This document shows positions 1-64,000 of a stretch of 64,000 nucleotides of DNA, piece by piece. The notes beneath the pieces were generated by a model, which searched no databases, was not told the origin of the DNA, and worked only from the letters and a program-made list of their open reading frames with translations. Location of the stretch: contig NZ_OBEL01000008.1 of NCBI RefSeq assembly GCF_900215605.1, positions 62,001-126,000 on the forward strand, in the 5' to 3' direction. The position numbers and the translations under genes were made by a program. Every line of letters starts with the position of its first letter. Positions within the stretch are counted from its first letter, which is position 1. This stretch comes from Cohaesibacter gelatinilyticus. Its GTDB lineage: Bacteria > Pseudomonadota > Alphaproteobacteria > Rhizobiales > Cohaesibacteraceae.

Positions 1-1545
1 ATCATGGCTGATGAAGAGCAGCGTCAATTTCAGCTCATCCTGCAAATCTTTCAGCAAATTGAGAATCTGGGCCTGGATGGAGACATCCAATGCGCTGGTT
101 GGCTCATCACAAATCAGGAAGCGCGGGCGCGTTGCCAAGGCTCTTGCAATGGAAATGCGCTGCCGCTGACCCCCTGAAAACTCATGCGGATATTTGCGTG
201 CAGCATCCTTGCCCAAACCCACCAGCTCCAGAAGATCCATGACAACCTCATTGCGCTCTTCCTTGCTGGAGGCCAGCTTGTTGACAATGATCGGTTCTGC
301 AACGATTGAGCTGACTTTCATGCGGCCATTGAGGGAAGAATAGGGATCCTGAAACACCATCTGAATGTCACGCCTCAGATCATCCTGTCGTCTGGCCCCT
401 TCCTTGCCGATCAGGTCCTGACCCGCAAATCGCATGGCCCCACCGCTGGCTGAGTGAATGCCGGTGATGACACGGGCAACGGTCGATTTGCCCGATCCAC
501 TTTCGCCGACAAGACCAAAGGTTTCCCCTGCCTTGACGTTGAAGCTGATGCCATTGATCGCATCAAGATATTTTCTGTTGCGCTTGAAGAAGGCTTTCTG
601 CACCACAAAACGCTTATGCAGATCGCTCACTTCCAGCAAATTGACCTGACTGGTATCGAACGCATCCCCCTGCCCCAACCAATGGCTCTGAAGGTCAAAA
701 TTCTGCAAGGCATTGCCATCGCTCTCTTCAATGGCAACCTTTGGAAAGCGGTCAATCTTCCTGTTGGATGGCGGGACAGCTGCAATCAGGGAACGGGTAT
801 AGGGCTCCTTCGGATCGCTCATGATCTGCTCGGTATCACCCACCTCAATCAGACGGCCGCGATACATCACGGCGACACGATCAGCCGTTTCGGCAATCAC
901 ACCCATATCATGGGTGACCAGAATGACCCCGAGATTGCGATCCCGGCACAGATCCTTGATCAGTTGCAGGATCTGCGCCTGAATGGTCACGTCCAGCGCC
1001 GTGGTCGGTTCATCCGCGATGATCAGTTCCGGTTCCACGCACAGTGCCAGTGCAATCACCACGCGCTGACGCATACCGCCGGAAAATTGATGCGGATATT
1101 GCTTGATGCGCACGGCCGGGTCGGGAATGCCGACCTGATCAAGCAGATCCACCGCCCGCTTTCGTGCGTCCTCGCGCGAAATATCGAGATGGGTGAGAAT
1201 GGTCTCCATCAATTGATGCTCGATGGTCTCGATCGGATTGAGCGAGGTCATCGGATCTTGAAAGATCATCGCCACGCGCTTGCCACGAATACAGCGATAA
1301 TCGGCCTTTGAGAGCTGATCAATCCGCTCTCCATGCAACAGGACTTCGCCTTGCACCATCTTGCCGGGCGATTGCAACAGACCCATCACGGCATTGCCGA
1401 CGGTCGATTTGCCTGCGCCGGATTCCCCGACCAGGCCAAGGATTTCCCCTTCCGCGACAGACAGGCTGACATCATCGACCGATGTGAAGACGCCGTGACG
1501 ACCCGGAAATTCCACCCGCATGTTTTTGATATCCAAGAGTGTCAT
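1..1545 (-). CDS. Fused double-domain oligopeptide ABC transporter ATPase (DppD-DppF type), 3' end off window
   Basis: This protein powers uptake of peptides or similar solutes by ATP hydrolysis on the inner face of the membrane. About 515 residues are visible and two complete nucleotide-binding domains are fused in one chain. The first has Walker A GESGAGKST near residue 40, signature FSGGMRQR near 155 and Walker B with ADEPTTALD near 178. The second has GESGSGKST near 345, FSGGQRQR, and CDEPTSALD near 480; the H-loop FISHD falls exactly at the window edge. ATG at 1545 is preceded by a weak GGA; an in-frame ATG at 1554 would overlap the upstream permease gene. It is last in the visible operon. 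Such fusions replace separate DppD and DppF. The substrate cannot be told from the ATPase. Confidence 0.93.
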   Translation of the reverse strand, partial: MTLLDIKNMRVEFPGRHGVFTSVDDVSLSVAEGEILGLVGESGAGKSTVGNAVMGLLQSPGKMVQGEVLLHGERIDQLSKADYRCIRGKRVAMIFQDPMTSLNPIETIEHQLMETILTHLDISREDARKRAVDLLDQVGIPDPAVRIKQYPHQFSGGMRQRVVIALALCVEPELIIADEPTTALDVTIQAQILQLIKDLCRDRNLGVILVTHDMGVIAETADRVAVMYRGRLIEVGDTEQIMSDPKEPYTRSLIAAVPPSNRKIDRFPKVAIEESDGNALQNFDLQSHWLGQGDAFDTSQVNLLEVSDLHKRFVVQKAFFKRNRKYLDAINGISFNVKAGETFGLVGESGSGKSTVARVITGIHSASGGAMRFAGQDLIGKEGARRQDDLRRDIQMVFQDPYSSLNGRMKVSSIVAEPIIVNKLASSKEERNEVVMDLLELVGLGKDAARKYPHEFSGGQRQRISIARALATRPRFLICDEPTSALDVSIQAQILNLLKDLQDELKLTLLFISHD

Positions 1546-1546
1546 A

Positions 1547-2464
1547 TCAATCATCCAATTTCGGGTTTAGGGCGTCGCGCAGCCAGTCACCCAGCAGGTT
1601 TACCGACAAGGCAAGCAGCAACAAGGTGACAGCCGGGAAGAAGAGGATCCACCATTCGCCGGAGAAGAGATATCCTTGCCCGATGCGGATCAACGTCCCC
1701 AAGGAAGGCTCGGTTGGCGGCGCGCCAATTCCAAGGAAACTCAAAGTCGCCTCGGCAATGATGGCCAGTGCCAGTGAGATGGTGGCAATTACCAGCACAG
1801 GCGACAACACATTGGGCAGAATGTGAAGAAAGATGATCGCCGTTGGCTTGCGTCCGACAAGAGCCGCCGCTTCGACATATTCCTTTTTCTTCTCAACCAA
1901 TGCAGCACCGCGCACAACGCGGGCAAACTGCACCCAGTCAGACAGACCGATGGAGATAATCAGAACCCAGATGGCCACCTGATCGCGCATGTCAACAGGT
2001 GTGAAACCCTTGGCAATGCCGAAGATCAGCATCGCCACCAGAATGGATGGAAAGGTCAATTGGATATCAGCAATGCGCATGATGAAGGCATCCGTGCGAC
2101 CGCCTACATAGCCGGCCACCAGACCTGCTACCACGCCAATGACCATGGCGAACAGAACGGCAGCAAAACCGACAAAGAGCGAAATCCGCATGCCATGGAG
2201 AATGGTCGAGAAGACATCCCTTCCCTGATCGTCCGTTCCGAACAGGAAGACATCCTGCGTGAACTGGTTTGGCTCCATCGGTTTGGAGAAGCCATTCATC
2301 AGATTCAGCGAGGCCGGATCAAACGGATTGTGAGGCGCAATCAACGGCGCAAAGACTGCTGACAACATCAGCAACAGCGCAACAAAAGCGGAAATCATCG
2401 CGACCGGGCTTTGGCGGAAAGACCAGAACAGATCGCTATCAATGACACGTTTCAACATAGCCAT
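1547..2464 (-). CDS. Oligopeptide ABC transporter permease, DppC type
   Basis: One of the two membrane subunits that form the transport channel. The 305-residue protein has the DppC layout: an N-terminal membrane segment after about 18 residues (ISAFVALLLMLSAVFAPLIA), a periplasmic stretch containing FGTDDQGRDVFS, then a five-helix binding-protein-dependent transport domain with the EAA-type loop VEAAALVGRKPTAIIFLHILPN that docks on the ATPase. Its stop lies 1 base from the ATPase start and its start lies 3 bases after the DppB stop, so the genes are translationally tight. Family is clear; substrate is inferred only from family 5 binding-protein context. Confidence 0.93.
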   Translation of the reverse strand: MAMLKRVIDSDLFWSFRQSPVAMISAFVALLLMLSAVFAPLIAPHNPFDPASLNLMNGFSKPMEPNQFTQDVFLFGTDDQGRDVFSTILHGMRISLFVGFAAVLFAMVIGVVAGLVAGYVGGRTDAFIMRIADIQLTFPSILVAMLIFGIAKGFTPVDMRDQVAIWVLIISIGLSDWVQFARVVRGAALVEKKKEYVEAAALVGRKPTAIIFLHILPNVLSPVLVIATISLALAIIAEATLSFLGIGAPPTEPSLGTLIRIGQGYLFSGEWWILFFPAVTLLLLALSVNLLGDWLRDALNPKLDD

Positions 2465-2467
2465 GGG

Positions 2468-3442
2468 TCAGTCCTCCTTTCCATCGCGCAGGCGCGGATC
2501 AATTGCCAGATAGAGCATGTCGACAATGAAATTGATGCCCACAAACATCACCGAGATCATCATCAGATAGCTGGCCATGACCGGGATATCGACAAACTGC
2601 ACGGAATCAATGAAGAGCAGCCCCACGCCGGGCCATTGGAAGACCGTCTCGGTGATGATGGAGAAAGCGATGATGGAGCCGATTTGAAGACCTGCCACCG
2701 TGATTACCGGTATCAGCGTATTCTTCACGGCATGGCGGAAATTGATGGTTTTTTCGGTCAGCCCACGAGCCCGTGCAAAGCGGATATAATCCTGCTTCAA
2801 AATCTCGGACATCTCGGATCGGACCAGGCGCATGATCAGCGTCATCTGATAGAGGCCAAGGGTGATGGCAGGCAATATCAGCGCCTTGATCCCCGACCAT
2901 GTCAAAAGCCCCGTCTTCCACCAGCCAAGATCCACGACCTCGCCGCGTCCAAAGCTGGGCAAGATGCCAAACTCGACGGCAAACACATAAATCAGCAAAA
3001 TGCCAATCAGGAAGGTCGGCAGGGAAACCCCGATCAGGGATGTTGTCAGGATGGTTGTCGTGATGAAACCCTTGCGATTGATGGCGGTATAGATACCCAG
3101 CAGGATCCCCATCACCATTGCCAGCGCAGCTGACACCATGGCCAGTTCCAATGTCGCGGGCAAGCGTTCCAGAATGATTTCAAGAGCGGGCCGTCCCTGA
3201 CGATAGCTGACCCCCATATCTCCCTGAAAGGCTCCGGAGAGAAAGTTCCAATATTGAACAACAAAAGGATCGTTCAGACCGAGCAGCTCTCGCAAACGCT
3301 CGACGTCCGCTTCCGTACGTTCCTGTCCCAGCAAATTGTCGATGGGATCACCAACAAAGCGGAACATGCCAAATGCAACCAGCCCCACGGCGAACAGAAC
3401 CACCACGGATTGCATCGCACGTTTTAGGATATATGAAATCAT
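2468..3442 (-). CDS. Oligopeptide ABC transporter permease, DppB type
   Basis: Second channel subunit of the transporter. The 324-residue protein starts with the standard DppB opening (MISYILKRAMQSVVVLFAVG) and shows six hydrophobic segments, a long loop after the first segment (LGQERTEADVERLRELLGLNDP, split here by family convention at the GL/ND turn) and the ATPase-docking region IRFARARGL. Length and layout are normal for DppB/OppB. It follows the binding-protein gene after a 223-base gap that contains two hairpins, which fits the usual excess of binding protein over permease. Confidence 0.93.
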   Translation of the reverse strand: MISYILKRAMQSVVVLFAVGLVAFGMFRFVGDPIDNLLGQERTEADVERLRELLGLNDPFVVQYWNFLSGAFQGDMGVSYRQGRPALEIILERLPATLELAMVSAALAMVMGILLGIYTAINRKGFITTTILTTSLIGVSLPTFLIGILLIYVFAVEFGILPSFGRGEVVDLGWWKTGLLTWSGIKALILPAITLGLYQMTLIMRLVRSEMSEILKQDYIRFARARGLTEKTINFRHAVKNTLIPVITVAGLQIGSIIAFSIITETVFQWPGVGLLFIDSVQFVDIPVMASYLMMISVMFVGINFIVDMLYLAIDPRLRDGKED

Positions 3443-3501
3443 GCGGCTTCTCTAAGTGCCCGATTTGAAAGGCTCATTAAGCCTTTCAGGCTGCTTCACC
3501 A

Positions 3502-3576
3502 GCCCTCTCCCCCTCCCAAACCGCCACAGAAAGTACCTTGGGGGTACCATGACGGGTGGTTTGGGAGGGGGAGGGC
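3502..3576 (-). other. Long G/C-rich inverted repeat between binding-protein and permease genes
   Basis: A purine-rich arm GGTTTGGGAGGGGGAG is mirrored by CTCCCCCTCCCAAACC, with a loop of about 30 bases that itself carries GTACC and GGTAC. The stem exceeds 16 base pairs. There is no T-run after it in the direction of transcription, so I read it as an RNA-stabilising or partially terminating structure, not a simple terminator. A smaller inverted repeat (GAAAGGCT and AGCCTTTC, 3468-3487) lies just downstream. Confidence 0.6.
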
Positions 3577-3611
3577 TTGGTTCAGGACTTCCAAATCAAG
3601 TTCCAAAGAAC

Positions 3612-3648
3612 GCGCATCCCGGCATGGCAAGAACCATCCGGGACGCGC
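3612..3648 (-). terminator. Hairpin just after the binding-protein gene
   Basis: The arms GCGCATCCCGG and CCGGGACGCGC pair with one G-U wobble. The hairpin starts about 18 bases after the binding-protein stop, and the transcript continues as GUUCUUUGGAAC, only moderately U-rich. It is likely a partial terminator or 3' stabiliser that sets expression of the binding protein above the permeases. Confidence 0.5.
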
Positions 3649-3665
3649 ATCTGATTATCGTAAGC

Positions 3666-5231
3666 TTAGTTCACGCGAGCCCAACGCAGGATGAAGAAGT
3701 TATCCGGACGCTGTGTCAGTGTCACATTGTCCCGAATTCCCCATACCAGCGGCTGAACATAAAGCGGCACATAAGCATGCTCTGACTGATAGATGGAAAC
3801 CACTTCATCAATCATGGCCTGACGCTTTTTGTCATCAATCTCGGACTGAATCATTGGCAGCAATTCATCAACCCTGGCATTGGAGAAGCCGCCAAAATTC
3901 CAGGAACCCAGCTTCTTTTCCTTGTTTGGTGTGGTGACCAGGAAGCGGACAGGATGCTCATGGTCGAGCGTTCCCGGAGACCAACCCAACAGATACATGT
4001 CGTAATTGTCGCCACGCAGCTCAGGCCAGTAATTTTGCACTGGCATTGCATCCAGCTCAGCCTTGATGCCGATTTGCGCCAGCATGCCGGTCACTGCCTG
4101 ACAGACAGCCTCATCATTGAGATAGCGATTGTTCGGGCATTTCAGACCAAAAGAAAAGCCATCCGCATATCCGGCATCAGCCAAAAGCTTCTTGGCCCCT
4201 TCAGGATCATAAGCTGTGCGGGCTGCATTTGCTTCTGAATATCCACGCATGGCAGGACTGACCAGCTGGCTGGCAGCTTCAGCAGACCCACGCATGATGG
4301 TTACACGGATGGCATCAACATTGATCGCCTTTGCAACTGCCTCACGAACGCTCGCATCCTGAAACGGGTTTTTCTTGCCAGCATCAGACGTATATTTCAG
4401 CTCAGCATGGTCATGGCCAAAACCAAGCATGATCACACGGGCTTCAATCCCGCGGATGACCTTGGTTCCACCTTTGCCATCAATACGAGCGGCATCCTGA
4501 ATTGGAACCGGATTGATCATGTCGACTTCGCCGGACAGCAAGGCAGCAACAGCAGTTGCCGGATTGCTGATCGGGGTAAAGGTGGCCTCGGTGATGTTAT
4601 GCTCTGCCTTGTCCCACCACTTCTCGAACGGCTTCAAGGTCGTGGACAGACCAGCCTGACGATCGGTCAGTTTGAAGGCACCGGTGCCATTGGCATTCAA
4701 GGTGGCAAAGTTGCCTTTTTCCTTGTCCGGACGGGCTGCATTATTGGTTTCGGCCCACCCGGAATCCATGATCATCCAGTTTGCAATTGAATCCGGGAAG
4801 ATCGGGTTCGGAGCCTTGGTCATGATATCGATGGTGTAATCATCAACCACCTTGACGTCAGACACAGGAGCGAACCAGCTGCGGGTATCTGACTCTTCAG
4901 CAGATGCACGCTGATAGCTGAAAAGAACATCTTGAGCGTCGAAATCACTGCCATCGTGAAATTTCACGCCCTTGCGAAGATTAAAGCGCCAGCCTTTACC
5001 CTCACCAATAGGTTCCCAGGATGTGGCCAGAGCAGGTTCAATCGCCATATTCTTATTGCGGCGAACAAGGCCTTCATACACATTGTTCAGAAAGCCCAGT
5101 ACGGGCGCTGAATTGACGGCATGAGGGTCCATCGTTTGTGGATCCGTTTTACCCGCCCAGCGGAAAGTCTCGGCATTTGCAGTCCCTGAAATCAAAAGAG
5201 ACGCCATTGCGATTAATATCGATCGTTTCAT
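3666..5231 (-). CDS. Family 5 extracellular solute-binding protein (DppA/OppA-like)
   Basis: Periplasmic receptor that hands ligand to the DppBC-like channel. The 521-residue protein has a Sec signal peptide of about 20 residues (MKRSILIAMASLLISGTANA, cleavage after ANA) and family 5 hallmarks: FRWAGKTDPQTMDPHAVNS at the mature N terminus, YEGLVRRNKNMAIEPALATSW, the GWRFNLRKGVKFHDGSDF signature and VREAVAKAINVDAI. The start has AGGTGG six bases upstream. It is first in its operon. Family 5 proteins bind peptides, but also opines, nickel chelates and glycosides, so the ligand is open. Confidence 0.93.
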   Translation of the reverse strand: MKRSILIAMASLLISGTANAETFRWAGKTDPQTMDPHAVNSAPVLGFLNNVYEGLVRRNKNMAIEPALATSWEPIGEGKGWRFNLRKGVKFHDGSDFDAQDVLFSYQRASAEESDTRSWFAPVSDVKVVDDYTIDIMTKAPNPIFPDSIANWMIMDSGWAETNNAARPDKEKGNFATLNANGTGAFKLTDRQAGLSTTLKPFEKWWDKAEHNITEATFTPISNPATAVAALLSGEVDMINPVPIQDAARIDGKGGTKVIRGIEARVIMLGFGHDHAELKYTSDAGKKNPFQDASVREAVAKAINVDAIRVTIMRGSAEAASQLVSPAMRGYSEANAARTAYDPEGAKKLLADAGYADGFSFGLKCPNNRYLNDEAVCQAVTGMLAQIGIKAELDAMPVQNYWPELRGDNYDMYLLGWSPGTLDHEHPVRFLVTTPNKEKKLGSWNFGGFSNARVDELLPMIQSEIDDKKRQAMIDEVVSIYQSEHAYVPLYVQPLVWGIRDNVTLTQRPDNFFILRWARVN

Positions 5232-6217
5232 AGAAACCCACCTGTTATTACTAGTAATTTCCGGTAAGTAGTTTCCTGAGGTTATGACAGCTTTTCATTG
5301 AATACCAGCCAATAACACGACGAAAGTTGGAGCCTCCCGGGAAAGATCTTCTCTCACTCATCACCAAGAGAGCAAAAGATTTCGCATCATTTATCATGGT
5401 TCCGGATACCTGAATCACCCTGCATTTCTGCGCTATGGTTGTTCCATTGGGATTGTAAAAAACAAACCGGGTCCGTAGATCGCTGATTATCTCCCAAACA
5501 TCAAAACGGGTTTATCTATTTGTTTTTAGACCGTTTATCCTAAAATATTCCATGAATTTGAATAATGATATTCCGATCTCGGAAAGCAATATTCCCCTGG
5601 CATGATGAAGGGCTCAGCGGCCGAACAGTCCGCCAAGCCTCTCACCCTTACGGGTATCAACAGGTTGGCTTGAAAAAAGCGGCATCGAATTATGTATGAA
5701 GAAATACAACTCCACACACAAAAAGTTGATCAGCCCCGCTTGAGCGATCAGATTTGAGAGGCCGCTCTGATGCAACAGCAGCCAACACAATGAAACACCA
5801 TGAGCCAATTGGATTTAAACAATTGAAATAAATAACAATAATATTTAAAAACATGTCAAAAGATGGTTTAGCTATCATCACTTGAACATGGTTAACAGAG
5901 TCTTATAATTAATGATAAGTAACTCTTATCAATATTAATGAATTTGAGAGCAATGACTGTGGTTCGGCTTGGCATTCCATTCACGCGAGAGAGCGAAATC
6001 AGGGTAAAAGTCATACAGGCTGTTCAACGCGCGTTCCTGCTGCTGGATTGCCTGAGATCCTGGTACCGACAAAAAACACCGTCACAGACATCATGAAGCA
6101 GTCACACCAATTGTCATGATCCAATATTTCTTTGCCCGCAACACCGGACATTCGCAGAGAAGGACACGAATTTGAAATGATAATACAAGGGCTTGCCTAT
6201 GGAATCCGTACAAATAT
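5232..6217. other. 986-base stretch without a convincing gene
   Basis: AT-rich, with several short overlapping open frames on the minus strand that lack ribosome sites and family-like sequence. It must contain the promoter of the binding-protein operon. At 5935-6072 on the minus strand a 45-codon frame with a TTG start reads somewhat like real protein (LNSLYDFYPDFALSREWNA), so it could be a decayed gene fragment, but I cannot name it. No insertion-sequence end or RNA gene was seen. Confidence 0.5.
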
Positions 6218-6784
6218 TCATAGGAACATACTGACAACAAGATAGCTGGCCATCCCATACAGCGAAACGAGGCTGACACTCATGAATATACCTCGTGCTC
6301 CATCCTTGCCAGTCAGATAGGAAAAAGTGTGACCCACACGGCCGACTGCAAACCCCACAATCCAGACTTGAGCTGCGATCGTGACGGGCGAAACAATACT
6401 GATCAAAAAAGCGAGGGATACGAAGTGAACGATATTCTCAGTCGCATTGCCATGTGCATTGTGGCGCCGCTGGAGCTCCCGTACACCTTCTTGGGAAACA
6501 TCACTCAGACTGTTCTTGCTCGCAGCCCACTCTTCTGGCGTTGCATGCATATTGTATTTGAGGCGCGTCAGTTCGGTACTGGTCATCAGCCATGTGTGAT
6601 TTATCAGCAGCAACACCGCACTCAGTATCAAAGCCATGATAATTGAAGGAGTTGGCAAGGCAATGACAATTGCATCAACCCCAAACAGCAGGAAGTTTAC
6701 CAGCAGACTGACAAGGACCAAGGCAAATGGATAGCCAAGAATAATTCTGGCAAATTTCTTCTTTCGTTCTTGGTCTGGAGACAT
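6218..6784 (-). CDS. MAPEG-family membrane protein
   Basis: Small integral membrane protein of the MAPEG family (membrane-associated eicosanoid and glutathione metabolism proteins); the bacterial members mostly have unknown substrates. The 188-residue product has four hydrophobic segments, and the family signature region is visible as RRHNAHGNATENIVHF followed by a helix and then VGRVGHTFSYLTG. The start is unclear. The frame can open at ATG 6784 or TTG 6790, yet the only good ribosome site (AAGGAGG, about 6809-6815) is 18-24 bases upstream and is ideally spaced for an ATG in another frame that closes after 35 codons. It stands alone, with no operon partner. Confidence 0.82.
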   Translation of the reverse strand: MSPDQERKKKFARIILGYPFALVLVSLLVNFLLFGVDAIVIALPTPSIIMALILSAVLLLINHTWLMTSTELTRLKYNMHATPEEWAASKNSLSDVSQEGVRELQRRHNAHGNATENIVHFVSLAFLISIVSPVTIAAQVWIVGFAVGRVGHTFSYLTGKDGARGIFMSVSLVSLYGMASYLVVSMFL

Positions 6785-6990
6785 CTGCAATCCAATTTCA
6801 TAGAAAAACCTCCTTCAAAAATAGGGCGGAGGATATCGGCTTACAAGAGGCCAGCCGCTCACCCGCCCGGGGTCTTGGCATCGGCTCTTGTGTTGGCAAA
6901 CAATGTCTCAACAATCGAGTACCCTTCAAAGATCAAAACCCTGACAAACGGATTGCCTCTATTCAAGAACGCCATTGGCAACAGGACAAG

Positions 6991-7022
6991 CCGCAGACCG
7001 GGTTTCAGACCCTGATCTGCGG
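6991..7022 (-). other. Interrupted hairpin downstream of the ThDP enzyme gene
   Basis: CCGCAGA pairs with TCTGCGG, and inside it GGGT pairs with ACCC, with internal mismatches. It lies about 40 bases after the stop of the ThDP enzyme gene, which closes its operon. No T-run follows, so it is at best a factor-dependent or weak terminator. The rest of 6791-7062 shows nothing else. Confidence 0.35.
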
Positions 7023-7062
7023 CCAATATCATACACTGTCGCTCTTGCAACAGGTCCGGGTC

Positions 7063-8844
7063 CTAATCCGTCGAGACGTGGGACACATCCTTGTCGGGAG
7101 AGTAGATATCAAGAATATTCCAATGTCCCGTGGTAGGGGTGGGATTGTTGATCATGGAAACATCAATCACGGTTGGCTTGCCACTGGCTATTGCCTTTCT
7201 CAAGGTTGGCAACAATTCAGCGGCAGACGAGATACGAATACCGACCGCACCATAAGCATTGGCGATATCGGCATAGTTCGGCGTAAGCTCGGCATCTCCA
7301 TTCTTGCCATCAAACAATGTTCCATAGGTCTTGCCATAATGGGCCTTTTGCAACCCGGCAATTGTACCAAATGCATTATTGTTCATGACGAGCCAGACAA
7401 TACCCAAATCCTGTTCGACTGCCGTTGCCAGCATGGCCGGGTTCTGCCCGAATCCACCATCACCCACCAACGAAAGCACCACACGATCAGGCGCAGCAAT
7501 CTTGGCCCCAATCGCACCGGGAGGGCCAAAGCCCATCGTCGCAAAACCGCCCGGCGTCAAGATGCTGCCCGGCGTCAGAATGTCAAATTGCTGACCCACA
7601 CCATTTTTGTTCCAGCCGACATCCGTCGTTATGATGGCATCATCTGGCAAGGCGGATCGGGTATCAGACAAAATCCGCTCCGGCATCATCGGAAAGGCAT
7701 CGCTCGCTGCCATCTCTGCATTGCCAGCTTTGAATTCTTTTCGGAATGCACCAATCTTTTCTTTCAGTGTCGGTCTGTCAAAACCATTGGGAAAGAGCTT
7801 TTTGGCAACACGCAGCAGGACCCGCAAAGCTGCTTTGGCATCCGCAACAACTCCGATCTCCGTCGGATAATTCCGTCCGATTTCGGATGGCTCGATATCG
7901 ATATGAATAACCTTCGAGCCTGGAATATTGAAGGTATAACCCGGATACCAGGATGAACAGTCCGCTTCCTTGAACCGTGTTCCGATGGCCATGATGATAT
8001 CTGCATTGAGACATGACTTGTTGACGAGCTCCGTTCCCCAGAAGCCGGTCATGCCCAAAACCAACGGATGCGCATCGCTCAAGGCTCCCTTGCCCATCAA
8101 GCTATGCGCCACCGGAATTTGCATATGATCAACAAAGGCCTCCAGCTCGTCCGACGCCTCAGCCAGCAAGATACCTCCCCCTACATACAGAACCGGGTCT
8201 TTGGCGTCAGCCAGTGTCGTCAAGATGCGCTCTGCTGTCTCGTCATCAATCGATGGCTTGACCAATGACTTGGTGTGATCGCGCAGTCGATCAAATGTTG
8301 CGCTGTCTATGACCTCGCTGAATATATCCATCGGAACATTGACCAATACCGGTCCGGGCTGACCGCTTTCAGCCAGATGAAACGCCTTTTCAAGGATTTC
8401 CGCCATGAGATCGGCCCGATCCACGCGCCAGGCACGCTTCACAAAGGGTCGGTAGATCTCATATTGCGCGGCATCCGCATGCAGATTGACCTCCTGGTGG
8501 GGGTGCTTCCCATAATAATGGGTAGGAATATCCCCTGCGATGACCACCATAGGCGTACAATCAAGCGCGGCGTTGGCTACCCCGGTTGCACAATTGGTCA
8601 GACCGGGTGACAAATGAGACAGAACAACAGACGCTCGCCCGGTTACACGCGCATAAGCATCGGCAGCATGGCTGGCTATCTGCTCATGACGGACATTGAC
8701 AAAATCAATGGCGCTTTCTTCCAGGGCCGACAGCACCGCAATATTGGTATGGCCACATAGACCAAAAATATGCTTGATATCCCGCCGCTCCAGATAGTCG
8801 ACCAGATGTTCGGCAACTGTTTTTCTTGCTGGATCAATCGTCAT
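7063..8844 (-). CDS. Thiamine diphosphate-dependent enzyme, acetolactate synthase/IolD-like
   Basis: A 593-residue member of the ThDP superfamily that makes or breaks C-C bonds next to a carbonyl. The N-terminal pyrimidine domain has the conserved glutamate (VRHEQ, about residue 54). The C-terminal domain has the ThDP/Mg motif, starting GDGGFGQNPAML near residue 460 and ending VMNNNAFG. A central cofactor-like domain lies between them. It resembles acetolactate-synthase-like enzymes; I see no features that fix the substrate. It is the last gene of a three-gene unit with an acylating aldehyde dehydrogenase and a TIM-barrel protein. This recalls the ring-cleaving hydrolase IolD of inositol breakdown, but that role is inference. 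ATG 8844 is chosen with GGAGGTC upstream; GTG 8847 is possible. Confidence 0.85.
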   Translation of the reverse strand: MTIDPARKTVAEHLVDYLERRDIKHIFGLCGHTNIAVLSALEESAIDFVNVRHEQIASHAADAYARVTGRASVVLSHLSPGLTNCATGVANAALDCTPMVVIAGDIPTHYYGKHPHQEVNLHADAAQYEIYRPFVKRAWRVDRADLMAEILEKAFHLAESGQPGPVLVNVPMDIFSEVIDSATFDRLRDHTKSLVKPSIDDETAERILTTLADAKDPVLYVGGGILLAEASDELEAFVDHMQIPVAHSLMGKGALSDAHPLVLGMTGFWGTELVNKSCLNADIIMAIGTRFKEADCSSWYPGYTFNIPGSKVIHIDIEPSEIGRNYPTEIGVVADAKAALRVLLRVAKKLFPNGFDRPTLKEKIGAFRKEFKAGNAEMAASDAFPMMPERILSDTRSALPDDAIITTDVGWNKNGVGQQFDILTPGSILTPGGFATMGFGPPGAIGAKIAAPDRVVLSLVGDGGFGQNPAMLATAVEQDLGIVWLVMNNNAFGTIAGLQKAHYGKTYGTLFDGKNGDAELTPNYADIANAYGAVGIRISSAAELLPTLRKAIASGKPTVIDVSMINNPTPTTGHWNILDIYSPDKDVSHVSTD

Positions 8845-8847
8845 CAC

Positions 8848-10257
8848 TCACAAGACCTCCCCGTTATAAAACTCACCGAAAAGCTCTTCTTCCGAAGGTC
8901 TGTCTTCTGCAATTGGACGGCTGACCCAGGTATAATTCAGCATATGCTTCAGCGTGACATTCTCGTTGGTGATGTTGCCACCCCAAATTCCGCATCCCAA
9001 TGAGCTTGTCATCGGCATACCATTGGTCCAGGCACCGGCATTGGCCTTGGATTGCGGCTGTCTCACCATCATGCGGCTTACAGGTGCGACACGCGCAAGA
9101 GCATCGATATTGTCATCATTGTGGCTATAAATTCCGCAGGAATGACCCTTGCCACCCACAGCATAAATCTGGCGTACAGTCTCAAGAGCATCATCAAAGC
9201 CATCAAAGTGATACAATGCCATCACTGTCGTCAGCTTCTCTTTTGAGAATTTGTGCTCCTGCCCTATTTGTCCATGATTATAGACCATGAGAAATTTGCG
9301 ATCTTCGGGAATGGAGAAACCGGCAACATCAGCTGTTTGTTGCGGTTTGCAGGCAATGGTCGGAAAAGTTCGATTGCCCTTTTCGTCCCACATCGCCTTT
9401 TCAAGAAGCGCCTTTTCTTCTTCATTGCAAAGATACCCGCCTTCTGCTTCCAGCGCTTTTACCATGTCATCAAAGATAGACTTCTGAATGATGATATTGC
9501 CATCAGCGGAACATCCGGAACCAAAATCGGAAGTTTTTGACATGCGAGTATTGGCAGCAGCAATATCGATATCAGCGGTCTCATCAATCACAATGGATGA
9601 GTTGCCAGCCCCGACACCATAGGCCGGTCTGCCGCTTGAATATGCAGCCTGAACCATTGGTTTGCCACCGGTTGCCAGAGTCAGATCGCACACCTGCATG
9701 AGATATTGGGTCGACGGAATGGAAGGTTTGGAGATGACCTGAAACAGATCTTCCGGGGCACCGACAGCACGGCAGGCAGCGCGCATGACATCGACCATTT
9801 CAGTCGTGGTGCGTGCGGTGCGTGGATGTGGTGAGAAAATAACTGCATTGCCAGCATTGGCTGAAGATACGCCAGTGACCGGTGGTGTCATTGCAGGGTT
9901 GGTCATGGGGATCAGAGAAGCAACGACTCCAGCTGGTTTGGCATATTTAACCAGCCCCTTGGCTTCATCCACCTCGACAATACCTGTTGACGGGGTCCGC
10001 AGAACGTCCCGCAAGACCATATGGATCTTGAACCGTTTTGCAGGGCGCCCTTCTCGATCTCCAATCCCGCTTTCATCGACACCCAGTTGTGCCAGACGGG
10101 TGAATGTCTCTTCATTGCCTGCATACCAGGCAATTGCCTGACTGAGACGATCGCGTTGTTCCTGGCTATAATTCTCAACTTCAGCCATGGCTGAACGCGC
10201 CCGGGCCAATAACTGGTCAACCAGATCACGTTCCTCCGAGGTGATTTCGCGGGCCAT
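8848..10257 (-). CDS. CoA-acylating aldehyde dehydrogenase (SauS/EutE-like)
   Basis: Predicted to oxidise an aldehyde to its acyl-CoA with NAD(P)+ and CoA. The 469-residue protein is of the acylating type related to EutE, the AdhE N-terminal domain and sulfoacetaldehyde dehydrogenase SauS. The visible landmarks are the cofactor-binding segment PAGVVASLIPMTNPAMTP, the VGAGNSSIVI strand and the probable catalytic cysteine in SDFGSGCSADGN near residue 248. AAAGGA sits seven bases before the ATG. It ends three bases before the ThDP enzyme start, so the two products may act in sequence, the ThDP enzyme releasing an aldehyde and this enzyme trapping it as a CoA ester. No sulfonate genes are nearby, so SauS function is not supported by context. 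Confidence 0.85.
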   Translation of the reverse strand: MAREITSEERDLVDQLLARARSAMAEVENYSQEQRDRLSQAIAWYAGNEETFTRLAQLGVDESGIGDREGRPAKRFKIHMVLRDVLRTPSTGIVEVDEAKGLVKYAKPAGVVASLIPMTNPAMTPPVTGVSSANAGNAVIFSPHPRTARTTTEMVDVMRAACRAVGAPEDLFQVISKPSIPSTQYLMQVCDLTLATGGKPMVQAAYSSGRPAYGVGAGNSSIVIDETADIDIAAANTRMSKTSDFGSGCSADGNIIIQKSIFDDMVKALEAEGGYLCNEEEKALLEKAMWDEKGNRTFPTIACKPQQTADVAGFSIPEDRKFLMVYNHGQIGQEHKFSKEKLTTVMALYHFDGFDDALETVRQIYAVGGKGHSCGIYSHNDDNIDALARVAPVSRMMVRQPQSKANAGAWTNGMPMTSSLGCGIWGGNITNENVTLKHMLNYTWVSRPIAEDRPSEEELFGEFYNGEVL

Positions 10258-10289
10258 CAGATAAATCCTTTCAAGAGATATTGCAGCGG

Positions 10290-11111
10290 TTAGACATCAG
10301 CCGCTGGCAAAAGAGTTTGTTTGGCCGTTTCCAGACAGCGCCGCGCATGGCCTTCATAACCAAGCTTCTGTACACGCGCCAGATTTGGCAATTCGATGGA
10401 AAATGTTACCGGGGGCAAGTGCTTCAATATGGCGGAGAAATCGATACGCCCTTCTCCTGGATAGAGCCGTGCACCGCGTGCGATTTCGATCATGCCATTG
10501 TTCGAAGTGGGAATTTCCGAAGGCACGTCAGCAATATGCAGAAAGTGGAACCAATCCTTTGGCAGGCTATCAATCTCATTGAGATTCAGCCCCGAAAATT
10601 CCGAATAGATTGTGTCAATGAGGATGCCACCATTGGGGCGCCCTGCTGCGCGCACGATATCTGCTGCCGCATGCAGGGTTTTCAAGGTAGAAAATGTCGG
10701 AAATTCCAGATCGACCGTCAGTCCATAATCATAAGCGATGTCGCATAGAGCACCATATTGATCGACAATGTAGGTGCGTTCCGCTGGCTCGGACAACCAG
10801 ACAGATGTGATCATCCTGGTCGCTCCCATTTCCGCCGCAAGCGAAATCGCCACTTCATTGGCATACGGATCCATTCCTTCGACAATGCGAATGAGCTCCA
10901 GTTCCCCAACTCTGATACCGGTATTCTTCAGCGCTTCCTTGGTTGCTTGCACGAGAGAAACATCGTGAGCTTCGCAGGAAAACTCTCCCGGCACATGCAT
11001 GGGAATGAAGCGCGGACTGACAGCATCATATCCGCAGCGTGCTGCGATATAGACCAGTTCCGGCGCGGAACATCCAATCAAGGTCAGGTGTGCCAATGAA
11101 AATGACGACAT
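10290..11111 (-). CDS. TIM-barrel sugar phosphate isomerase/epimerase-family protein, possible dehydratase
   Basis: A 273-residue protein of the xylose-isomerase-like (AP endonuclease 2) TIM-barrel family. The likely metal-binding positions are visible in order: Glu in VDLEFPTF, Asp in GGILIDTIYSEF, His in FHFLHIADVP and Glu near the end in FSIELPN. This family includes IolE (inosose dehydratase), 3-dehydroshikimate dehydratases (AsbF/QuiC) and hydroxypyruvate isomerases. Because the locus also encodes a dehydroquinase and an AroE-like enzyme, a dehydroshikimate or cyclitol dehydratase is attractive, but this is inference. First gene of its unit; a structured leader and a candidate GntR operator lie upstream. 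Confidence 0.82.
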   Translation of the reverse strand: MSSFSLAHLTLIGCSAPELVYIAARCGYDAVSPRFIPMHVPGEFSCEAHDVSLVQATKEALKNTGIRVGELELIRIVEGMDPYANEVAISLAAEMGATRMITSVWLSEPAERTYIVDQYGALCDIAYDYGLTVDLEFPTFSTLKTLHAAADIVRAAGRPNGGILIDTIYSEFSGLNLNEIDSLPKDWFHFLHIADVPSEIPTSNNGMIEIARGARLYPGEGRIDFSAILKHLPPVTFSIELPNLARVQKLGYEGHARRCLETAKQTLLPAADV

Positions 11112-11120
11112 TCACGATCA

Positions 11121-11164
11121 CTCTTTCAGGTTCATGAAAGAGTCAGAAAACATCTGCTGACTCT
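11121..11164 (-). promoter_or_regulatory. Leader with two overlapping, mutually exclusive hairpins
   Basis: In the 5' leader of the TIM-barrel gene, CTCTTTCA (11121-11128) can pair with TGAAAGAG (11135-11142). In turn AGAGTCAG (11139-11146) can pair with CTGACTCT (11157-11164). The two share AGAG, so only one can form fully. On the transcript the start-proximal hairpin would hide the AAAGAG/GAGTGA stretch that serves as ribosome site. This is a possible attenuator or translation switch. No known riboswitch class was recognised. Confidence 0.4.
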
Positions 11165-11186
11165 AAAAATATATCAAAATAACAAT

Positions 11187-11199
11187 AATATCTGATATT
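11187..11199. promoter_or_regulatory. Candidate GntR operator, copy A
   Basis: AATATCTGATATT, a perfect 13-bp palindrome about 75 bases upstream of the TIM-barrel gene. The same palindrome occurs before dctP (19310-19322), and near-copies lie between aroQ and the divergent GntR gene (20956-20987). FCD-type GntR proteins usually bind short palindromes of this kind. Confidence 0.6.
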
Positions 11200-11444
11200 T
11201 TTATAATCAACATATTTTATCTAAAAAATCATAATATCTTCAATCAAGCGCGATAAAACCGGACGACCCTGTAGATCCTTATCCCGGCTCCAACTGGTAT
11301 TGTTCTTTGAAGTCAGCCTGTTAGACATCTGCCAATTCGCATGACAGATCACACAATCCGATTGAATTGACCGTCGACAAAATTCAGGACACTGGGGGGA
11401 AAACTCAAAAACAAAGGCATGGAACCACATGCAGACAACAAAAA

Positions 11445-11470
11445 GGGCGAAGGGATTTCTCCCCTCGCCC
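11445..11470 (-). terminator. Rho-independent terminator of the TRAP/Gfo operon
   Basis: GGGCGAAGGGA pairs with TCCCCTCGCCC with one mismatch and a four-base loop, and on the minus strand a run of five T follows. It sits about 50 bases after the stop of the last gene (11522), so it closes the long dctP-to-Gfo unit before the TIM-barrel unit begins. The remainder of the 410-base gap holds the leader and operator already listed. Confidence 0.8.
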
Positions 11471-11521
11471 ATCGGCAAATTTCAAATTCCAGCTCTATGA
11501 CTAATTCATGTATGGGATTTA

Positions 11522-12709
11522 TTACAAGCTTACCCAGCTTCCTCCGGTTTCGTGAGATTCAACAGCAGCATCAATGAACCGAACACCCTTGCTTCCATCC
11601 TGAACAAGAGGAAGATCCAACCAGGATTGTGGAGGTGTGAGGCCATCGCGTCTTGCAGCCACCGCCATGGCAAACTCCGTATACAGATTGCCCCATGCCT
11701 CAATGAGCCCTTCAGGGAAACCCCGTCCTGTTCTGACCAGCCGCTGAACCTTTGGCAGAACGCCATGACCATGACCTCGGGAGATCACCTGATCGGGCCG
11801 CCCATAGATATTGACCTTCAGATATTCGGAATGCTCCAGATCCCATTCAACACCACCTTTGCTTCCAAAAATCCGGACCCGCAATCCTCCACGATTTCCG
11901 GACGCAATACGAGTGGCCATTAACGTGCCCGGCACATCACCTTCATATCTGGTCATCATGAAAACCGTATCTTCCAACTGCTTGGGCGCACCACAAACAT
12001 GCATTTCAGACCGTAGATGCGTCATATCCAAGCCAGAAACAAAGCTCGCCAGATGCGCAGCATGGGTACCAATATCACCAGTACAACTGGTCTTGCCCGA
12101 TTTGGCAGGGTCCAATCGCCATTTCACATGCTCGGCCTTCATCACATCTTCGGGTATCATCCAATCCTGCATGAATTCGACATGAATCTGGCAAACATCG
12201 CCAATCTCCCCACTCAGCACAATTTCTCTTGCCTGCCTGACCATGGCAAAAGCCGACATCACGTAGGAAACACCGAAGACCAAACCCGTTTGACTTGTTT
12301 CTTGCTCCAACTCCTGTGCCTGGGCGCAATCATTGGTCAAAGGCTTGTCACACAAAACATCAATATCATTTTTCAGGAAAGCCTTCGCAGCATCAAAATG
12401 AACATGGTTGGGTGTTGTAATCATCACAGCATCGACACCATCTGGTCTTCGTGACTCCACCCGAGCCATTTCTTCAAACGAGCCATAACACCGATCATTT
12501 GGCAGAAACCATTCTGCTCCCCTGGCACGAGCTTTGGAACGGCTTGAAGACAAAGCCCCGGCGGCGATATCCCAATGATTGCTCATTCGGGCTGCCATTG
12601 CCTGAGTTGCAGCGATACGCCCCCCTCCGACAATGCCCAACCGCAAGCGCCGGGACAATTGCGGAAAATCATCTTGAAAAGAGAAGTCGACGGGTAGAAT
12701 TTTGGTCAT
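11522..12709 (-). CDS. Gfo/Idh/MocA-family oxidoreductase, copy 1
   Basis: Predicted NAD(P)-dependent dehydrogenase of the glucose-fructose oxidoreductase/inositol dehydrogenase family, 395 residues. The Rossmann motif LGIVGGGRIA lies about 25 residues in. The segments TTPNHVHFDAAKAFL, VLCDKPLTND (the usual EKP motif reads DKP) and CTGDIGTHAAH follow, the last holding the catalytic Asp and His region. The start at ATG 12709 is chosen because GGAG precedes it. It is the final gene of the long operon. It differs clearly from the two other Gfo-family genes in this locus, so each probably acts on a different intermediate or stereocentre. Confidence 0.85.
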   Translation of the reverse strand: MTKILPVDFSFQDDFPQLSRRLRLGIVGGGRIAATQAMAARMSNHWDIAAGALSSSRSKARARGAEWFLPNDRCYGSFEEMARVESRRPDGVDAVMITTPNHVHFDAAKAFLKNDIDVLCDKPLTNDCAQAQELEQETSQTGLVFGVSYVMSAFAMVRQAREIVLSGEIGDVCQIHVEFMQDWMIPEDVMKAEHVKWRLDPAKSGKTSCTGDIGTHAAHLASFVSGLDMTHLRSEMHVCGAPKQLEDTVFMMTRYEGDVPGTLMATRIASGNRGGLRVRIFGSKGGVEWDLEHSEYLKVNIYGRPDQVISRGHGHGVLPKVQRLVRTGRGFPEGLIEAWGNLYTEFAMAVAARRDGLTPPQSWLDLPLVQDGSKGVRFIDAAVESHETGGSWVSL

Positions 12710-12775
12710 GGGAAACTCCAAAGATTATTCAAGCCTGAAAATTGACGAACGGCTGAGGCTGTCCAGGGCGTAAAC

Positions 12776-13423
12776 TCACACAGCTTTTTCGGGCAGAATT
12801 TCAAAAGCCATAAAAATACCGGGTGTGATTGTTTCAAACTGATGCCAGGGATAATTGCCAAACTCATCATACATCGGCCGGTGGGTTGTCCCCGGGGCCA
12901 TCAGCTCCTCCATATAGAGTGTGCTGACATCCCTCTCTCGGCATTGCTGCATCTTCCCAAACCCGACAATCTGGGTGTGGACTTCGCGAAAACCCGGCAC
13001 TTCGCAAAACGGATGGTCTTTGTGCAAACCCACTTTCAATGGTACCGATCCGGCGTGATACATACTCAGCCGTATTTGTCCCAAATCCTCTTTGGGTGAC
13101 ATATAATGAGCAACACCTTTGAGGCGCTCCTCGCCCCGCACGTCATAGGCGGACGGCCACACCTTCCTAACCTTCTCAAACAATTGCTGTTCATCAGGAT
13201 AATCGGCAAAACGCTCTATGATCACCGCATGATCCAGATCTTCAACAACCACATTTGTGACAACAACTGATTGTAAGGACTGAAGTGTCTGATCCCTGAT
13301 ATGCATCGGTTTTTCAGACAGATTGACCAGAATTGATTTTTCACCGACCTCATAGTCAGTTTCATTCGTAATATAGCGAACGGAGAAAAAAGGGTCGGCA
13401 AATGCCAGGACTTTTATTGTCAT
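12776..13423 (-). CDS. Unrecognised cupin-like protein
   Basis: A 215-residue soluble protein that I cannot assign to a named family. Its second half looks like a cupin barrel: the conserved-looking histidines and acids fall in HKDHPFCEVPGFREVHTQ, GTTHRPMYDEFGNYPWHQFE and TITPGIFMAFEI, a pattern that could bind one metal ion. No signal peptide or membrane segment is seen. It lies between two Gfo/Idh/MocA dehydrogenase genes with 21 and 66 base gaps, so it is almost certainly part of the pathway. By analogy with IolB or other cupin isomerases it could be an isomerase or dioxygenase; this is a guess. AAAGGA lies eight bases before the ATG. Confidence 0.7.
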   Translation of the reverse strand: MTIKVLAFADPFFSVRYITNETDYEVGEKSILVNLSEKPMHIRDQTLQSLQSVVVTNVVVEDLDHAVIIERFADYPDEQQLFEKVRKVWPSAYDVRGEERLKGVAHYMSPKEDLGQIRLSMYHAGSVPLKVGLHKDHPFCEVPGFREVHTQIVGFGKMQQCRERDVSTLYMEELMAPGTTHRPMYDEFGNYPWHQFETITPGIFMAFEILPEKAV

Positions 13424-13444
13424 CAAACAAATCCTTTGAAGGGC

Positions 13445-14608
13445 CTATTGGCCAGCATCTTCACTGATCGGAAAATTGGCAGGAAGAATATCAGGGCGAT
13501 CACATGTGCTCTGGAGCATCCAATATTGACCATCATTCTGGGACGCCAGAATTCCATGCATCGCCTCGAAAACATGATGAGCCATAGCACCACTGGCCCG
13601 CAAAGGGCGCCTGTCGCGCACAGCATAGGCAAGATCAACCAACCCCAGACCACGTGAATCCTCATTATGGTCATGATGATTGTCTGCGATCTGCCAGTCA
13701 TCAAGCCCTTCAACACGAGGCTTGTAGGTCCAACGCGATGTTTCTCTGGTGCGGTACCATACCGGACCCTGAAACAGGTTGGCCCCATGCACCGGATCAG
13801 GGTCAGGAATACAAATTGTCCCCTTCTCTCCATATATTTCAAGGCGAGGCGTTTCTGAATCCCATACATCGAAACTCATGGTGATCGACCCGATGGCACC
13901 TGAGGAAAATTCCAACATCCCTTGAACATGGGTATCCACCTCCACATTCATGATCTCTCCATGACGTGGCTGAGACTCGATCATGCGCTCATCGAAAGTT
14001 CGACGTGACAGGCCGCATACCCGGCGAAGAGGGCCGAGCAAAAATACCATGACGGTCAAATAATAGGGTCCCAGATCCAATAAGGGTCCACCGCCAGCGC
14101 GGTAGTAGAAATCAGGGTTGGGGTGATGACGCTCGACGCCATGCGTACCCACAAAGGAAGACAAGCCAGTCGGCCTTCCGATCACACCTTCATCAATCAG
14201 GCGCCTTACGGTTTGCCAGCGCCCACCAAGAAACGTATCAGGCGCATTGCCGACATACAGCCCTGTTTCCTCGGCAAGTTTGAGGATCTTCCTGCCATCC
14301 TCAAGGGTCGTCACAAACGGCTTCTCGGAGTAGACATGTTTACCAGCTGCAAGCGCCTTGAGACTGATCTCTGCATGCACTGCAGGAATTGTCAGATTGA
14401 GAATGCAATCAATATCGGGATCATCAATGATCTCATCCGGAGAACAGGCCTTGGAAATACCATATTTGGCCGCCTTTGCTTGCGACTCCTCAATATTGAG
14501 GCTGCCACAGGCCACGATTTCCAAAACATCAAATTTCTGGCAGGTTTGAATATAGATGTCACTGATGACACCACATCCAATCAGCCCCACGCGAAGCGTT
14601 GACATCAT
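13445..14608 (-). CDS. Gfo/Idh/MocA-family oxidoreductase, copy 2
   Basis: Predicted NAD(P)-dependent dehydrogenase of 387 residues. It begins with the Rossmann motif RVGLIGCGVISDIY, followed by NLTIPAVHAEISLKALAAGKHVYSEKPF, which contains the canonical EKP substrate/cofactor motif. GGGPLLDLGPYYL is the typical catalytic-region stretch. A C-terminal beta-sheet substrate domain follows. ATG 14608 (or the adjacent ATG 14605) has AAGGT upstream; a longer frame from 14635 has no such site. It is in the middle of the operon between the citryl-CoA-lyase-like gene and the cupin-like gene. The substrate is unknown, probably a sugar or cyclitol hydroxyl. Confidence 0.85.
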   Translation of the reverse strand: MMSTLRVGLIGCGVISDIYIQTCQKFDVLEIVACGSLNIEESQAKAAKYGISKACSPDEIIDDPDIDCILNLTIPAVHAEISLKALAAGKHVYSEKPFVTTLEDGRKILKLAEETGLYVGNAPDTFLGGRWQTVRRLIDEGVIGRPTGLSSFVGTHGVERHHPNPDFYYRAGGGPLLDLGPYYLTVMVFLLGPLRRVCGLSRRTFDERMIESQPRHGEIMNVEVDTHVQGMLEFSSGAIGSITMSFDVWDSETPRLEIYGEKGTICIPDPDPVHGANLFQGPVWYRTRETSRWTYKPRVEGLDDWQIADNHHDHNEDSRGLGLVDLAYAVRDRRPLRASGAMAHHVFEAMHGILASQNDGQYWMLQSTCDRPDILPANFPISEDAGQ

Positions 14609-14653
14609 AATTACCTTCGTTACATCCGGGATCACGCCGCCCGGATGTCGTTT

Positions 14654-15466
14654 CTATTCTTCTGGTTGATATTCAGGTAGGAATTTGGGAGGCATGGGGC
14701 CTTTGTTGCGCCCGCCCTGCTGCATCTGCTCCCAGGCGTGGGCCAGAATTCCGACAGAGCGGGAAAGACAAAAAACACCGCGCGCCAAAGGTGGAGGGAA
14801 CCCCAGTTCACAGAAGATAACCGCTGTGGCTCCATCGATATTCATCGCCAGCGGACGCCCTCCCCTGTCACGCGCCAACTGATCCTGAATGGTTTCGCCA
14901 ATATCGGCAAATTGCCCGGTGACAAATCCATCTTTGGCTGCACTACGCACCAAAGCCATCAAACGCGGCGCTCTGGGATCGACGGGTTTATGAAACCGAT
15001 GGCCAAATCCGCTGACAATTTTGCCGCGCTCTTCTCGCCATCTGGCCAACCCCAGATTGACGGCGTCTTCACGTGTCTTGCCATTCTCGATATGCTCAGA
15101 GACCCAATAATAGAGCTCTGCACATTGCTCGCCAGCACCACCATGCACATCACCAAGCATATTCAGGGATGTCGCCATGACATTGTTAAGCCCAAGCCCG
15201 CAAGTGGCAGCCATTCGTGAAGCAGCTATCGAAGGGGCTTGTGGTCCATGGTCCACCGCCGAAACCAAGGCGGCTTCCAGCAATTTTGCCTGGCCTTCCG
15301 ACGGCATCTCTCCGATGACCATGAACCAGATCATTTGGGGGAATGACACTGTCCCGATCAGCTCTTCAATAGGTTTGCCTCGAAAAGAAATTCTGCCAGG
15401 CGACATATCGATGATCGAGGTTCGCCACCAATGTTCGATGGCTTGTTTATCCTGTCTGTCTTGCAT
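14654..15466 (-). CDS. Citryl-CoA lyase / citrate synthase-family protein
   Basis: A short 270-residue member of the citrate synthase fold, which condenses or cleaves acyl-CoA and a 2-oxo acid. The three catalytic positions appear to be kept: His in VHGGAGEQ, His in SGFGHRFHK, and Asp in NIDGATAV, matching the His-His-Asp triad of the family. It is much shorter than respiratory citrate synthase (about 430), as are annotated citryl-CoA lyases. Its presence in a catabolic operon suggests cleavage of a citryl-CoA-like intermediate into acetyl-CoA and a 2-oxo acid, which would suit an upstream acylating dehydrogenase; that link is inference. ATG 15466 is preferred over GTG 15478 because AAGGTGA lies eight bases before it. 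Confidence 0.8.
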   Translation of the reverse strand: MQDRQDKQAIEHWWRTSIIDMSPGRISFRGKPIEELIGTVSFPQMIWFMVIGEMPSEGQAKLLEAALVSAVDHGPQAPSIAASRMAATCGLGLNNVMATSLNMLGDVHGGAGEQCAELYYWVSEHIENGKTREDAVNLGLARWREERGKIVSGFGHRFHKPVDPRAPRLMALVRSAAKDGFVTGQFADIGETIQDQLARDRGGRPLAMNIDGATAVIFCELGFPPPLARGVFCLSRSVGILAHAWEQMQQGGRNKGPMPPKFLPEYQPEE

Positions 15467-15492
15467 GGCGACAATCACCTTTTTGGTTGCAT

Positions 15493-16374
15493 CTATGATA
15501 CGGAATTATCAAACACTCGCAGACATGGCTCATATTGTGCAGGATGGCCTGTCAGAATTTCGAAGGACCGCATGGCCTGACCAATTGCCATGCCCACACC
15601 GGACATGGTGGCGCAGCCAGCCCTTTGCGCATCTATCAGAAACTGGGTTTGTTGCGGAAAATAGACAATATCTGACGCCCAAATCCTGTCATGCCAATGT
15701 CTGGACGGCACAACACTTCCCGGATAGGAAGACATCCCAACCGGTGTTGCATTGATGATCCCGTCATGGTTTTCACAAAGCGCTTCATCCAGATCGCTAT
15801 ATATCCGAACCACAAGATCCGGATGACATTGTCTCAACCTGGTTTTGAGCGAAATCAGATTTTCCGCCTTGCTATCAAAAATATTCAGGGTACGAACGCC
15901 CAGATCCACAAGCGCGAAGGCCACTGCCGAACCTGCCCCTCCTGCTCCCACAAGCAGAACGCTCTCCCGCTCAACCTCACCAAACTGAGCCTGAAAAGCA
16001 CTTTTGAACCCCAGCCCATCACTATTGTGACCAATTCGACGTCCTTCAGAAAATCGAACAATATTGACAGAGCCGATCTGACGAGCTTCTTCAGCCATGT
16101 CATCAATATGCTTGATGACCTCGGTTTTGAACGGGTGAGTCACATTCACGCCGATATATCCCTGCTCTTCCAGATTTGTCAGACAATGGGCAAGGTCATC
16201 CCTGGTGTGCGAGATCAGGGAAAGATCCAGCAAATCATATCGATAATCCAGCTGATGGGCTCTTCCCATGACTTCATGCATATCAGGGCTGCGTGAGAGC
16301 TGAATATCACGGCCAATCAGGGCCGCTTTCAAGTGGCCTGATTGGCGAACCGAATGGTTCGATGTCATAGACAT
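15493..16374 (-). CDS. Shikimate dehydrogenase-like protein (catabolic AroE paralogue)
   Basis: NAD(P)-dependent dehydrogenase of the AroE fold, about 293 residues. The substrate motif reads LSRSPDMHE, not the biosynthetic HSxSPxxHN. The catalytic lysine is in NVTHPFK (about residue 83) and the aspartate in GHNSDG (about 119). The nucleotide motif is VGAGGAGSAV. The LSRSPxMHE and YRYDLLDL features resemble paralogous AroE-like enzymes of catabolic clusters, not the housekeeping enzyme. It probably interconverts a 3-hydroxy and 3-oxo cyclohexene or cyclohexane carboxylate such as quinate or shikimate. The start overlaps or just follows the DctM stop; 16395 and 16368 are alternatives. Confidence 0.83.
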   Translation of the reverse strand: MSMTSNHSVRQSGHLKAALIGRDIQLSRSPDMHEVMGRAHQLDYRYDLLDLSLISHTRDDLAHCLTNLEEQGYIGVNVTHPFKTEVIKHIDDMAEEARQIGSVNIVRFSEGRRIGHNSDGLGFKSAFQAQFGEVERESVLLVGAGGAGSAVAFALVDLGVRTLNIFDSKAENLISLKTRLRQCHPDLVVRIYSDLDEALCENHDGIINATPVGMSSYPGSVVPSRHWHDRIWASDIVYFPQQTQFLIDAQRAGCATMSGVGMAIGQAMRSFEILTGHPAQYEPCLRVFDNSVS

Positions 16375-16384
16375 GCCCGTCAGC

Positions 16385-17680
16385 CTATCCCGCATATCCG
16401 AACAGTCGTGGTAGCCAAAGCACCAGATCCGGGATCAGAATCAAGGTGGCCAATGCCCCGATCAAAACCAACGTGAAGATCCAGGACTCACGGATGATCT
16501 CACCGAGGGGAATATCCGTCACGGCATTGATCACAAACAGCAGAATCCCATATGGCGGCGTAATCAGTCCGATCATGCAATTGACGACCGCAATGACACC
16601 GAAATGCACGAGATCAATACCAAGCTCACGACAACTGGGAATGAACAATGGCAAAATGACGAGAATGATTGTGGTTGCATCCAGAATGGCCCCGAGCAAG
16701 AGCAACAGGATATTGACGCCAAGCAGAAAAATCAGAGGATGCACATCCAACCCGACCAGGCTGCTGGCAAGCTGATTGGGAATATTCTCCGACGCGACGA
16801 TATAATTGAGGATCAAGGCGCCGCCAATGACCAATCCAACAGCCGCCGAGGACCGCGCCGAGCTGACCAGAATCTCGTAAAGACGATGCAGCTTCAACGC
16901 GCGATAGAAAAATGCAGCCAATATCAGCGCATAAGCAGCGGCAACAGCTGCGGCTTCCGTCGGCGTCGTAACACCACCATATATCCCGTAGAGCAAAATG
17001 GCAGGCATCAGCAGTGCCGGAAAGGCCTCGACCGTCAATGCAGGCAATTCACGAACCGGAACAGGATCTTCCAGCGGAAAGTTACGCACCTTCGCCAGAT
17101 AGCTGTTCAAAGCCATCAAGACACATCCCATGACAAGACCGGGAACAATACCGCCGAGGAACAGATAGCCAATGGACTGATCCGAAATCAAAGCATAAAG
17201 CACCATGGGAATGGAAGGTGGTATGATGGGTCCGATCGTGGCGGACGCCGCGGTTATGGCCGCTGCATATCCGGGAGGATAGCGTCCCTCCTTGCGCATC
17301 ATATCAATGATGATCTTGCCAATACCCGCAGCATCTGCGACGGCCGAGCCGGACATGCCTGAAAAAATCAGAGAAGCAACGACATTGACATGTCCAAGTC
17401 CGCCACGAAATCGGCCGACACATGCGACACAGAAATTGAGCAATCGATCTGAAATCGTACCGGCATTCATTATGTTGGCGGCCACAATGAAAAGCGGGAC
17501 CGCAAGCAGAACAAAACTTTGATAGACGCCAAACAGAATCTGTTCTCCTGCCAGGGCGATATCCTGCCCGGCAATTGCCAAATAGACTATTGACGCAAGG
17601 ATGATGGAATAAGCAACCGGTGTACCAATTCCGGCAAGCAGGAGCATGGTGAAAAGGCAGGCCGCAAATTGAATACTCAT
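16385..17680 (-). CDS. dctM: TRAP transporter large permease (DctM type)
   Basis: Large membrane subunit of a tripartite ATP-independent periplasmic transporter, which imports an organic acid by Na+ or proton symport. The 431 residues form about twelve hydrophobic segments, with typical DctM stretches such as GMSGSAVADAAGIGKIIIDMM and ASATIGPIIPPSIPMVLYA. Length is normal for the family. The ATG overlaps the DctQ stop by four bases. Genes for the AroE-like and citryl-CoA-lyase-like enzymes follow at once, tying this carrier to the pathway substrate. Confidence 0.95.
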   Translation of the reverse strand: MSIQFAACLFTMLLLAGIGTPVAYSIILASIVYLAIAGQDIALAGEQILFGVYQSFVLLAVPLFIVAANIMNAGTISDRLLNFCVACVGRFRGGLGHVNVVASLIFSGMSGSAVADAAGIGKIIIDMMRKEGRYPPGYAAAITAASATIGPIIPPSIPMVLYALISDQSIGYLFLGGIVPGLVMGCVLMALNSYLAKVRNFPLEDPVPVRELPALTVEAFPALLMPAILLYGIYGGVTTPTEAAAVAAAYALILAAFFYRALKLHRLYEILVSSARSSAAVGLVIGGALILNYIVASENIPNQLASSLVGLDVHPLIFLLGVNILLLLLGAILDATTIILVILPLFIPSCRELGIDLVHFGVIAVVNCMIGLITPPYGILLFVINAVTDIPLGEIIRESWIFTLVLIGALATLILIPDLVLWLPRLFGYAG

Positions 17681-18180
17681 GTGTCACCCACCTCATGTTT
17701 GTGCCAGTCTTCCGGTGCACCCTTTCGCAGGATCAGAACAAACCGATAGGCATAGACCGCGATTGTCGCGACCAAAAACACGGCATAAATCGAGAAGATT
17801 GTGCGCATGGGAATGCGAAGCGTCGCACTTTTCTTGATTTTCAAAAAATCGATATAGTCCCATGTCGGAGCCAGAGAATAAGCCAGACCGACAACAATGG
17901 CAGCAGCGCCACAAAGGGCAAAGATCTGTCGTGTTCGCTTGCCGACCGCATGATAGAGCACATCGAATGTAACATGTTCATCATGGCGAACGACAAACGC
18001 ATTGCCCCAGAATATCATCCATAGCCAAAGCGTCAGACACAGCTCCAGTGTCCAGCCAAACGGCTCGGCCAAAACATAGCGTGAAAAAATCTGAAGCAGG
18101 AAGGTGAGGAACATAGCGGCCAACATTGCCGCCGCTATGCTCTCCGCTCCTTTGAGGAGCCAATCCTTGAATCTGTTCAT
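17677..18180 (-). CDS. dctQ: TRAP transporter small permease (DctQ type)
   Basis: Small membrane subunit of the TRAP carrier, 167 residues, four hydrophobic segments. The family pattern is visible in ESIAAAMLAAMFLTFLLQIF, then WTLELCLTLWLWMIFWGNAFVVRHDEHVTFD, the conserved acidic/histidine loop after the second helix, quoted here in two parts by position (about residues 42-72). It lies between dctP and dctM with a 27-base gap and a four-base overlap respectively. Confidence 0.92.
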   Translation of the reverse strand: MNRFKDWLLKGAESIAAAMLAAMFLTFLLQIFSRYVLAEPFGWTLELCLTLWLWMIFWGNAFVVRHDEHVTFDVLYHAVGKRTRQIFALCGAAAIVVGLAYSLAPTWDYIDFLKIKKSATLRIPMRTIFSIYAVFLVATIAVYAYRFVLILRKGAPEDWHKHEVGDT

Positions 18181-18207
18181 TGGTCGGCTCCTCCCCCCAC
18201 CTAAGTC

Positions 18208-19203
18208 TTAAAGAGCGTTGATTTTTTCCAGAAGTCCTTTCGGCCAGCTTTTGGCAAACTCGGAATCCACATACATACCTTGTACGCGTTTACGGAAGGA
18301 TGCCACATCCGGCTCATAAACCTTCAGCCCTTTTTCCTTGAGGAACGAAACAAGGGATTCTTCGAGCGCAAGCTGCTTCTGGCGACCAAATTCCGCTGCC
18401 TCATCTGCAGCAGCCTGTGTCTTGGCCTGCTGCTCTGGTGTCATGCTATCCCAAACCTTTTTGGAAATCGCAATATAATTGAGATCCACCAGATGCGAGG
18501 TCAGAACGATCTGCTTGGTTACTTCATAGAATTTCTTGTCAACAACCGTTGGCAAGGGATTGTCCTGTCCATCGACAGCACCAGTTTGCAAACCGGTATA
18601 AACTTCGGAGAAAGCCATTGGCGTTGGATTGGCACCCAGTGCCTTTCCAAGGAACTGCCATGCTGCGGTCCCTGGCATGCGCAAATTGACACCGGCCAGA
18701 TCTTCAGGCTTCATGACCTTGTCATCCGTGCGCAAGTTTACCTGCCGGCGACCAAGATACATGACGGTCAAAAGTTTGAGACCGAGCTCATCTTCCACTT
18801 TTTTCTTAAACGGGTCCATCAATGGGTCATTGAAAACCGCCACCTGATGCGCAGCATCACGATGAACATATCCGGCTGCAAAAATCGAGAATTCCGGGAA
18901 GAATTCAGCAAGCTCCTGCGCCGAAGCAATGGCCATCTCCAAATTGCCCCGGGCAATGGCTTCCAATTCGGTGCCTTGCTTGAACAATGAGGAATTCCAA
19001 TGAGGTTCAAAGTTAGCAAAGTCAGACACACCCGGACCGAATTTTTCGATCAGAGCGATTGCCCGGGTGCCGGTTGCTGAACCCGATGAAGCCAGACGAA
19101 GCTTGATCTTGTCTGCTGCAATTGCACTTGTCGCCAGACTTCCGACAAGCGCAACCGTTGCCAGTGCGGACATCATTTTGCGACGTGTAAACTTGATTGT
19201 CAT
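18208..19203 (-). CDS. dctP: TRAP transporter substrate-binding protein (DctP type)
   Basis: Periplasmic binding protein of the TRAP system, 331 residues. The N terminus carries an export signal ending in ATSAIA before ADKIKLRLA; it contains TRRKMM, so Tat export is conceivable though Sec is more usual. Conserved features are the LRMPGTAAW segment with the arginine that holds substrate carboxylates, and GLQTGAVDGQDNP. The arginine supports a carboxylate ligand. It is first in the long operon, with GGGAGG seven bases before ATG and a candidate GntR operator about 107 bases upstream. Confidence 0.94.
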   Translation of the reverse strand: MTIKFTRRKMMSALATVALVGSLATSAIAADKIKLRLASSGSATGTRAIALIEKFGPGVSDFANFEPHWNSSLFKQGTELEAIARGNLEMAIASAQELAEFFPEFSIFAAGYVHRDAAHQVAVFNDPLMDPFKKKVEDELGLKLLTVMYLGRRQVNLRTDDKVMKPEDLAGVNLRMPGTAAWQFLGKALGANPTPMAFSEVYTGLQTGAVDGQDNPLPTVVDKKFYEVTKQIVLTSHLVDLNYIAISKKVWDSMTPEQQAKTQAAADEAAEFGRQKQLALEESLVSFLKEKGLKVYEPDVASFRKRVQGMYVDSEFAKSWPKGLLEKINAL

Positions 19204-19309
19204 ATATTTTCCTCCCTTGGATGTCAGATTTCAGTTTTGCTCCACCCAACTGAAATTACGATTTTCTCTTGATAGCACAGTGAATTTAAAATTCATAGAT
19301 ATTTTAAAA

Positions 19310-19322
19310 AATATCTGATATT
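19310..19322. promoter_or_regulatory. Candidate GntR operator, copy B
   Basis: AATATCTGATATT, identical to copy A, in the 124-base gap between the Gfo-family gene (stop at 19328) and dctP. It overlaps a second palindrome (arms AGATATTTT and AAAATATCT, about 19297-19316). Placement upstream of the dctP unit suits repression by the divergently encoded GntR protein. Confidence 0.6.
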
Positions 19323-19327
19323 TATCG

Positions 19328-20380
19328 TTATGTCTGTTTTTCATGCAGATAGACAGGCCTGTTCTGCAACGCTGACAGCTTGATGGATTCAACAGCACGC
19401 AAGGATTCAACGGCATCTTGCGCAGAGACGATTGGCTCTGCTTCCTTGCGGATCACGTCAATGAAATGCTTCATCTGCAATAACAATGGATCCCTCTTGG
19501 GTTCACTGACAGATTTGGCATGGATCGGCTCTTTCCAATGGCCGTGCTCACCGTGAGACCAGACTTTCATGTCCGGAATCGACAGGGATGCTCTGGTGCC
19601 CCCAATCATGTAACAGCTCTGAGATGTTGCCGGATATTCCGGGTTTTCACTGGCAGTCAGCTCCCAGCTCCAGGGGGCGACAATGGTGTCTGAAAGATTG
19701 AATGAACAAAGCGCGCCCGATTTGAAAGCAATCATGGCAACAGCGGTATCTTCCGTTTCGAAACCACGCTCCTTGTTGGAGGAGATGGCCTGTACCATTT
19801 CGATTTCTCCACAAAGATATCGAAGCAGATCAATGTCATGTATCAAATTGACCATGATCGGACCACCACCATCCTTGCGACGCCATTCCTGTTCAAAATA
19901 ATCTTCAGGCTTATAGAGCCAAAAGGATCCATGAACTGAGGTAACCCGGCCAAGTCCCCCGCTTTTGATCATCTCTTTTGCCCTGCATATCCAGGGATTA
20001 TGTCGCCTGTGGTGGCCAACCAGAACAGGAACATCATTGTCTGCAGCCGCTTTTACCAGCTCCTCTGCAGCAGAACAGGATGTCGCGATCGGCTTTTCAA
20101 CCAGGATCGGAATCCCGGCATTCACACACTCTACGCCATTTACCACATGAACCTGATTGGGCGTCGCCAGCACGGCTCCATCGGGCGAGCTTGCCAGGAT
20201 CATATCGCCGATTGACGGATACCAGGGAATATGTCTGGACTTTGCAAAATCTTGCCCCGCCTCTGACGGGTCAACGATACTGTCGATGATGATATCGTCA
20301 TCAAGCTTGCGCATCACATCAAAGTGCCGCCGACCAATCAGCCCCGCCCCGACAAGGGCGATCTTTTTCTTGGCTCTCAT
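19328..20380 (-). CDS. Gfo/Idh/MocA-family oxidoreductase, copy 3
   Basis: Predicted NAD(P)-dependent dehydrogenase, 350 residues, closest in outline to inositol dehydrogenase-like proteins. The N terminus is [14 protein letters not shown] (Rossmann motif). [20 protein letters not shown] leads to VEKPIA (EKP motif), then [11 protein letters not shown]; the catalytic region is [19 protein letters not shown] with the Asp and His expected of the family. It overlaps aroQ by four bases (ATGA), so both come from one message. A quinate- or cyclitol-type oxidation feeding the dehydroquinase is a reasonable guess. Confidence 0.87.
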
Positions 20381-20814
20381 AGCAGAACACTCGCCATGCG
20401 GCGCAGTGCCAGCTCATAACCATCCGTTCCAAATCCAGCCATCACACCATCTGCACGCAACGAGACAAAGGATTTGTGACGAAATGCCTGACGCTTGTGA
20501 ATGTTGGAAACATGCACTTCAAGCACTGTTCCAATGAAGGCGTTCAACGCATCCAGTATGGCAACCGATGTATGAGAATATCCACCCGGATTGATGATGA
20601 TACCATGGGCATAGGTTCGCGCCTCATGGATCAGCTCAATCATTGCCCCCTCATAATTGGTTTGTTCAAAGCGTACAGTCAGACCCAAATCATCCGCCAA
20701 AACCCGGCAGCGCTGTTCCACGTCATCCAGGGTTACTTCGCCATAGACATCTTTTTGCCGCTCTCCGAGCAAATTCAGATTTGGTCCGTTCAAAAATAAA
20801 ATTCTTTTTTCCAT
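20377..20814 (-). CDS. aroQ: Type II 3-dehydroquinate dehydratase, catabolic paralogue
   Basis: Converts 3-dehydroquinate to 3-dehydroshikimate. The 145-residue protein keeps all residues known for type II enzymes, even at standard numbering: Asn12, Arg19, Tyr24, Asn75, His81, Asp88, Glu99, His101, Arg108 and Arg112. The active-site lid differs from the usual REPxxY: here it reads RQKDVY. Context (TRAP carrier, dehydrogenases, GntR regulator) indicates catabolism of quinate-like acids, not aromatic amino acid synthesis. The start at 20814 has AAGGA eight bases upstream; a longer frame from 20847 adds residues the family lacks. Confidence 0.92.
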
Positions 20815-20955
20815 CGAGACAATCCTTGTTTCAGCCAATCTACACAATGAACCCAGCTTCGTCGGTTTGATCGCCTAGGCTGAACAGATCACCGGTTCGA
20901 GAGCATTGCTGCATCTTCATCACAGAGATTATAAGTCTTGTCCGATTTCGTCAAT

Positions 20956-20987
20956 AATATATGATATTTTTATTATTATCTGATTTT
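20956..20987. promoter_or_regulatory. Candidate GntR operators, copies C and D, in the divergent promoter region
   Basis: AATATATGATATT (20956-20968) matches the palindrome of copies A and B at 12 of 13 bases, and ATTATCTGATTTT (20975-20987) at 11 of 13. They lie between aroQ (minus) and the GntR gene (plus), so one protein bound here could control both the pathway and itself. The surrounding 20848-21060 is AT-rich and holds nothing else. Confidence 0.55.
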
Positions 20988-21060
20988 TACTCCTGTTTAT
21001 AAAATTGCAAAAATTTATTATTTTGCTGACATTTTTCATTTGCTCCGCTATTTTCGACCA

Positions 21061-21723
21061 ATGCAAAACACAGCCCATACAGTAGGTCTCAGCACCTATG
21101 CCACCATTCGCGAAGACATCATCTTCGGTCGTCTTGAGCCTGATTTGAAGCTCAAGCTCGATCAGATGAAAAACCGCTACAAGGCAAGTATCTCCACCGT
21201 CAGAGAAAGTTTGAACCGTCTTGCAAGCGAGGGCTTTGTTGTGGCTGAGGAGCAGCGCGGCTTCTTTGTGGCGCCCGTATCGCGAGGTGATTTGGAAGAA
21301 ATTGCAGCGCTTCGTGTATTGCTGGAATGCAGCGCCCTGGAGCAATCCATCGACAATGGCGATACCGAATGGGAAGGCAATGTTGCAGCCGCTCATCACA
21401 AGCTGCATCGTATGGAACAAAAAATGCTTTCCGGCGATGAAACGCAAAAAGAGCTATGGAAACGCTACGACTGGGAATTCCATCAAGCTCTTATTTTCGC
21501 CTGCGGCTCAAAGAATCTCTTGTCATTGCATCGCACTGTTTTCGACAAATATCTTCGGTATCAGATGCAGGTTCTGACCTTTCGCGGCGCACCTGCGGCC
21601 GAAGAACATCGCCTGCTTTTTGAAGCTGCACTCGACCGCGACAAGAAAACGGCGGTCAAAATACTCAAACAGCATGTCATCAGCTGCCTCAACCAAACAT
21701 ATAGCGAACTCATCACCGGCTAA
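21061..21723 (+). CDS. GntR-family (FCD) transcriptional regulator of the adjacent catabolic locus
   Basis: DNA-binding regulator of 220 residues. The N-terminal winged helix is in YATIREDIIFGRLEPDLKLK and STVRESLNRLASEGFVV. The C-terminal FCD ligand domain has the histidines expected to bind a metal or effector, in WEFHQAL, EEHRLLFEAAL and LKQHVIS. It is divergent from the aroQ unit across a region with palindromic sites that recur before the other units, so it very likely represses the pathway and is released by an intermediate. ATG 21061 is chosen over TTG 21040; the ribosome site is weak. Confidence 0.88.
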   Translation: MQNTAHTVGLSTYATIREDIIFGRLEPDLKLKLDQMKNRYKASISTVRESLNRLASEGFVVAEEQRGFFVAPVSRGDLEEIAALRVLLECSALEQSIDNGDTEWEGNVAAAHHKLHRMEQKMLSGDETQKELWKRYDWEFHQALIFACGSKNLLSLHRTVFDKYLRYQMQVLTFRGAPAAEEHRLLFEAALDRDKKTAVKILKQHVISCLNQTYSELITG

Positions 21724-21738
21724 CCTACCATGTCAAGA

Positions 21739-22746
21739 TCAGAGCGTATCGGCCATCTCGGTTGAGATGTCGAGCAATTGCATCTTGTCTTTGAGCGGCA
21801 TGTCGGGATTTTCCTTGCGCGCCAATATGGCTTTGGCGGCACGCAGGCCGATTTCATAGCGGGGAACATGCGTGGTTGCCAAACGGGTCGGCAGGCCATC
21901 CAGCATGTCGAGCCCATTGAAACCCGCCAGGGCAATATCGTCGGGTATGCTCAGACCACTTGTCATGCAATGCATCAGCCCGCCGACAGCCAGAAGATCG
22001 CTGGAATAATATAGACAATCAAGATCGGGGCTGCGCTCCATCAGCGTCACGGTCATATCCCTGCCCTTGGCAATGGAAGAGCGCGCATCATAATAAATCT
22101 CATCCGATAGTTGCATGTCGTTTTGCGCCAGTTCGGACTTGAACCCTTCCAACCGTTTCTGAGCACGGAAATCCAACGGCATCTGCGTGCCAACAAAGCC
22201 GATTTTGCGATAGCCCCGTTCCATGATCAGACGTGCCATATCCTGCCCGGCCTGCCGATGAGAGATGCCGATACACATATCGATAGGATCTCCATCACAA
22301 TCCATGATCTCGATGATCGGGATATTGGCCGCTTCCAGCATCTTTTGCGCGGCCTCGGTATGATGAAGACCAGCCAGAATGATCCCTTGCGGTTGCCAGG
22401 ACAGCATATCATTGATCACCCGCTCTTCCTGCTCCAGATCATAGTTGGAGACCCCAAAGACAGGCTGGAGTTCCGATTCCGCCAATGCATCCGAGATGCC
22501 GGTCAAAACTTCCGGGAATACATAGTTTCGAATGGATGGCACAATGACAGCCACAAGATTGACCGAACGGGATGCCAACCCACCTGCGATACGATTGGGT
22601 ACATAGCCAAGCTCACGGGCAGCGGTTTTCACTTTCTCTTTCGTGCGATCAGACACATCACCAACACCGCGCAAAACACGTGAGGCAGTCATTTCACTGA
22701 CCCCTGCCAGTTGGGCGACATTTTTCAAAGTTGGCTTCTGGCCCAT
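21739..22746 (-). CDS. LacI-family repressor, GntR (gluconate) type
   Basis: Repressor of 335 residues, with a LacI helix-turn-helix and hinge at the N terminus (TLKNVAQLAGVSEMTASRVL, then LGYVPNRIAGGLAS) and a periplasmic-binding-protein-like effector domain. It is divergent from edd, and a perfect 16-bp palindrome of the LacI-family type overlaps the edd promoter. It therefore probably controls the Entner-Doudoroff operon, with gluconate, 6-phosphogluconate or a related acid as effector. This is unlike many proteobacteria that use HexR (RpiR family) for the same job. It ends 15 bases from the converging GntR gene. Confidence 0.88.
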   Translation of the reverse strand: MGQKPTLKNVAQLAGVSEMTASRVLRGVGDVSDRTKEKVKTAARELGYVPNRIAGGLASRSVNLVAVIVPSIRNYVFPEVLTGISDALAESELQPVFGVSNYDLEQEERVINDMLSWQPQGIILAGLHHTEAAQKMLEAANIPIIEIMDCDGDPIDMCIGISHRQAGQDMARLIMERGYRKIGFVGTQMPLDFRAQKRLEGFKSELAQNDMQLSDEIYYDARSSIAKGRDMTVTLMERSPDLDCLYYSSDLLAVGGLMHCMTSGLSIPDDIALAGFNGLDMLDGLPTRLATTHVPRYEIGLRAAKAILARKENPDMPLKDKMQLLDISTEMADTL

Positions 22747-22859
22747 CTCATTCTCTTCAAAGCAGCAGATTAACTGGATTTGTATCCTATATCAGGTGAT
22801 GCGCATCCTAGGCCAGAAACAATCGGCAGGAGAAGTGAATTTTCTTATCAGAAACAGTC

Positions 22860-22899
22860 TTGCAAAAATCAGCATTTCTCTATATGTTAGCGCTAACAT
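22860..22899 (+). promoter_or_regulatory. edd promoter with overlapping LacI-family operator
   Basis: A -35 like TTGCAA (22860-22865), a 17-base spacer and a -10 like TATGTT (22883-22888) lie about 35-60 bases upstream of edd. The perfect palindrome ATGTTAGCGCTAACAT (22884-22899) covers the -10 element, with the central CG typical of LacI-family operators. Binding here would block RNA polymerase, and the site may also serve the divergent repressor gene. Confidence 0.75.
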
Positions 22900-22925
22900 T
22901 TTCCCACATGCTGGGGTACAGGACC

Positions 22926-24740
22926 ATGAACAGACCTTTGCAAGACCAAATCAGGCGCGTAACAGATCGCATCCGCGAGCGCAGCCGCAACAGCCGGGCC
23001 GCCTATCTCGCCAAGGTCGAGCGAGCGATTGAACAGGGGCCTGGCCGAGCGCATATGACTTGCGGTAACTTGGCTCACGCCTTTGCTGCTGCCCCTGTCG
23101 CAGACAAGACAAGACTGGCGGAGGCCCGCACGCCCAATCTTGGTATTGTCACCGCTTATAATGACATGCTCTCTGCCCACCAGCCTTATGAGCGCTATCC
23201 GGACCTTATTCGCGAGGCTGCTCGCGAAATGGGGGCAACCGCCCAGGTCGCTGGTGGTGTGCCGGCCATGTGCGATGGCGTCACGCAAGGGCAAGACGGT
23301 ATGGATCTTTCGCTTTTCTCGCGCGATCTGATTGCCATGGCGTCCGGCATTGCCCTGTCTCATAATGTTTATGACAGCGCGGTTTTTCTTGGTGTTTGTG
23401 ACAAGATCGTACCAGGACTGGTCATTGCTGCGGCGACCTTTGGTCACCTCCCTGCGGTCTTTGTACCAGCCGGTCCCATGACATCCGGCCTTCCCAATGA
23501 TGAAAAGGCCCGCGTGCGTCAGGAATTTGCCAAAGGTCTCGTTGGACGTGAAGAGCTGCTGAAATCAGAGATGGCGTCCTATCACGGACCGGGTACCTGT
23601 ACCTTCTATGGCACCGCCAATTCCAATCAGATGCTGATGGAGTTCATGGGTTTGCAACTCCCCGGTGCATCCTTCGTCAATCCTGGCGATGATATGCGTG
23701 ATATCCTGACCAAGGCGGCTGCAAAGCGCGCTTTGGAAATCACCTCTCTTGGCAATGATTTCCGCCCGACTGCCCATATTCTGGATGAGCGGGCCATCGT
23801 CAATGGCATGGTCGGCCTGAATGCAACCGGTGGCTCCACCAATCTTCTGATCCATCTGCTGGCAATGGCGAAAGCTGCTGGCATTCTGATTGATTGGGAA
23901 GACTTTGCCGACATATCCGAAATCACTCCACTCCTTGCACGGGTTTATCCCAATGGTCTGGCAGATGTGAACCATTTCCATGCTGCCGGCGGGTTGGGTC
24001 TTGTGGTGAGCGAGCTCTTGAAAGGTGGTCTCTTGCATGAAGATGCAAGAACCATCGCCGGAGACGGCATGGAGCTATATACCCGTGAGCCAAAGGTGAG
24101 TGGTGACAAGGATGTGACCTGGATTGCGGGCGCGGGCATTTCGCTTGATGATCGCATCATCAGCACGTTCGACAAGCCGTTTCAGGATACCGGTGGCTTG
24201 AAGCGCCTTGCCGGCAATCTCGGTGCAGCAGTGATGAAAGTCTCCGCAGTTGCCCCAGAGCGCCATCTGATTGAAGCGCCTGTCCAGATCTTTACCAACC
24301 AACCCGATGTCAGAACGGCCTTTCAGACAGGTGAGTTGGACCGGGATGTTGTGGTGGTGGTCCGCTATCAGGGGCCGAAAGCCAACGGCATGCCCGAACT
24401 ACACAATCTCACGCCCATCCTGGCTGTCCTTCAGGACCGTGGCTACAAGGTCGCTCTGGTTACCGATGGCCGTATGTCTGGTGCATCAGGTAAGGTTCCT
24501 ACTGCCATTCATGTCAGCCCCGAGGCACTGGACGGTGGTCCAATTGCCAAACTTCAAAATGGTGACATGGTGCGAGTGGATGCCGGGAATGGTAAGCTTG
24601 AAATTCTTGATCCAACGGTTCTGGATCGTTCTTTCACAGCGCCAGATCTTTCTGACAGTCACGAAGGCTTGGGACGAGAGATGTTTGCTACCTTCCGCCA
24701 GTCCGTTGGTTCCGCCGAGACCGGCGCAACAATTTTTTAG
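22926..24740 (+). CDS. edd: 6-phosphogluconate dehydratase (Entner-Doudoroff)
   Basis: Converts 6-phosphogluconate to 2-keto-3-deoxy-6-phosphogluconate. The 604-residue protein matches E. coli Edd in length and features: [39 protein letters not shown] with a likely Fe-S cysteine, [34 protein letters not shown] (second cysteine) and [12 protein letters not shown] near the C terminus. Longer runs are given in part only by position. The start at 22926 fits family alignment; the frame remains open upstream across the promoter and operator, so earlier starts are rejected. First gene of edd-eda-zwf-pgl. Confidence 0.96.
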
Positions 24741-24753
24741 AGAAGTCTGACCC

Positions 24754-25407
24754 ATGACAATGAATTCTTCGCTTGACCAAAGTAATGAGCGCTTGAAACA
24801 TATTTGTTCTGTTGCTCCTGTTATTCCGGTTCTGGTAGTTGACGATGTGGCCCACGCGGTCCCGCTGGCCAAGGCTCTGGTGGCGGGCGGTCTGCCGGTA
24901 CTGGAAGTGACCTTGCGCACTCCTGTAGCCCTTGATGTCATCAAGGCCATGTCGGACGTTGAAGGCGGCATTGTCGGAGCTGGGACAGTTCTTGGCCAGA
25001 AAGATGTTCTGGCCGCAAAAGATGCCGGGGCGCAATTTGCGGTTTCCCCCGGTGCAACCCCGGATTTGCTGACCGCTTGCGAAGCAGCAGATCTACCCCT
25101 ACTTGCAGGAGCATCAACAGCATCCGAAGCCATGGCTCTTCTTGAGCGTGGCTATCGTTATGCCAAGTTCTTTCCTGCAGAAGCTGCGGGTGGAGCGGCG
25201 ATGATTCAAGCCCTGAATGGCCCTCTCCCGCAGCTTCATTTTTGTCCGACCGGGGGGGTGAGCCCGGACAATATCGGCTCCTATCTATCGCTTCCCAATG
25301 TTGTTTGTGCAGGTGGGTCCTGGGTGGCTCCGAAAAGTCTTGTCAAAGAAGGCAAATGGGATGACATTGAAGAACTGGCCCGGCAAGCAGCTCAACTACC
25401 GCGCTGA
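24754..25407 (+). CDS. eda: KDPG aldolase
   Basis: Splits 2-keto-3-deoxy-6-phosphogluconate into pyruvate and glyceraldehyde 3-phosphate. The 217 residues carry the family features: [20 protein letters not shown], the catalytic glutamate in [18 protein letters not shown], and the Schiff-base lysine in [12 protein letters not shown], followed by [14 protein letters not shown], the phosphate-binding turn. It follows edd by 13 bases. Confidence 0.96.
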
Positions 25408-25450
25408 ATTGATTTCTGTTCCCAGGATGGCAACAACATGAGGACCGAAC

Positions 25451-26908
25451 ATGGTTGCACAAGTCATACCGGTTGAGAATTTTGATCTGGTCATCTTTGG
25501 CGGAACGGGAGATCTGTCCCGTCGTAAAATTCTCCCTGCCCTTTACTGCCGTCGGCGCGCTGGCCAGTTACCGGCAGATGCCCGCATCATCGCTGCAGCC
25601 CATAGTGACAAGGACCAGGACAGTTTCCGGGATCTGGTGCGCACATCCCTGCAAACATTTCTCGATGAGAGCGTCAAGGATGATGCCTTGGTCGAGGCTT
25701 TTCTTGACCAATGCATCTATGTGCGTCTTGATGCCCTGGGGGATGATGGCTGGTCCGATTTACGTGAGCAATTACGCGAAGATGCCGTTCGAGCCTTCTA
25801 TTTTTCCGTTGGTCCTTCCCTCTTCGGCCCACTGTCGGAACGATTGGTGACGCACCAGATTTCAACGGCGGATAGCCGCATCGTGGTGGAAAAACCATTT
25901 GGACATGATCTTGAGAGTGCAAGGGCTCTGAACAATGATCTGGCCCAATGTTTCAAGGAATCCCAGATCTATCGGATCGACCATTATCTCGGCAAGGAAA
26001 CCGTTCAGAACCTGATGGCGCTTCGCTTTGCCAATGTTCTGTTCGAGCCTCTTTGGAACTCACATTATGTCGATCATGTTCAGATCACTGCTGCCGAGGA
26101 AATCGGGGTTGAGGGACGCGGGGCCTATTATGATCAGTCGGGCGCCATGCGCGACATGGTCCAGAACCATCTCATGCAGCTTCTGTGTCTGACCGCAATG
26201 GAGCCTCCGGCCGGTGTTGCCCCCGATGACATTCGCAATGAAAAGCTGAAAGTCATCAACGCTTTGACTGATGTGCCGACGAGCGATATCGTGCGTGGTC
26301 AATATCGCAGCAAGGGTGACAAAGGCTCCTATCTGGAAGATTGCGGAAATCCGGATAGCCGCACAGAAAGTTTCATTGCGCTCAAAACTCATGTCGAAAC
26401 ATGGCGCTGGGCGGGTACGCCTTTCTATTTGCGCACCGGCAAACGCCTGCGCAATCGCATGTCCGAAATTGCCGTCACCTTCAAGGAACCACCGCACAAT
26501 ATATTCGCGGATCGCGCCCCCAATCTCTCCGGCAATACGCTTGTCATTCGCTTGCAACCGGATGAAGGCATCAAGCTGCATGTCTTGATCAAGGAACCCG
26601 GCCCGGGTGGCATTCGCCTGACGGAAGTGCCTCTGGATATGACCTTTGCTGATCTGAGCAATAGATCGAGCATCGCAACGCCGGATGCCTATGAGCGATT
26701 GCTGATGGATGTGATCCGTGGCGATCAAACCTTGTTCATGCGTGGCGATGAAGTGGAAGCCGCCTGGAGCTGGGCAGACCGCATGATTACACAATGGGAG
26801 CAATCGGCAGACCGGCCACGTCCTTATGACAGCGAGTCTTCCGGACCGGAAGATGCCCTGATGCTGATGCACCGGGACAATCGCCGCTGGCGGGAGATTG
26901 AAAAGTGA
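25451..26908 (+). CDS. zwf: Glucose-6-phosphate 1-dehydrogenase
   Basis: Oxidises glucose 6-phosphate to 6-phosphogluconolactone with NAD(P)+. The 485-residue protein begins with the dinucleotide motif VIFGGTGDLSRRK and has the active-site signature RIDHYLGKETVQNL near residue 175, then WRWAGTPFYLRTGKRL. It supplies the lactone that the next gene's product hydrolyses. It is the third gene of the operon and overlaps pgl by four bases (GTGA). Confidence 0.97.
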   Translation: MVAQVIPVENFDLVIFGGTGDLSRRKILPALYCRRRAGQLPADARIIAAAHSDKDQDSFRDLVRTSLQTFLDESVKDDALVEAFLDQCIYVRLDALGDDGWSDLREQLREDAVRAFYFSVGPSLFGPLSERLVTHQISTADSRIVVEKPFGHDLESARALNNDLAQCFKESQIYRIDHYLGKETVQNLMALRFANVLFEPLWNSHYVDHVQITAAEEIGVEGRGAYYDQSGAMRDMVQNHLMQLLCLTAMEPPAGVAPDDIRNEKLKVINALTDVPTSDIVRGQYRSKGDKGSYLEDCGNPDSRTESFIALKTHVETWRWAGTPFYLRTGKRLRNRMSEIAVTFKEPPHNIFADRAPNLSGNTLVIRLQPDEGIKLHVLIKEPGPGGIRLTEVPLDMTFADLSNRSSIATPDAYERLLMDVIRGDQTLFMRGDEVEAAWSWADRMITQWEQSADRPRPYDSESSGPEDALMLMHRDNRRWREIEK

Positions 26909-27591
26909 CAGACATCCGCTCCTACGACACCCGCGAACAATTGATGCACTCTTTGGCAGAAAAGGTGGCCAGCGAGTTGAGAGCCGCACTTGAGACAAAA
27001 GACTCTGCCAGTCTTGCGGTGCCAGGCGGAACAACGCCTGAGCCTTTCTTCCTCAATCTGCGCAAGCAGGACCTGGATTGGGAAAAGGTTTTTATTCTTC
27101 TGACCGACGAACGCTTCGTGCCGGAAAGCTCTCCACGCTCCAATAGCGCCCTGATCCGGCGCAGCCTGTTGCAGGAACACGCCGCCAAAGCCACTTATGT
27201 GCCGCTCTATATGGCAGGTGATGCACCAGAAGAAGTTTTGCAAGATCTCTGTGCCGGGCTTGATCAGGCCCTGCCTTTGGATATCTGCGTTCTTGGCATG
27301 GGCACCGATATGCATACGGCTTCGCTTTTCCCGGGCGCTGATTTGCTGAACGAAGCCTTGTCCGACGCTGCCCCTGCCCTGTTGCCCATGCGCGCACCCG
27401 GCGCACCGGAACCACGCCTCACCCTGACCGCACCTGTTCTCAAAGCTGCCGGGTCCGTTCATCTGCTTATTGCTGGTGAGGAGAAGAAAACCGCTCTTGA
27501 ACAGGCCATGAATGGTCAGGATGAGTTCGAAGCACCGGTTCGTGCAATTTTGAACCGCGACCAATCCACCCTGGTTCATTATGCAGATTAG
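26905..27591 (+). CDS. pgl: 6-phosphogluconolactonase
   Basis: Hydrolyses 6-phosphogluconolactone to 6-phosphogluconate. The 228 residues show family motifs SLAVPGGTTPEPFF, ILLTDERFVPESSPRSNS and LGMGTDMHTASLFPG, which form the phosphosugar site. It begins with GTG overlapping the zwf stop, so translation is coupled. It completes the set that takes glucose 6-phosphate to pyruvate and glyceraldehyde 3-phosphate. Confidence 0.95.
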   Translation: MTDIRSYDTREQLMHSLAEKVASELRAALETKDSASLAVPGGTTPEPFFLNLRKQDLDWEKVFILLTDERFVPESSPRSNSALIRRSLLQEHAAKATYVPLYMAGDAPEEVLQDLCAGLDQALPLDICVLGMGTDMHTASLFPGADLLNEALSDAAPALLPMRAPGAPEPRLTLTAPVLKAAGSVHLLIAGEEKKTALEQAMNGQDEFEAPVRAILNRDQSTLVHYAD

Positions 27592-27600
27592 AGCGTGTTC

Positions 27601-27692
27601 CCGAAAAGTTGAAGCACTTTTCGGATAAGAAATCGCTTTGGATCAAAGGGTTAAAGCACCACTCACGATTGAACGATTGTGAGCAGTGCTTT
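27601..27692. repeat. Two-hairpin Rhizobiales-style intergenic palindrome after pgl
   Basis: The first hairpin pairs CCGAAAAGT with ACTTTTCGG (27601-27624, six-base loop). The second pairs TAAAGCAC..CTCAC with GTGAG..GTGCTTTA (27652-27692, two internal mismatches). The whole, starting GAGCGTGTTCCCGAAAAG, resembles the abundant RIME-like palindromic elements of Hyphomicrobiales intergenic DNA as I remember them. It could also end the edd operon, though there is no T-run. Confidence 0.55.
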
Positions 27693-27721
27693 AGGACATA
27701 GGGTCCTTGGCATGGCTATTT

Positions 27722-28600
27722 TCATGCAAGAATGTCCTTGATCTGCTCAAACAACCATGTAGCAGCCGGTCCCATACAGGAATTCTTGAGCTTGATACAC
27801 TCAACCGGCGGACTCCAGAGCTTATGCTCAAACCGTAATTTCAGCCTGGACAAATGGCCGGATGCAATTGCCGCATCAACCATATGCTCCGGCAGATAGG
27901 CCCACCCCACCCCTTGCAGAACCAGATCCTGCATTGTGTGAAAGCTGGTCGCATACCAAACTTGCGTCGATAAGGTAGGAAATTGCGCAAGAACACTGCC
28001 CTGGGGGCTCCGCAACAGAAGTTGACGATGGGACAGCAATTCATTCGCCCCGATCTCGGCAAGCTTCGTAAGCGGATAATCCGGTGCGCTAACAGACACA
28101 AATGGCAGATTGCCAATGAACGTCTGCTCCACGCCTTTTTGAACCCCTCCGCTGGAAAACATCAGACCGATATCAGCCATATCCTGCAAAACCATATTGG
28201 GAATTTCGGGACTGATACCAGATTGCAGGTCAATTTGCGTGGCGGGAAATCTCTGTCCAAATTCAATCAATATCCGGCCCAGCGAGGGAAGAACCAGGGC
28301 ATCATCGATCATGAGCCTTATGCAGGTTTCCTCACCTTGAAAAATACTGTTCGCTGCGCTTGTCATATCATCAAGCTGCATCAGAACTGCCCGGGCATGG
28401 ATCAGCATGCGGTCACCGTTATCGGTGAGTTGCGGTTTTCGGGTGGTCCGGTCAAAAAGCTCAAACCCCAGATCGACTTCCAGATTGACAATTGCCGTAC
28501 TGACGGCTGACTGTCCCTTGCCCAAAGCTCTACCAGCTGCAGAAAAACTACCCGATTCAGCTGCTGCTATGAACATTCTCAGTTGATCCAGGCTTGGCAC
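27722..28600 (-). CDS. LysR-family transcriptional regulator
   Basis: Regulator of 292 residues with the N-terminal LysR winged helix (LDQLRMFIAAAESGSFSAAG, then KGQSAVSTAIVNLEVDLGF) and a two-lobed effector domain. It is divergent from the azoreductase gene across 128 bases, the usual arrangement for a LysR protein and its target. The C terminus ends IKDILA. A TTAGTTACTAA palindrome (28627-28637) lies in the shared promoter region. Effector unknown; quinones or azo/nitro aromatics are plausible given the target. Confidence 0.9.
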   Translation of the reverse strand: MPSLDQLRMFIAAAESGSFSAAGRALGKGQSAVSTAIVNLEVDLGFELFDRTTRKPQLTDNGDRMLIHARAVLMQLDDMTSAANSIFQGEETCIRLMIDDALVLPSLGRILIEFGQRFPATQIDLQSGISPEIPNMVLQDMADIGLMFSSGGVQKGVEQTFIGNLPFVSVSAPDYPLTKLAEIGANELLSHRQLLLRSPQGSVLAQFPTLSTQVWYATSFHTMQDLVLQGVGWAYLPEHMVDAAIASGHLSRLKLRFEHKLWSPPVECIKLKNSCMGPAATWLFEQIKDILA

Positions 28601-28626
28601 TGTTTATCCATCTATTGATAAAATCA

Positions 28627-28637
28627 TTAGTTACTAA
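28627..28637. promoter_or_regulatory. Palindrome in the LysR/azoR divergent promoter
   Basis: TTAGTTACTAA is a perfect 11-bp palindrome between the divergent genes, near the LysR start. LysR proteins usually bind a T-N11-A dyad in this position, so it is a candidate site. The AT-rich setting makes chance possible. Confidence 0.35.
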
Positions 28638-28728
28638 CTTTATACCATTTCTTTTCTCGATTAATCAATTTGTGTCTTCCCACACCAATGAGAAGACCAA
28701 CAACTTAAATTGAGAGAGAAGAAGCCAC

Positions 28729-29328
28729 ATGACAATTCTGTTGCAAATCAATACCAGCATGCAGGAGACAGCCTCACAATCCTCAAACCTTGCAGACAAG
28801 GTAAGCGAAAAACTGCTCACCAAATTTGCAGATATGCGACGCATAAAACGTGATCTGGGCAAACATCCTGTTCCGCATCTTGATCATGACACATTTCAAA
28901 CTTTCCTCGATCCGAACACTGCTGTTACTTCCGCACAAAAGGCCGGATTGGCGCGTTCCGATATATTGATCTCGGAATTGAAGGATGCACAGATACTCGT
29001 ACTGGGAGTGCCCATGTATAATCTGATGATCCCATCGACCCTTAAAAGCTGGATCGATCATGTTACGCGTGCCGGACAAACATTTGCATTCACTGAGGAT
29101 GGTCCCGTCGGGCTTTTAAAAGACAAGAAAGCCTATATCGTCATTGCTCAGGGTGGCAATTTTCTGGGAACATCCGACGATCTGGCAACAGCTTATCTCA
29201 GATCGGCTTTCGGCTTCATGGGAATTGTCGATCTGGAATTCATCTATGTGCAGGGTCTGGCGATGGGAGATGAGGCGGCAAAAGCTGGACTGCACGCAGC
29301 AAGCCTGGCGATCAGGGCGTTAATTTGA
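28729..29328 (+). CDS. azoR: FMN-dependent NADH:quinone oxidoreductase / azoreductase
   Basis: Flavodoxin-fold enzyme that reduces quinones and azo compounds by two electrons with NADH. The 199 residues contain the AzoR features: an N-terminal strand with the FMN phosphate-binding stretch (TSMQETASQSSNLADK), the VPMYNLMIPSTLKSWIDHV helix, GQTFAFTEDGPVGLL and IAQGGNFLG. Divergent from the LysR gene, which probably induces it. GAGAGAAG precedes the ATG. Its physiological role is likely detoxification. Confidence 0.92.
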   Translation: MTILLQINTSMQETASQSSNLADKVSEKLLTKFADMRRIKRDLGKHPVPHLDHDTFQTFLDPNTAVTSAQKAGLARSDILISELKDAQILVLGVPMYNLMIPSTLKSWIDHVTRAGQTFAFTEDGPVGLLKDKKAYIVIAQGGNFLGTSDDLATAYLRSAFGFMGIVDLEFIYVQGLAMGDEAAKAGLHAASLAIRALI

Positions 29329-29335
29329 TTGTTGG

Positions 29336-30781
29336 CTAATTGCTTTGTTCTCTTGGCAGATGGACCTCCACGAGTAACCCATCCGAGCCATTCTTGAGGG
29401 ACAGCTCTCCCTTGTGATGCTTGATAATCTCGTTGGCGATGCTCAGGCCCAAACCTGAGCCACGCTGCAATTTGCTCCAATGCCCCCGTACGAATGGCAG
29501 CATGACCTGATCCATCTTCTCGGCTGGAATACCCGGTCCACCATCTGTGATACGAATGATCAGATGATCGCTGCCATCATACCCCAGCGAGATGTCTGCA
29601 TAGCGTCCATATTTCAGGCTGTTATCAATGAGATTCACAAGGGCACGGCGCAGTTTTTTGGGCTGACCAATCATCATGCCATGGGTCTCGGCGGAAACCA
29701 GCACCGGCGCGGTGCCCCCAAAGACTGATGCGACCCCGCCAATTTCTATCTGCTCCGGCAGTGCAAAACGCACATCCTTGCCAATATCACAATAGTCATC
29801 ACACAGGCTCTGGATCAGGGAATCCAACGAGAATTTGAAATGATCTTCGGGAAGTTTGCGCACCGACAACAGATCCAACGCCCCTTCAACAAGACAGGAA
29901 ATTTCCTCCAGATCACTGAGAAATTTCTCCTGCATCTCCTTTTCCTTCATGATCTCCGCTCGCAGGCGAAGACGGGTGACGGGCGTTCTCAAATCGTGAG
30001 AAATGGAGGCAAGGCTCTGAATCTGACTTTCCTGCTCGCGATCGAACTGGCGCTGCAAGGAATTGATATGATCCTGAATGGCAATGGCTTCCTCGGAAGC
30101 AAAGGACCCCAGACTGGCCCGTGGATTTTCGCGCTTTTGGGCCAGTTTCTTGAAAGGTATGGTCAGACTGAGAGACAAGGGGAAAATCGCTGCAAGCATG
30201 CCGATGATCCCGATCAGCGCCAGAAGCATGCTTTTGGCTTCCGATAAGCGATCATGCCAGATTTGCGGTGCTTCTATCAGCAGAACACTGTCATCCGACA
30301 AGAAAATCAGCAGGTTCGCCTCCATATCCTGCCGGGCTATTCCGTGGGAAAGCGAGGAAAGACGCATGTTGGCATCAACATTTGAATTGTCAGGATTCGC
30401 CCGCAACAGACCAGGGCGGGGCGGGGCGCTTTTGAACTGCACAGCAGCCCGGACCCGAAGATCATCAAGGCTTAGGATCAGCGGAATGACATGAACATCA
30501 GGATTTGCGGGAAAGGCCTCAAGATGCTGCACCTCATAGGGCAACCCTTGCCTGATCGCAACAGGCATGTTTTTTTCAACCTGCCAATTCTGCTCAACGA
30601 CCCGTGCAAGAATACCGCCAGTCATTTCCGCTATCTGCAGATCCGTCTGCCGGTTTTGATAAGCAATAAGCAGAAACCATGCGGCCAGAGCACCAGCCAG
30701 AAAGCTCAAAATCGCAATCAGTGGCAAGCGTGCCGACAAGCGTCGAGGAAACAAACCCAACAGCTGATTGAGACCGTTCAT
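29336..30781 (-). CDS. Sensor histidine kinase, GtrS-like, of the glucose transport system
   Basis: Membrane sensor kinase of 481 residues. It has one N-terminal membrane helix (about 16-40), a periplasmic domain of roughly 120 residues, a second helix near 170 (MLLALIGIIGMLAAIFPLSL), a HAMP-like link, the phospho-accepting histidine in LASISHDLRTP near 260, the N box LVNLIDNSLKYG and the G box ITDGGPGIP. The partner regulator gene overlaps its start by four bases, and the glucose ABC genes are divergent next door. Pseudomonas GtrS/GltR sit with the same genes and respond to glucose-derived acids, so that function is inferred by synteny. Confidence 0.88.
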   Translation of the reverse strand: MNGLNQLLGLFPRRLSARLPLIAILSFLAGALAAWFLLIAYQNRQTDLQIAEMTGGILARVVEQNWQVEKNMPVAIRQGLPYEVQHLEAFPANPDVHVIPLILSLDDLRVRAAVQFKSAPPRPGLLRANPDNSNVDANMRLSSLSHGIARQDMEANLLIFLSDDSVLLIEAPQIWHDRLSEAKSMLLALIGIIGMLAAIFPLSLSLTIPFKKLAQKRENPRASLGSFASEEAIAIQDHINSLQRQFDREQESQIQSLASISHDLRTPVTRLRLRAEIMKEKEMQEKFLSDLEEISCLVEGALDLLSVRKLPEDHFKFSLDSLIQSLCDDYCDIGKDVRFALPEQIEIGGVASVFGGTAPVLVSAETHGMMIGQPKKLRRALVNLIDNSLKYGRYADISLGYDGSDHLIIRITDGGPGIPAEKMDQVMLPFVRGHWSKLQRGSGLGLSIANEIIKHHKGELSLKNGSDGLLVEVHLPREQSN

Positions 30782-31521
30782 TCCCTCCTGCCTCCTGATG
30801 AGGTCTGGTTGGAAGCGGCTGCGTCAAGCGGTGTGATATCGGAGCAGAATTTATAACCCTGATTACGCACGGTACGGATGAAGTCGGCTTCTTTGTCGAT
30901 ATCAAACAGTTTCTTGCGCAATCGGCTCACCAAAATATCGATCCGGCGATCTCCCGGCTCTATATCCTGCCCGATCAACAATTGCGCCAGATCATCCCGC
31001 GAGACCGGATTGGGGGAGGTCCGCGCCAGAATAGCCAGCACGGAATATTCACGTGTACTCAGCGGGACAAGCAAATTGCCCGGTCCATGGAGCTGTTCCG
31101 CAGACAAATCCAGCACCCAGCCGGAAAATTGCAACTTGCCGGATGTCGCTTTGGCTTGATGCGACCCCGTCCGGCGCAACAAAGCATTGATGCGCGCCAG
31201 CAGCTCCCGCGGATTGAACGGTTTTTCGATGTAATCATCCGCTCCCAGCTCGATACCAATGATGCGCTCGGTGTCCCCCTTCACCGCAGAGAGAATGATA
31301 ATGGGAATATCGGACATCTGACGAATATGACGACAGACCTCAAGGCCGCTGTCACCCGGCAGCATAACATCAACAATCATCAGATCGAACAGATCTGGAG
31401 CATGCTGATAGGCTTCTTCAGCGCTGGCCGAGACCGTACACTCGAACTGTCGCTCTGTCAGATAGCTGGACAGAAGCGCAGAAATCTCGGGATCATCTTC
31501 AATGATATGGATACGGCGCAC
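30778..31521 (-). CDS. OmpR-family response regulator, GltR-like
   Basis: DNA-binding response regulator of 247 residues. The receiver domain begins RRIHIIEDDPEIS and has the phospho-acceptor Asp51 in LMIVDVMLPGDSG, and the lysine in GADDYIEKPFNPREL. The C-terminal winged helix includes STREYSVLAILA and DILVSRLRKKLFD. I chose the GTG at 31521 because GGGAGG lies just upstream and the receiver domain starts there; a longer frame from 31638 has no such support. Likely target: the divergent gtsABCD promoter. Confidence 0.9.
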   Translation of the reverse strand: MRRIHIIEDDPEISALLSSYLTERQFECTVSASAEEAYQHAPDLFDLMIVDVMLPGDSGLEVCRHIRQMSDIPIIILSAVKGDTERIIGIELGADDYIEKPFNPRELLARINALLRRTGSHQAKATSGKLQFSGWVLDLSAEQLHGPGNLLVPLSTREYSVLAILARTSPNPVSRDDLAQLLIGQDIEPGDRRIDILVSRLRKKLFDIDKEADFIRTVRNQGYKFCSDITPLDAAASNQTSSGGRRE

Positions 31522-31563
31522 AGATCCCTCCCCCGGGTTTTCTGTAGTTTCGAACAAAGCAAT

Positions 31564-31614
31564 TGTTACGACAAGATCTATAATGTTGCAGTTTGTAACA
31601 TTCACTCTGTTATG
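31564..31614. promoter_or_regulatory. Repeated TGTTAC-like motifs between the two-component genes and gtsA
   Basis: TGTTAC (31564), TGTTGC (31583), TGTAACA (31594) and TGTTAT (31609) cluster in the 200-base divergent region. AATGTT and AACATT at 31581-31601 also form a dyad with a nine-base spacer. OmpR-type proteins bind such repeats, so this is a candidate response-regulator site. Spacing is irregular, and I rate it only moderate. Confidence 0.35.
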
Positions 31615-31722
31615 CTTGGTTTTCTGAAACAAAAACATACAAAAATCTGCGCTACAGGCAGATCAAAATCCTCTAACGTTTGGCAACATGGATTTCGATC
31701 AATGAATTTCTGGGAGGAAAGA

Positions 31723-32973
31723 ATGAAATCATTGAAATTTGCTCTATTGGGTGCCATTGCCTTGGCAGCAACCCCATTTTCCGTACAGGCCGAACCAACT
31801 GCAGAAGTTCTGCACTACTGGACATCCGGTGGTGAAGCAAAGGCTCTGAAAGCCCTGCAAAAGACTTTCAAGGATCGCGGCGGCAAATGGGTGGATGCCC
31901 CGGTTGCAGGTGGTGGTGGTGATGCACAGGCAGCGGTTCTGCGCTCCCGCGTTCTTGCAGGTGATCCACCAGCAGCGGTGCAGATCAAAGGTCCAAACAT
32001 CAAGGAATGGGCCGAAGCTGGCGCATTGGGTGATCTGAGCGCAGTGGCAAAAGCCCAGAATTGGGATGGTGTTCTTCCTCAAGCCATCAAGGATATCGTG
32101 AAATATGACGGCAAATATGTTGCCGTTCCCGTGAACGTGCACCGCGTTGACTGGATTTGGGCAAACCCCAAGGTTTTGGCCAAAGTTGGTGCAAAAGTTC
32201 CAACCACCTGGGCTGAATTCAATGAGACGGCAGACAAGCTGAAAGCCGCAGGCATCGTACCATTGGCCCACGGTGGCCAGCCTTGGCAGGACGCAACCGT
32301 ATTCGAAACTGTCGTTCTGGGTATTGGTGGCATCGATTTCTATCGTAAGGCACTTGTTGAGCTGGATGAGGAGGCGCTTGGTTCAGACACCATGGTCAAG
32401 GTTTTCGATCAGATGCGCAAGATGCGTGGCTATGTCGATCCTGACTTCCCTGGCCGTGACTGGAACCTTGCCACCGGCATGGTCATGCGTGGTGAAGCTG
32501 CCATGCAGATCATGGGTGACTGGGCGAAAGGCGAATTTGCCGCCGCAGGCAAGAAACCTGGCGTTGATTACATCTGTGCTTCCACACCATCTGATGGTGG
32601 GTATCTGTTGAACTCCGACAGCTTTGCCATGTTCAATGTCAAAGGCGATGACAAGGCAAAAGGTCAAGCTTTGCTGGCGGAATTGATCCTGTCTGAGGAT
32701 TTCCAGGAAACCTTCAACCTCTATAAAGGCTCCGTTCCCGCCCGTACCGGCGTCAAGCGCGACAATTTTGACAGCTGTGCATTGAAATCCATGGATGACA
32801 TGGAAGCAGCTGCAAAATCCAACAAACTGCTCGGATCTGTCGCTCATGAAATTGCACAGGCCGGAGCCATCCGCGGTGCTTTCACTGATGTAGCGACTGC
32901 GCATTTCAATTCCGACATGTCTTCCGAGGAAGCCACGAAGAAACTGGTTGAAGCGATCAAACTCGCCCAATAA
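31723..32973 (+). CDS. gtsA: Glucose/mannose-type ABC transporter substrate-binding protein
   Basis: Periplasmic sugar receptor of 416 residues. The signal peptide ends FSVQA before EPTAEVLHYWTSGGEAK. It follows Pseudomonas GtsA closely in recognisable stretches such as VAGGGGDAQAAVL, YVAVPVNVHRVDWIWANP, GIVPLAHGGQPWQDATVFE and GRDWNLATGMVM. The ATG at 31723 has GGGAGGA five bases upstream; the frame is open far upstream through the two-component genes, but those are shadows. First gene of gtsABCD, divergent from its likely regulators. Confidence 0.95.
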   Translation: MKSLKFALLGAIALAATPFSVQAEPTAEVLHYWTSGGEAKALKALQKTFKDRGGKWVDAPVAGGGGDAQAAVLRSRVLAGDPPAAVQIKGPNIKEWAEAGALGDLSAVAKAQNWDGVLPQAIKDIVKYDGKYVAVPVNVHRVDWIWANPKVLAKVGAKVPTTWAEFNETADKLKAAGIVPLAHGGQPWQDATVFETVVLGIGGIDFYRKALVELDEEALGSDTMVKVFDQMRKMRGYVDPDFPGRDWNLATGMVMRGEAAMQIMGDWAKGEFAAAGKKPGVDYICASTPSDGGYLLNSDSFAMFNVKGDDKAKGQALLAELILSEDFQETFNLYKGSVPARTGVKRDNFDSCALKSMDDMEAAAKSNKLLGSVAHEIAQAGAIRGAFTDVATAHFNSDMSSEEATKKLVEAIKLAQ

Positions 32974-32987
32974 CCAGACTTGCAGAA

Positions 32988-33015
32988 CGGGCCTGTTACC
33001 CTTGTAACAGGCCCG
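32988..33015 (+). other. Perfect hairpin between gtsA and gtsB
   Basis: CGGGCCTGTTAC pairs perfectly with GTAACAGGCCCG around a four-base CCTT loop, 15 bases after the gtsA stop. Only a short ATTTG follows, so it is probably a 3' stabiliser or partial terminator that raises binding protein over permease. The rest of the 145-base gap shows nothing more. Confidence 0.7.
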
Positions 33016-33118
33016 ATTTGTAAGCAAAGTAGGGTTGAGTGACAAAATCTAACGCTCAATTGACCGCCCTGCACTATTTCCAAGTGCCAATATATTCTGT
33101 GCCATTGTAAGGAGAACC

Positions 33119-34018
33119 ATGATGGCTCGTTCTCATGGAGGCATCGCTCGCAAGCTTGAGCGATGGATTCCCCAATTGGTCGTGTCTCCCGGCTTTCTGG
33201 CAATTGTCGTCTTCGTTTATGGCTTCATCTTCTGGACCGGTTATATCTCGACAACCAAATCCAAAATGCTTCCCAACTACACCTTCATCGGTCTGCGCCC
33301 CTATGAGCGCCTGTTCCAGATGGACCGTTGGGAAGTCGCCTTCAACAATCTGTTTGTCTTCGGATTTGTGTTCATTGTGGTCGCAATCGCCATAGGTTGT
33401 TTGCTGGCCATTCTGCTTGATCAGAAAATTCGCGCAGAAGGGGCCATTCGAACAGTATATCTTTATCCAATGGCCATCTCCTTCATCATTACCGGCACCG
33501 CCTGGAAATGGATCATGAATCCATCGCTGGGACTGGAATCCGTTATTCGTTCCTGGGGTTGGGAGAGTTTTTCCTTCGGCTGGACCGTCAGCCAGGACCT
33601 TGCCGTCTATGCATTGGTCATGGCTGCTGTATGGCAATCAGCCGGCTTCGTCATGGCCTTGTTTCTGTCCGCACTTCGCAGTGTAGATCAGGACATCATC
33701 AAAGCCGCCAGTCTGGATGGTGCATCACCTGCAAAGATTTATCTGCGCATCATTCTGCCCTCCATGCGTCCGGTCTTCATGAGTGCAGTTGTAATCCTCT
33801 CTCATCTGGCCATCAAGAGCTTCGATCTGGTAGTGGCACTCACAGGCGGTGGACCAGGCTATTCATCCACTCTGCCAGCCAACTTTATGTATGAGATGAC
33901 ATTTCGACGCAATGAGATCGGCGTCGGTGCGGCCTCGGCCATGATCATGCTGGCAACCGTTGCCGCAATCATGGTGCCTTATCTCTATTCCGAACTGAGA
34001 GGGCAGAAAAATGGCTAA
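33119..34018 (+). CDS. gtsB: Glucose ABC transporter permease (MalF type)
   Basis: First channel subunit, 299 residues with six hydrophobic segments. The N-terminal loop containing GYISTTKSKMLPNYTFIGL and the EAA-type docking loop in DIIKAASLDGASPAKIYLRI are visible. It overlaps gtsC by eight bases. ATG at 33119 or the next codon 33122 can serve; AAGGAGA lies just upstream. Confidence 0.94.
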   Translation: MMARSHGGIARKLERWIPQLVVSPGFLAIVVFVYGFIFWTGYISTTKSKMLPNYTFIGLRPYERLFQMDRWEVAFNNLFVFGFVFIVVAIAIGCLLAILLDQKIRAEGAIRTVYLYPMAISFIITGTAWKWIMNPSLGLESVIRSWGWESFSFGWTVSQDLAVYALVMAAVWQSAGFVMALFLSALRSVDQDIIKAASLDGASPAKIYLRIILPSMRPVFMSAVVILSHLAIKSFDLVVALTGGGPGYSSTLPANFMYEMTFRRNEIGVGAASAMIMLATVAAIMVPYLYSELRGQKNG

Positions 34019-34898
34019 TATTGATATGATAACCCAGGCCCCAACGCCCTCCAGATGGGTCGGACGCCTGCTGATCTGGTCTTTGTTGATCCTGTTCGCT
34101 ATATGGTTCCTGTTACCTGCCTATGTGGTCGTCGGCACGTCCCTGAAGGATCTGGAAGAAATCCGTGGTGGCTCATTGTTGGCTCTTCCACACGAATTGA
34201 ACTTCTCTGCCTGGAAATTTGCCTGGAGTGAAGCTTGCATCGGGGTGCAATGCACCGGCTTGAAGCCGTATTTCTGGAACTCGGTCTCCATGGCTCTGCC
34301 ATCTGTCTTTCTATCCACTTTGCTGGGTGCGATGACAGGTTATGCCCTGACCAAATGGAAATTCAAGGGCGCTAATATTGTCTTTGCATTGATCCTGTTT
34401 GGCTGCTTTGTACCCTTTCAAGTGGTCATCTTGCCAATGGCGCAGACTTTGGGTCTGATCGGCATCACCAACACCGTCTATGGTCTGATCCTGGTTCATA
34501 CGGTTTATGGCCTTGCCTTCACCACCCTGTTTTTCCGCAATTATTATGTGACGATCCCTGATGAGTTGGTGAAGGCAGCAACCATCGATGGTGCTGGATT
34601 TTTCACCATCTTCATCCGTATCATCCTGCCACTGTCACCCCCCATCATCGTGGTTTCGGTCATCTGGCAGTTTACACAAATCTGGAACGACTTCCTGTTT
34701 GGCGCCAGCTTCACCACTGGTGGCGCTCAGCCAATCATGGTTGCGATGAACAATCTGGTGAACACCACCACAGGGGTGAAGCAATATAACGTGGACATGG
34801 CAGCAGCCTTGATCACCGCAGCCCCAACCTTATTGGTTTACATCATTGCTGGTCGGTATTTCGTTCGTGGCCTGACCGCAGGCTCAGTCAAAGGATAA
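34011..34898 (+). CDS. gtsC: Glucose ABC transporter permease (MalG type)
   Basis: Second channel subunit, 295 residues with six membrane segments. The docking loop reads [20 protein letters not shown], the classic EAA motif. It starts inside the gtsB end and is followed after 10 bases by the ATPase gene. A cysteine pair in [10 protein letters not shown] in the large periplasmic loop is unusual but also occurs in sugar permeases of this type. Confidence 0.94.
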
Positions 34899-34908
34899 GG
34901 AGAGAGAT

Positions 34909-36024
34909 ATGGCATCCTTAACAATCAAAAATGCGGTCAAACGCTATGGTACTGTCGAAGTCCTCAAAGATGTATCCATTGACCTGCAAGATGGAGAATT
35001 TCTGGTACTGCTCGGCGCCTCAGGCTGCGGCAAATCCACCCTGCTCAACATGATTGCAGGTCTGGAAAGCGTGACCGGTGGTGAGATCATGATCGGTGAC
35101 CGTGTCATAAATGATGTGCATCCCAAGGATCGTGATATCGCCATGGTATTCCAGTCCTATGCACTCTATCCCAACATGACTGTGGCCAAGAATATTGCCT
35201 TTGGTCTGGAGATGCGCGGGATTCAGAAAGCCGAACGCCAGAAAGCAGTCGAAGGCGTTGCCGAAATGCTGCAAATCAGCCATTTGTTGGATCGTAAGCC
35301 AGCTCAATTGTCAGGTGGTCAGCGCCAGCGTGTGGCGATGGGGCGTGCTCTGGTGCGTCGCCCTGAGGTCTTCCTGTTTGATGAACCGCTCTCCAATCTG
35401 GACGCAAAACTACGTCTGGAGATGCGCACCGAAATCAAACGCCTGCACAAGGAACTCAGCGCCACCATGGTCTATGTCACTCATGACCAGATCGAGGCGC
35501 TGACGCTGGCAGATCGCATTGCCATCCTCAAAGATGGCTCCGTTCAGCAATTGGCGTCGCCTACCGAGATCTACAACAAGCCGGCCAACATCTTTGTGGC
35601 TGGTTTGGTTGGCTCACCTCCGATGAATTTCATTCCAGCCACACTGGTTGAGAAAGACGGTATCACACATGCCCGATTGTCTCTGAACAAGGATACAGAC
35701 AATGATGTCATCGATCTGTCGCTCGCCAACAATGATGCCGATATCACGGAATATGGCGGTAAGGAAGTCGTCCTTGGACTGCGTCCCGAAATGATCACTT
35801 ATGTCAATGGAGCAGACGTCAACGGACAACAAACAATCCTGAGCAATGTCGATGTGGTAGAACCGACCGGCGCTGATACCCTTTGCTTCCTGAAATGGGG
35901 CAAACACGATGTCATGGCACGCGTTAGTTCCGCCATTGATGTGGGAAGCGGCGATCAGCTTGCTTTCAGCATCGATATGAGCCGCGCAAGCTTGTTTGAT
36001 CCGCAAACGGAAGAGCGGATTTAA
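34909..36024 (+). CDS. gtsD: Sugar ABC transporter ATPase (MalK/UgpC type)
   Basis: ATPase of the glucose transporter, 371 residues. Walker [10 protein letters not shown] lies near residue 37, signature [15 protein letters not shown] near 133, Walker [16 protein letters not shown] near 157, and the H-loop YVTHDQIEA follows. The C-terminal third is a TOBE-type regulatory domain (VLGLRPEMI). AGGAGAGA lies upstream of the ATG. It may serve other MalFG-type permeases as well, a known habit of this class. Confidence 0.95.
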
Positions 36025-36066
36025 CCAAGCTCAAAGTTGCCAGATCTGTTCCCCAAACAGATCCTT

Positions 36067-36101
36067 GTCAGAGCCGAACAGAAAGTCTGTTCAGCTCTGA
36101 C
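36067..36101 (+). other. Long hairpin downstream of gtsD
   Basis: GTCAGAGCCGAACAG pairs with CTGTTCAGCTCTGAC with one mismatch and a five-base loop (AAAGT). ATCGCACTTTTT follows, so it may act as a leaky terminator ahead of the stronger one at 36187. Confidence 0.6.
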
Positions 36102-36186
36102 ATCGCACTTTTTGACTGGATGGCCCCTTGAGACCTGCTAGCAGGTGCGCCAATCCTAAACTTGGGTCAAAATAGCCTGATCCAGA

Positions 36187-36218
36187 TGCCGGTTTACGTT
36201 GTTAAACCGGCATTTTTT
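36187..36218 (+). terminator. Rho-independent terminator between gtsD and glk
   Basis: TGCCGGTTTA pairs perfectly with TAAACCGGCA around CGTTGT, and six T follow directly. It lies 163 bases after gtsD and only 45 bases before glk. Either glk is fed by read-through, or its own promoter overlaps this structure and the hairpin works as an attenuator. Confidence 0.85.
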
Positions 36219-36262
36219 CGATAAAAATGGCCAACTCTCTTCCTCTTCAAAACAGATGAGAA

Positions 36263-37276
36263 ATGAACGATATGAGCAACTCCGGCACCTCTTGGAACCT
36301 GATTGGTGATATTGGCGGCACAAACATGCGCCTTGCCAAAGTTGAACAGGCAACAATCACCGATCAGAAGCGCTATCCAACAACGGGAGATATGCATATC
36401 GAAGAGGCGATCTCAGACTTTGTTGCCAGATCCGGTTCATCACCCGCTCATGCCGGTGTTGCTGCCGCTGGGGTCATTGCAGACGGTGCAGTAAAGCTCA
36501 CCAATGCAGGGAAAATCTTTTCCGAACAACAGATTCTAAAAGCATCTGGCTCACAAACAGCTCGTATCATCAATGATTTTGAAGCTGCTGCCTGGTCGTT
36601 GGTAACAGCTCATCCGAATGATCTTATCGCCTTGCAGGGAGATTTGCCGTCAATTCCTGAAAGCAATCCAGCCCCTACAGGCACCAGACTCATTGTGGGT
36701 CCAGGCACTGGATTGGGTGTCGGATCTCAAATCTGGGCGGGCAATCGCCCTCATGTGCTCCAGGGAGAAGGAGGGCATATCCGTATCGCCCCGGAAAATC
36801 ACGATGATATCGAGCTTTTCAAAAGGCTGGCTGATCTTTGGCCAGAAGTACAAATGGGATCCGGATTGGCGCTGGAAGCAGAAGCCATTGTCAGTGGTAC
36901 CGGTATTCCGGTTGTGATGCGAGCGCTGGAAGAGTTGCATGGCAAACCTATCTCAGGCACGAAAGCTGCGGAAATTTTTGCCAATGCAAAGGAAAATTCA
37001 TCATCCCTCGCTGCTATCGTTATTGATCGTTTCTGCCACTATCTTGGTGCTGTTTCCGGGGATCTTGCACTTGCTCTTACAGCTGAAGGCGGTATTTTTC
37101 TATCTGGTGGCGTCCTGCAAGCCAATGACTGGATCTTCGAAAAACCGACTTTCATGAAGGCTTTCAATGAAGGTGGCCGCCATACAAAATTCCGCAAGGA
37201 ATTTCCCGTTTATCTGTATCGGAACAAGAATTTTGGTTTGCTCGGTACCATCAATGCCCTCGAATTTTGCAGATAA
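36263..37276 (+). CDS. glk: Glucokinase
   Basis: Phosphorylates imported glucose with ATP to glucose 6-phosphate, the substrate of zwf. The 337-residue protein is of the bacterial Glk family: LIGDIGGTNMRLA is the phosphate-binding motif, IINDFEAAAW holds the catalytic aspartate, and VGPGTGLGVG, LQGEGGHIRIAP and GGIFLSGGVL follow. ATG 36263 is used; ATG 36272 is also possible. It sits downstream of the glucose transporter and converges with repC. Confidence 0.95.
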   Translation: MNDMSNSGTSWNLIGDIGGTNMRLAKVEQATITDQKRYPTTGDMHIEEAISDFVARSGSSPAHAGVAAAGVIADGAVKLTNAGKIFSEQQILKASGSQTARIINDFEAAAWSLVTAHPNDLIALQGDLPSIPESNPAPTGTRLIVGPGTGLGVGSQIWAGNRPHVLQGEGGHIRIAPENHDDIELFKRLADLWPEVQMGSGLALEAEAIVSGTGIPVVMRALEELHGKPISGTKAAEIFANAKENSSSLAAIVIDRFCHYLGAVSGDLALALTAEGGIFLSGGVLQANDWIFEKPTFMKAFNEGGRHTKFRKEFPVYLYRNKNFGLLGTINALEFCR

Positions 37277-37294
37277 ACGTTTCCACCAGCCATT

Positions 37295-37330
37295 CTAGGA
37301 CGCAGACTCTTTTATGAGGCTACGTCCTAG
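37295..37330. terminator. Bidirectional terminator between glk and repC
   Basis: CTAGGACGCAGACTC and GAGGCTACGTCCTAG form a 15-base stem with two mismatches around TTTTAT. The right arm includes the repC stop codon. It can stop the converging glk and repC transcripts. Confidence 0.7.
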
Positions 37331-38574
37331 GCAACCCCTACCCCATTTTTCTGGTGTTCCAGGTTGGTTCTCATGAGCGCCATCAGCATCGGCCCGACCG
37401 AGAAGTCATGATCCAGGGCCTTTTCGGTCAAGACGCGCAAATATCCGCCCGGCGAGACGATTTTATCCGATCGCTCCAACATACAGGCAATGACAATGGC
37501 CACTTGCTCTTGCCCCATGGCTTCGATCGCGGCTTCATAGGCGTGCGGACTGATGCCAAACATGGTGCGGATCGTATCTGTGGTCTGGATCAGATCCACC
37601 CAATGTCGAATTTGTCCTCCAGTCGAGTAGATGGACACCTGAGGACAGGCTTGAAGCACCATCCCCAATGGATAAGATCTCACCTTGGGCTTCATTCGAT
37701 CTTGGTTGACCTCGGATTTACCCTCGACTTCCTTTTTGGAAGCCGGTTCAGATTCAAAATAGATATTTGGTTTTGAATTATGATAGTGGCGCTCACTTTG
37801 AGACTCATTGGCGCTTGATTGTTCTGAATTTAAATGATTTTCCAGTGACTTATTCACAAGGTCACGAAGAGCTTCAAATTCCTTCAGCAAAGGCTTCAAT
37901 TCAAGAATATCCGCTTTGCGTGGAATCCGAACCACCAGATCGCGAAATTGGTCATGCAGCTCACCCCAGGATGCCCCCTGCCCGAGCTCCAAGCCTTCTT
38001 CCAGGGCCATTTCGATCATCTTGGCAATATCGCGGCGCACAAGGGTCAATTGCTCTCGTGTGGTCTTCAGGGCCGCTTTCTCAGCACGAATATGATAAAC
38101 CATATTGGCAAACTCGGTCGCACGCGCCAGCAAGGGCTGCAGGGAAAAGCCAAAAGTAGCGTCTTCCTGACCGTAAGAGCCTTTGCGCTGATAGCGTTTG
38201 CCATTGGGACTGTCATGGCGAATGATCAGGCCTTGCTTTATCAATGCTGCCAGATGCCGACGTAAGGTGGCCGAAGCCATTCCGTTGGAGCGCAGGGAAA
38301 GCTGCTTGTTGGATGGAAAGACAATCATGCCCTGATCTTCCACCAGCTCCTTGCCAGGATAGAAGGTCAATAGAGCGTTCAAAACCGTCAGGCTCCGATC
38401 GGAAACCCCGACCAGAATCCGCGCTTCACAAATCAGGCGGAAGAGATCCCATTTGTCCAATGGCTCGGAATGGTCCTGGTTTGCGGCCTTTTCAGCCACA
38501 TCTATTTGTCTTGCCGCCATGGCAAGTGTCATCGATCGCCCACCGAAAGGCGTCGAGATATGCGTCACAGTCAT
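37327..38574 (-). CDS. repC: Replication initiator RepC
   Basis: Initiates replication of a repABC plasmid or chromid; in this family the origin lies inside repC itself. The 415-residue protein has the RepC N-terminal domain (TPFGGRSMTLAMAARQ, then LFRLICEARILVGVSDRSLTVLNALLTF by position about 45-72), a winged-helix-like region with SNGMASATLRRHLAALIKQGLI, a coiled central part, a polar linker and a C-terminal domain (GGYLRVLTEKAL). ATG 38574 has AAAGGTGA upstream; a TTG at 38589 is the alternative. Its translation is probably controlled by the antisense RNA encoded opposite its leader. Confidence 0.95.
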   Translation of the reverse strand: MTVTHISTPFGGRSMTLAMAARQIDVAEKAANQDHSEPLDKWDLFRLICEARILVGVSDRSLTVLNALLTFYPGKELVEDQGMIVFPSNKQLSLRSNGMASATLRRHLAALIKQGLIIRHDSPNGKRYQRKGSYGQEDATFGFSLQPLLARATEFANMVYHIRAEKAALKTTREQLTLVRRDIAKMIEMALEEGLELGQGASWGELHDQFRDLVVRIPRKADILELKPLLKEFEALRDLVNKSLENHLNSEQSSANESQSERHYHNSKPNIYFESEPASKKEVEGKSEVNQDRMKPKVRSYPLGMVLQACPQVSIYSTGGQIRHWVDLIQTTDTIRTMFGISPHAYEAAIEAMGQEQVAIVIACMLERSDKIVSPGGYLRVLTEKALDHDFSVGPMLMALMRTNLEHQKNGVGVA

Positions 38575-38631
38575 TTTTTCACCTTTCAAAAGGCAAAAGA
38601 AATCTGTTCACCGAATCGGTGCGAAAAATAC

Positions 38632-38660
38632 TTGACTATGATTCGCGGAAATGGGATTCT
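38632..38660 (+). promoter_or_regulatory. Promoter of the antisense ctRNA
   Basis: TTGACT (38632-38637), a 17-base spacer and GATTCT (38655-38660) lie on the strand opposite repABC in the repB-repC gap. The -35 is near consensus and the -10 is weak. Start would be near 38667. Confidence 0.6.
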
Positions 38661-38666
38661 CTGATT

Positions 38667-38724
38667 GCTACATCTATGAGAGGTTCTCGTTTCCGTTGAC
38701 TCGGTTCGGGAGCCTTTTTCTTTT
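38667..38724 (+). ncRNA. repABC counter-transcribed RNA (incompatibility RNA)
   Basis: A short antisense RNA of about 55 bases opposite the repC leader, which in this plasmid family represses repC expression and sets copy number and incompatibility. It ends in a strong terminator: GGTTCTCG (38682-38689) pairs with CGGGAGCC (38707-38714) with two G-U pairs, followed by TTTTTCTTTT. Position (between repB and repC, opposite strand), size and terminator all match known ctRNAs. The exact 5' end is inferred from the promoter. Confidence 0.8.
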
Positions 38725-38725
38725 G

Positions 38726-39748
38726 CTACTTCCGCTTTTCGTCCTTTTCCAATTCTTGACGATATTCCTCGTAAAGTCGCTCCAGATGAGCAGTGATGAA
38801 ATTGCCAAAACCCTTGGCATCCTCTTTCTTGAGGGTCAGATTGAAGCTCTTGGCACTTGCTTTATAGCTCGCGCTGACCTTCTCATCCTTGGCTGACCAG
38901 CCTGGCAATTGCTTCTTAGCAACATTGCTCATCCGTCCCTTGGGGCCAAGTGCGGACTTCGCAACCTTGTTCTTGTCCTTACCAAGCTTGGCAAACAGCA
39001 TCTCGAATTGCTCACGCACCTCCGCTTGCATGAAGGCTTCATCCTCCAGCAATCCAAGCGCTACATCGCGCTGTTTCGGATTGGTTACAAGGCGCTTCAA
39101 GTCTTCCCAGCGATCCCGACCAATGCCACGTGCGGAGCCAAGTGCATCCAACAATTCGGATGGAATGATATCGGTGATGGACTGCATGCGAGAAAGCAGC
39201 GTAGCATCGATGGTCAGCGCTGCCTGAATAACGTCCTTGCTTTGCTCCATATCGCTAAGCTTGCGAGCAAAAAGGGCTTTCTCGATGAAAGTCAGATCGG
39301 AACGAGCTGTGTTTTCCTGGCCTTGGGTAATGATATGGGCAATATCATTCAGACTTTTCACCACAGCCCGAACTTCAATCTCCAGCTCTTTTGCAGCGCG
39401 CGCCCGGCGATGACCATAAACCACCATATAACGACCTTCATCATCAGGATGAGGACGTACCAGAATAGGCGTGGACTGGCCGTGTTCGGCAATAGCCTGC
39501 TTCAGTTCTTCAAAGGCCTGCGGATCAGTTTCCAAACGGTCAGCAATGAAGGAAGCATCAATCAGATCCGGGTTCAGGGAAACAATAGCCTCCCCTTCCA
39601 TCATCTTCTTGCTGTTCTCGGCCATCTCCTCAATGGTGGATACCATTGAGCGAGATGCACCACGTTTCACATATTTGGCGCGTTTCGGGTTCACTCCCTG
39701 ATCGGTTGCGCCGCCGGTGATGGAAGCCAAAAGGTTCTTACGAGCCAT
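38726..39748 (-). CDS. repB: Plasmid partition protein RepB (ParB family)
   Basis: Centromere-binding partition protein, 340 residues. It has the ParB N-terminal nuclease-like domain with VVYGHRRARAAKEL, then TQGQENTARSDLTFIEKA, and a helix-turn-helix region with AALTIDATLLSRM typical of RepB. The C terminus is basic and coiled. It should bind parS and work with RepA. ATG 39748 has GGAGGTG six bases upstream. A 73-base gap to repA contains one candidate parS. Confidence 0.95.
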   Translation of the reverse strand: MARKNLLASITGGATDQGVNPKRAKYVKRGASRSMVSTIEEMAENSKKMMEGEAIVSLNPDLIDASFIADRLETDPQAFEELKQAIAEHGQSTPILVRPHPDDEGRYMVVYGHRRARAAKELEIEVRAVVKSLNDIAHIITQGQENTARSDLTFIEKALFARKLSDMEQSKDVIQAALTIDATLLSRMQSITDIIPSELLDALGSARGIGRDRWEDLKRLVTNPKQRDVALGLLEDEAFMQAEVREQFEMLFAKLGKDKNKVAKSALGPKGRMSNVAKKQLPGWSAKDEKVSASYKASAKSFNLTLKKEDAKGFGNFITAHLERLYEEYRQELEKDEKRK

Positions 39749-39798
39749 CAATGCACCTCCTTCAGAATCAACCTACTGAGATCATTTGAGAAAAACGG

Positions 39799-39816
39799 GA
39801 TTTGTACGGCTGTCAA
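39799..39816. repeat. Candidate parS, copy 1 (repA-repB gap)
   Basis: GATTTGTACGGCTGTCAA lies between repA and repB and is repeated exactly at 41290-41307 on the other side of repA. On the minus strand it reads TTGACAGCCGTACAAATC, which fits the GC-centred parS pattern of repABC plasmids at most fixed positions, though the dyad is imperfect. Confidence 0.6.
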
Positions 39817-39821
39817 AGTCA

Positions 39822-41012
39822 TCAGACGTCCCTTCCCCATGCACGATGGATCAAATCGGTAATTTCACCATTGACCGCATTCAGTGACCCGATTGCGCGA
39901 TCATAGGTCTGACGGTTGAATTGAGAGCGATCAATTTCATAGAGGGTTTGCTTGGTAATACCAGCGTCGGAAATCGCAGTGGATTTCAGCATATGGTTTT
40001 GGAGCATCTGATTGGGAAACAGCGCCTGCATGAAGCCAACCATCTGGGCCTGTGGCCCATCGGTCGGCTCATAGCGGGTGACCACATAGCGGAACCAATT
40101 CAGATTGATACCTGCCCCTGCACTATTCATACTCTCCAGAATGCCGCCCAGCATCAAGAGGAACTGGCTCATGGACATGATGTCCAGCATCTGTGGGTGA
40201 ACGGTGATCAAAACCGAAGTTGATGCCGTCAAAGCTGTCAGAGTCAAATAGCCAAGCTGAGGCGGGCAATCAATCAGAACGATGTCATATTGATCTTCGA
40301 CATCAGCCAGGACTTCGGTGATGCGCGTAAAGAACAAACGCCCTTCATTACTGTCCTTGCTGGCAGCTGCCAAAGGCGTGTCATACTCATATTCCTGCAG
40401 CTCCAGATTAGCAGGAACAATATCAAGACCCGGAAAATTGGTCGGACGAATGACGCTGGTAATCGACTGACGATCTTCATCATAGCGCAAGGCCTCATAG
40501 AGCGAACCTGTTTGGTCCAGCTCTGGCTGAATACCATAGAGCGCGGTCAGAGATGCCTGAGGATCGAGATCAATTGCCAAAACGCGATGCCCCGTCAAAG
40601 CCAGATGCTGTGCCAGATGCGACGTCGTCGTGGTCTTGCCTGATCCACCTTTGAAGTTCACGACCGAGATAACCTGAAGATCTTCACCTTCGGAACGGTG
40701 AGGTAGATATGGCTTCTTGCCCGGGCGGCCATTCTTATCGAGATACCGGCGCAGCTCCAGCATTTGTTCGGCCGTGTAGGACCGGCGACCGCTGGCTGAT
40801 GTGGTTGGAACTGGCCCCTTGCCTTCCAAATGCAATTTCTTGATATTGGACTGGGTCACACCAAGATAACTGGCAACTTCGGCAAGTGAGAATTGGCGCA
40901 GCCCTTTCGTCGCGTTGGGTGGGAATTGCTCCACACGCAACATATGCAATTTGTCCGAGATCAGCTCGCCTTGCTGTAAGATGATCTGATCGAAACCGAC
41001 AGGGCTGTTCAT
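39822..41012 (-). CDS. repA: Plasmid partition ATPase RepA (ParA family)
   Basis: ParA-type ATPase that segregates the replicon and represses the repABC operon. The 396 residues have an N-terminal DNA-binding region (FSLAEVASYLGVTQSNIKKL), the deviant Walker A FKGGSGKTTTTSH near residue 120, AIDLDPQASLT and VLIDCPPQLGYLT. ATG 41012 is used; GTG 41027 and TTG 41030 are possible, and no start has a strong ribosome site. First gene of repABC. Confidence 0.95.
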   Translation of the reverse strand: MNSPVGFDQIILQQGELISDKLHMLRVEQFPPNATKGLRQFSLAEVASYLGVTQSNIKKLHLEGKGPVPTTSASGRRSYTAEQMLELRRYLDKNGRPGKKPYLPHRSEGEDLQVISVVNFKGGSGKTTTTSHLAQHLALTGHRVLAIDLDPQASLTALYGIQPELDQTGSLYEALRYDEDRQSITSVIRPTNFPGLDIVPANLELQEYEYDTPLAAASKDSNEGRLFFTRITEVLADVEDQYDIVLIDCPPQLGYLTLTALTASTSVLITVHPQMLDIMSMSQFLLMLGGILESMNSAGAGINLNWFRYVVTRYEPTDGPQAQMVGFMQALFPNQMLQNHMLKSTAISDAGITKQTLYEIDRSQFNRQTYDRAIGSLNAVNGEITDLIHRAWGRDV

Positions 41013-41240
41013 CTGAGCTACCGTCACCAAGTTAGCATTTTTAAAAATATCGCTTTTAATCGCGAATAGGCATCTTAAGTGTGAACAATCGGATGATTCC
41101 CCGATTCTGGCAAGAGATTTTTCGTTAATGAAAGGTTAATACCCCCGGCTGCCGGGCGTGCATCTGACCGCAAAGAAGATCCGTACAGAATTTTATGGTT
41201 AACCGGGCATTAAATCAAAAAGCCATGACAGAGCTGGAAA

Positions 41241-41273
41241 TTTGATCTAAAAATCAAACTATCTAGTTGATTT
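41241..41273. promoter_or_regulatory. Overlapping palindromes in the repA upstream region
   Basis: TTTGAT..ATCAAA (41241-41258) and AAATCAA..TTGATTT (41251-41273) overlap about 240 bases upstream of repA. On the minus strand the second is followed by TTTAG, so it may be a weak terminator for hypF read-through or an operator for RepA/RepB. Another palindrome, CCCGGC-T-GCCGGG, is at 41144-41156. The rest of 41013-41312 shows no gene. Confidence 0.45.
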
Positions 41274-41289
41274 ACATATTAGAAATACA

Positions 41290-41307
41290 GATTTGTACGG
41301 CTGTCAA
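41290..41307. repeat. Candidate parS, copy 2 (between hypF and repA)
   Basis: Exact second copy of GATTTGTACGGCTGTCAA, six bases beyond the hypF stop. Two identical 18-base sites bracketing repA, with no third copy noticed in the window, point to a replicon-specific function, most likely RepB binding. Confidence 0.6.
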
Positions 41308-41312
41308 TTTCA

Positions 41313-43706
41313 CTATGCGGTTTTGCTTGCAGCAATCGCACGCGCGGCACTGATCATAGCTTGTCCCAGTGCCAATCCGCCATCATTGGCAGGAAACAGA
41401 CGAGGAATAAGCACTTCCAAGTCACTTTTACGCAGCCGAGCAGCGACACCTTCGCAGAGAATCACATTCTGAAGGACACCACCGGTCAGAGCTATTTTCT
41501 TCACCGAATGGCTTTGAGCGAGTTCAGTTGCCAGATCAGCAATCACAACAATCAAGGTTTGATGGAATCTGGCAGCAATGAGATCTCTGTCTTTGCCCGA
41601 TCTCAGATCTTCCAAAATACCACGCCAAAGAGGACGCCACGTCAGAACCAAAGGCTCCTTGCTTTGCTCCTCACATGAGCGTTGAAGCTCCTTCTCATAA
41701 GGCTCGATTTGTGTCTCGCTATATCGCACGAACGCCTCTTCTGCATGGGCTTGAAGCAGCATCGCCGCCTCCCCTTCATAACGCACCTGATCGCGGCACA
41801 TATCGAGACAGGCTGCAACCGCATCAAAAAGCCGCCCCGCAGAAGAAGCTTTGGGTGCATTCAGACCGCGTTCGATCATGGCGTTCATTTGTGTCAAAGG
41901 CTTCTTGCCGAGCCAGCGAATGATTTCCAGATCAGCATAGTCCGCAGAGATTTGTTCCCAACCGCCCAACTCTCGCAATTGCGCAAAGCAATTGCGCCAC
42001 GGCTCATAAGAGGCCTTGCCGCCACCTGGCATGGCGACAGATGCAAAATGGGCCAGTCGCTCATAGCCCTGATAGGTACCGAGCAAAAACTCTCCGCCCC
42101 AAAGTTCGCCTTCTTCAGATGATCCCAAACCATCCAGCACGACACCAAGAACAGGCCCGTGATCCAACGGCAAAGCATATTCGGCCATACAAGCCGCCAG
42201 ATGAGCATGGTGATGCTGGATAGCATCTATCAGGCAATCTTGTTCGACCGCCAGAGTTTCACCCAAACGCGTAGAAAAGTAGCCCTGATGACAATCCAGA
42301 GCGATGCGCTGAGGCTCAAAGTTTCGAACAGAGGCATAAAGATCCAAAGCCCTGCGATAGTCCTTTTGCTGCTTGGGATTTTCCATATCGCCAATGTGAT
42401 GGGAGAGGGTCAATTGACCATGTTCCAGCAAGCAAAAGGTATTCTTGACTTCTCCACCAATGGCGAGAATGTCGGGAGCTGTTTCAAATCCCGCAGGCAA
42501 AGGCAGCGGCTCTGGCGCAAATCCGCGCGCTCGGCGCAGAACCGCCGCACGATCATCCACCAGATGAAGGACGGAATCATCCAGCCGATTGATGATGGCG
42601 CGATCATGCATGAGGAAAGCGTCCGCAATTGAGGACAGGCGTTGCAACGCTTCCTCATTGTCAATCACCTGTGGCTCAGAAGAGAGATTACCAGACGTCA
42701 TCACCAAGGGATGATCCAACTCCTGCATCAGCAAGCTATGAAGTGGGCTGTAAGGCAGCATGAAACCCAAACGGCGCTGTCCCGGTGCAATAGCAGATGC
42801 CAGTTCCGCCGCATTTTCTTTTTGCTCCAAAAGCACAATGGGCGCAGCGCGATCAAGCAAGAGGTTTTCTGCAATTTCTCCCACTTTACAAAAGCTCCGG
42901 ACCATATCCAGATCCCGCGCCATAAGGGCCAGCGGTTTGCCATAGCGCAGCTTTCGAGCGCGTAGCTCGGCGACAGCATCTTCATTGGAAGCATCAACCG
43001 CCAGATGAAACCCACCAATGCCTTTGATTGCGACGATCCTGCCTTGCTTTAAAAGCGACGCGCAGCGCTGGATCGCATCTTGCTCATCATCCAACATGAT
43101 CGGTGTCCCATCCGCCCAAATCAGCGATAATTGCGGGCCACAGTCGGGACAGGCATTGGGCTGGGCGTGAAAACGGCGATCCGCCGGATCATCATATTCC
43201 GCCTGACAATACGCGCACATCTCGAACTCTGCCATCGAAGTATAGGCACGATCATAGGGAAGCTGCTTGATGATTGAGAGGCGGGGGCCGCAATGGGTGC
43301 AATTGGTGAAGGGATAGCGATAGCGTCGATTGGGAGGATCTTCGATGTCAGCAAGGCAATCCGGGCAGGTGGCAGCATCGGGAACAATGCCGGTGGCAAT
43401 ATCAGTCTCGGCGCTGGCTGCAATGGAAAAGTCGTCGAAAGAGACTAGCTCATCGAGTGGTTGGCATTCAATGGTATCTATGCGAGCAAGGGGAGGGCAA
43501 GCGTTCCGCAAATTCTGGACAAACGCGGCCAACTCATTTTGATCAGCCGCAAGACGGATCAAGACTCCTTCGCCATCATTGCGCACATCACCCTTAAGTT
43601 TCAAAGCCTTGGCCACTTGCCAAACCGTGGGACGAAAACCAACCCCTTGCACCAATCCGCGCACGCGAATGGAGTGACATGAGCCATGAGACAAGGGATC
43701 AGGCAT
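41313..43706 (-). CDS. hypF: Carbamoyltransferase HypF
   Basis: Makes the carbamoyl group for the cyanide ligands of the NiFe site, passing it to HypE. The 797-residue protein has all domains: acylphosphatase (RVRGLVQGVGFRPTVWQVAK), two zinc-finger pairs (CPDCLADIEDPPNRRYRYPF with CTHC, and CAYCQAEYDDPADRRFHAQP with CPDC), the YrdC-like domain (GRIVAIKGIGGFHLAVDA) and a Kae1-like transferase domain with HHHAHLAACMAEY. ATG 43706 is preferred; TTG 43712 would overlap hoxC. It is the last gene of the hydrogenase locus and lies directly before repA on the same strand. Confidence 0.96.
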   Translation of the reverse strand: MPDPLSHGSCHSIRVRGLVQGVGFRPTVWQVAKALKLKGDVRNDGEGVLIRLAADQNELAAFVQNLRNACPPLARIDTIECQPLDELVSFDDFSIAASAETDIATGIVPDAATCPDCLADIEDPPNRRYRYPFTNCTHCGPRLSIIKQLPYDRAYTSMAEFEMCAYCQAEYDDPADRRFHAQPNACPDCGPQLSLIWADGTPIMLDDEQDAIQRCASLLKQGRIVAIKGIGGFHLAVDASNEDAVAELRARKLRYGKPLALMARDLDMVRSFCKVGEIAENLLLDRAAPIVLLEQKENAAELASAIAPGQRRLGFMLPYSPLHSLLMQELDHPLVMTSGNLSSEPQVIDNEEALQRLSSIADAFLMHDRAIINRLDDSVLHLVDDRAAVLRRARGFAPEPLPLPAGFETAPDILAIGGEVKNTFCLLEHGQLTLSHHIGDMENPKQQKDYRRALDLYASVRNFEPQRIALDCHQGYFSTRLGETLAVEQDCLIDAIQHHHAHLAACMAEYALPLDHGPVLGVVLDGLGSSEEGELWGGEFLLGTYQGYERLAHFASVAMPGGGKASYEPWRNCFAQLRELGGWEQISADYADLEIIRWLGKKPLTQMNAMIERGLNAPKASSAGRLFDAVAACLDMCRDQVRYEGEAAMLLQAHAEEAFVRYSETQIEPYEKELQRSCEEQSKEPLVLTWRPLWRGILEDLRSGKDRDLIAARFHQTLIVVIADLATELAQSHSVKKIALTGGVLQNVILCEGVAARLRKSDLEVLIPRLFPANDGGLALGQAMISAARAIAASKTA

Positions 43707-43708
43707 GG

Positions 43709-45163
43709 TCAATGCACCGTGCAGACCATGCAGGGATCGTAAGAGCGCACGATATGCTGAACAGAAACCGGATCAACCTCGCCTTCGCGCAATCCAGCCC
43801 CTACAAGCGCCTGTTCCAGCGGGCCAGGCAGGCCTTGCCCATCGCGCGGTGAGAAATTCCATGTGGTCGGTGCGATGATCTGATAATTCTCGATCACACC
43901 ATTTTTCACGCTCAGCCAATGGCCAAGCGAGCCGCGTGCGGCTTCCACCAGACCAACGGACTGGCCATCGGGCAATCCTTTACCGTGATGACGGAAAGGC
44001 TCACCAAGATCCAAGCTCTCAGACCATGCCTGCATATGCGGAACCAGAATAGCGACCTCCAGCAACCGGGCCAGAACACGATTTTCGACATTGCCGCCAG
44101 AACGCGCAACACAATCGCGAATGAGCGGATGTCCATCTATCAGTTGTCGTGACAAAGCCCCGGTTTCCATCGTCTGACCATTCAGGCGAGGGGCCTTGCA
44201 CCAACTATAGCCATCCTGCATGCCAGGATCGGGAATGGTCTGGCCATCGGACGGATGACGCGGTTCATCGCTGACCATCCAGGCATGGCTGACATCTTCA
44301 GCAATGGCGGCGCTATCCAATGGCAAGGCTTGTTCATCCATCACAATGCCTTGTGCGAAAAGGGGTGTTTGCTCTTCACCTTGCGGATAAACGCCATAGC
44401 TCATGAAGCGATCACAGGAACGGCCAGCCTTGGCCAGATCCAGAGTTCTTGAGATAGCAAGAAAACGAGAAAAATCGCTATGATCCGGGCCTTTAGCAGC
44501 TAACCACGCTTCAAGCGCCTCATAGCTGGAAAGAGAGGAGATTTCCTCCAGATCGGCACCAAAGAGATGGCGTTCCAGAAAGCGACGGAAAGTGAAAAGA
44601 ATACTTTTCAGCCTTGCTTGCTCATTGGCCTGAATGGACCGCGTGGTGCCGCCTGGCTGAATGGCAAGCGTATGGGGCCATTTGCCTGCCAAGATACCCG
44701 TGATGTGCAACAGCTCGGCCCGTGCTGGCAAAAAATCCTGCGTGGCTTCGCCTTTGATCGCCTGAAAGCGCTTCGCAATGCCCGCATACCAAGGCTCAGA
44801 GCCATAGGTCTCACGGGTAAAATCCGGCATGAAAAACAGATAGAAATGGGTCAGATGATCGGCGATATTCTCTGTCGCCAAAATCATGTTGCTGGCACGC
44901 TGACCATTCAGCGGTGTAGAAACACCCTCAAGTCCAGCCAGCGCATAAGCTGCCGCCGTTGACTGGCTCACCGAACAGATGCCGCAAATGCGTGGCGCAT
45001 AGACCAAAGCGTCTTGCGGATCCTTTCCCTTCAAGATCCTCTCAAACCCACGATAAAGCGGCGAAACCACACGCGCTTCCTCAACCCGTCCCTCTTGCAT
45101 ATCCAGTTTGACTTCCAGATCACCTTCGACGCGATTGAAAGGACCGATGATCAGGCGGCTCAT
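43709..45163 (-). CDS. hoxC: Regulatory [NiFe] hydrogenase large subunit (HoxC/HupV)
   Basis: Catalytic subunit of the H2 sensor, 484 residues. The first nickel motif is RICGICSVSQSTAAAYAL. The second ends the protein: DPCMVCTVH. There is no tail after the last histidine, as expected for sensor hydrogenases that need no protease step. With HoxB it detects H2 and acts on the kinase HoxJ. It overlaps hoxB by four bases and is followed by hypF. Confidence 0.95.
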   Translation of the reverse strand: MSRLIIGPFNRVEGDLEVKLDMQEGRVEEARVVSPLYRGFERILKGKDPQDALVYAPRICGICSVSQSTAAAYALAGLEGVSTPLNGQRASNMILATENIADHLTHFYLFFMPDFTRETYGSEPWYAGIAKRFQAIKGEATQDFLPARAELLHITGILAGKWPHTLAIQPGGTTRSIQANEQARLKSILFTFRRFLERHLFGADLEEISSLSSYEALEAWLAAKGPDHSDFSRFLAISRTLDLAKAGRSCDRFMSYGVYPQGEEQTPLFAQGIVMDEQALPLDSAAIAEDVSHAWMVSDEPRHPSDGQTIPDPGMQDGYSWCKAPRLNGQTMETGALSRQLIDGHPLIRDCVARSGGNVENRVLARLLEVAILVPHMQAWSESLDLGEPFRHHGKGLPDGQSVGLVEAARGSLGHWLSVKNGVIENYQIIAPTTWNFSPRDGQGLPGPLEQALVGAGLREGEVDPVSVQHIVRSYDPCMVCTVH

Positions 45164-46254
45164 GAGCGATCCTTTCGTCTTGCAATGCCAAAGAGCGGGG
45201 CAGGGGAAGAAGGTTTCTTGTCAGGCTTGGAACCTTCGCCAACCGGCACACGATTATGGGTAAAGATCACCCGCTCCGCGGTCGCATTCTCGCTCAAACG
45301 CTTGGGTGTTGCTGCCTTTGACAGAGATGCCAGCGCCACGAACCATGCTTTTGGCATATCGGTAGGGAGGCCAACGGGGATGCCTGCAATCTTTGGTGTC
45401 TCGGCAAAAGAGTGGCCCGGCTCTTCGAAACCCGGTTCAGTGCAGGCAATGCAGGGATAGCCACCAGTGATGCAAGAGCCCGATCCATTCCAGGGACGGG
45501 AATTGCAGTCGCCTGCCGCCTGCGTGCCTTTACAGCCAAGATTTTCCATCATGCAGCCAAGATCGGCCAAACGCTCGGCACTGGCTTTATATTCATAAAA
45601 TTCATTGCGCGAGCAGCCATGATGGACCAGCGATCCCGCCATGGACAAGGGCCGGCCAAAGGCATCCAGATCCTGCGCTTTCATCTGATCGGAGCTGAGA
45701 TGGGCTAGCGTCTCGGTCACCCAGTCCGGATGAATGGGACAGCCAGGAATGTTGATTACCGGCAGCTCCAGATCCGAGCGATAATCACCACCCAGCAATC
45801 CCCCCGGCTTGTTGCCGTCAAAGGAAAGGCCGGTTGCCTCTACCTCATTCTCGCCTGCGGCCGTGATGCCGCCATAGGCCGCACAAGAGCCGATCGCCAC
45901 CACTTGAGACGCATGAATTGCAAGTTCGGAGATGATATCGCGCATGGGCTTGCCGCCAGTGCCCGCCATCAAATGATAGGCGCCGGTGCCATCTGGCCCA
46001 TTGATAACTGAGCCTTCCAGACAAAGAATATCCAGCTTCTGTTGACCAGACCGGATAGCCTCAATCAGATCAAGAACTTGCTGGCCGGTTTCCAATGATA
46101 GGGAAGGGTGCCAAAGCAGCTCGATATTGGCCGCTTCAAAGCTCGATAGCAGATCCGGGGCTTCCGCCCCAAAGAGCGAAAGAGAACAGCCACCGCAGCC
46201 GCCCGATTGCAGCCACAGCAGAGTTTTGGTCGATTTGGAAGACCGATCAGTCAT
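45160..46254 (-). CDS. hoxB: Regulatory [NiFe] hydrogenase small subunit (HoxB/HupU)
   Basis: Iron-sulfur subunit of the H2 sensor, 364 residues. It begins directly with LLWLQSGGCGGCSLSLFG and has no Tat leader, so it stays in the cytoplasm. Further cluster ligands are in IGSCAAYGGI, NIPGCPIHPDW and the CNSRPWNGSGSCITGGYPC region. A C-terminal basic tail (GIARRKDRS) follows. ATG 46254 has AGGAGGGC just upstream and overlaps hoxJ by eight bases. Confidence 0.95.
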   Translation of the reverse strand: MTDRSSKSTKTLLWLQSGGCGGCSLSLFGAEAPDLLSSFEAANIELLWHPSLSLETGQQVLDLIEAIRSGQQKLDILCLEGSVINGPDGTGAYHLMAGTGGKPMRDIISELAIHASQVVAIGSCAAYGGITAAGENEVEATGLSFDGNKPGGLLGGDYRSDLELPVINIPGCPIHPDWVTETLAHLSSDQMKAQDLDAFGRPLSMAGSLVHHGCSRNEFYEYKASAERLADLGCMMENLGCKGTQAAGDCNSRPWNGSGSCITGGYPCIACTEPGFEEPGHSFAETPKIAGIPVGLPTDMPKAWFVALASLSKAATPKRLSENATAERVIFTHNRVPVGEGSKPDKKPSSPAPLFGIARRKDRS

Positions 46255-47722
46255 CACTGCCCTCCTGCTCTTTTGATGCTGAAGAGGGTTTAGGCTTGAT
46301 CGGCAAAGTCAGGGTGAAACAGGCGCCACCATCTTCGTGATTGCTTCCTGCGAGAGAACCGCCCATTTCTTCGGCCAGATTGTAACTTACATAAAGACCA
46401 AGCCCGGTGCCCTGTCCGATCGGGCGGGTGGTATAGAAAGGCTCGAAAATACGAGCCAGATCGCCTTCCGATATGCCATGCCCATTGTCACGAACGGACA
46501 AGGCTATCTGATCCTTCTCATCACCTACGCCTGCACACGCGATATGCAGACTGGATTGAATGGCATTGGCAGATCCCTCACCGTCCATCGCGTCGATGGC
46601 ATTTTGCACCAGATTGACAAGGATTTGATGCACATAGCCTTTTTTGGCCGAAAGGCACAATGTCCCGTCGCATTCAATCACCAGATCAGGGTTGACCTTG
46701 GCACCGCGAAACACCCAATTGGTGGCGGTTTCAATCACACCACGCAGCGCAAATTCCTCTGGTGCTTCCTTTTGTGAGGATGAGAAGCGACGGAGTTCCT
46801 GCACAATATCGCTGACCCGCTCTGCCCCTTCCAACGTACCTTCGCATAGCGGCAGAATGTCGTCCATGATGCGCTTGATGCCGAGCTTGCGGCGCAATTC
46901 GGCCAGCTCCGCATTCTGGCTCTTGGCTTCCACTTCGTGCAAATAGCGAGTGATGCGCTCGCCATAAGTCTTCAGCGCATGCATGTTGCCAAAGACAAAG
47001 CTGATGGGATTGTTCAACTCATGGGCAACGCCTGCCACCAAACGACCAAGCGCCGCCATTTTTTCCGAGAAAACAAGCTGTTGCTGAGCTTCACGCAACG
47101 TGTGATGGGCTTCATCCAGCTCGCGATAGGCTTTTTGCAGCTCACCCAATGGCCGCCCGATCAGTACCAATCCAACCATATTGCCTTGATGGTCAAAGCG
47201 TGGGGAGCAATTGATGGACAGCGGCACGGCGTTGCCTTGGCAATCCACCACCGCCACCTCGCAGTCGGAAATAGGCGAGGAACTCGACAAGCGTTCCGCC
47301 ATTTGGCTCAATAGATCACTATTCTCGGAAGAGAGGATATTACCAAGAGATTGCCCCAACAGACTATGCTCGGCAAAACCGGTCAATTCCTCCAGGGCTG
47401 CATTGGTTTGCTGGATGCGGCCATGACGATCACAAACAATCAGCACATCGGTCATGGAGGACAGCACGCTGGAAATGAAGAACTGCGCTTCTTCCAACGC
47501 GGCATTCTTTTCTTCCAGCTCGGTCTGGCTTTCCACCAGCTCCGCATAGACGCTATCCATTTTCTGGATCACATCAATCCAAGTCGCCTCATCAGCATCA
47601 GGCATGGCAAAACTTCCATCCTCTCCCAATTGTGCGCCTCCCAGCTGGGTTTGAAGAGGCGAGGAAGTGGAAAGCGGAGTGACATCAGAGTTGGACCCGT
47701 CCTTGCCGGGATGATGTGCCAT
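46247..47722 (-). CDS. hoxJ: Hydrogen-responsive histidine kinase HoxJ/HupT
   Basis: Soluble sensor kinase that couples the H2 sensor to HoxA. The 491 residues contain a coiled start, a PAS domain (FISSVLSSMTDVLIVCDRHG onward), the phospho-accepting histidine in VAGVAHELNNPISFV near 233, the N box LVNLVQNAIDAM and the G box VRDNGHGIS. No membrane helix is seen. In this family the kinase inactivates HoxA/HupR by phosphorylation when H2 is absent. It lies between hoxA and hoxB. Confidence 0.93.
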   Translation of the reverse strand: MAHHPGKDGSNSDVTPLSTSSPLQTQLGGAQLGEDGSFAMPDADEATWIDVIQKMDSVYAELVESQTELEEKNAALEEAQFFISSVLSSMTDVLIVCDRHGRIQQTNAALEELTGFAEHSLLGQSLGNILSSENSDLLSQMAERLSSSSPISDCEVAVVDCQGNAVPLSINCSPRFDHQGNMVGLVLIGRPLGELQKAYRELDEAHHTLREAQQQLVFSEKMAALGRLVAGVAHELNNPISFVFGNMHALKTYGERITRYLHEVEAKSQNAELAELRRKLGIKRIMDDILPLCEGTLEGAERVSDIVQELRRFSSSQKEAPEEFALRGVIETATNWVFRGAKVNPDLVIECDGTLCLSAKKGYVHQILVNLVQNAIDAMDGEGSANAIQSSLHIACAGVGDEKDQIALSVRDNGHGISEGDLARIFEPFYTTRPIGQGTGLGLYVSYNLAEEMGGSLAGSNHEDGGACFTLTLPIKPKPSSASKEQEGSDD

Positions 47723-47757
47723 TGCCTTATCTTGATCCTTGGTCCTGATTTACGAAC

Positions 47758-49329
47758 TTAGCCCTTGTCTTGTGCCGAGCTCAGTTTGGTCGTTTGTCTG
47801 ACGCTCTTGGCAGATTTGGATGTCTGCTGATCTACAAGTTCACCGTCATCATCATCCTGACCGTTTACGTCCAATTGTTCAACCTTTTCCAGACCATAGC
47901 GTTCCAGCTTGCCGCGCAAGCCGACACGAGAGAGGCCCAACTCCTTGGCGGCTTTGGATTTGTTCCAGCGATGGCGGATCATGGTTTCATGCAGAACCCG
48001 CGCTTCCAGCTGTTCAATCCGGTCTTTCAGCGAGCCATTGAATTCGGACAGGATGGCCATTTCATCCTTGTCCTCTTCTGGTGCTGCATGCACCACGCGA
48101 GGAGATAGCAATTCCGAGCCAAGAAGGGCGTTATCTGGTGCCATCACCAGCATGCGCTGGATCTCGTTCTGCATTTCTCGTACGTTGCCCGGCCATTGAT
48201 AGCGGCGCATGCAATCGACCGCTTCCGGCGTGAAACCCTTGGCGTCCTTGCCAAGCTCTTTCACGGCTTGCCTCAGCAAATGATCAGCCAGGGCCGGAAC
48301 GTCGCCAGCACGTTCACGCAGTGGCGGCATGGTCACCACAATGCCAGCCATTCGAAAATAAAGGTCCTTTCGGAAGCGCTCCATGCGCACTTCCTCATCC
48401 ATATCGCGGTTGGTGGCAGCGATCACGCGCACATCCACCTTGCGGGTCTTGTTCGAGCCAACGGGGCGAATTTCGCCTTCCTGCAAGACGCGCAGCAATT
48501 TCACCTGAAAACTCGGTGTGACTTCGCCGATTTCATCAAGGAAGATGGTACCACCATCGGCCCGTTCAAACAGACCGATATGATCTTCCACCGCACCGGT
48601 AAAGGCTCCACGCTTATGGCCAAACAGCTCGCTTTCCAGCAATTCGTCAGACAGCGCGCCGCAATTCTCGACCACGAACGGTTTGTTCCAGCGCAGGGAA
48701 TTATAATGCAGCGATCGGGCGGCCAATTCCTTGCCGGTGCCAGACTCGCCCATGATCAGGACGGGCAGATCAAAGGCCGCTATCTGACGCAAGGTCTGGC
48801 AAACCCCATTCATCGGGCTTTGCTTGGCGCGAATGATACCGTCTTCATCATTATAGCGGTCTTTGAGGCGTGCCCGGCGGCTCTCAATGGTGCTTTCCGC
48901 TGTCTTGTCCAACATCCGCAGCTCAATGGCCAACAACTCATTCTGGCGCTGAAGCTCGAACATTTTCGATGCATTTTTAAGCACTTGCATCAATTCGTCC
49001 GGCCGCCAAGGCTTGGTGATATATTGATAGATCCCGGCTTCATTCAGCCCGGTAATGATATCACCTGCGTCGGTATAGCCGGAAATGATGATCCGGATCA
49101 CCTCTGGCCAGCGCTCTCGAACACGGGTCAGGAATTGCACGCCGGTCTCTTCCGGCATGCGCTGATCACAAAGGATGATCTGCACCCATTCCTGTTCCAG
49201 AATCTTTTCAGCTTCAGCGGCACTGGTGGCGGTGCGCACATCGAAATCAGCAAAGAGATTGCGCTCCAGCGATTCCAGAGAGCGGACTTCATCGTCAACA
49301 ATCAAAATGGTTGGAAGACTTTCACTCAT
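47758..49329 (-). CDS. hoxA: Sigma-54-dependent response regulator HoxA/HupR
   Basis: Activates the hydrogenase promoter with sigma-54 RNA polymerase. The 523 residues comprise a receiver domain with Asp55 in IILCDQRMP, an AAA+ domain with GESGTGKE near 195 and GAFTGA near 243, and a Fis-type helix-turn-helix (NKSKAAKELGLSRVGLRGKL). A polar tail of about 35 residues rich in Asp, Ser and Lys follows the DNA-binding domain, longer than usual. The start overlaps the hypX stop (TGATG). Its target promoter should lie upstream of hupS, outside the window. Confidence 0.95.
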   Translation of the reverse strand: MSESLPTILIVDDEVRSLESLERNLFADFDVRTATSAAEAEKILEQEWVQIILCDQRMPEETGVQFLTRVRERWPEVIRIIISGYTDAGDIITGLNEAGIYQYITKPWRPDELMQVLKNASKMFELQRQNELLAIELRMLDKTAESTIESRRARLKDRYNDEDGIIRAKQSPMNGVCQTLRQIAAFDLPVLIMGESGTGKELAARSLHYNSLRWNKPFVVENCGALSDELLESELFGHKRGAFTGAVEDHIGLFERADGGTIFLDEIGEVTPSFQVKLLRVLQEGEIRPVGSNKTRKVDVRVIAATNRDMDEEVRMERFRKDLYFRMAGIVVTMPPLRERAGDVPALADHLLRQAVKELGKDAKGFTPEAVDCMRRYQWPGNVREMQNEIQRMLVMAPDNALLGSELLSPRVVHAAPEEDKDEMAILSEFNGSLKDRIEQLEARVLHETMIRHRWNKSKAAKELGLSRVGLRGKLERYGLEKVEQLDVNGQDDDDGELVDQQTSKSAKSVRQTTKLSSAQDKG

Positions 49330-51065
49330 CAGGTTCCATATCCCTTATGTGTTGAACGATGGGCCGCACCAGATTGATAGCGCTTGTCCCGATGGCGCGC
49401 CAGAGTGATTGGCGTGCGCGATTTGGCTATGTTATGGACAAAATTATAGCGAGCAACATGATAAGAGGGGTCAAAGCCAAAGAAATTGCCCCGCATACGC
49501 GTCAATTCTTCCTCACGATAGGTGCTGAGCGGCTTGATCGCTTCATCTTCGCGGCGCTGTTTGATCTTCTTGTCAATCAGATTGGACCAAACATTCGCCT
49601 CACAAAGCTGCATGACCTGCTCATCCACTTCGCTGGCAAAAAACGCGCGATTGTTACTGAGCACCTTGTCAGCCAATCCAAGCATCGCAGCTTCATCCGC
49701 GCCCATGGGCAGACGTTGCTCGGCTATACGATTGGCATTCTCTTCGCCAGCATAGCGAGGCAGCAGATAGGTCCAAAATTCAGAACCATAGAGATTGCCC
49801 ATATCCTTGTAATGAGGATTGAGGATCACGCCATCACGCAACCAGACCTGATCACAGGCACGCGCCAAAAACACTCCACCAGCCCCGGCATTGCCATGCA
49901 TGACTGCAACGGTCAGATGACTTTCGGTGCGAATGATGGCCTCGGCCAGATCATCAATGGCATTGATGTTCCGCCAGCTCTCATTCGCAGCATCATTTGA
50001 TGCCTCGATCACATTGAGATGCATGCCATTGGACCAGAAATCCGGCCCGCCATGCAGTACAATCACCTTGCTGTCCTGTTGGGCAGCCTCCCGATAAGCT
50101 GCCAACAGATCTTCGCATTCGCTGGTCGACATGGCACCATTGTAAAACGGGAAATGCAGATGGGTGACATCTCCGATCCGATGCGAACAAATCGTCGGAT
50201 AACCGCCAACTTCGCTCAGCTCTTTGTCCAAATCCGCTTCCAGCACCAGTGCAGCTGGCAGTTTGAAGCCATGCTCACCGTGGGGATCGCGCATATGCCC
50301 AATCCAAAGCGCTCCATCCTTGGTCTTGCGGCAAAGTGCAAAACCGCTTTTGGCAATCACAGCCCCTGGTGCTGCATTCAATATCAGAAGCGCCTCATCT
50401 GAAACACGATGAGCATCATAGAGATAAAGCGAGCGACCAAAGAATCCATCTTGCGCACCGGGCACACCATCAGCTGAGCGGATCTTGCGCAGAATTGTTT
50501 CGCTGTCATCCTTTTTCCAATCGATCACCCGGTCTTTATGGCGAATGGCCGGCTGAAGGTTGCCAGTCACATCCTCGTCTTGTTTTGATAAACGGCGAGG
50601 GGAAGCCTCACCTGCCTCAATCCGCTTCAAAGCATCTTTGACGCTGGCAACCGCAATATCGCTGATCTCACTACGATAGAGGCTGGATTTTGGGCGCTCT
50701 GCCATGGCAAAGGAACGGCTTTCCCAAACAGGACCACCATCCATTTCCTCCTCAGCCTGCAAAAGTGTTGCACCCCAATGGCTCTCGCCTTTCAGGATGG
50801 CCCAATCGAGGGCGGAGGGCCCTTTGTCCCCCAACGGTCCGGGATGCAGGATCAGGCAGCGGGTGTTTTCCCAGATATCGCGCGGAATGGCGCGTTTTAG
50901 ATAAGGAGCCAGAACCAGATCAGGTTGAAACAGCTTGATGGCCTCGCGTGTATTGTCATCATGGATATCAAATTCGATGCTCACCTCATGGCCAAGCGCT
51001 TCCAGCTCCACAAACAAACGCTGGGAGAGCGCATTGAAACCATGAATGAACAACAGAATTCTCAT
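49329..51065 (-). CDS. hypX: HypX/HoxX, CO ligand synthesis for the NiFe site
   Basis: Supplies the CO ligand under aerobic conditions from a formyl group carried by tetrahydrofolate. The 578 residues fuse an N-terminal formyl-THF transfer domain (LILHPGPLGDKGPSALDWAI, then GATLLQAEEEMDGGPVWESR) with a C-terminal enoyl-CoA hydratase-like domain (VIVLHGGPDFWSNGMHLNVI), where CO is released from formyl-CoA in studied homologues. Its presence indicates hydrogenase maturation in air. It follows the nickel permease gene by 18 bases. Confidence 0.93.
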   Translation of the reverse strand: MRILLFIHGFNALSQRLFVELEALGHEVSIEFDIHDDNTREAIKLFQPDLVLAPYLKRAIPRDIWENTRCLILHPGPLGDKGPSALDWAILKGESHWGATLLQAEEEMDGGPVWESRSFAMAERPKSSLYRSEISDIAVASVKDALKRIEAGEASPRRLSKQDEDVTGNLQPAIRHKDRVIDWKKDDSETILRKIRSADGVPGAQDGFFGRSLYLYDAHRVSDEALLILNAAPGAVIAKSGFALCRKTKDGALWIGHMRDPHGEHGFKLPAALVLEADLDKELSEVGGYPTICSHRIGDVTHLHFPFYNGAMSTSECEDLLAAYREAAQQDSKVIVLHGGPDFWSNGMHLNVIEASNDAANESWRNINAIDDLAEAIIRTESHLTVAVMHGNAGAGGVFLARACDQVWLRDGVILNPHYKDMGNLYGSEFWTYLLPRYAGEENANRIAEQRLPMGADEAAMLGLADKVLSNNRAFFASEVDEQVMQLCEANVWSNLIDKKIKQRREDEAIKPLSTYREEELTRMRGNFFGFDPSYHVARYNFVHNIAKSRTPITLARHRDKRYQSGAAHRSTHKGYGT

Positions 51066-51083
51066 AATCCTGATCCAGTTCCC

Positions 51084-51836
51084 TTAAGATAGAGCTTGCA
51101 GGCCTTCCAGCACGGCCGGGCCGGTTTCCATCATCACCGCTACGCCAATGTAAATGGCAAGACAGGCAGACGCAGCTTGAATGGCAACAAAAAAGCGGCC
51201 CACCAGCTTTTCGCTGCGCCCCTTGCTGCCCAAATTGAGCGGCCAGGAAATGGCGTAGGTTAGCAAGCCCATGCCAGCAACCGATCCAAGGCCAAAAACA
51301 AGCACATACAGCATTGCAGCCATGGCATCTTGTGTGGCAGCGGCGACAATCACCAAAAGAGCGGCGGAGCCTGCAAGACCATGCACCAAGCCGATGCTAT
51401 AAGCTTTCAGCGAAAAGCCGCTTTTATGCTCGTGGGTATGGGCTGAGGGAGCCGAATGATCCTTGGATCCTTCATGCGCATGGCTGTGGGCATGAAGATG
51501 AGCCTTGCCATCACCATGATCATGCACATGGAAATGTACCTTTGAGCGCCGAAGCTTCATTGCTACCTGAATACCAAGACCCACCAGCATGATGCCAACG
51601 AAGAATTCCAGGCTGGACGCCAGAAAGTCACTGAGCACAAAACCAAAGACAATCACGACAGCGCTGAGCAGGAAGAGCGTGGTGGTATGGCCCAAGCCCC
51701 AGGAAGCGCCAAGAAAAGCCAATCTTTTGGAGCTTGGCTTGCCAGAGGTCGCCATGGCACCGACCGCCGCCAGATGGTCAGCTTCCAATGCGTGGCTCAT
51801 ACCAATCAAAAATCCCAGAAGCAGAAACGAAATCAT
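51084..51836 (-). CDS. Nickel/cobalt permease-like protein with His-rich loop
   Basis: Membrane protein of 250 residues with six hydrophobic segments, related to the HoxN/UreH type metal permeases. The first helix carries HALEADH, matching the HxxxxDH signature of nickel-cobalt transporters. A cytoplasmic loop of about 45 residues is packed with histidine (HFHVHDHGDGKAHLHAHSHA), fit to bind Ni2+. Its place between hypE and hypX argues for nickel supply to the hydrogenase. Not the standard HupE family by sequence; exact subfamily not certain. Confidence 0.85.
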   Translation of the reverse strand: MISFLLLGFLIGMSHALEADHLAAVGAMATSGKPSSKRLAFLGASWGLGHTTTLFLLSAVVIVFGFVLSDFLASSLEFFVGIMLVGLGIQVAMKLRRSKVHFHVHDHGDGKAHLHAHSHAHEGSKDHSAPSAHTHEHKSGFSLKAYSIGLVHGLAGSAALLVIVAAATQDAMAAMLYVLVFGLGSVAGMGLLTYAISWPLNLGSKGRSEKLVGRFFVAIQAASACLAIYIGVAVMMETGPAVLEGLQALS

Positions 51837-51878
51837 CTTCCAACCTTGTCTTAAATCCAGGCACCTTAGGCTCAGGGC

Positions 51879-51954
51879 CTAGTCACCCGAATCTAAAGTT
51901 CGTCACATTGAGCCGTGAGCACCGAACGAACTTTAGATTCAAAAGGGTGACTAG
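51879..51954. repeat. Bulged palindrome 1 between hypE and nickel permease
   Basis: Outer arms CTAGTCACCC and GGGTGACTAG (10 bp) and inner arms GAATCTAAAGTTCG and CGAACTTTAGATTC (14 bp) are perfect. They are separated by a four-base bulge (AAAA) in the right arm. The 24-base loop has a small TCAC/GTGA stem. It pairs structurally with the next element, which has the same 10-4-14 plan in mirror image. Confidence 0.8.
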
Positions 51955-51967
51955 CAAATATATGTTT

Positions 51968-52044
51968 CTAGTGTGGTTTTCGGAATTGAAATAGGCAAAC
52001 GAACTTGCAGATAAATGATACCTATTTCAATTCCACCACACTAG
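51968..52044. repeat. Bulged palindrome 2, overlapping the hypE stop
   Basis: Outer arms CTAGTGTGGT and ACCACACTAG (10 bp) and inner arms GGAATTGAAATAGG and CCTATTTCAATTCC (14 bp) are perfect. A four-base bulge (TTTC) is in the left arm and the loop is 25 bases. The last CTAG contains the hypE stop codon (TAG on the minus strand). Confidence 0.8.
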
Positions 52045-53099
52045 CAAATGCGCGGCAATTGCTCACCGGCCAGCCAATCAACGATGCGCTGTCCGCCAAA
52101 GACGGTTTCCATGGTCACAAAGCTATGCTCATCTTCGACCACTTCGCCGATGATGGCAGCATCCTGCCCCTTTGGATGAGCGCGCATCACATTCAGCAGC
52201 TTTTCTGCCTGATCAGCAGGGCAAATGGCAATCAATTTGCCCTCATTGGCCACATAAAGCGGATCCAGTCCCAGCAATTCACATGCTGCATGCACTTCTG
52301 GTCGCACCGGAATGGCTTCTTCTTGCAGTCGCATACCGGTAGAGGATTGCTGCGCCAGCTCATTCAGGGTCGAGGCCACACCACCGCGCGTCGGGTCACG
52401 CATACAGCGAATTTCCGGAACTTCGCGCACCATATCGGCCACCAAGTCATGCAAAGGCTGGCTATCAGAAGCTATGCTCGTCTCAAATTCGAGATTTTCA
52501 CGGCTCGACATGATGGCCACGCCATGATCGCCGATATAGCCGCTGACCAAAATCTTGTCGCCCGGTTGAACCTGATCACCTGACAATATCAGTCCATCGG
52601 GCACAATCCCAATGCCGGTGGTTGAGATGAAAACCCCATCGCCTTTGCCTTTTTCAACGACCTTGGTATCGCCAGTGACAATCGGAGTTCCGGTCTCCTC
52701 GGCTGCTTTCGCCATTGACGCAACAATCTTGTCGAGATCCGCCAATGGGAAACCTTCTTCCAAAATAAAGGAAGCCGAAAGATAGAGCGGCTTTGCGCCA
52801 GACATCACCACGTCATTGACTGTGCCATGAACGCTGAGCGATCCGATATCACCACCGGGAAAGAAGAGAGGCGAGACCACATGACCATCGGTGCTCATCA
52901 CCATGCGGCCAGCAGGTACCGAGAAAGCTGCCTGATCATTGCCTTGCGCCAATAATTCATTGTCCAGATGACTGGCAAACAGCTCTTCAATCAATTGCGC
53001 CATGGCCCGTCCGCCAGAGCCATGGGTCATGTCCACGCGACCCTTTTTGATATTCAGCCGCATGGGAAAGCGTTTCGAGCCGGGTTTTCTTTGCAACAT
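52041..53099 (-). CDS. hypE: HypE, cyanide ligand synthesis
   Basis: Dehydrates the carbamoyl group on its C-terminal cysteine to make the cyanide ligands. The 352 residues begin with an AIR-synthase-like domain (VDMTHGSGGRAMAQLIEELF) with ATP-binding stretches such as VTGDTKVVEKGKGDGVFI, and end in PRIC, whose last residue is the reactive cysteine. ATG 53099 has AAAGGAA upstream; a longer frame from 53261 lies inside hypD and is rejected. The stop codon lies in the arm of a palindrome. Confidence 0.96.
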   Translation of the reverse strand: MLQRKPGSKRFPMRLNIKKGRVDMTHGSGGRAMAQLIEELFASHLDNELLAQGNDQAAFSVPAGRMVMSTDGHVVSPLFFPGGDIGSLSVHGTVNDVVMSGAKPLYLSASFILEEGFPLADLDKIVASMAKAAEETGTPIVTGDTKVVEKGKGDGVFISTTGIGIVPDGLILSGDQVQPGDKILVSGYIGDHGVAIMSSRENLEFETSIASDSQPLHDLVADMVREVPEIRCMRDPTRGGVASTLNELAQQSSTGMRLQEEAIPVRPEVHAACELLGLDPLYVANEGKLIAICPADQAEKLLNVMRAHPKGQDAAIIGEVVEDEHSFVTMETVFGGQRIVDWLAGEQLPRIC

Positions 53100-53109
53100 G
53101 GCTTTTCCT

Positions 53110-54249
53110 TTATGCGACCTGGTTTTGTGCCAACCGGAACCGGCCATAGCTCCAATAGGCGGCGCAGGAGCCCTCTGATGAAACCATGCAGGAGCCTTGC
53201 GGATTGTCCGGCGTACAGACCGTTCCGAACAATTTGCAATCCGTTGGTTTCTTGGCACCACGCAGAATGGCCGGGCATTCGCACGCTTTCACATCCTGCC
53301 CCTTGGATTTTGTAAGATCAAAGCGGCGCTCGGCATCAAAGGCGGCATAGCATTCACGAATTTGCAGAGCGCTGTAGGGCACATCACCAAGACCGCGCCA
53401 TTCGAAGCTACGACGCAGCTCGAACACTTCCTGCACGAGAGACTGCGCCTTGAGATTGCCCTCTGGCGTTACCACCCGGCTATATTCATTTTCCACCTCG
53501 AAGCGGCCTTCATTGACCTGACGGATCAGCATCAAGGTGGCTTGCATCACATCCAGGGGCTCAAAGCCCGCAATCACCACAGGCTTTTGAAATTCTTGCG
53601 CAAAATAGTCATAGGGCTGACTGCCGATGATGGAGGAAACATGAGAGGGCCCAAGGAAGCCATCAATGGAAACAGCGCCGAAATCACGCAAATCCGGGGC
53701 CTGCAGAATATGCTGAATGGCAGCTGGGGTCAGGACATGATTGCAAAAGACCGAGAAATTCTCCAAGCCCAAGGCCTGTGCCTGCTTGATAGCAACAGCG
53801 GAAGGCGGGGTGGTGGTCTCGAACCCAATGGCGAAAAACACCACCTGACGATCAGGATTGTCCTGCGCAATCTTCAAGGCATCCTGCGTGGAATAAACCA
53901 TACGGATATCAGCGCCGTCAGCCTTGGCCTTGATCAGACTGCGCTTCTTGCTGGCCGGCACGCGCATCATGTCGCCATAGCTGCAGATGATCGCATCATG
54001 GCGCTCGGCCAGTTCAATGGCAGCATCAATGCGCGGGATCGGCAAGACGCAAACCGGACAGCCGGGACCATGGACGAATTGCACATTGTCCGGCATCAGA
54101 TCCTGAACGCCATAGCGAAAAATTGCGTGCGTATGTCCACCGCAGAACTCCATGACATGATAGGAGCGGTTGGGGTCAACCGTGCGGGCAATTTCGGTTG
54201 CCAGTTTCTTGGCACCGTCCTTGGAGCGGAATTCGTCGACATATTTCAT
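53110..54249 (-). CDS. hypD: HypD, Fe(CN)2CO assembly scaffold
   Basis: Works with HypC to assemble the Fe(CN)2CO group. The 379 residues hold the conserved motifs MEFCGGHTHAIFRYG, HGPGCPVCVLP and FAIGFETTTPPSA, and the C-terminal 4Fe-4S ligands in CKLFGTVCTPDNPQGSC. It overlaps hypC by four bases and is followed by hypE after 10 bases. Confidence 0.96.
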   Translation of the reverse strand: MKYVDEFRSKDGAKKLATEIARTVDPNRSYHVMEFCGGHTHAIFRYGVQDLMPDNVQFVHGPGCPVCVLPIPRIDAAIELAERHDAIICSYGDMMRVPASKKRSLIKAKADGADIRMVYSTQDALKIAQDNPDRQVVFFAIGFETTTPPSAVAIKQAQALGLENFSVFCNHVLTPAAIQHILQAPDLRDFGAVSIDGFLGPSHVSSIIGSQPYDYFAQEFQKPVVIAGFEPLDVMQATLMLIRQVNEGRFEVENEYSRVVTPEGNLKAQSLVQEVFELRRSFEWRGLGDVPYSALQIRECYAAFDAERRFDLTKSKGQDVKACECPAILRGAKKPTDCKLFGTVCTPDNPQGSCMVSSEGSCAAYWSYGRFRLAQNQVA

Positions 54250-54491
54250 TGTGCGGCCTCCTCATCAGCGGATACCAATCCGGCCTCATTCATCAGCTCC
54301 AGCGTCTTTTGCGCCTCGCTGGGGCTGATGGTATTGAGCGCATAGCCCACATGGACCAGCACGAAATCGCCAACTTTCACCCCATCGACAAGCGCGAGGG
54401 AAATCTGCTTCTTGACCCCTTCCAGCGACACGGTGCCCATATCGCTTGCCTCATCAATGGCAATCAATTCTGCGGGTAATGCCAAACACAT
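54246..54491 (-). CDS. hypC: HypC, hydrogenase maturation chaperone
   Basis: Small chaperone that carries the iron precursor and binds the large subunit. The 81 residues start MCLALPAELIAID, with the essential Cys2. The longer frame that begins at 54536 would put this cysteine inside, so the start at 54491 is chosen. It overlaps hypD. HupF in this locus is its paralogue. Confidence 0.95.
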   Translation of the reverse strand: MCLALPAELIAIDEASDMGTVSLEGVKKQISLALVDGVKVGDFVLVHVGYALNTISPSEAQKTLELMNEAGLVSADEEAAQ

Positions 54492-54539
54492 GATTTTGGT
54501 CCTTTTCTGCCTGACTGGTCCTTCAGGCGGGGTCAAACT

Positions 54540-55412
54540 TTAAGTATGGTCGATAAGCGCGATCTGGCGGCTAGCACGGATCCATTGATACCATTGCTCC
54601 ATGCCTTCACCGCTTGTCGCCGAGACCTTCAGCACCTTGATCTTCGGGTTCACCTTGCGCGCATTTTCAATGCAGGCATCAACATCAAAGGTGAGATAAG
54701 GCAGCAAATCGATCTTGTTCAGAAGCATCACATCCGCAGCATGAAACATGTCGGGATATTTCAGCGGCTTGTCTTCCCCTTCGGTCACTGAGAGGATCGC
54801 CACTTTGTGCGCTTCGCCAAGATCAAAACCTGCCGGGCATACAAGATTGCCGACATTCTCGATGAAGAGAAGGCTCTTGTCTTCCGGTTCCAGACTCTCG
54901 AGCGCATGACCGACCATATGGCCATCCAGATGACAACCCTTACCGGTATTCACCTGAATTGCAGAGACACCCGTCGCGCGAATCCGCTCGGCATCATTGG
55001 CCGTCTGCTGATCGCCTTCAATCACGGAAATGGGCAGCTCATCCTTCAAATCCTCGATGGACTTGGTCAGCAAAGTGGTTTTGCCCGAGCCGGGACTGGA
55101 GACGAGATTGAGCGAGAAGATGCCTTTCTTCTGCATCAAAGACCGATTGGCATGCGCATAGCCATCATTCTTGGCCATGATATCGGTCTCGATCTGGATC
55201 ATCCGACTTTGTGAGAGGCCCGGCGCATGGGCATGGGCTGGTCCCTTGCCATAATGATGGGTCTCTCCGCCCTGTTCATCATGGCTATGATGATGGTGGC
55301 CATGGTCGTGATCATGACTGTGATCATGTGCATGACCATGAGAGGCATGATGAGGATCCTTGCCTTCAATGCTCACTTCACCATGGGCACATCCGCAGAC
55401 GGTACACATCAC
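54540..55412 (-). CDS. hypB: HypB, nickel-inserting GTPase with His-rich domain
   Basis: GTPase that stores and delivers nickel. The 290 residues start with the metal motif CTVCGC, then a region of about 45 residues very rich in histidine ([18 protein letters not shown]), then the G domain with P-loop [26 protein letters not shown] and NKIDLL. It overlaps hypA by four bases. With the His-rich permease this suggests strong nickel storage capacity. Confidence 0.96.
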
Positions 55413-55750
55413 TCCACCTCCATATCTTTGATCCGCAATTCATCGCCGCCGGTAATCTCCACCTGATAGGAGCCGCAATCGGGGCAGGGTTCGTAGCGCG
55501 CAGCAACACTGACCTGTTTGGCGCAAGGCATGCACCAGCCATTCACCGGCAACTCAATCACTTCGAGCTTGGACTCATGCGCGATCGAGTTTTTTGTCAC
55601 CACGTCATATGAAAAAGTCAACGCTTCCAGTTCCACACCAGCCAGCGGTCCGATTTCCAGGCGAACACGTTTGACGCGGGCAAATTGTTGCGCTTTCGCC
55701 TGATCTTCAATCACCTGCAAAATGCCTTCACATATGGACATTTCATGCAT
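55409..55750 (-). CDS. hypA: HypA, nickel metallochaperone
   Basis: Delivers nickel to the large subunit with HypB. The 113 residues have the nickel-binding His2 in MHEMSI and the zinc site CMPC...CPDC in the C-terminal half. The start at 55750 has AGGAG six bases upstream and overlaps the hupK end by eight bases; the longer frame from 55921 lies in hupK. Confidence 0.95.
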
Positions 55751-56930
55751 AGCTAGCTCCTTTCCCCAATCCCGTCGCATCCAAAAGATCGAACGCAATG
55801 CATGGATCAATGGCCAGCATAATCTGTCGGGCCTGCTCTTCAAGCCCTGGCCCCGGTGTGAGGCGGGACAGGCTTTGTGCCGCCGCACCATTGGGATGAA
55901 AATTCCACTCAGTCGGCGCAAGGATGGACCAATGCCGGATCAATCCATCCTGCAAATCGATGGCATGAACCAGTCGACCGCGTGCTGTCTCAACCACACC
56001 AACACCAGCGCCATTTTTTTGCAGCAATATCGGCGCCGCATTATAACCATCCAGTGCCTTGAGTTGATCACGCAATTGCGCCATGACGCTCAGCAAATCA
56101 AGAATTCTCGCTGTCTGGCGCGCCAGAAGATTGGCTTTGCCAGCAGGCATCAAAGCTCTGATCAGGGGATGTTGCCTTTGTCGTTGCAAGGACCCGGTTT
56201 CATGTGGCGCATCCTGCCAATCCGGCTGATCACAAAAGGCGCTGCCTTTGTTCCTTTGCAAAAGCTGCTGCCAGTCTTGCTTGGACAGATCAGGCAGAAA
56301 GGCGGGTTCAATTGCGGCTATGTCCTGATGGTCCGAGCGGATACTCTGATTGATCATGCGCGCAATGATGCCGTTGTCATCGCCACACCAAACGACCAGA
56401 TCCAGCGAAGTTTTCAGATCTTTCCAGCCTTTCAAAGCATGGCCAAAGAAGAGAGCATCCAGCAACTCAGTGATCCGGTCCAGCTTGGCAACAAGGAGGG
56501 CTGCTTCCAGCTTTTCCTTGGGCTGACTATCAAACTGCGCATAAGCCAAGAGCTTGAGAGAGATCGCTTCAAAGGCCTGCACCAGCACAGGCATCTGATC
56601 GCGTGGTGCTTTTGTGCCGATCTGTTTGGTCCAGTGCAGGGCGATATGCAAAACATGTTCACGCAGCATTTCATTGAGACACAAAGCCTCATGAATTGCC
56701 GACGACCTGCTGTCATCCAAGGACTGACAGGCCTGAATGGCCGCATAGCTATGAGCCATACCGCAAATGGAATAGAGCCGCGGAATCATCGGCAATGCTT
56801 CCATCGGAGTTTTGCCGATGAAAATTTGCGCCAAATCGCTTTTTCGCGTCGAGACGATATCAACGCGCAAGTTATTCTTGTCTTCCTCATTCGGGGACAG
56901 ACGGATGGAGAGCTGGTCTTCGCGGATCAT
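55743..56930 (-). CDS. hupK: HupK, degenerate large-subunit-like assembly protein
   Basis: A 395-residue protein needed for uptake hydrogenase assembly in related bacteria, thought to hold the iron group on its way to HupL. It looks like a hydrogenase large subunit that has lost nickel ligands: the first motif reads SICGMAHSYAAIQACQSL with one of two cysteines, and the C-terminal motif reads DPCIAFDLL, again lacking the second cysteine. It overlaps hupJ by four bases and hypA by eight. Confidence 0.9.
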   Translation of the reverse strand: MIREDQLSIRLSPNEEDKNNLRVDIVSTRKSDLAQIFIGKTPMEALPMIPRLYSICGMAHSYAAIQACQSLDDSRSSAIHEALCLNEMLREHVLHIALHWTKQIGTKAPRDQMPVLVQAFEAISLKLLAYAQFDSQPKEKLEAALLVAKLDRITELLDALFFGHALKGWKDLKTSLDLVVWCGDDNGIIARMINQSIRSDHQDIAAIEPAFLPDLSKQDWQQLLQRNKGSAFCDQPDWQDAPHETGSLQRQRQHPLIRALMPAGKANLLARQTARILDLLSVMAQLRDQLKALDGYNAAPILLQKNGAGVGVVETARGRLVHAIDLQDGLIRHWSILAPTEWNFHPNGAAAQSLSRLTPGPGLEEQARQIMLAIDPCIAFDLLDATGLGKGASYA

Positions 56931-57565
56931 GGCCGCACCTCTTGGCTCTCTTTGGAAGAAGGGCGCAATCCGCGTAGCACCTCTCGACGGCTAAGGCTGG
57001 CTGGAGCCGGTTCCCGCGTATCTGGTTGAACAATCTCTTCTGTTTCCGGCTCGGGCAATTCACCCTTCCAAATGGCCTGCATATCCTGTTCGGCCTGACT
57101 TTGCTCTGTTGGTTCTTCCGGCACCCGCAAAACTTCTTCCAACACCGCTTTTGCGGTTTGGCAGGCTGTCTCCTGATCAGCAAACTGGAACACAGGGGAG
57201 AAGAGAGAGCAGGTCAAAAAGGCACCTAGCTCCTCTTCTCGGCCCACCACGAATTCAAAATGGCCAGCGGGAAGGCGATGGCTCTGCTTTTCACCAAAGC
57301 TTTGTCCATCCAATTGACTGGGTCGCAAGGGCAGCAGCATCAAATTCATGAACCAGGGCGTCAGCAGCACGCCCACACGATAAGTGCTCAGCTCACCGCC
57401 TGCATCGGGTGTCTCAAATCCAAAGGCTGCAACAGACAGAGCATCATTGAGGATGGGCACATCTTTCATGCGCTCCTGTTCGATTGTCTCGAACAGAGCT
57501 TCAATTCGGGCGCATATATTGGCTCCGCTCGATAGCTCATCCTTATGCTCTGGTTGCTGTGTCAT
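56927..57565 (-). CDS. hupJ: HupJ, hydrogenase assembly chaperone
   Basis: Assembly protein of 212 residues (HybE/HupJ family), recognised by NDALSVAAFGFETPD, LTPWFMNLMLLPL and LPAGHFEFVVGREEELGAFL. It is thought to act on the small or large subunit before export. The C-terminal third is acidic and of low conservation. It overlaps hupI at TGA/ATG. Confidence 0.9.
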   Translation of the reverse strand: MTQQPEHKDELSSGANICARIEALFETIEQERMKDVPILNDALSVAAFGFETPDAGGELSTYRVGVLLTPWFMNLMLLPLRPSQLDGQSFGEKQSHRLPAGHFEFVVGREEELGAFLTCSLFSPVFQFADQETACQTAKAVLEEVLRVPEEPTEQSQAEQDMQAIWKGELPEPETEEIVQPDTREPAPASLSRREVLRGLRPSSKESQEVRP

Positions 57566-57810
57566 CAGGCCTGATCCACCACCATGAAATCTTCACGTGC
57601 ACCATCGCAATTGGGACAAGCCCAATGCTCAGGCAACTGAGAGAAGGGGGTCCCTGCCGGAATTTGCCAGACATCATCCCCATGTTTGGGATCATAAACA
57701 TGCCAGCAGATCTTGCATTCCAGCACACTATCATCGCTCAATTTTGAGAGATCACCGCCAAAGGAGCCGCCGGAAAAAGACATATTGAGGCCGGGTTGCT
57801 GCTCGCTCAT
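57565..57810 (-). CDS. hupI: HupI, rubredoxin
   Basis: Rubredoxin of 81 residues. The iron ligands are in CKICWHVYDPKHGDD and CPNCDGA, and the Trp-Cys-Pro features of the fold are kept (HWACPNC). About 28 residues precede the first cysteine, a common extension in hydrogenase rubredoxins. It helps hydrogenase maturation in oxygen. Confidence 0.95.
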   Translation of the reverse strand: MSEQQPGLNMSFSGGSFGGDLSKLSDDSVLECKICWHVYDPKHGDDVWQIPAGTPFSQLPEHWACPNCDGAREDFMVVDQA

Positions 57811-58754
57811 TGCGTCTCTCCGCCATCACGATAGATAACAAGGATCTCTTCCAGACGCTCGGCGCTGTCTTCAATATCTTCCTGCGCGGCGCAAACAACG
57901 TCCGGCACATCGATCACCTCAATGGAATTGAGGATGATGGCGTCCTGGCTGTTATAATATTGCACCCACCAGATATTCTTCGTGCCGGTAGAGGAAACAC
58001 GACAATTGCCATAGCCACGGGACAGGATCACCACCTTGCCCTTGCCGAGTTTATTGTCGAGATAGGCCAGATCTTCCTCGGTCTGCGGCAACAGGGTGAG
58101 ATTGATGCTATGCACCACATCGCCTGACTTATAATTGCCTTGCTTGTCTTGAAGTTCAGAGATCAGTGACGGCGCGTTGAAGATTCCCGGTGGCAATTGT
58201 GCATCCACATCACCAACACTTGTCTGTGCTTCTGCAAAAACAGCCTGCTCCACGCAAGCGGGATAATCGGCAACCTCGATCTCGTCACGGATCAGGGCGC
58301 CATTGTCATCGTGGGTCAACACCCGCCAGACACCAGCCAGCACAGATTCTTGTGCCTGAATATTGGAGCCGCAGACGATGGATACCTCGCCTTCACCAAG
58401 GATCTGATTGATCAGGCCAAGATCAGTGGAGGTCAATTCGGAAATATCAACTTTACCCTTTGCACCGCCCACTTTATAGGCGTTCAAAGCAACCAACAGC
58501 TCTTCGAGCTTGGCTTTGCCAGCAATCATGCCGGTCGTGTCTTCTGGCTCCGGTGCGATTGGCGGATCAAAAGTCGCCATTTCGCGCGGCATTTCCATAT
58601 AGTCCAGCTCCATACCGTCTTCATCGACCGGTTGCGAGCCGGGGCCGACACCAAAGCCAGAAGAAAGAGCTGCCGAGCTGTTGCCCAAACCAACACCCAA
58701 ACCGGAACCAAGGCCTTGTGAGCCAAAAGCGGGGGGGATCAAATCCTTAGACAT
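57807..58754 (-). CDS. hupH: HupH (HyaF family) with Gly-rich N terminus
   Basis: Assembly protein of the HyaF/HupH family, 315 residues, involved in small-subunit maturation. Family signatures are the C-terminal VSSTGTKNIWWVQYYNSQD and the MIAGKAKLEELL region. The first 45 residues are an unusual Gly/Ser-rich run (GSQGLGSGLGVGLGNSSAAL) with no clear fold. It overlaps hupG by eight bases and hupI by four. Confidence 0.9.
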   Translation of the reverse strand: MSKDLIPPAFGSQGLGSGLGVGLGNSSAALSSGFGVGPGSQPVDEDGMELDYMEMPREMATFDPPIAPEPEDTTGMIAGKAKLEELLVALNAYKVGGAKGKVDISELTSTDLGLINQILGEGEVSIVCGSNIQAQESVLAGVWRVLTHDDNGALIRDEIEVADYPACVEQAVFAEAQTSVGDVDAQLPPGIFNAPSLISELQDKQGNYKSGDVVHSINLTLLPQTEEDLAYLDNKLGKGKVVILSRGYGNCRVSSTGTKNIWWVQYYNSQDAIILNSIEVIDVPDVVCAAQEDIEDSAERLEEILVIYRDGGETQ

Positions 58755-59262
58755 TGTCTGCTCCTTCTTCGATCAGGCGATCTGTCATGCTTTTTTCTGG
58801 TTTTGGTGCAACGGCCGTGCCGTTTGTCGCGCCAGTCTCAATCTTGGCTGGCGTCTCGAAGCCACGAATTTTGAAAGCGGGCGGCTCACTTGGCTCCTTG
58901 GCCAGGATGGCATTGATCTCGGTGATATAGTCGGACCAATCCAGCACACGGGAGAGGGAGCCGAGATAGCCACCATCGCGCAAGAACACAAAGGACGGGA
59001 AGGAACTGAAGCGATAGCGGCGCTGCACATCACGCTCAAAACCACGCTCCACCACAGCCGGGGTCAGCAATCCATTGGATGCTTTCACCAGTTCGGGCAA
59101 GATCACGGCAGCATCATTGACTTCCATCAGCCGCTCATGGTCGCCACAGATCATCAGGATCACGTCGCCATTCTCGGCCAGAAAGTCAGCCATATTGTCT
59201 TCGTTCAATATGGCGATCTGTTCTCGCTCGATGATGCTGGTCGTTAAGGGAGAAAAGTCCAT
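58747..59262 (-). CDS. hupG: HupG (HyaE family), thioredoxin-like chaperone
   Basis: Chaperone of 171 residues with a thioredoxin-like fold but no CxxC pair. It is recognised by the region around VVERGFERDVQRRYRFSSFP and SFVFLRDGGYLGSLSRVLDW. Homologues bind the Tat leader of the small subunit until it is ready for export. The last 45 residues are polar and variable. Confidence 0.9.
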   Translation of the reverse strand: MDFSPLTTSIIEREQIAILNEDNMADFLAENGDVILMICGDHERLMEVNDAAVILPELVKASNGLLTPAVVERGFERDVQRRYRFSSFPSFVFLRDGGYLGSLSRVLDWSDYITEINAILAKEPSEPPAFKIRGFETPAKIETGATNGTAVAPKPEKSMTDRLIEEGADNV

Positions 59263-59283
59263 TTTGCTGGTCCTAAGCTGGAA

Positions 59284-59571
59284 TCATTTGTCTGATTGGG
59301 CGGGTGCAACATTGGTCAGATCGGCAAAGAGATGATCCAGATTGCCATCGCCAATCATGGCCAATTGCACCGCCTTCAAGGCATCGCGGATTTTCAGGGC
59401 GTCTTCTTCGGCTATCACTTCACGAGCGGCATCAATGAAAACAAGCAGCCAGTCATCCTGTTTCACTTCGCCCACCAGCATGGTGTCGATGATGCGCTCG
59501 GCACCGCGATCATCGCAAACCGCATAACCGAAGCCGACTTCCCGCACCTTCATTGGGATTCCCATGCACAT
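59284..59571 (-). CDS. hupF: HupF, HypC-like chaperone
   Basis: HypC-family protein of 95 residues starting MCMGIPMKVREVG, with the essential Cys2. It is specific to uptake hydrogenases made in air, where it protects HupL. Its ATG overlaps the hupD stop (TAATG), so they are coupled. Confidence 0.93.
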   Translation of the reverse strand: MCMGIPMKVREVGFGYAVCDDRGAERIIDTMLVGEVKQDDWLLVFIDAAREVIAEEDALKIRDALKAVQLAMIGDGNLDHLFADLTNVAPAQSDK

Positions 59572-60278
59572 TACAGGCGGTCCCCCGGTGTAACGGATAG
59601 GGTATGAGCACCTTTGACCGCATCCTGCATCTCGCCATCAAAGTCTTCCGGTGCAGACCAGCGATCATCGGCGATGATCCGACTGTCACCTACACGACAG
59701 GCCTCTGCTTCATCCGGGCGTTCGTCTTCATAACGGCTGGTGAGCATCACATTGCAAGCCAGCGTGACATCTTCGGGGAGTTTCTCGACGCGCTTCTTGG
59801 CTGTGATCTGATGACTGGCAAGATAGTCAAGCACGACCTCAATGGATGGTTCGATCTGGGCTTTGACCTCATCACGCAAGGATCCGCCGAAATCTTCAAT
59901 CTCAACCGGCTGCACGCCAACCAGCAGCAAATGCTCCGGCCTGTCGTCCATCATATCGGCCATGGCCAACACTTCCTGAAAACCGGTCTGGTGGAGAGAG
60001 ATTTTCTTGGCGCCAAGGAATTGCGGCACCTCATCACCCTCTACGCGCTTCAGGGTTCCGCCAGGCAGACCATAATCAACCGCATCAAAGACTATCAGAA
60101 TATCTGCGTCGCGCACATGCTGCACCAAATAGATGCCCTGCGTGCCACCATCCAACAGCGTAACATTGTCCTCAAATTCATACAGACGGTTCAACTCATC
60201 AACGGCACGAACGCCAAAACCTTCATCGGCCCAGAGCAGATTGCCAATCCCCAAAATCAAGACGCTTTTGCTGGTCAT
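59571..60278 (-). CDS. hupD: HupD, hydrogenase maturation protease
   Basis: Endopeptidase that removes the HupL tail after nickel insertion. The 235 residues begin SVLILGIGNLLWADEGFGVR, with the Glu of the metal site; Asp in FDAVDYG and a later His (KISLHQTGF) complete it. A C-terminal extension of about 45 polar residues goes beyond the usual 195-200. ATG 60278 has GGAGG nine bases upstream. First gene after the hupC terminator. Confidence 0.93.
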   Translation of the reverse strand: MTSKSVLILGIGNLLWADEGFGVRAVDELNRLYEFEDNVTLLDGGTQGIYLVQHVRDADILIVFDAVDYGLPGGTLKRVEGDEVPQFLGAKKISLHQTGFQEVLAMADMMDDRPEHLLLVGVQPVEIEDFGGSLRDEVKAQIEPSIEVVLDYLASHQITAKKRVEKLPEDVTLACNVMLTSRYEDERPDEAEACRVGDSRIIADDRWSAPEDFDGEMQDAVKGAHTLSVTPGDRL

Positions 60279-60501
60279 GTTGCAGGTCCTCCAATCCCCG
60301 GTCATGGGATGGCAGGCATTGAAGGGCATTTTGACGCAGTTGGCAATAGATAAATGGAAGGAAATTTATCATTTTTATAGAAAAATGTATTTTTTCTATC
60401 CATTTTTGAAATTCAGACGGTAAGAATCCTGCCATCTGGGCGGAAAGTGGCTAGCCAGCCCTGATTGCCTGAGGTCCTGCAGCTCTACTACAAGCATAGA
60501 A

Positions 60502-60524
60502 AAAGGGCGCCTGGAGCGCCCTTT
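60502..60524 (-). terminator. Rho-independent terminator after hupC
   Basis: AAAGGGCGC and GCGCCCTTT pair perfectly around CTGGA, and on the minus strand TTTTT continues the run. It lies about 60 bases after the hupC stop in a 305-base gap before hupD. The AT-rich part of that gap, including the ATAGAAAAA/TTTTTCTAT dyad at 60378-60400, probably holds a separate promoter for hupD onward. This would make structural genes more abundant than maturation genes. Confidence 0.8.
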
Positions 60525-60583
60525 ATGCCGACCGGACATGTCCCCGCAGATCCGATCAGCAATGCTGATTATATGGATCTGGC

Positions 60584-61306
60584 CTATTCGCTGCCATCCA
60601 TCGGGCGGCTGTCCTTATACATGCGCCAGCCGGAAATCATCGATGAGATGATGGACTGTCGGGACATGATGTCTTCGCGCACCGCCACATAGATATGAGT
60701 GATGACGAAGCAGATCATCACCCACATACCAATGCGATGCCAGTTATGGACATCCAGACTTTGTCCGAAGAGCGGGATCACCCACGACGAGAACCAGTCA
60801 AATTGCCAGGTGCCCATGCCAGTGCCCTCACCATAAAGCGCAAGGCCGGTGATGATCATGAAGATCAGAACCCAGACGAAGGCAACATGCATGGTCAGCA
60901 CTGCCAATGGATTATGGCCGATATATTTCTTCGGCTCCTTCACCATCATGGCATACCACTTGATCTCGTGGATCAATTCTGCCCACCAACTCTTGCGCCA
61001 AACAGGCACGAAGAAGATCTGTTTGGCATGAAGGCCCATGAAGGCCCAATAGAGACGGAAAGCGAAGCCGATCATCACCACATAGGCAGCAACAAAATGG
61101 AAATAACGGATATAGCCCATGATGTAATGGTCATAGGCCTCGCCAGCGACAGAAGGCAAAGGCTGGCCAATGAAGTAGCCGGTGACACACAGCACCAGAA
61201 TGGCAAAAGCATTGACCCAGTGCCAGACCCGAAGCGGCGCATCATAGATATAGACAGCCTCTTCACTATGCCTTTTCTCAGTTGATATTTGGTCTGTATC
61301 AGACAT
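60584..61306 (-). CDS. hupC: HupC, hydrogenase cytochrome b subunit
   Basis: Membrane di-heme cytochrome b that anchors HupSL and passes electrons to quinone. The 240 residues have four hydrophobic segments with heme-type histidines in LRVWHWVNAFA, YIRYFHFVAAYV, VLTMHVAFVW and DVHNWHRIGMW with VITHIYVAVRED. The N terminus is cytoplasmic and polar. It follows hupL by nine bases. Confidence 0.95.
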   Translation of the reverse strand: MSDTDQISTEKRHSEEAVYIYDAPLRVWHWVNAFAILVLCVTGYFIGQPLPSVAGEAYDHYIMGYIRYFHFVAAYVVMIGFAFRLYWAFMGLHAKQIFFVPVWRKSWWAELIHEIKWYAMMVKEPKKYIGHNPLAVLTMHVAFVWVLIFMIITGLALYGEGTGMGTWQFDWFSSWVIPLFGQSLDVHNWHRIGMWVMICFVITHIYVAVREDIMSRQSIISSMISGWRMYKDSRPMDGSE

Positions 61307-61315
61307 GATCTCCCC

Positions 61316-63112
61316 CTAGCGCACTTTAACTTCGGCCAACTCTTCTCCTTCTTCACTCATCACGTGAGTTGAACAAGCAAGACATGGATCGAAGGAATGC
61401 AAGGTTCGCAGGATCTCGACCGGCTCTTCCGCACGCTCGACCTTGGTATTCATGAGCGAGGCTTCAAAGGCACCGATATTGCCCTGATTATCGCGAGGCG
61501 AGCCATTCCAGGTGGTTGGCACAACGCATTGATAATTGTCGATCTTGGTGTCCTTGATCTTGATCCAGTGACCAAGCGCACCACGAGGGGCTTCAGTGAA
61601 GCCAACGCCCTTGATTTCAGAAGGCCAGGTGCTCGGATCGAAGTTATCGGTGTTTGCGGTTGCCGTATCGCCAGCCTTGATATTGGCGATCAGCTTATCA
61701 AGGAAATATTTCTGCTTGTGCGCAGCCCAGGATGCTTCCAGACCACGTGCAGCGGTCCGACCAAGAGTGGAGAAGAGAGCTGTGATCGGCACATCCAGAT
61801 GACGCAGAACGCCATCAACCTGATCCTTGATCTCTTCATGGCCCTGCATATAGCCAATGACATAGCGCGCCAGTGGACCCACTTCCATGGCATGACCACG
61901 CCAGCGAGGAGCCTTGATCCAGCTATATTTCGCGCCTTCATCCAACTCGCGAATATGGGTCTTGGTGCCAACGGTGTTCGGACCCAACTCATAGTTCGGC
62001 TCGGTCACACCATCCCAAGGATGCAGGCCTTTGCCTTCATCAGGATAATTGTACCAGGAGTGCGGCACGAATTCCTGCACCTCATCCGGATTGCGCAGAT
62101 CCACTTCGTGAACTTCTTCCAGCTTGCCATTGATGATGGCACCCCGTGGCATCATCAGGTTGGCTGCGGAATAGTCATTGGCACGGTCGGGAATGTCACC
62201 ATAAGACAACAATGCCTGACTGGAGAGACCGCCGCCATACATCCAGTCCTTGTAGAAGCCGGCAATGGCCAGAAGATCCGGAATATAGACATTGTCGATA
62301 AACTCGATGGTGCGATCCGTAATGGATTTCACCAGATTGAGGCGCTCCATATTGATCGGCGCACCAGCAGCCATCACGCCATCCATATTGATGGCACAAG
62401 GCACACCGCCCACCAGCCAGTTCGGATGCGTATCCTTACCGCCAAAGATCGTACGAACGGTCATGATGTCTTTCTGGAAATCCAAAGCTTCCAGATAGTG
62501 AGCAACCGCCATCAAGTCCGCCTCTGGTGGCAGCTTGTAAGCAGGGTTGGTCCAATAACCGTTCTTGAACGGGCCCAATTGGCCGCTCTCGATGAATTTC
62601 TTCACGCGGGTCTGGATATCACGGAAATAGCCCGGAGAAGATTTGGCATGTTTGGAGATGCTCTGCTGCAGGGCAGAGGTCGCTTTCGGATCAGCCTTCA
62701 GCGCATTGACCGGGTTCACCCAATCCAGCGCATGCAGGTGATAAAAATGCACCAGATGATCATGCACCTGCAGGGACAACTGCATGATATTTCGGATGGA
62801 GTTGGCATTTTCCGGAATATCGATATTCAGCGCATCTTCCACGGCGCGAACAGAGGTCAAAGCATGCGTACCGGTGCAAACACCGCAAATACGCTGCACG
62901 AAGGCCCAGGCATCACGCGGGTCGCGACCTTTCAGGATCACTTCCAGACCACGCCACATGGTGCCGGTGGACACCGCATTGCGGATGATGTTGTTTTCGT
63001 CAACATTCACCTCACAGCGCATATGGCCTTCAATTCGGGTGACAGGATCCACGACCACACGCTGGCCGCTGGTATCCAGATTAAATCCATTTGGGGTAAC
63101 AGTGACGGACAT
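61316..63112 (-). CDS. hupL: Uptake [NiFe] hydrogenase large subunit
   Basis: Catalytic H2-splitting subunit, 598 residues. The first nickel motif is [18 protein letters not shown] and the second DPCLACSTH; the tail [15 protein letters not shown] after the histidine is the peptide that HupD removes. [18 protein letters not shown] opens the conserved part. Length and sequence fit group 1 membrane-bound, respiratory hydrogenases of the type found in aerobic H2 oxidisers. Its start touches the hupS stop. Confidence 0.97.
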
Positions 63113-64000
63113 TATTCTTCTTTCCCCTTCTGGGCGACATGTTTGACGATGGAGGCAGCGGCATGAACGGCAGCGGCACCCCCCACGACGGTGGCAGCGG
63201 TTTTGCCGATTTCGTCGGCATCGGCTTCGATGCCAAAGCCCTTCACCTTGGTCAGGCGATCATAGAAGGAGCCCTTGTCCCAGAAGCCATCTTCCGAGCA
63301 GCCAATGCAGGGGTGGCCGGCCTGAATCGGGAAGGAAAGACCACCATTCCAGCGGACAGTGGAACAGGCATTGTAGGTGGTCGGGCCCTTGCAGCCGACC
63401 TTGTAAAGGCAATAGCCCTTGCGTGCGCCTTCATCATCAAAACTCTCGACAAACTGACCGGCATCGAAATGCGGGCGGCGATAGCATTTGTCATGAATAC
63501 GCTGGGAATAGAACATTTTCGGACGACCCTGACGGTCCAGATCTGGCAGTTTTTCAAAAGTCAGGATATAGGTGATAACGGCTGTCATCACTTCCGAGAT
63601 TGGCGGACAACCCGGAACCTTGATGATTGGCTTATCGGCAATGCCCGGCACCATGTGGGTCGGCGTTGCGCGGGTCGGATTCGGACGCGCTGCCTGGACG
63701 CAACCCCATGACGCACAAGAGCCCCAGGAAACGATGGCCTTGGCATGATCGGCCGCGTGACGCAGCTGCTCAACGAATGGCTTGCCGCCGATAATGCAAT
63801 ACATGCCATCTTCATTCAGCGGAGCATTGCCTTCAACAGCCAGAATGTAGTTGCCATCATATTTCTGAATGGTCTCTTCAATGATGGCTTCAGCTTGCTC
63901 GCCCGCTGCAGCCATGATGGTGTCATCATAATCGAGCGAGATCATGGACAAGATCACGTCTTTGGCAAGCGGATGGGCAGAGCGAATGAAACTTTCAGAA
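63112..64000 (-). CDS. hupS: Uptake [NiFe] hydrogenase small subunit, 5' end off window
   Basis: Iron-sulfur electron-transfer subunit. About 296 residues are visible, from [20 protein letters not shown] to the C-terminal membrane anchor region, which is short ([21 protein letters not shown]). Cluster ligands are in [29 protein letters not shown] and [13 protein letters not shown]. The first roughly 60 residues, with the Tat leader, lie beyond 64000, as must the HoxA/sigma-54 promoter. An apparent GTG start near 63957 is internal, since the upstream codons continue the family sequence. Confidence 0.96.

Follow-up and report, generated by a model that had tools for sequence, protein, structure and literature searches.

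A three-unit locus of Cohaesibacter gelatinilyticus that probably serves the non-aromatic opening of plant-type ring acids

The window analysed here, a 64,000-nucleotide stretch of Cohaesibacter gelatinilyticus DNA, carries at positions 7063-21723 thirteen enzyme and transport genes, all on the minus strand, together with a divergent gntR gene. All genes named by a first-pass annotation are present and family scans match its labels, although it had counted twelve enzyme and transport genes. Its description of one locus holds in that the genes are present and have an operator-like dyad in common, but they are split into three units. Gaps within units are -11 to 54 bp, and the units are separated by 410 bp (11112-11521) and 124 bp (19204-19327). 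The longer break contains a hairpin resembling an intrinsic terminator (11445-11470, minus strand; 11 pairs, 8 of them GC, with a T tail) at the end of the central unit.

The ThDP-dependent enzyme (7063-8847, minus strand, 594 aa), which we propose to be an IolD-like ring-opening hydrolase, matched all three TPP domains in the family scan and carries the cofactor glutamate E55. Its GHTN motif (H33 and N35, within FGLCGHTN) is present in 82 of 84 proteins of its cluster. The GHxN form is shared with the two true IolD proteins of the genome (GHGN) and is absent from two aligned acetolactate-synthase-like paralogues of this genome. H33 may be the equivalent of H28 of cyclohexane-1,2-dione hydrolase; the enzyme is homologous to 2PGN (171 bits). 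In the genome it is the third-best match to the IolD model TIGR04377, behind the two true IolD proteins, yet its 243 bits lie below the cut-off of 715. Acetolactate synthases are its top-scoring curated matches, but TIGR00118 gives 413.5 bits against a cut-off of 538.35. Membership in Xsc of the sulfoacetaldehyde pathway was likewise rejected (301.8 against 620, NF005713).

A CoA-acylating aldehyde dehydrogenase of 469 aa, SauS/AdhE-like, is encoded at 8848-10257 (minus strand); its catalytic residue was assigned by motif to Cys249. The family scan placed it nearest to acylating types, and its 429.6 bits fall below the SauS cut-off of 600 (NF047625). The xylose-isomerase-like TIM barrel (10290-11111, minus strand, 273 aa, PF01261), is a proposed dehydratase with putative metal ligands E136, D166, H192 and E240, and its gene belongs to the same operon-like unit as those of the ThDP enzyme and the acylating dehydrogenase. 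The best fold matches of its structure model are 2G0W, IolI and the dehydroshikimate dehydratase QuiC (5HMQ), and by this modelled fold it is kin of dehydratases and epimerases. It has the QuiC fold, but was rejected as a QuiC-type enzyme by sequence score (26.2 bits against a model cut-off of 1200). A QuiC-like query found no match in the genome, in a search run without a positive control.

The central unit encodes a citryl-CoA-lyase-like protein of citrate synthase fold (14654-15478, minus strand, 274 aa), which passes the NCBIfam citryl-CoA lyase model NF004864 (429.1 bits, cut-off 261) and has citryl-CoA lyase 6HXP as its best PDB match. Residues H112, H160, D215, R169 and R240 fit the citrate synthase active-site pattern, and four citrate synthase motif patterns occur together in 54 of 57 members of the lyase cluster, with a partial fit in the other three. 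Eight relatives of the lyase on plasmids were inspected, and in six of them a CoA-transferase gene adjoins the lyase gene; three relatives of the ThDP enzyme (Azoarcus, Streptomyces and Nonomuraea), which lack the acylating dehydrogenase, have such a neighbouring gene too. These neighbours make CoA esters the probable substrates of the lyase, and the acylating dehydrogenase could supply one here. The protein resembles, in family and active-site pattern, the citryl-CoA lyases found in modules with CaiB/BaiF CoA-transferases, whereas the locus has no CoA-transferase and the CoA ester would come from the acylating aldehyde dehydrogenase.

Second copies of two shikimate-pathway-type enzymes are also present. 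The AroE-family shikimate/quinate dehydrogenase (15493-16395, minus strand, 300 aa) scores 306.3 bits against the NF009201 cut-off of 235, and its best solved relative is the quinate/shikimate dehydrogenase 3JYO. The type II 3-dehydroquinate dehydratase (DHQase; 20377-20847, minus strand, 156 aa) scores 204.1 against 171 (NF003806). The genome has two genes of each kind, and the copies outside the locus are presumably the biosynthetic pair. Uptake genes, all on the minus strand, encode a TRAP large permease DctM (16385-17680), a small permease DctQ (17677-18180, PF04290) and a solute-binding protein DctP (18208-19203), whose closest solved structure is 4PF6 (69% identity over 304 aligned residues).

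The operator-like dyad AATATCNGATATT stands before each of the three units and is also found in relatives, where it lies upstream of the TIM gene in 40 of 71, although chance would give 0.4. Such sites occur in front of leading genes and almost never at inner genes. In the window, with no strand assigned, AATATCTGATATT precedes both the TIM/dehydrogenase/ThDP unit (11187-11199) and the DctP-to-GfoA unit (19310-19322), and AATATATGATATT, with one mismatch, lies between gntR and the DHQase/GfoC unit (20956-20968). The GntR-type regulator itself (21040-21723, plus strand) is closest to the CsiR model, but its 119.3 bits fall short of the cut-off of 218. Judged from these sites, the genes are probably under joint control. 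We give a near-even chance to the reading that the locus forms a single regulon under GntR control, devoted to a non-aromatic catabolism of quinate/shikimate-type ring acids that does not depend on oxygen.

The first-pass annotation had let its reading depend on the genes occurring together elsewhere, and the ThDP/dehydrogenase/TIM/lyase set does so across Alphaproteobacteria and beyond. Upstream sequence of 7.5 kb or more was available for 67 GTDB relatives; in these, the ThDP gene is accompanied by the acylating dehydrogenase in all 67, by the TIM barrel in 65 and by the citrate-synthase-fold lyase in 51; this co-occurrence exceeds chance. Twelve have an HMGL-type lyase, none has both lyases and four have neither; in the wider set of 80 loci, HMGL replaces the citrate-synthase-fold lyase in 16. 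One representative HMGL-type protein scores 295.2 against the HMG-CoA lyase cut-off of 246, and GLGGCP and RDGLQ occur in all 16 members of the HMGL cluster (15 from the 80 loci plus Streptomyces L017, with L095 outside the cluster). Streptomyces L017 carries a citrate-synthase-fold lyase plus an HMGL-type gene about 12 kb away. Two unrelated lyases in the same slot suggest that both families perform one reaction, the retro-Claisen cleavage of a tertiary 3-hydroxyacyl-CoA. HMG-CoA lyase and homocitrate synthase (DRE-TIM), like the citrate-synthase-fold family, make or break such esters, although their fold is unrelated and they are absent from this locus.

Both AroE and DHQase are absent in 36 of the 67 relatives, and quinate/shikimate entry is therefore not common to all of them; those 36 must use Gfo/Idh enzymes for entry, or a different acid. 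The relatives that do have a DHQase draw on two unrelated types: 10 of 80 loci have type II, whereas Azoarcus has type I, with a further type I case (L103) seen as a 110-residue match at a contig edge. A QuiC-like TIM/HPPD fusion is found in 60 of 67 relatives (QuiC-like genes in 63 of 80). Since this fusion is common there and was not found here, this locus may lack a dehydration step or rely on its one TIM barrel for it.

From this gene content, the locus probably imports a plant-type ring acid (quinate/shikimate) and opens its ring without an aromatic intermediate. The substrate, every reaction and the identity of the lost hydroxyl are what we infer in the following scheme. Cyclohexane rings bearing OH and COOH at C1 would be taken up by the TRAP carrier, and AroE and/or a Gfo/Idh enzyme would oxidise quinate or shikimate to 3-dehydroquinate or 3-dehydroshikimate, which DHQase would interconvert. 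The TIM barrel would then remove the C5 hydroxyl of 3-dehydroquinate, an elimination of the kind performed by IolE and dehydroshikimate dehydratase, giving 1-hydroxy-3,4-dioxocyclohexane-1-carboxylate. IolD-like hydrolysis of the C3-C4 bond by the ThDP enzyme would turn C3 (the former ketone) into an aldehyde and C4 into a carboxylate, yielding homocitrate semialdehyde. The acylating dehydrogenase would convert this to homocitryl-CoA, and the lyase would cleave the latter to acetyl-CoA and 2-oxoglutarate (C7 = C2 + C5). A specific "homocitryl-CoA pathway" from quinate and shikimate to these products, with or without O2, via a carboxylated cyclohexane-1,2-dione, ThDP hydrolysis and retro-Claisen cleavage by two unrelated recruited lyases, is a bolder and more tentative form of this explanation, to which we give clearly less than an even chance. 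In a quick ThDP tree the lyase exchange requires two changes; a single HMGL clade is not rejected by the AU test (p 0.43), and the exchange may have been a single event, which slightly lowers the odds of the quinate/shikimate regulon explanation.

What can be read from the sequence itself, namely the gene families, their co-occurrence, the common dyad, the two lyase families and the lack of a recognised protocatechuate dioxygenase, does not contradict, and in part supports, the first-pass scheme of ring-acid uptake, oxidation and dehydration, ThDP opening, an acyl-CoA and a lyase step; the part that does not carry over to all relatives is quinate/shikimate entry.

It is unlikely, though the strongest of the alternatives, that the route runs without dehydration, with direct formation of the 3,4-diketone by a Gfo/Idh enzyme and opening of this diketone by the ThDP enzyme. 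With the C5 hydroxyl retained, the lyase would release acetyl-CoA and 4-hydroxy-2-oxoglutarate, which an aldolase would split into pyruvate and glyoxylate. This variant is favoured by 9 of 80 loci in which the ThDP gene has an HpaI-type aldolase gene as its neighbour, by Gfo/Idh genes in 59 of 80 and by a KDPG/KHG aldolase gene close to the locus (24754-25407), which lies in an Entner-Doudoroff set. However, no HpaI gene was found in the stretch examined around the other 71 loci, and the TIM barrel and the relatives' QuiC-like gene would be left without a dehydration to perform.

Only marginally less probable is that quinate is a mere analogue of the true substrate, another ring or deoxy-ulosonic acid such as KDO, a related algal or plant 3-deoxy-2-ulosonic acid, or a mycosporine/gadusol-type ring. 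The ligand bound in 4PF6, the close relative of DctP, may be KDO, but it could come from the expression host. Rhodobacterales, of largely marine genera, make up most of the 80 relatives, and many relatives lack AroE and DHQase as given above; by chemical reasoning, KDO pyranose and quinate have a C(OH)(COOH)-CH2-CHOH-CHOH ring part in common. According to a review (PMC5812351), the TRAP ligands that Vetting et al. identified included components of lipopolysaccharide, which also fits KDO. Against this, two unrelated DHQase types and AroE would have no evident role on KDO.

The ordinary route from quinate/shikimate to protocatechuate, with the TIM barrel as dehydroshikimate dehydratase and the ThDP and lyase genes serving another purpose, is improbable. 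AroE and DHQase are its usual partners, 5HMQ is a fold neighbour of the TIM barrel and QuiC-like genes are frequent in the relatives; yet the barrel scores 26 against 1200, and its gene is part of an operon-like unit that also holds those of the ThDP enzyme and the acylating dehydrogenase. Furthermore, the sole PF00775 protein of the genome (208 aa) lies below the PcaG and PcaH cut-offs, which argues against a PcaGH pair. Extradiol LigB matches in the genome were two HpaD and one DOPA-dioxygenase-like protein, and LigA had no match, in a search whose control likewise matched nowhere. Least probable is a variant of inositol catabolism for an uncommon uncharged cyclitol, with AroE and DHQase as passengers: Gfo/Idh, TIM barrel and ThDP enzymes form the inositol set and GHxN is shared with IolD, but two true IolD genes lie elsewhere, DctP-type carriers usually bind carboxylates, and an uncharged cyclitol cannot give the tertiary hydroxy-acid CoA ester required by citryl-CoA- and HMG-CoA-type lyases.

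Like myo-inositol catabolism (IolG, IolE, IolD), the proposed non-aromatic route would combine oxidation by Gfo/Idh enzymes, dehydration by a TIM barrel and hydrolysis of a cyclic 1,2-diketone by a ThDP enzyme with the GHxN motif; it differs in its carboxylated ring, AroE and DHQase, and in an acylating dehydrogenase and lyase replacing the kinase/aldolase end. With quinate/shikimate degradation to protocatechuate (qui/qsu) it shares an AroE-type dehydrogenase, DHQase and the dehydroshikimate-dehydratase fold, whereas ThDP, acyl-CoA and lyase steps would replace aromatisation. The homologous cyclohexane-1,2-dione hydrolase performs ThDP-dependent C-C cleavage of cyclohexane-1,2-dione (PMC12247030). 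Similarity to it is low, however, and its substrate has neither carboxyl nor hydroxyl groups. We know of no citryl-CoA-type lyase described alongside this enzyme, and our literature search found no described genes for a non-aromatic quinate/shikimate ring-opening route.

Plants contain quinate and shikimate in abundance; the textbook route for these acids, via protocatechuate, requires oxygen for ring opening. If true, the hydrolytic acyl-CoA route would be oxygen-free and lose no carbon ahead of the TCA cycle. It would account for the clusters in marine Rhodobacterales and in Desulfofustis, an anaerobic sulfate reducer also among the relatives, and would provide a genetic basis for the way in which anaerobes ferment hydroaromatic acids. 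It could supply genes for bacteria reported to specialise in hydroaromatic compounds, such as Propionivibrio limicola, and would correct the automatic labels "acetolactate synthase", "citryl-CoA lyase" and "sulfoacetaldehyde dehydrogenase" in these genomes.

Three Gfo/Idh/MocA dehydrogenases (all PF01408, minus strand) complete the locus: A (11522-12721, 399 aa), B (13445-14635, 396 aa) and C (19328-20380, 350 aa). The best explanation gives no step to them or to an orphan of 216 aa (12776-13426, minus strand), which had no Pfam or NCBIfam match at E 0.001. The structure model of the orphan (mean pLDDT 81) gave weak cupin-type matches (TM-score about 0.3), which makes its earlier label of "cupin-like" plausible and the fold probably that of a cupin. 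Its residues H135, H138, E148, H150, H182 and H195 are invariant among 17 aligned sequences.

The locus at 7063-21723 consists of thirteen minus-strand genes and one divergent GntR gene. From 7063 upward, the former encode a ThDP enzyme (7063..8847), an acylating aldehyde dehydrogenase (8848..10257), a TIM-barrel protein (10290..11111), Gfo/Idh dehydrogenase A, a 216-aa orphan (12776-13426), Gfo/Idh B, a citryl-CoA-lyase-like protein of the citrate synthase (CS) fold (14654..15478), AroE, DctM, DctQ, DctP, Gfo/Idh C and a type II dehydroquinase (DHQase). Intergenic gaps divide them into three units (20847-19328, 19203-11522 and 11111-7063). A terminator-like hairpin followed by T's (11470-11445, minus strand) closes the middle unit, although the terminator scan as a whole was barely above shuffles (16 found versus a mean of 14.7). 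Outside the locus there is a single DHQase II gene and a single AroE gene in the genome, presumably the biosynthetic pair, so the copies in the locus are spare. The best solved relative of the locus AroE is a quinate/shikimate dehydrogenase.

A scan of GTDB genomes that used an alignment of four ThDP-enzyme proteins (A1) yielded at least 577 stretches encoding a relative, of which the best 80, mostly from Rhodobacterales, were kept. Counts refer to the 67 of these with at least 7.5 kb upstream, a sample that leans toward close relatives. The first-pass annotation had taken the genes to form one locus, and their co-occurrence elsewhere bears this out: the ThDP enzyme was accompanied by the acylating dehydrogenase in all 67, by the TIM barrel in 65 and by the CS-fold lyase in 51. 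Also present were a QuiC-like TIM/HPPD fusion (60), TRAP DctM (58), any Gfo/Idh (56), the orphan (30), AroE (28), an HMG-CoA-lyase-like protein (HMGL; 12), HpaI (9) and DHQase (8). The ThDP enzyme is uncommon in samples drawn evenly (8/385 Alphaproteobacteria and 5/398 Pseudomonadota, the window's own included in each). For two of those eight Alphaproteobacteria the match is distant (505-509 bits) and the stretches examined show none of the other locus genes, so that the association ends at that distance. Six of the seven near relatives from the even samples whose surroundings were taken carry the lyase, at least three of the seven being already among the 80.

An operator-like inverted repeat, AATATCTGATATT, occurs once before each unit, the copies at 11187 and 19310 being exact and that at 20956 differing at one position. 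When up to two mismatches are allowed, the window has seven matches versus a shuffle mean of 1.8, and none of 100 shuffles reached seven. As the repeat was derived by comparing the three intergenic regions, the window alone is no independent test, and the relatives provide it. In up to 83 loci, which are not mutually independent, its core, with no more than one mismatch, stands upstream of the TIM barrel in 40/71, DctP in 14/27 and GntR in 11/25, versus 0.4, 0.4 and 0.5 expected from shuffles of the same segments; random stretches of the same loci carry it in 1-3% of cases. Upstream of unit-internal genes, where the segments are largely coding, it is rare (dehydrogenase, 0/77; Gfo B, 0/31; lyase, 1/55). 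GntR is probably the protein recognising the candidate site AATATCNGATATT. We conclude that the locus is real, conserved and catabolic, and that it is apparently co-controlled.

The chemistry proposed here is built from established mechanisms. In quinate, C1 is a tertiary alcohol that carries the carboxyl group and has a CH2 at either side. Oxidation at C3 would give 3-dehydroquinate, and elimination of the C5 hydroxyl would then give a 3,4-diketone; IolE acting on inosose and dehydroshikimate dehydratase acting on 3-dehydroshikimate carry out the same kind of elimination. IolD turns the old ketone into an aldehyde and the new ketone, beside the CH2, into an acid. Assuming the same regiochemistry, ring opening by the ThDP enzyme would leave C3 as the aldehyde, separated from the tertiary alcohol by two bonds, the acylating dehydrogenase would convert it to homocitryl-CoA, and a citryl-CoA-type cleavage would release acetyl-CoA and 2-oxoglutarate. 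Shikimate would enter through hydration of 3-dehydroshikimate by DHQase. Judged from the genes, non-aromatic ring opening fits the locus best, with a probability that we place just short of even; the more specific homocitryl-CoA pathway is a tentative reading, clearly below that. The literature matches listed, from a search that covered few subscription journals, contain no description of the route.

The strongest clue to the chemistry comes from the lyase. With calls at thresholds of 80 and 150 bits, 51 of the 67 loci have the CS-fold lyase, 12 have HMGL, none has both and four have neither (L069, L070, L093 and L077, whose stretch may end before the lyase); among all of the best 80, the numbers are 53, 16, 0 and 11. 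The best solved relative of the locus lyase is the citryl-CoA lyase 6HXP. The HMGL protein is HMGL-like by Pfam and scores 295.2 bits against an NCBIfam cut-off of 246, and GLGGCP and RDGLQ are kept in 16/16 members of its cluster. Citryl-CoA lyase and HMG-CoA lyase have unrelated folds, and their common ground is retro-Claisen cleavage of a tertiary 3-hydroxyacyl-CoA. In a quick-search ThDP tree of 86 rows, the lyase label takes two changes because Azoarcus KH32C (CS-fold) falls within the HMGL clade. The count is still two without Streptomyces L017, a locus outside the 80 with a CS-fold lyase and, about 12 kb off, an HMGL-type gene beside another CoA-transferase. We gave up the claim of at least two lyase exchanges, as a tree with just one HMGL clade survives an AU test (p 0.43), and one exchange may be enough. 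This result lowered our estimates slightly, that for non-aromatic ring opening from an even chance and that for the homocitryl-CoA pathway by a similarly small step.

The locus has an acylating dehydrogenase and no CoA-transferase among its genes, whereas six out of eight plasmid-borne lyase relatives adjoin a CoA-transferase gene; for the other two this gene lies about 6 kb off (L026) or is a short piece 1.6 kb off on the opposite strand (L023). In Azoarcus KH32C the order is HPPD-like, TIM barrel, CoA-transferase, lyase, ThDP enzyme, shikimate dehydrogenase and type I DHQase. The sets of Streptomyces NBC_01450 and Nonomuraea consist of CoA-transferase, lyase, an aldehyde dehydrogenase of the ordinary kind, a 50% identical ThDP enzyme and an ABC carrier of the amino-acid type, with AroE in addition in Streptomyces. 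Thus, the aldehyde seemingly becomes an acyl-CoA in one step here and in two in these relatives. Citryl-CoA-lyase-like genes (L020-L027 and other records), accompanied by carriers of different types, lie on plasmids from Ruegeria, Azospirillum, Agrobacterium, Bradyrhizobium, Diaphorobacter, Methylobacterium and Roseibium.

Single proteins of the locus also lend support to non-aromatic ring opening. For the TIM-barrel model (mean pLDDT 95), the fold matches 2G0W, IolI (1I60) and QuiC (5HMQ) come first and sugar epimerases and IolE rank below them; the putative metal ligands and three arginines of the protein are conserved. We take 2G0W to be Lmo2234, the Listeria dehydroshikimate dehydratase QuiC2, for which a literature search gave no confirmation. 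The GHTN motif of the ThDP enzyme corresponds to GHGN in the two true IolD proteins of the genome and sets it apart from two acetolactate-synthase-like paralogues; the IolD model ranks the enzyme third in the genome, at 243 bits, far short of the cut-off of 715. A fragment search toward cyclohexane-1,2-dione hydrolase listed five other enzymes, none with a His at the place of His33.

An aromatic route through protocatechuate fares worse. The only PF00775 protein of the genome (208 aa) scores 99.5 against the PcaH cut-off of 296.4 and 78.9 against the PcaG cut-off of 126.25, of its three LigB-family proteins two are HpaD and the third resembles DOPA dioxygenase, and a LigA search of the genome found nothing, its control also matching nowhere; no protocatechuate dioxygenase was therefore recognised, although the genome may encode one of an unfamiliar kind. 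Desulfofustis L103 and L107 encode the ThDP enzyme, the dehydrogenase and an HMGL-type lyase, with no TIM barrel in these short stretches. As Desulfofustis is a sulfate reducer, it could hardly use a dioxygenase route. A sulfoacetaldehyde reading of the ThDP enzyme-dehydrogenase pair was rejected, both scoring under the curated cut-offs.

Several observations weigh against non-aromatic ring opening of quinate or shikimate: AroE and DHQase are both missing from 36 of the 67 relatives; the QuiC-like fusion that most relatives carry is absent from the window and was not found elsewhere in its genome; and the proposed route gives no part to the orphan or to any of the three Gfo/Idh enzymes in particular. 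HpaI in nine of the best 80 suggests a 4-hydroxy-2-oxoacid product in some relatives; in the closest alternative, the same route would run without the dehydration and give 4-hydroxy-2-oxoglutarate. The nearest solved relative of DctP is 4PF6, with 69% identity over 304 residues; of the other 33 proteins of the DctP cluster that were compared, 26 are 58-78% identical to 4PF6, L087 is 45% and six are 27-31%. The ligand bound in 4PF6 may be KDO. As the ring form of KDO resembles quinate, KDO may be an analogue or the true substrate. A review names "lipopolysaccharide components" among TRAP ligands (PMC5812351).

The QuiC-like fusion (L062:4850-6766 and 62 other loci) scores 492 bits against a cut-off of 1200; it is found in most relatives' clusters and is two separate genes in Azoarcus.

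The orphan plausibly has a cupin fold; the model behind this has stretches of low pLDDT within residues 131-200, and its fold matches reach TM-scores of only about 0.3. Relatives of the orphan are few and mostly partial: 5/397 genomes in the order (one being the window's own, the other four weak matches) and 24 plasmid records, all below 60% identity. None of the 19 other family genomes searched encodes it, so at least this gene is accessory. A hypothetical protein of Aminobacter plasmid pUSP3 was ruled out as a family member by alignment, and it and two plasmid rows are left out of the orphan alignment. That plasmid, from Aminobacter MSH1 (L018), has a cluster encoding two ThDP enzymes, Gfo/Idh, a TIM barrel, an aldehyde dehydrogenase and a cupin-domain protein. 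On plasmids of Thalassospira marina and Shinella (L015, L016), remote orphan relatives have as neighbours a different ThDP enzyme, a gene resembling histidinol dehydrogenase, GMC oxidoreductases and an ABC carrier for sugars, which may together form a second cyclitol-type cluster so far undescribed.

Some 14-34 kb ahead of the window (28-48 kb of the same contig) lies a homoprotocatechuate meta-cleavage set (two HpaD, HpaE, HpaH and HpaI; L137, L138), with a second full-length IolD gene and the lone 208-aa intradiol-type dioxygenase nearby. Adjoining the locus, at 22860-27591, is an Entner-Doudoroff set encoding a dehydratase, a KDPG/KHG aldolase, glucose-6-phosphate dehydrogenase and a 6-phosphogluconolactonase-type protein, before which stands a LacI regulator gene (21739-22746).
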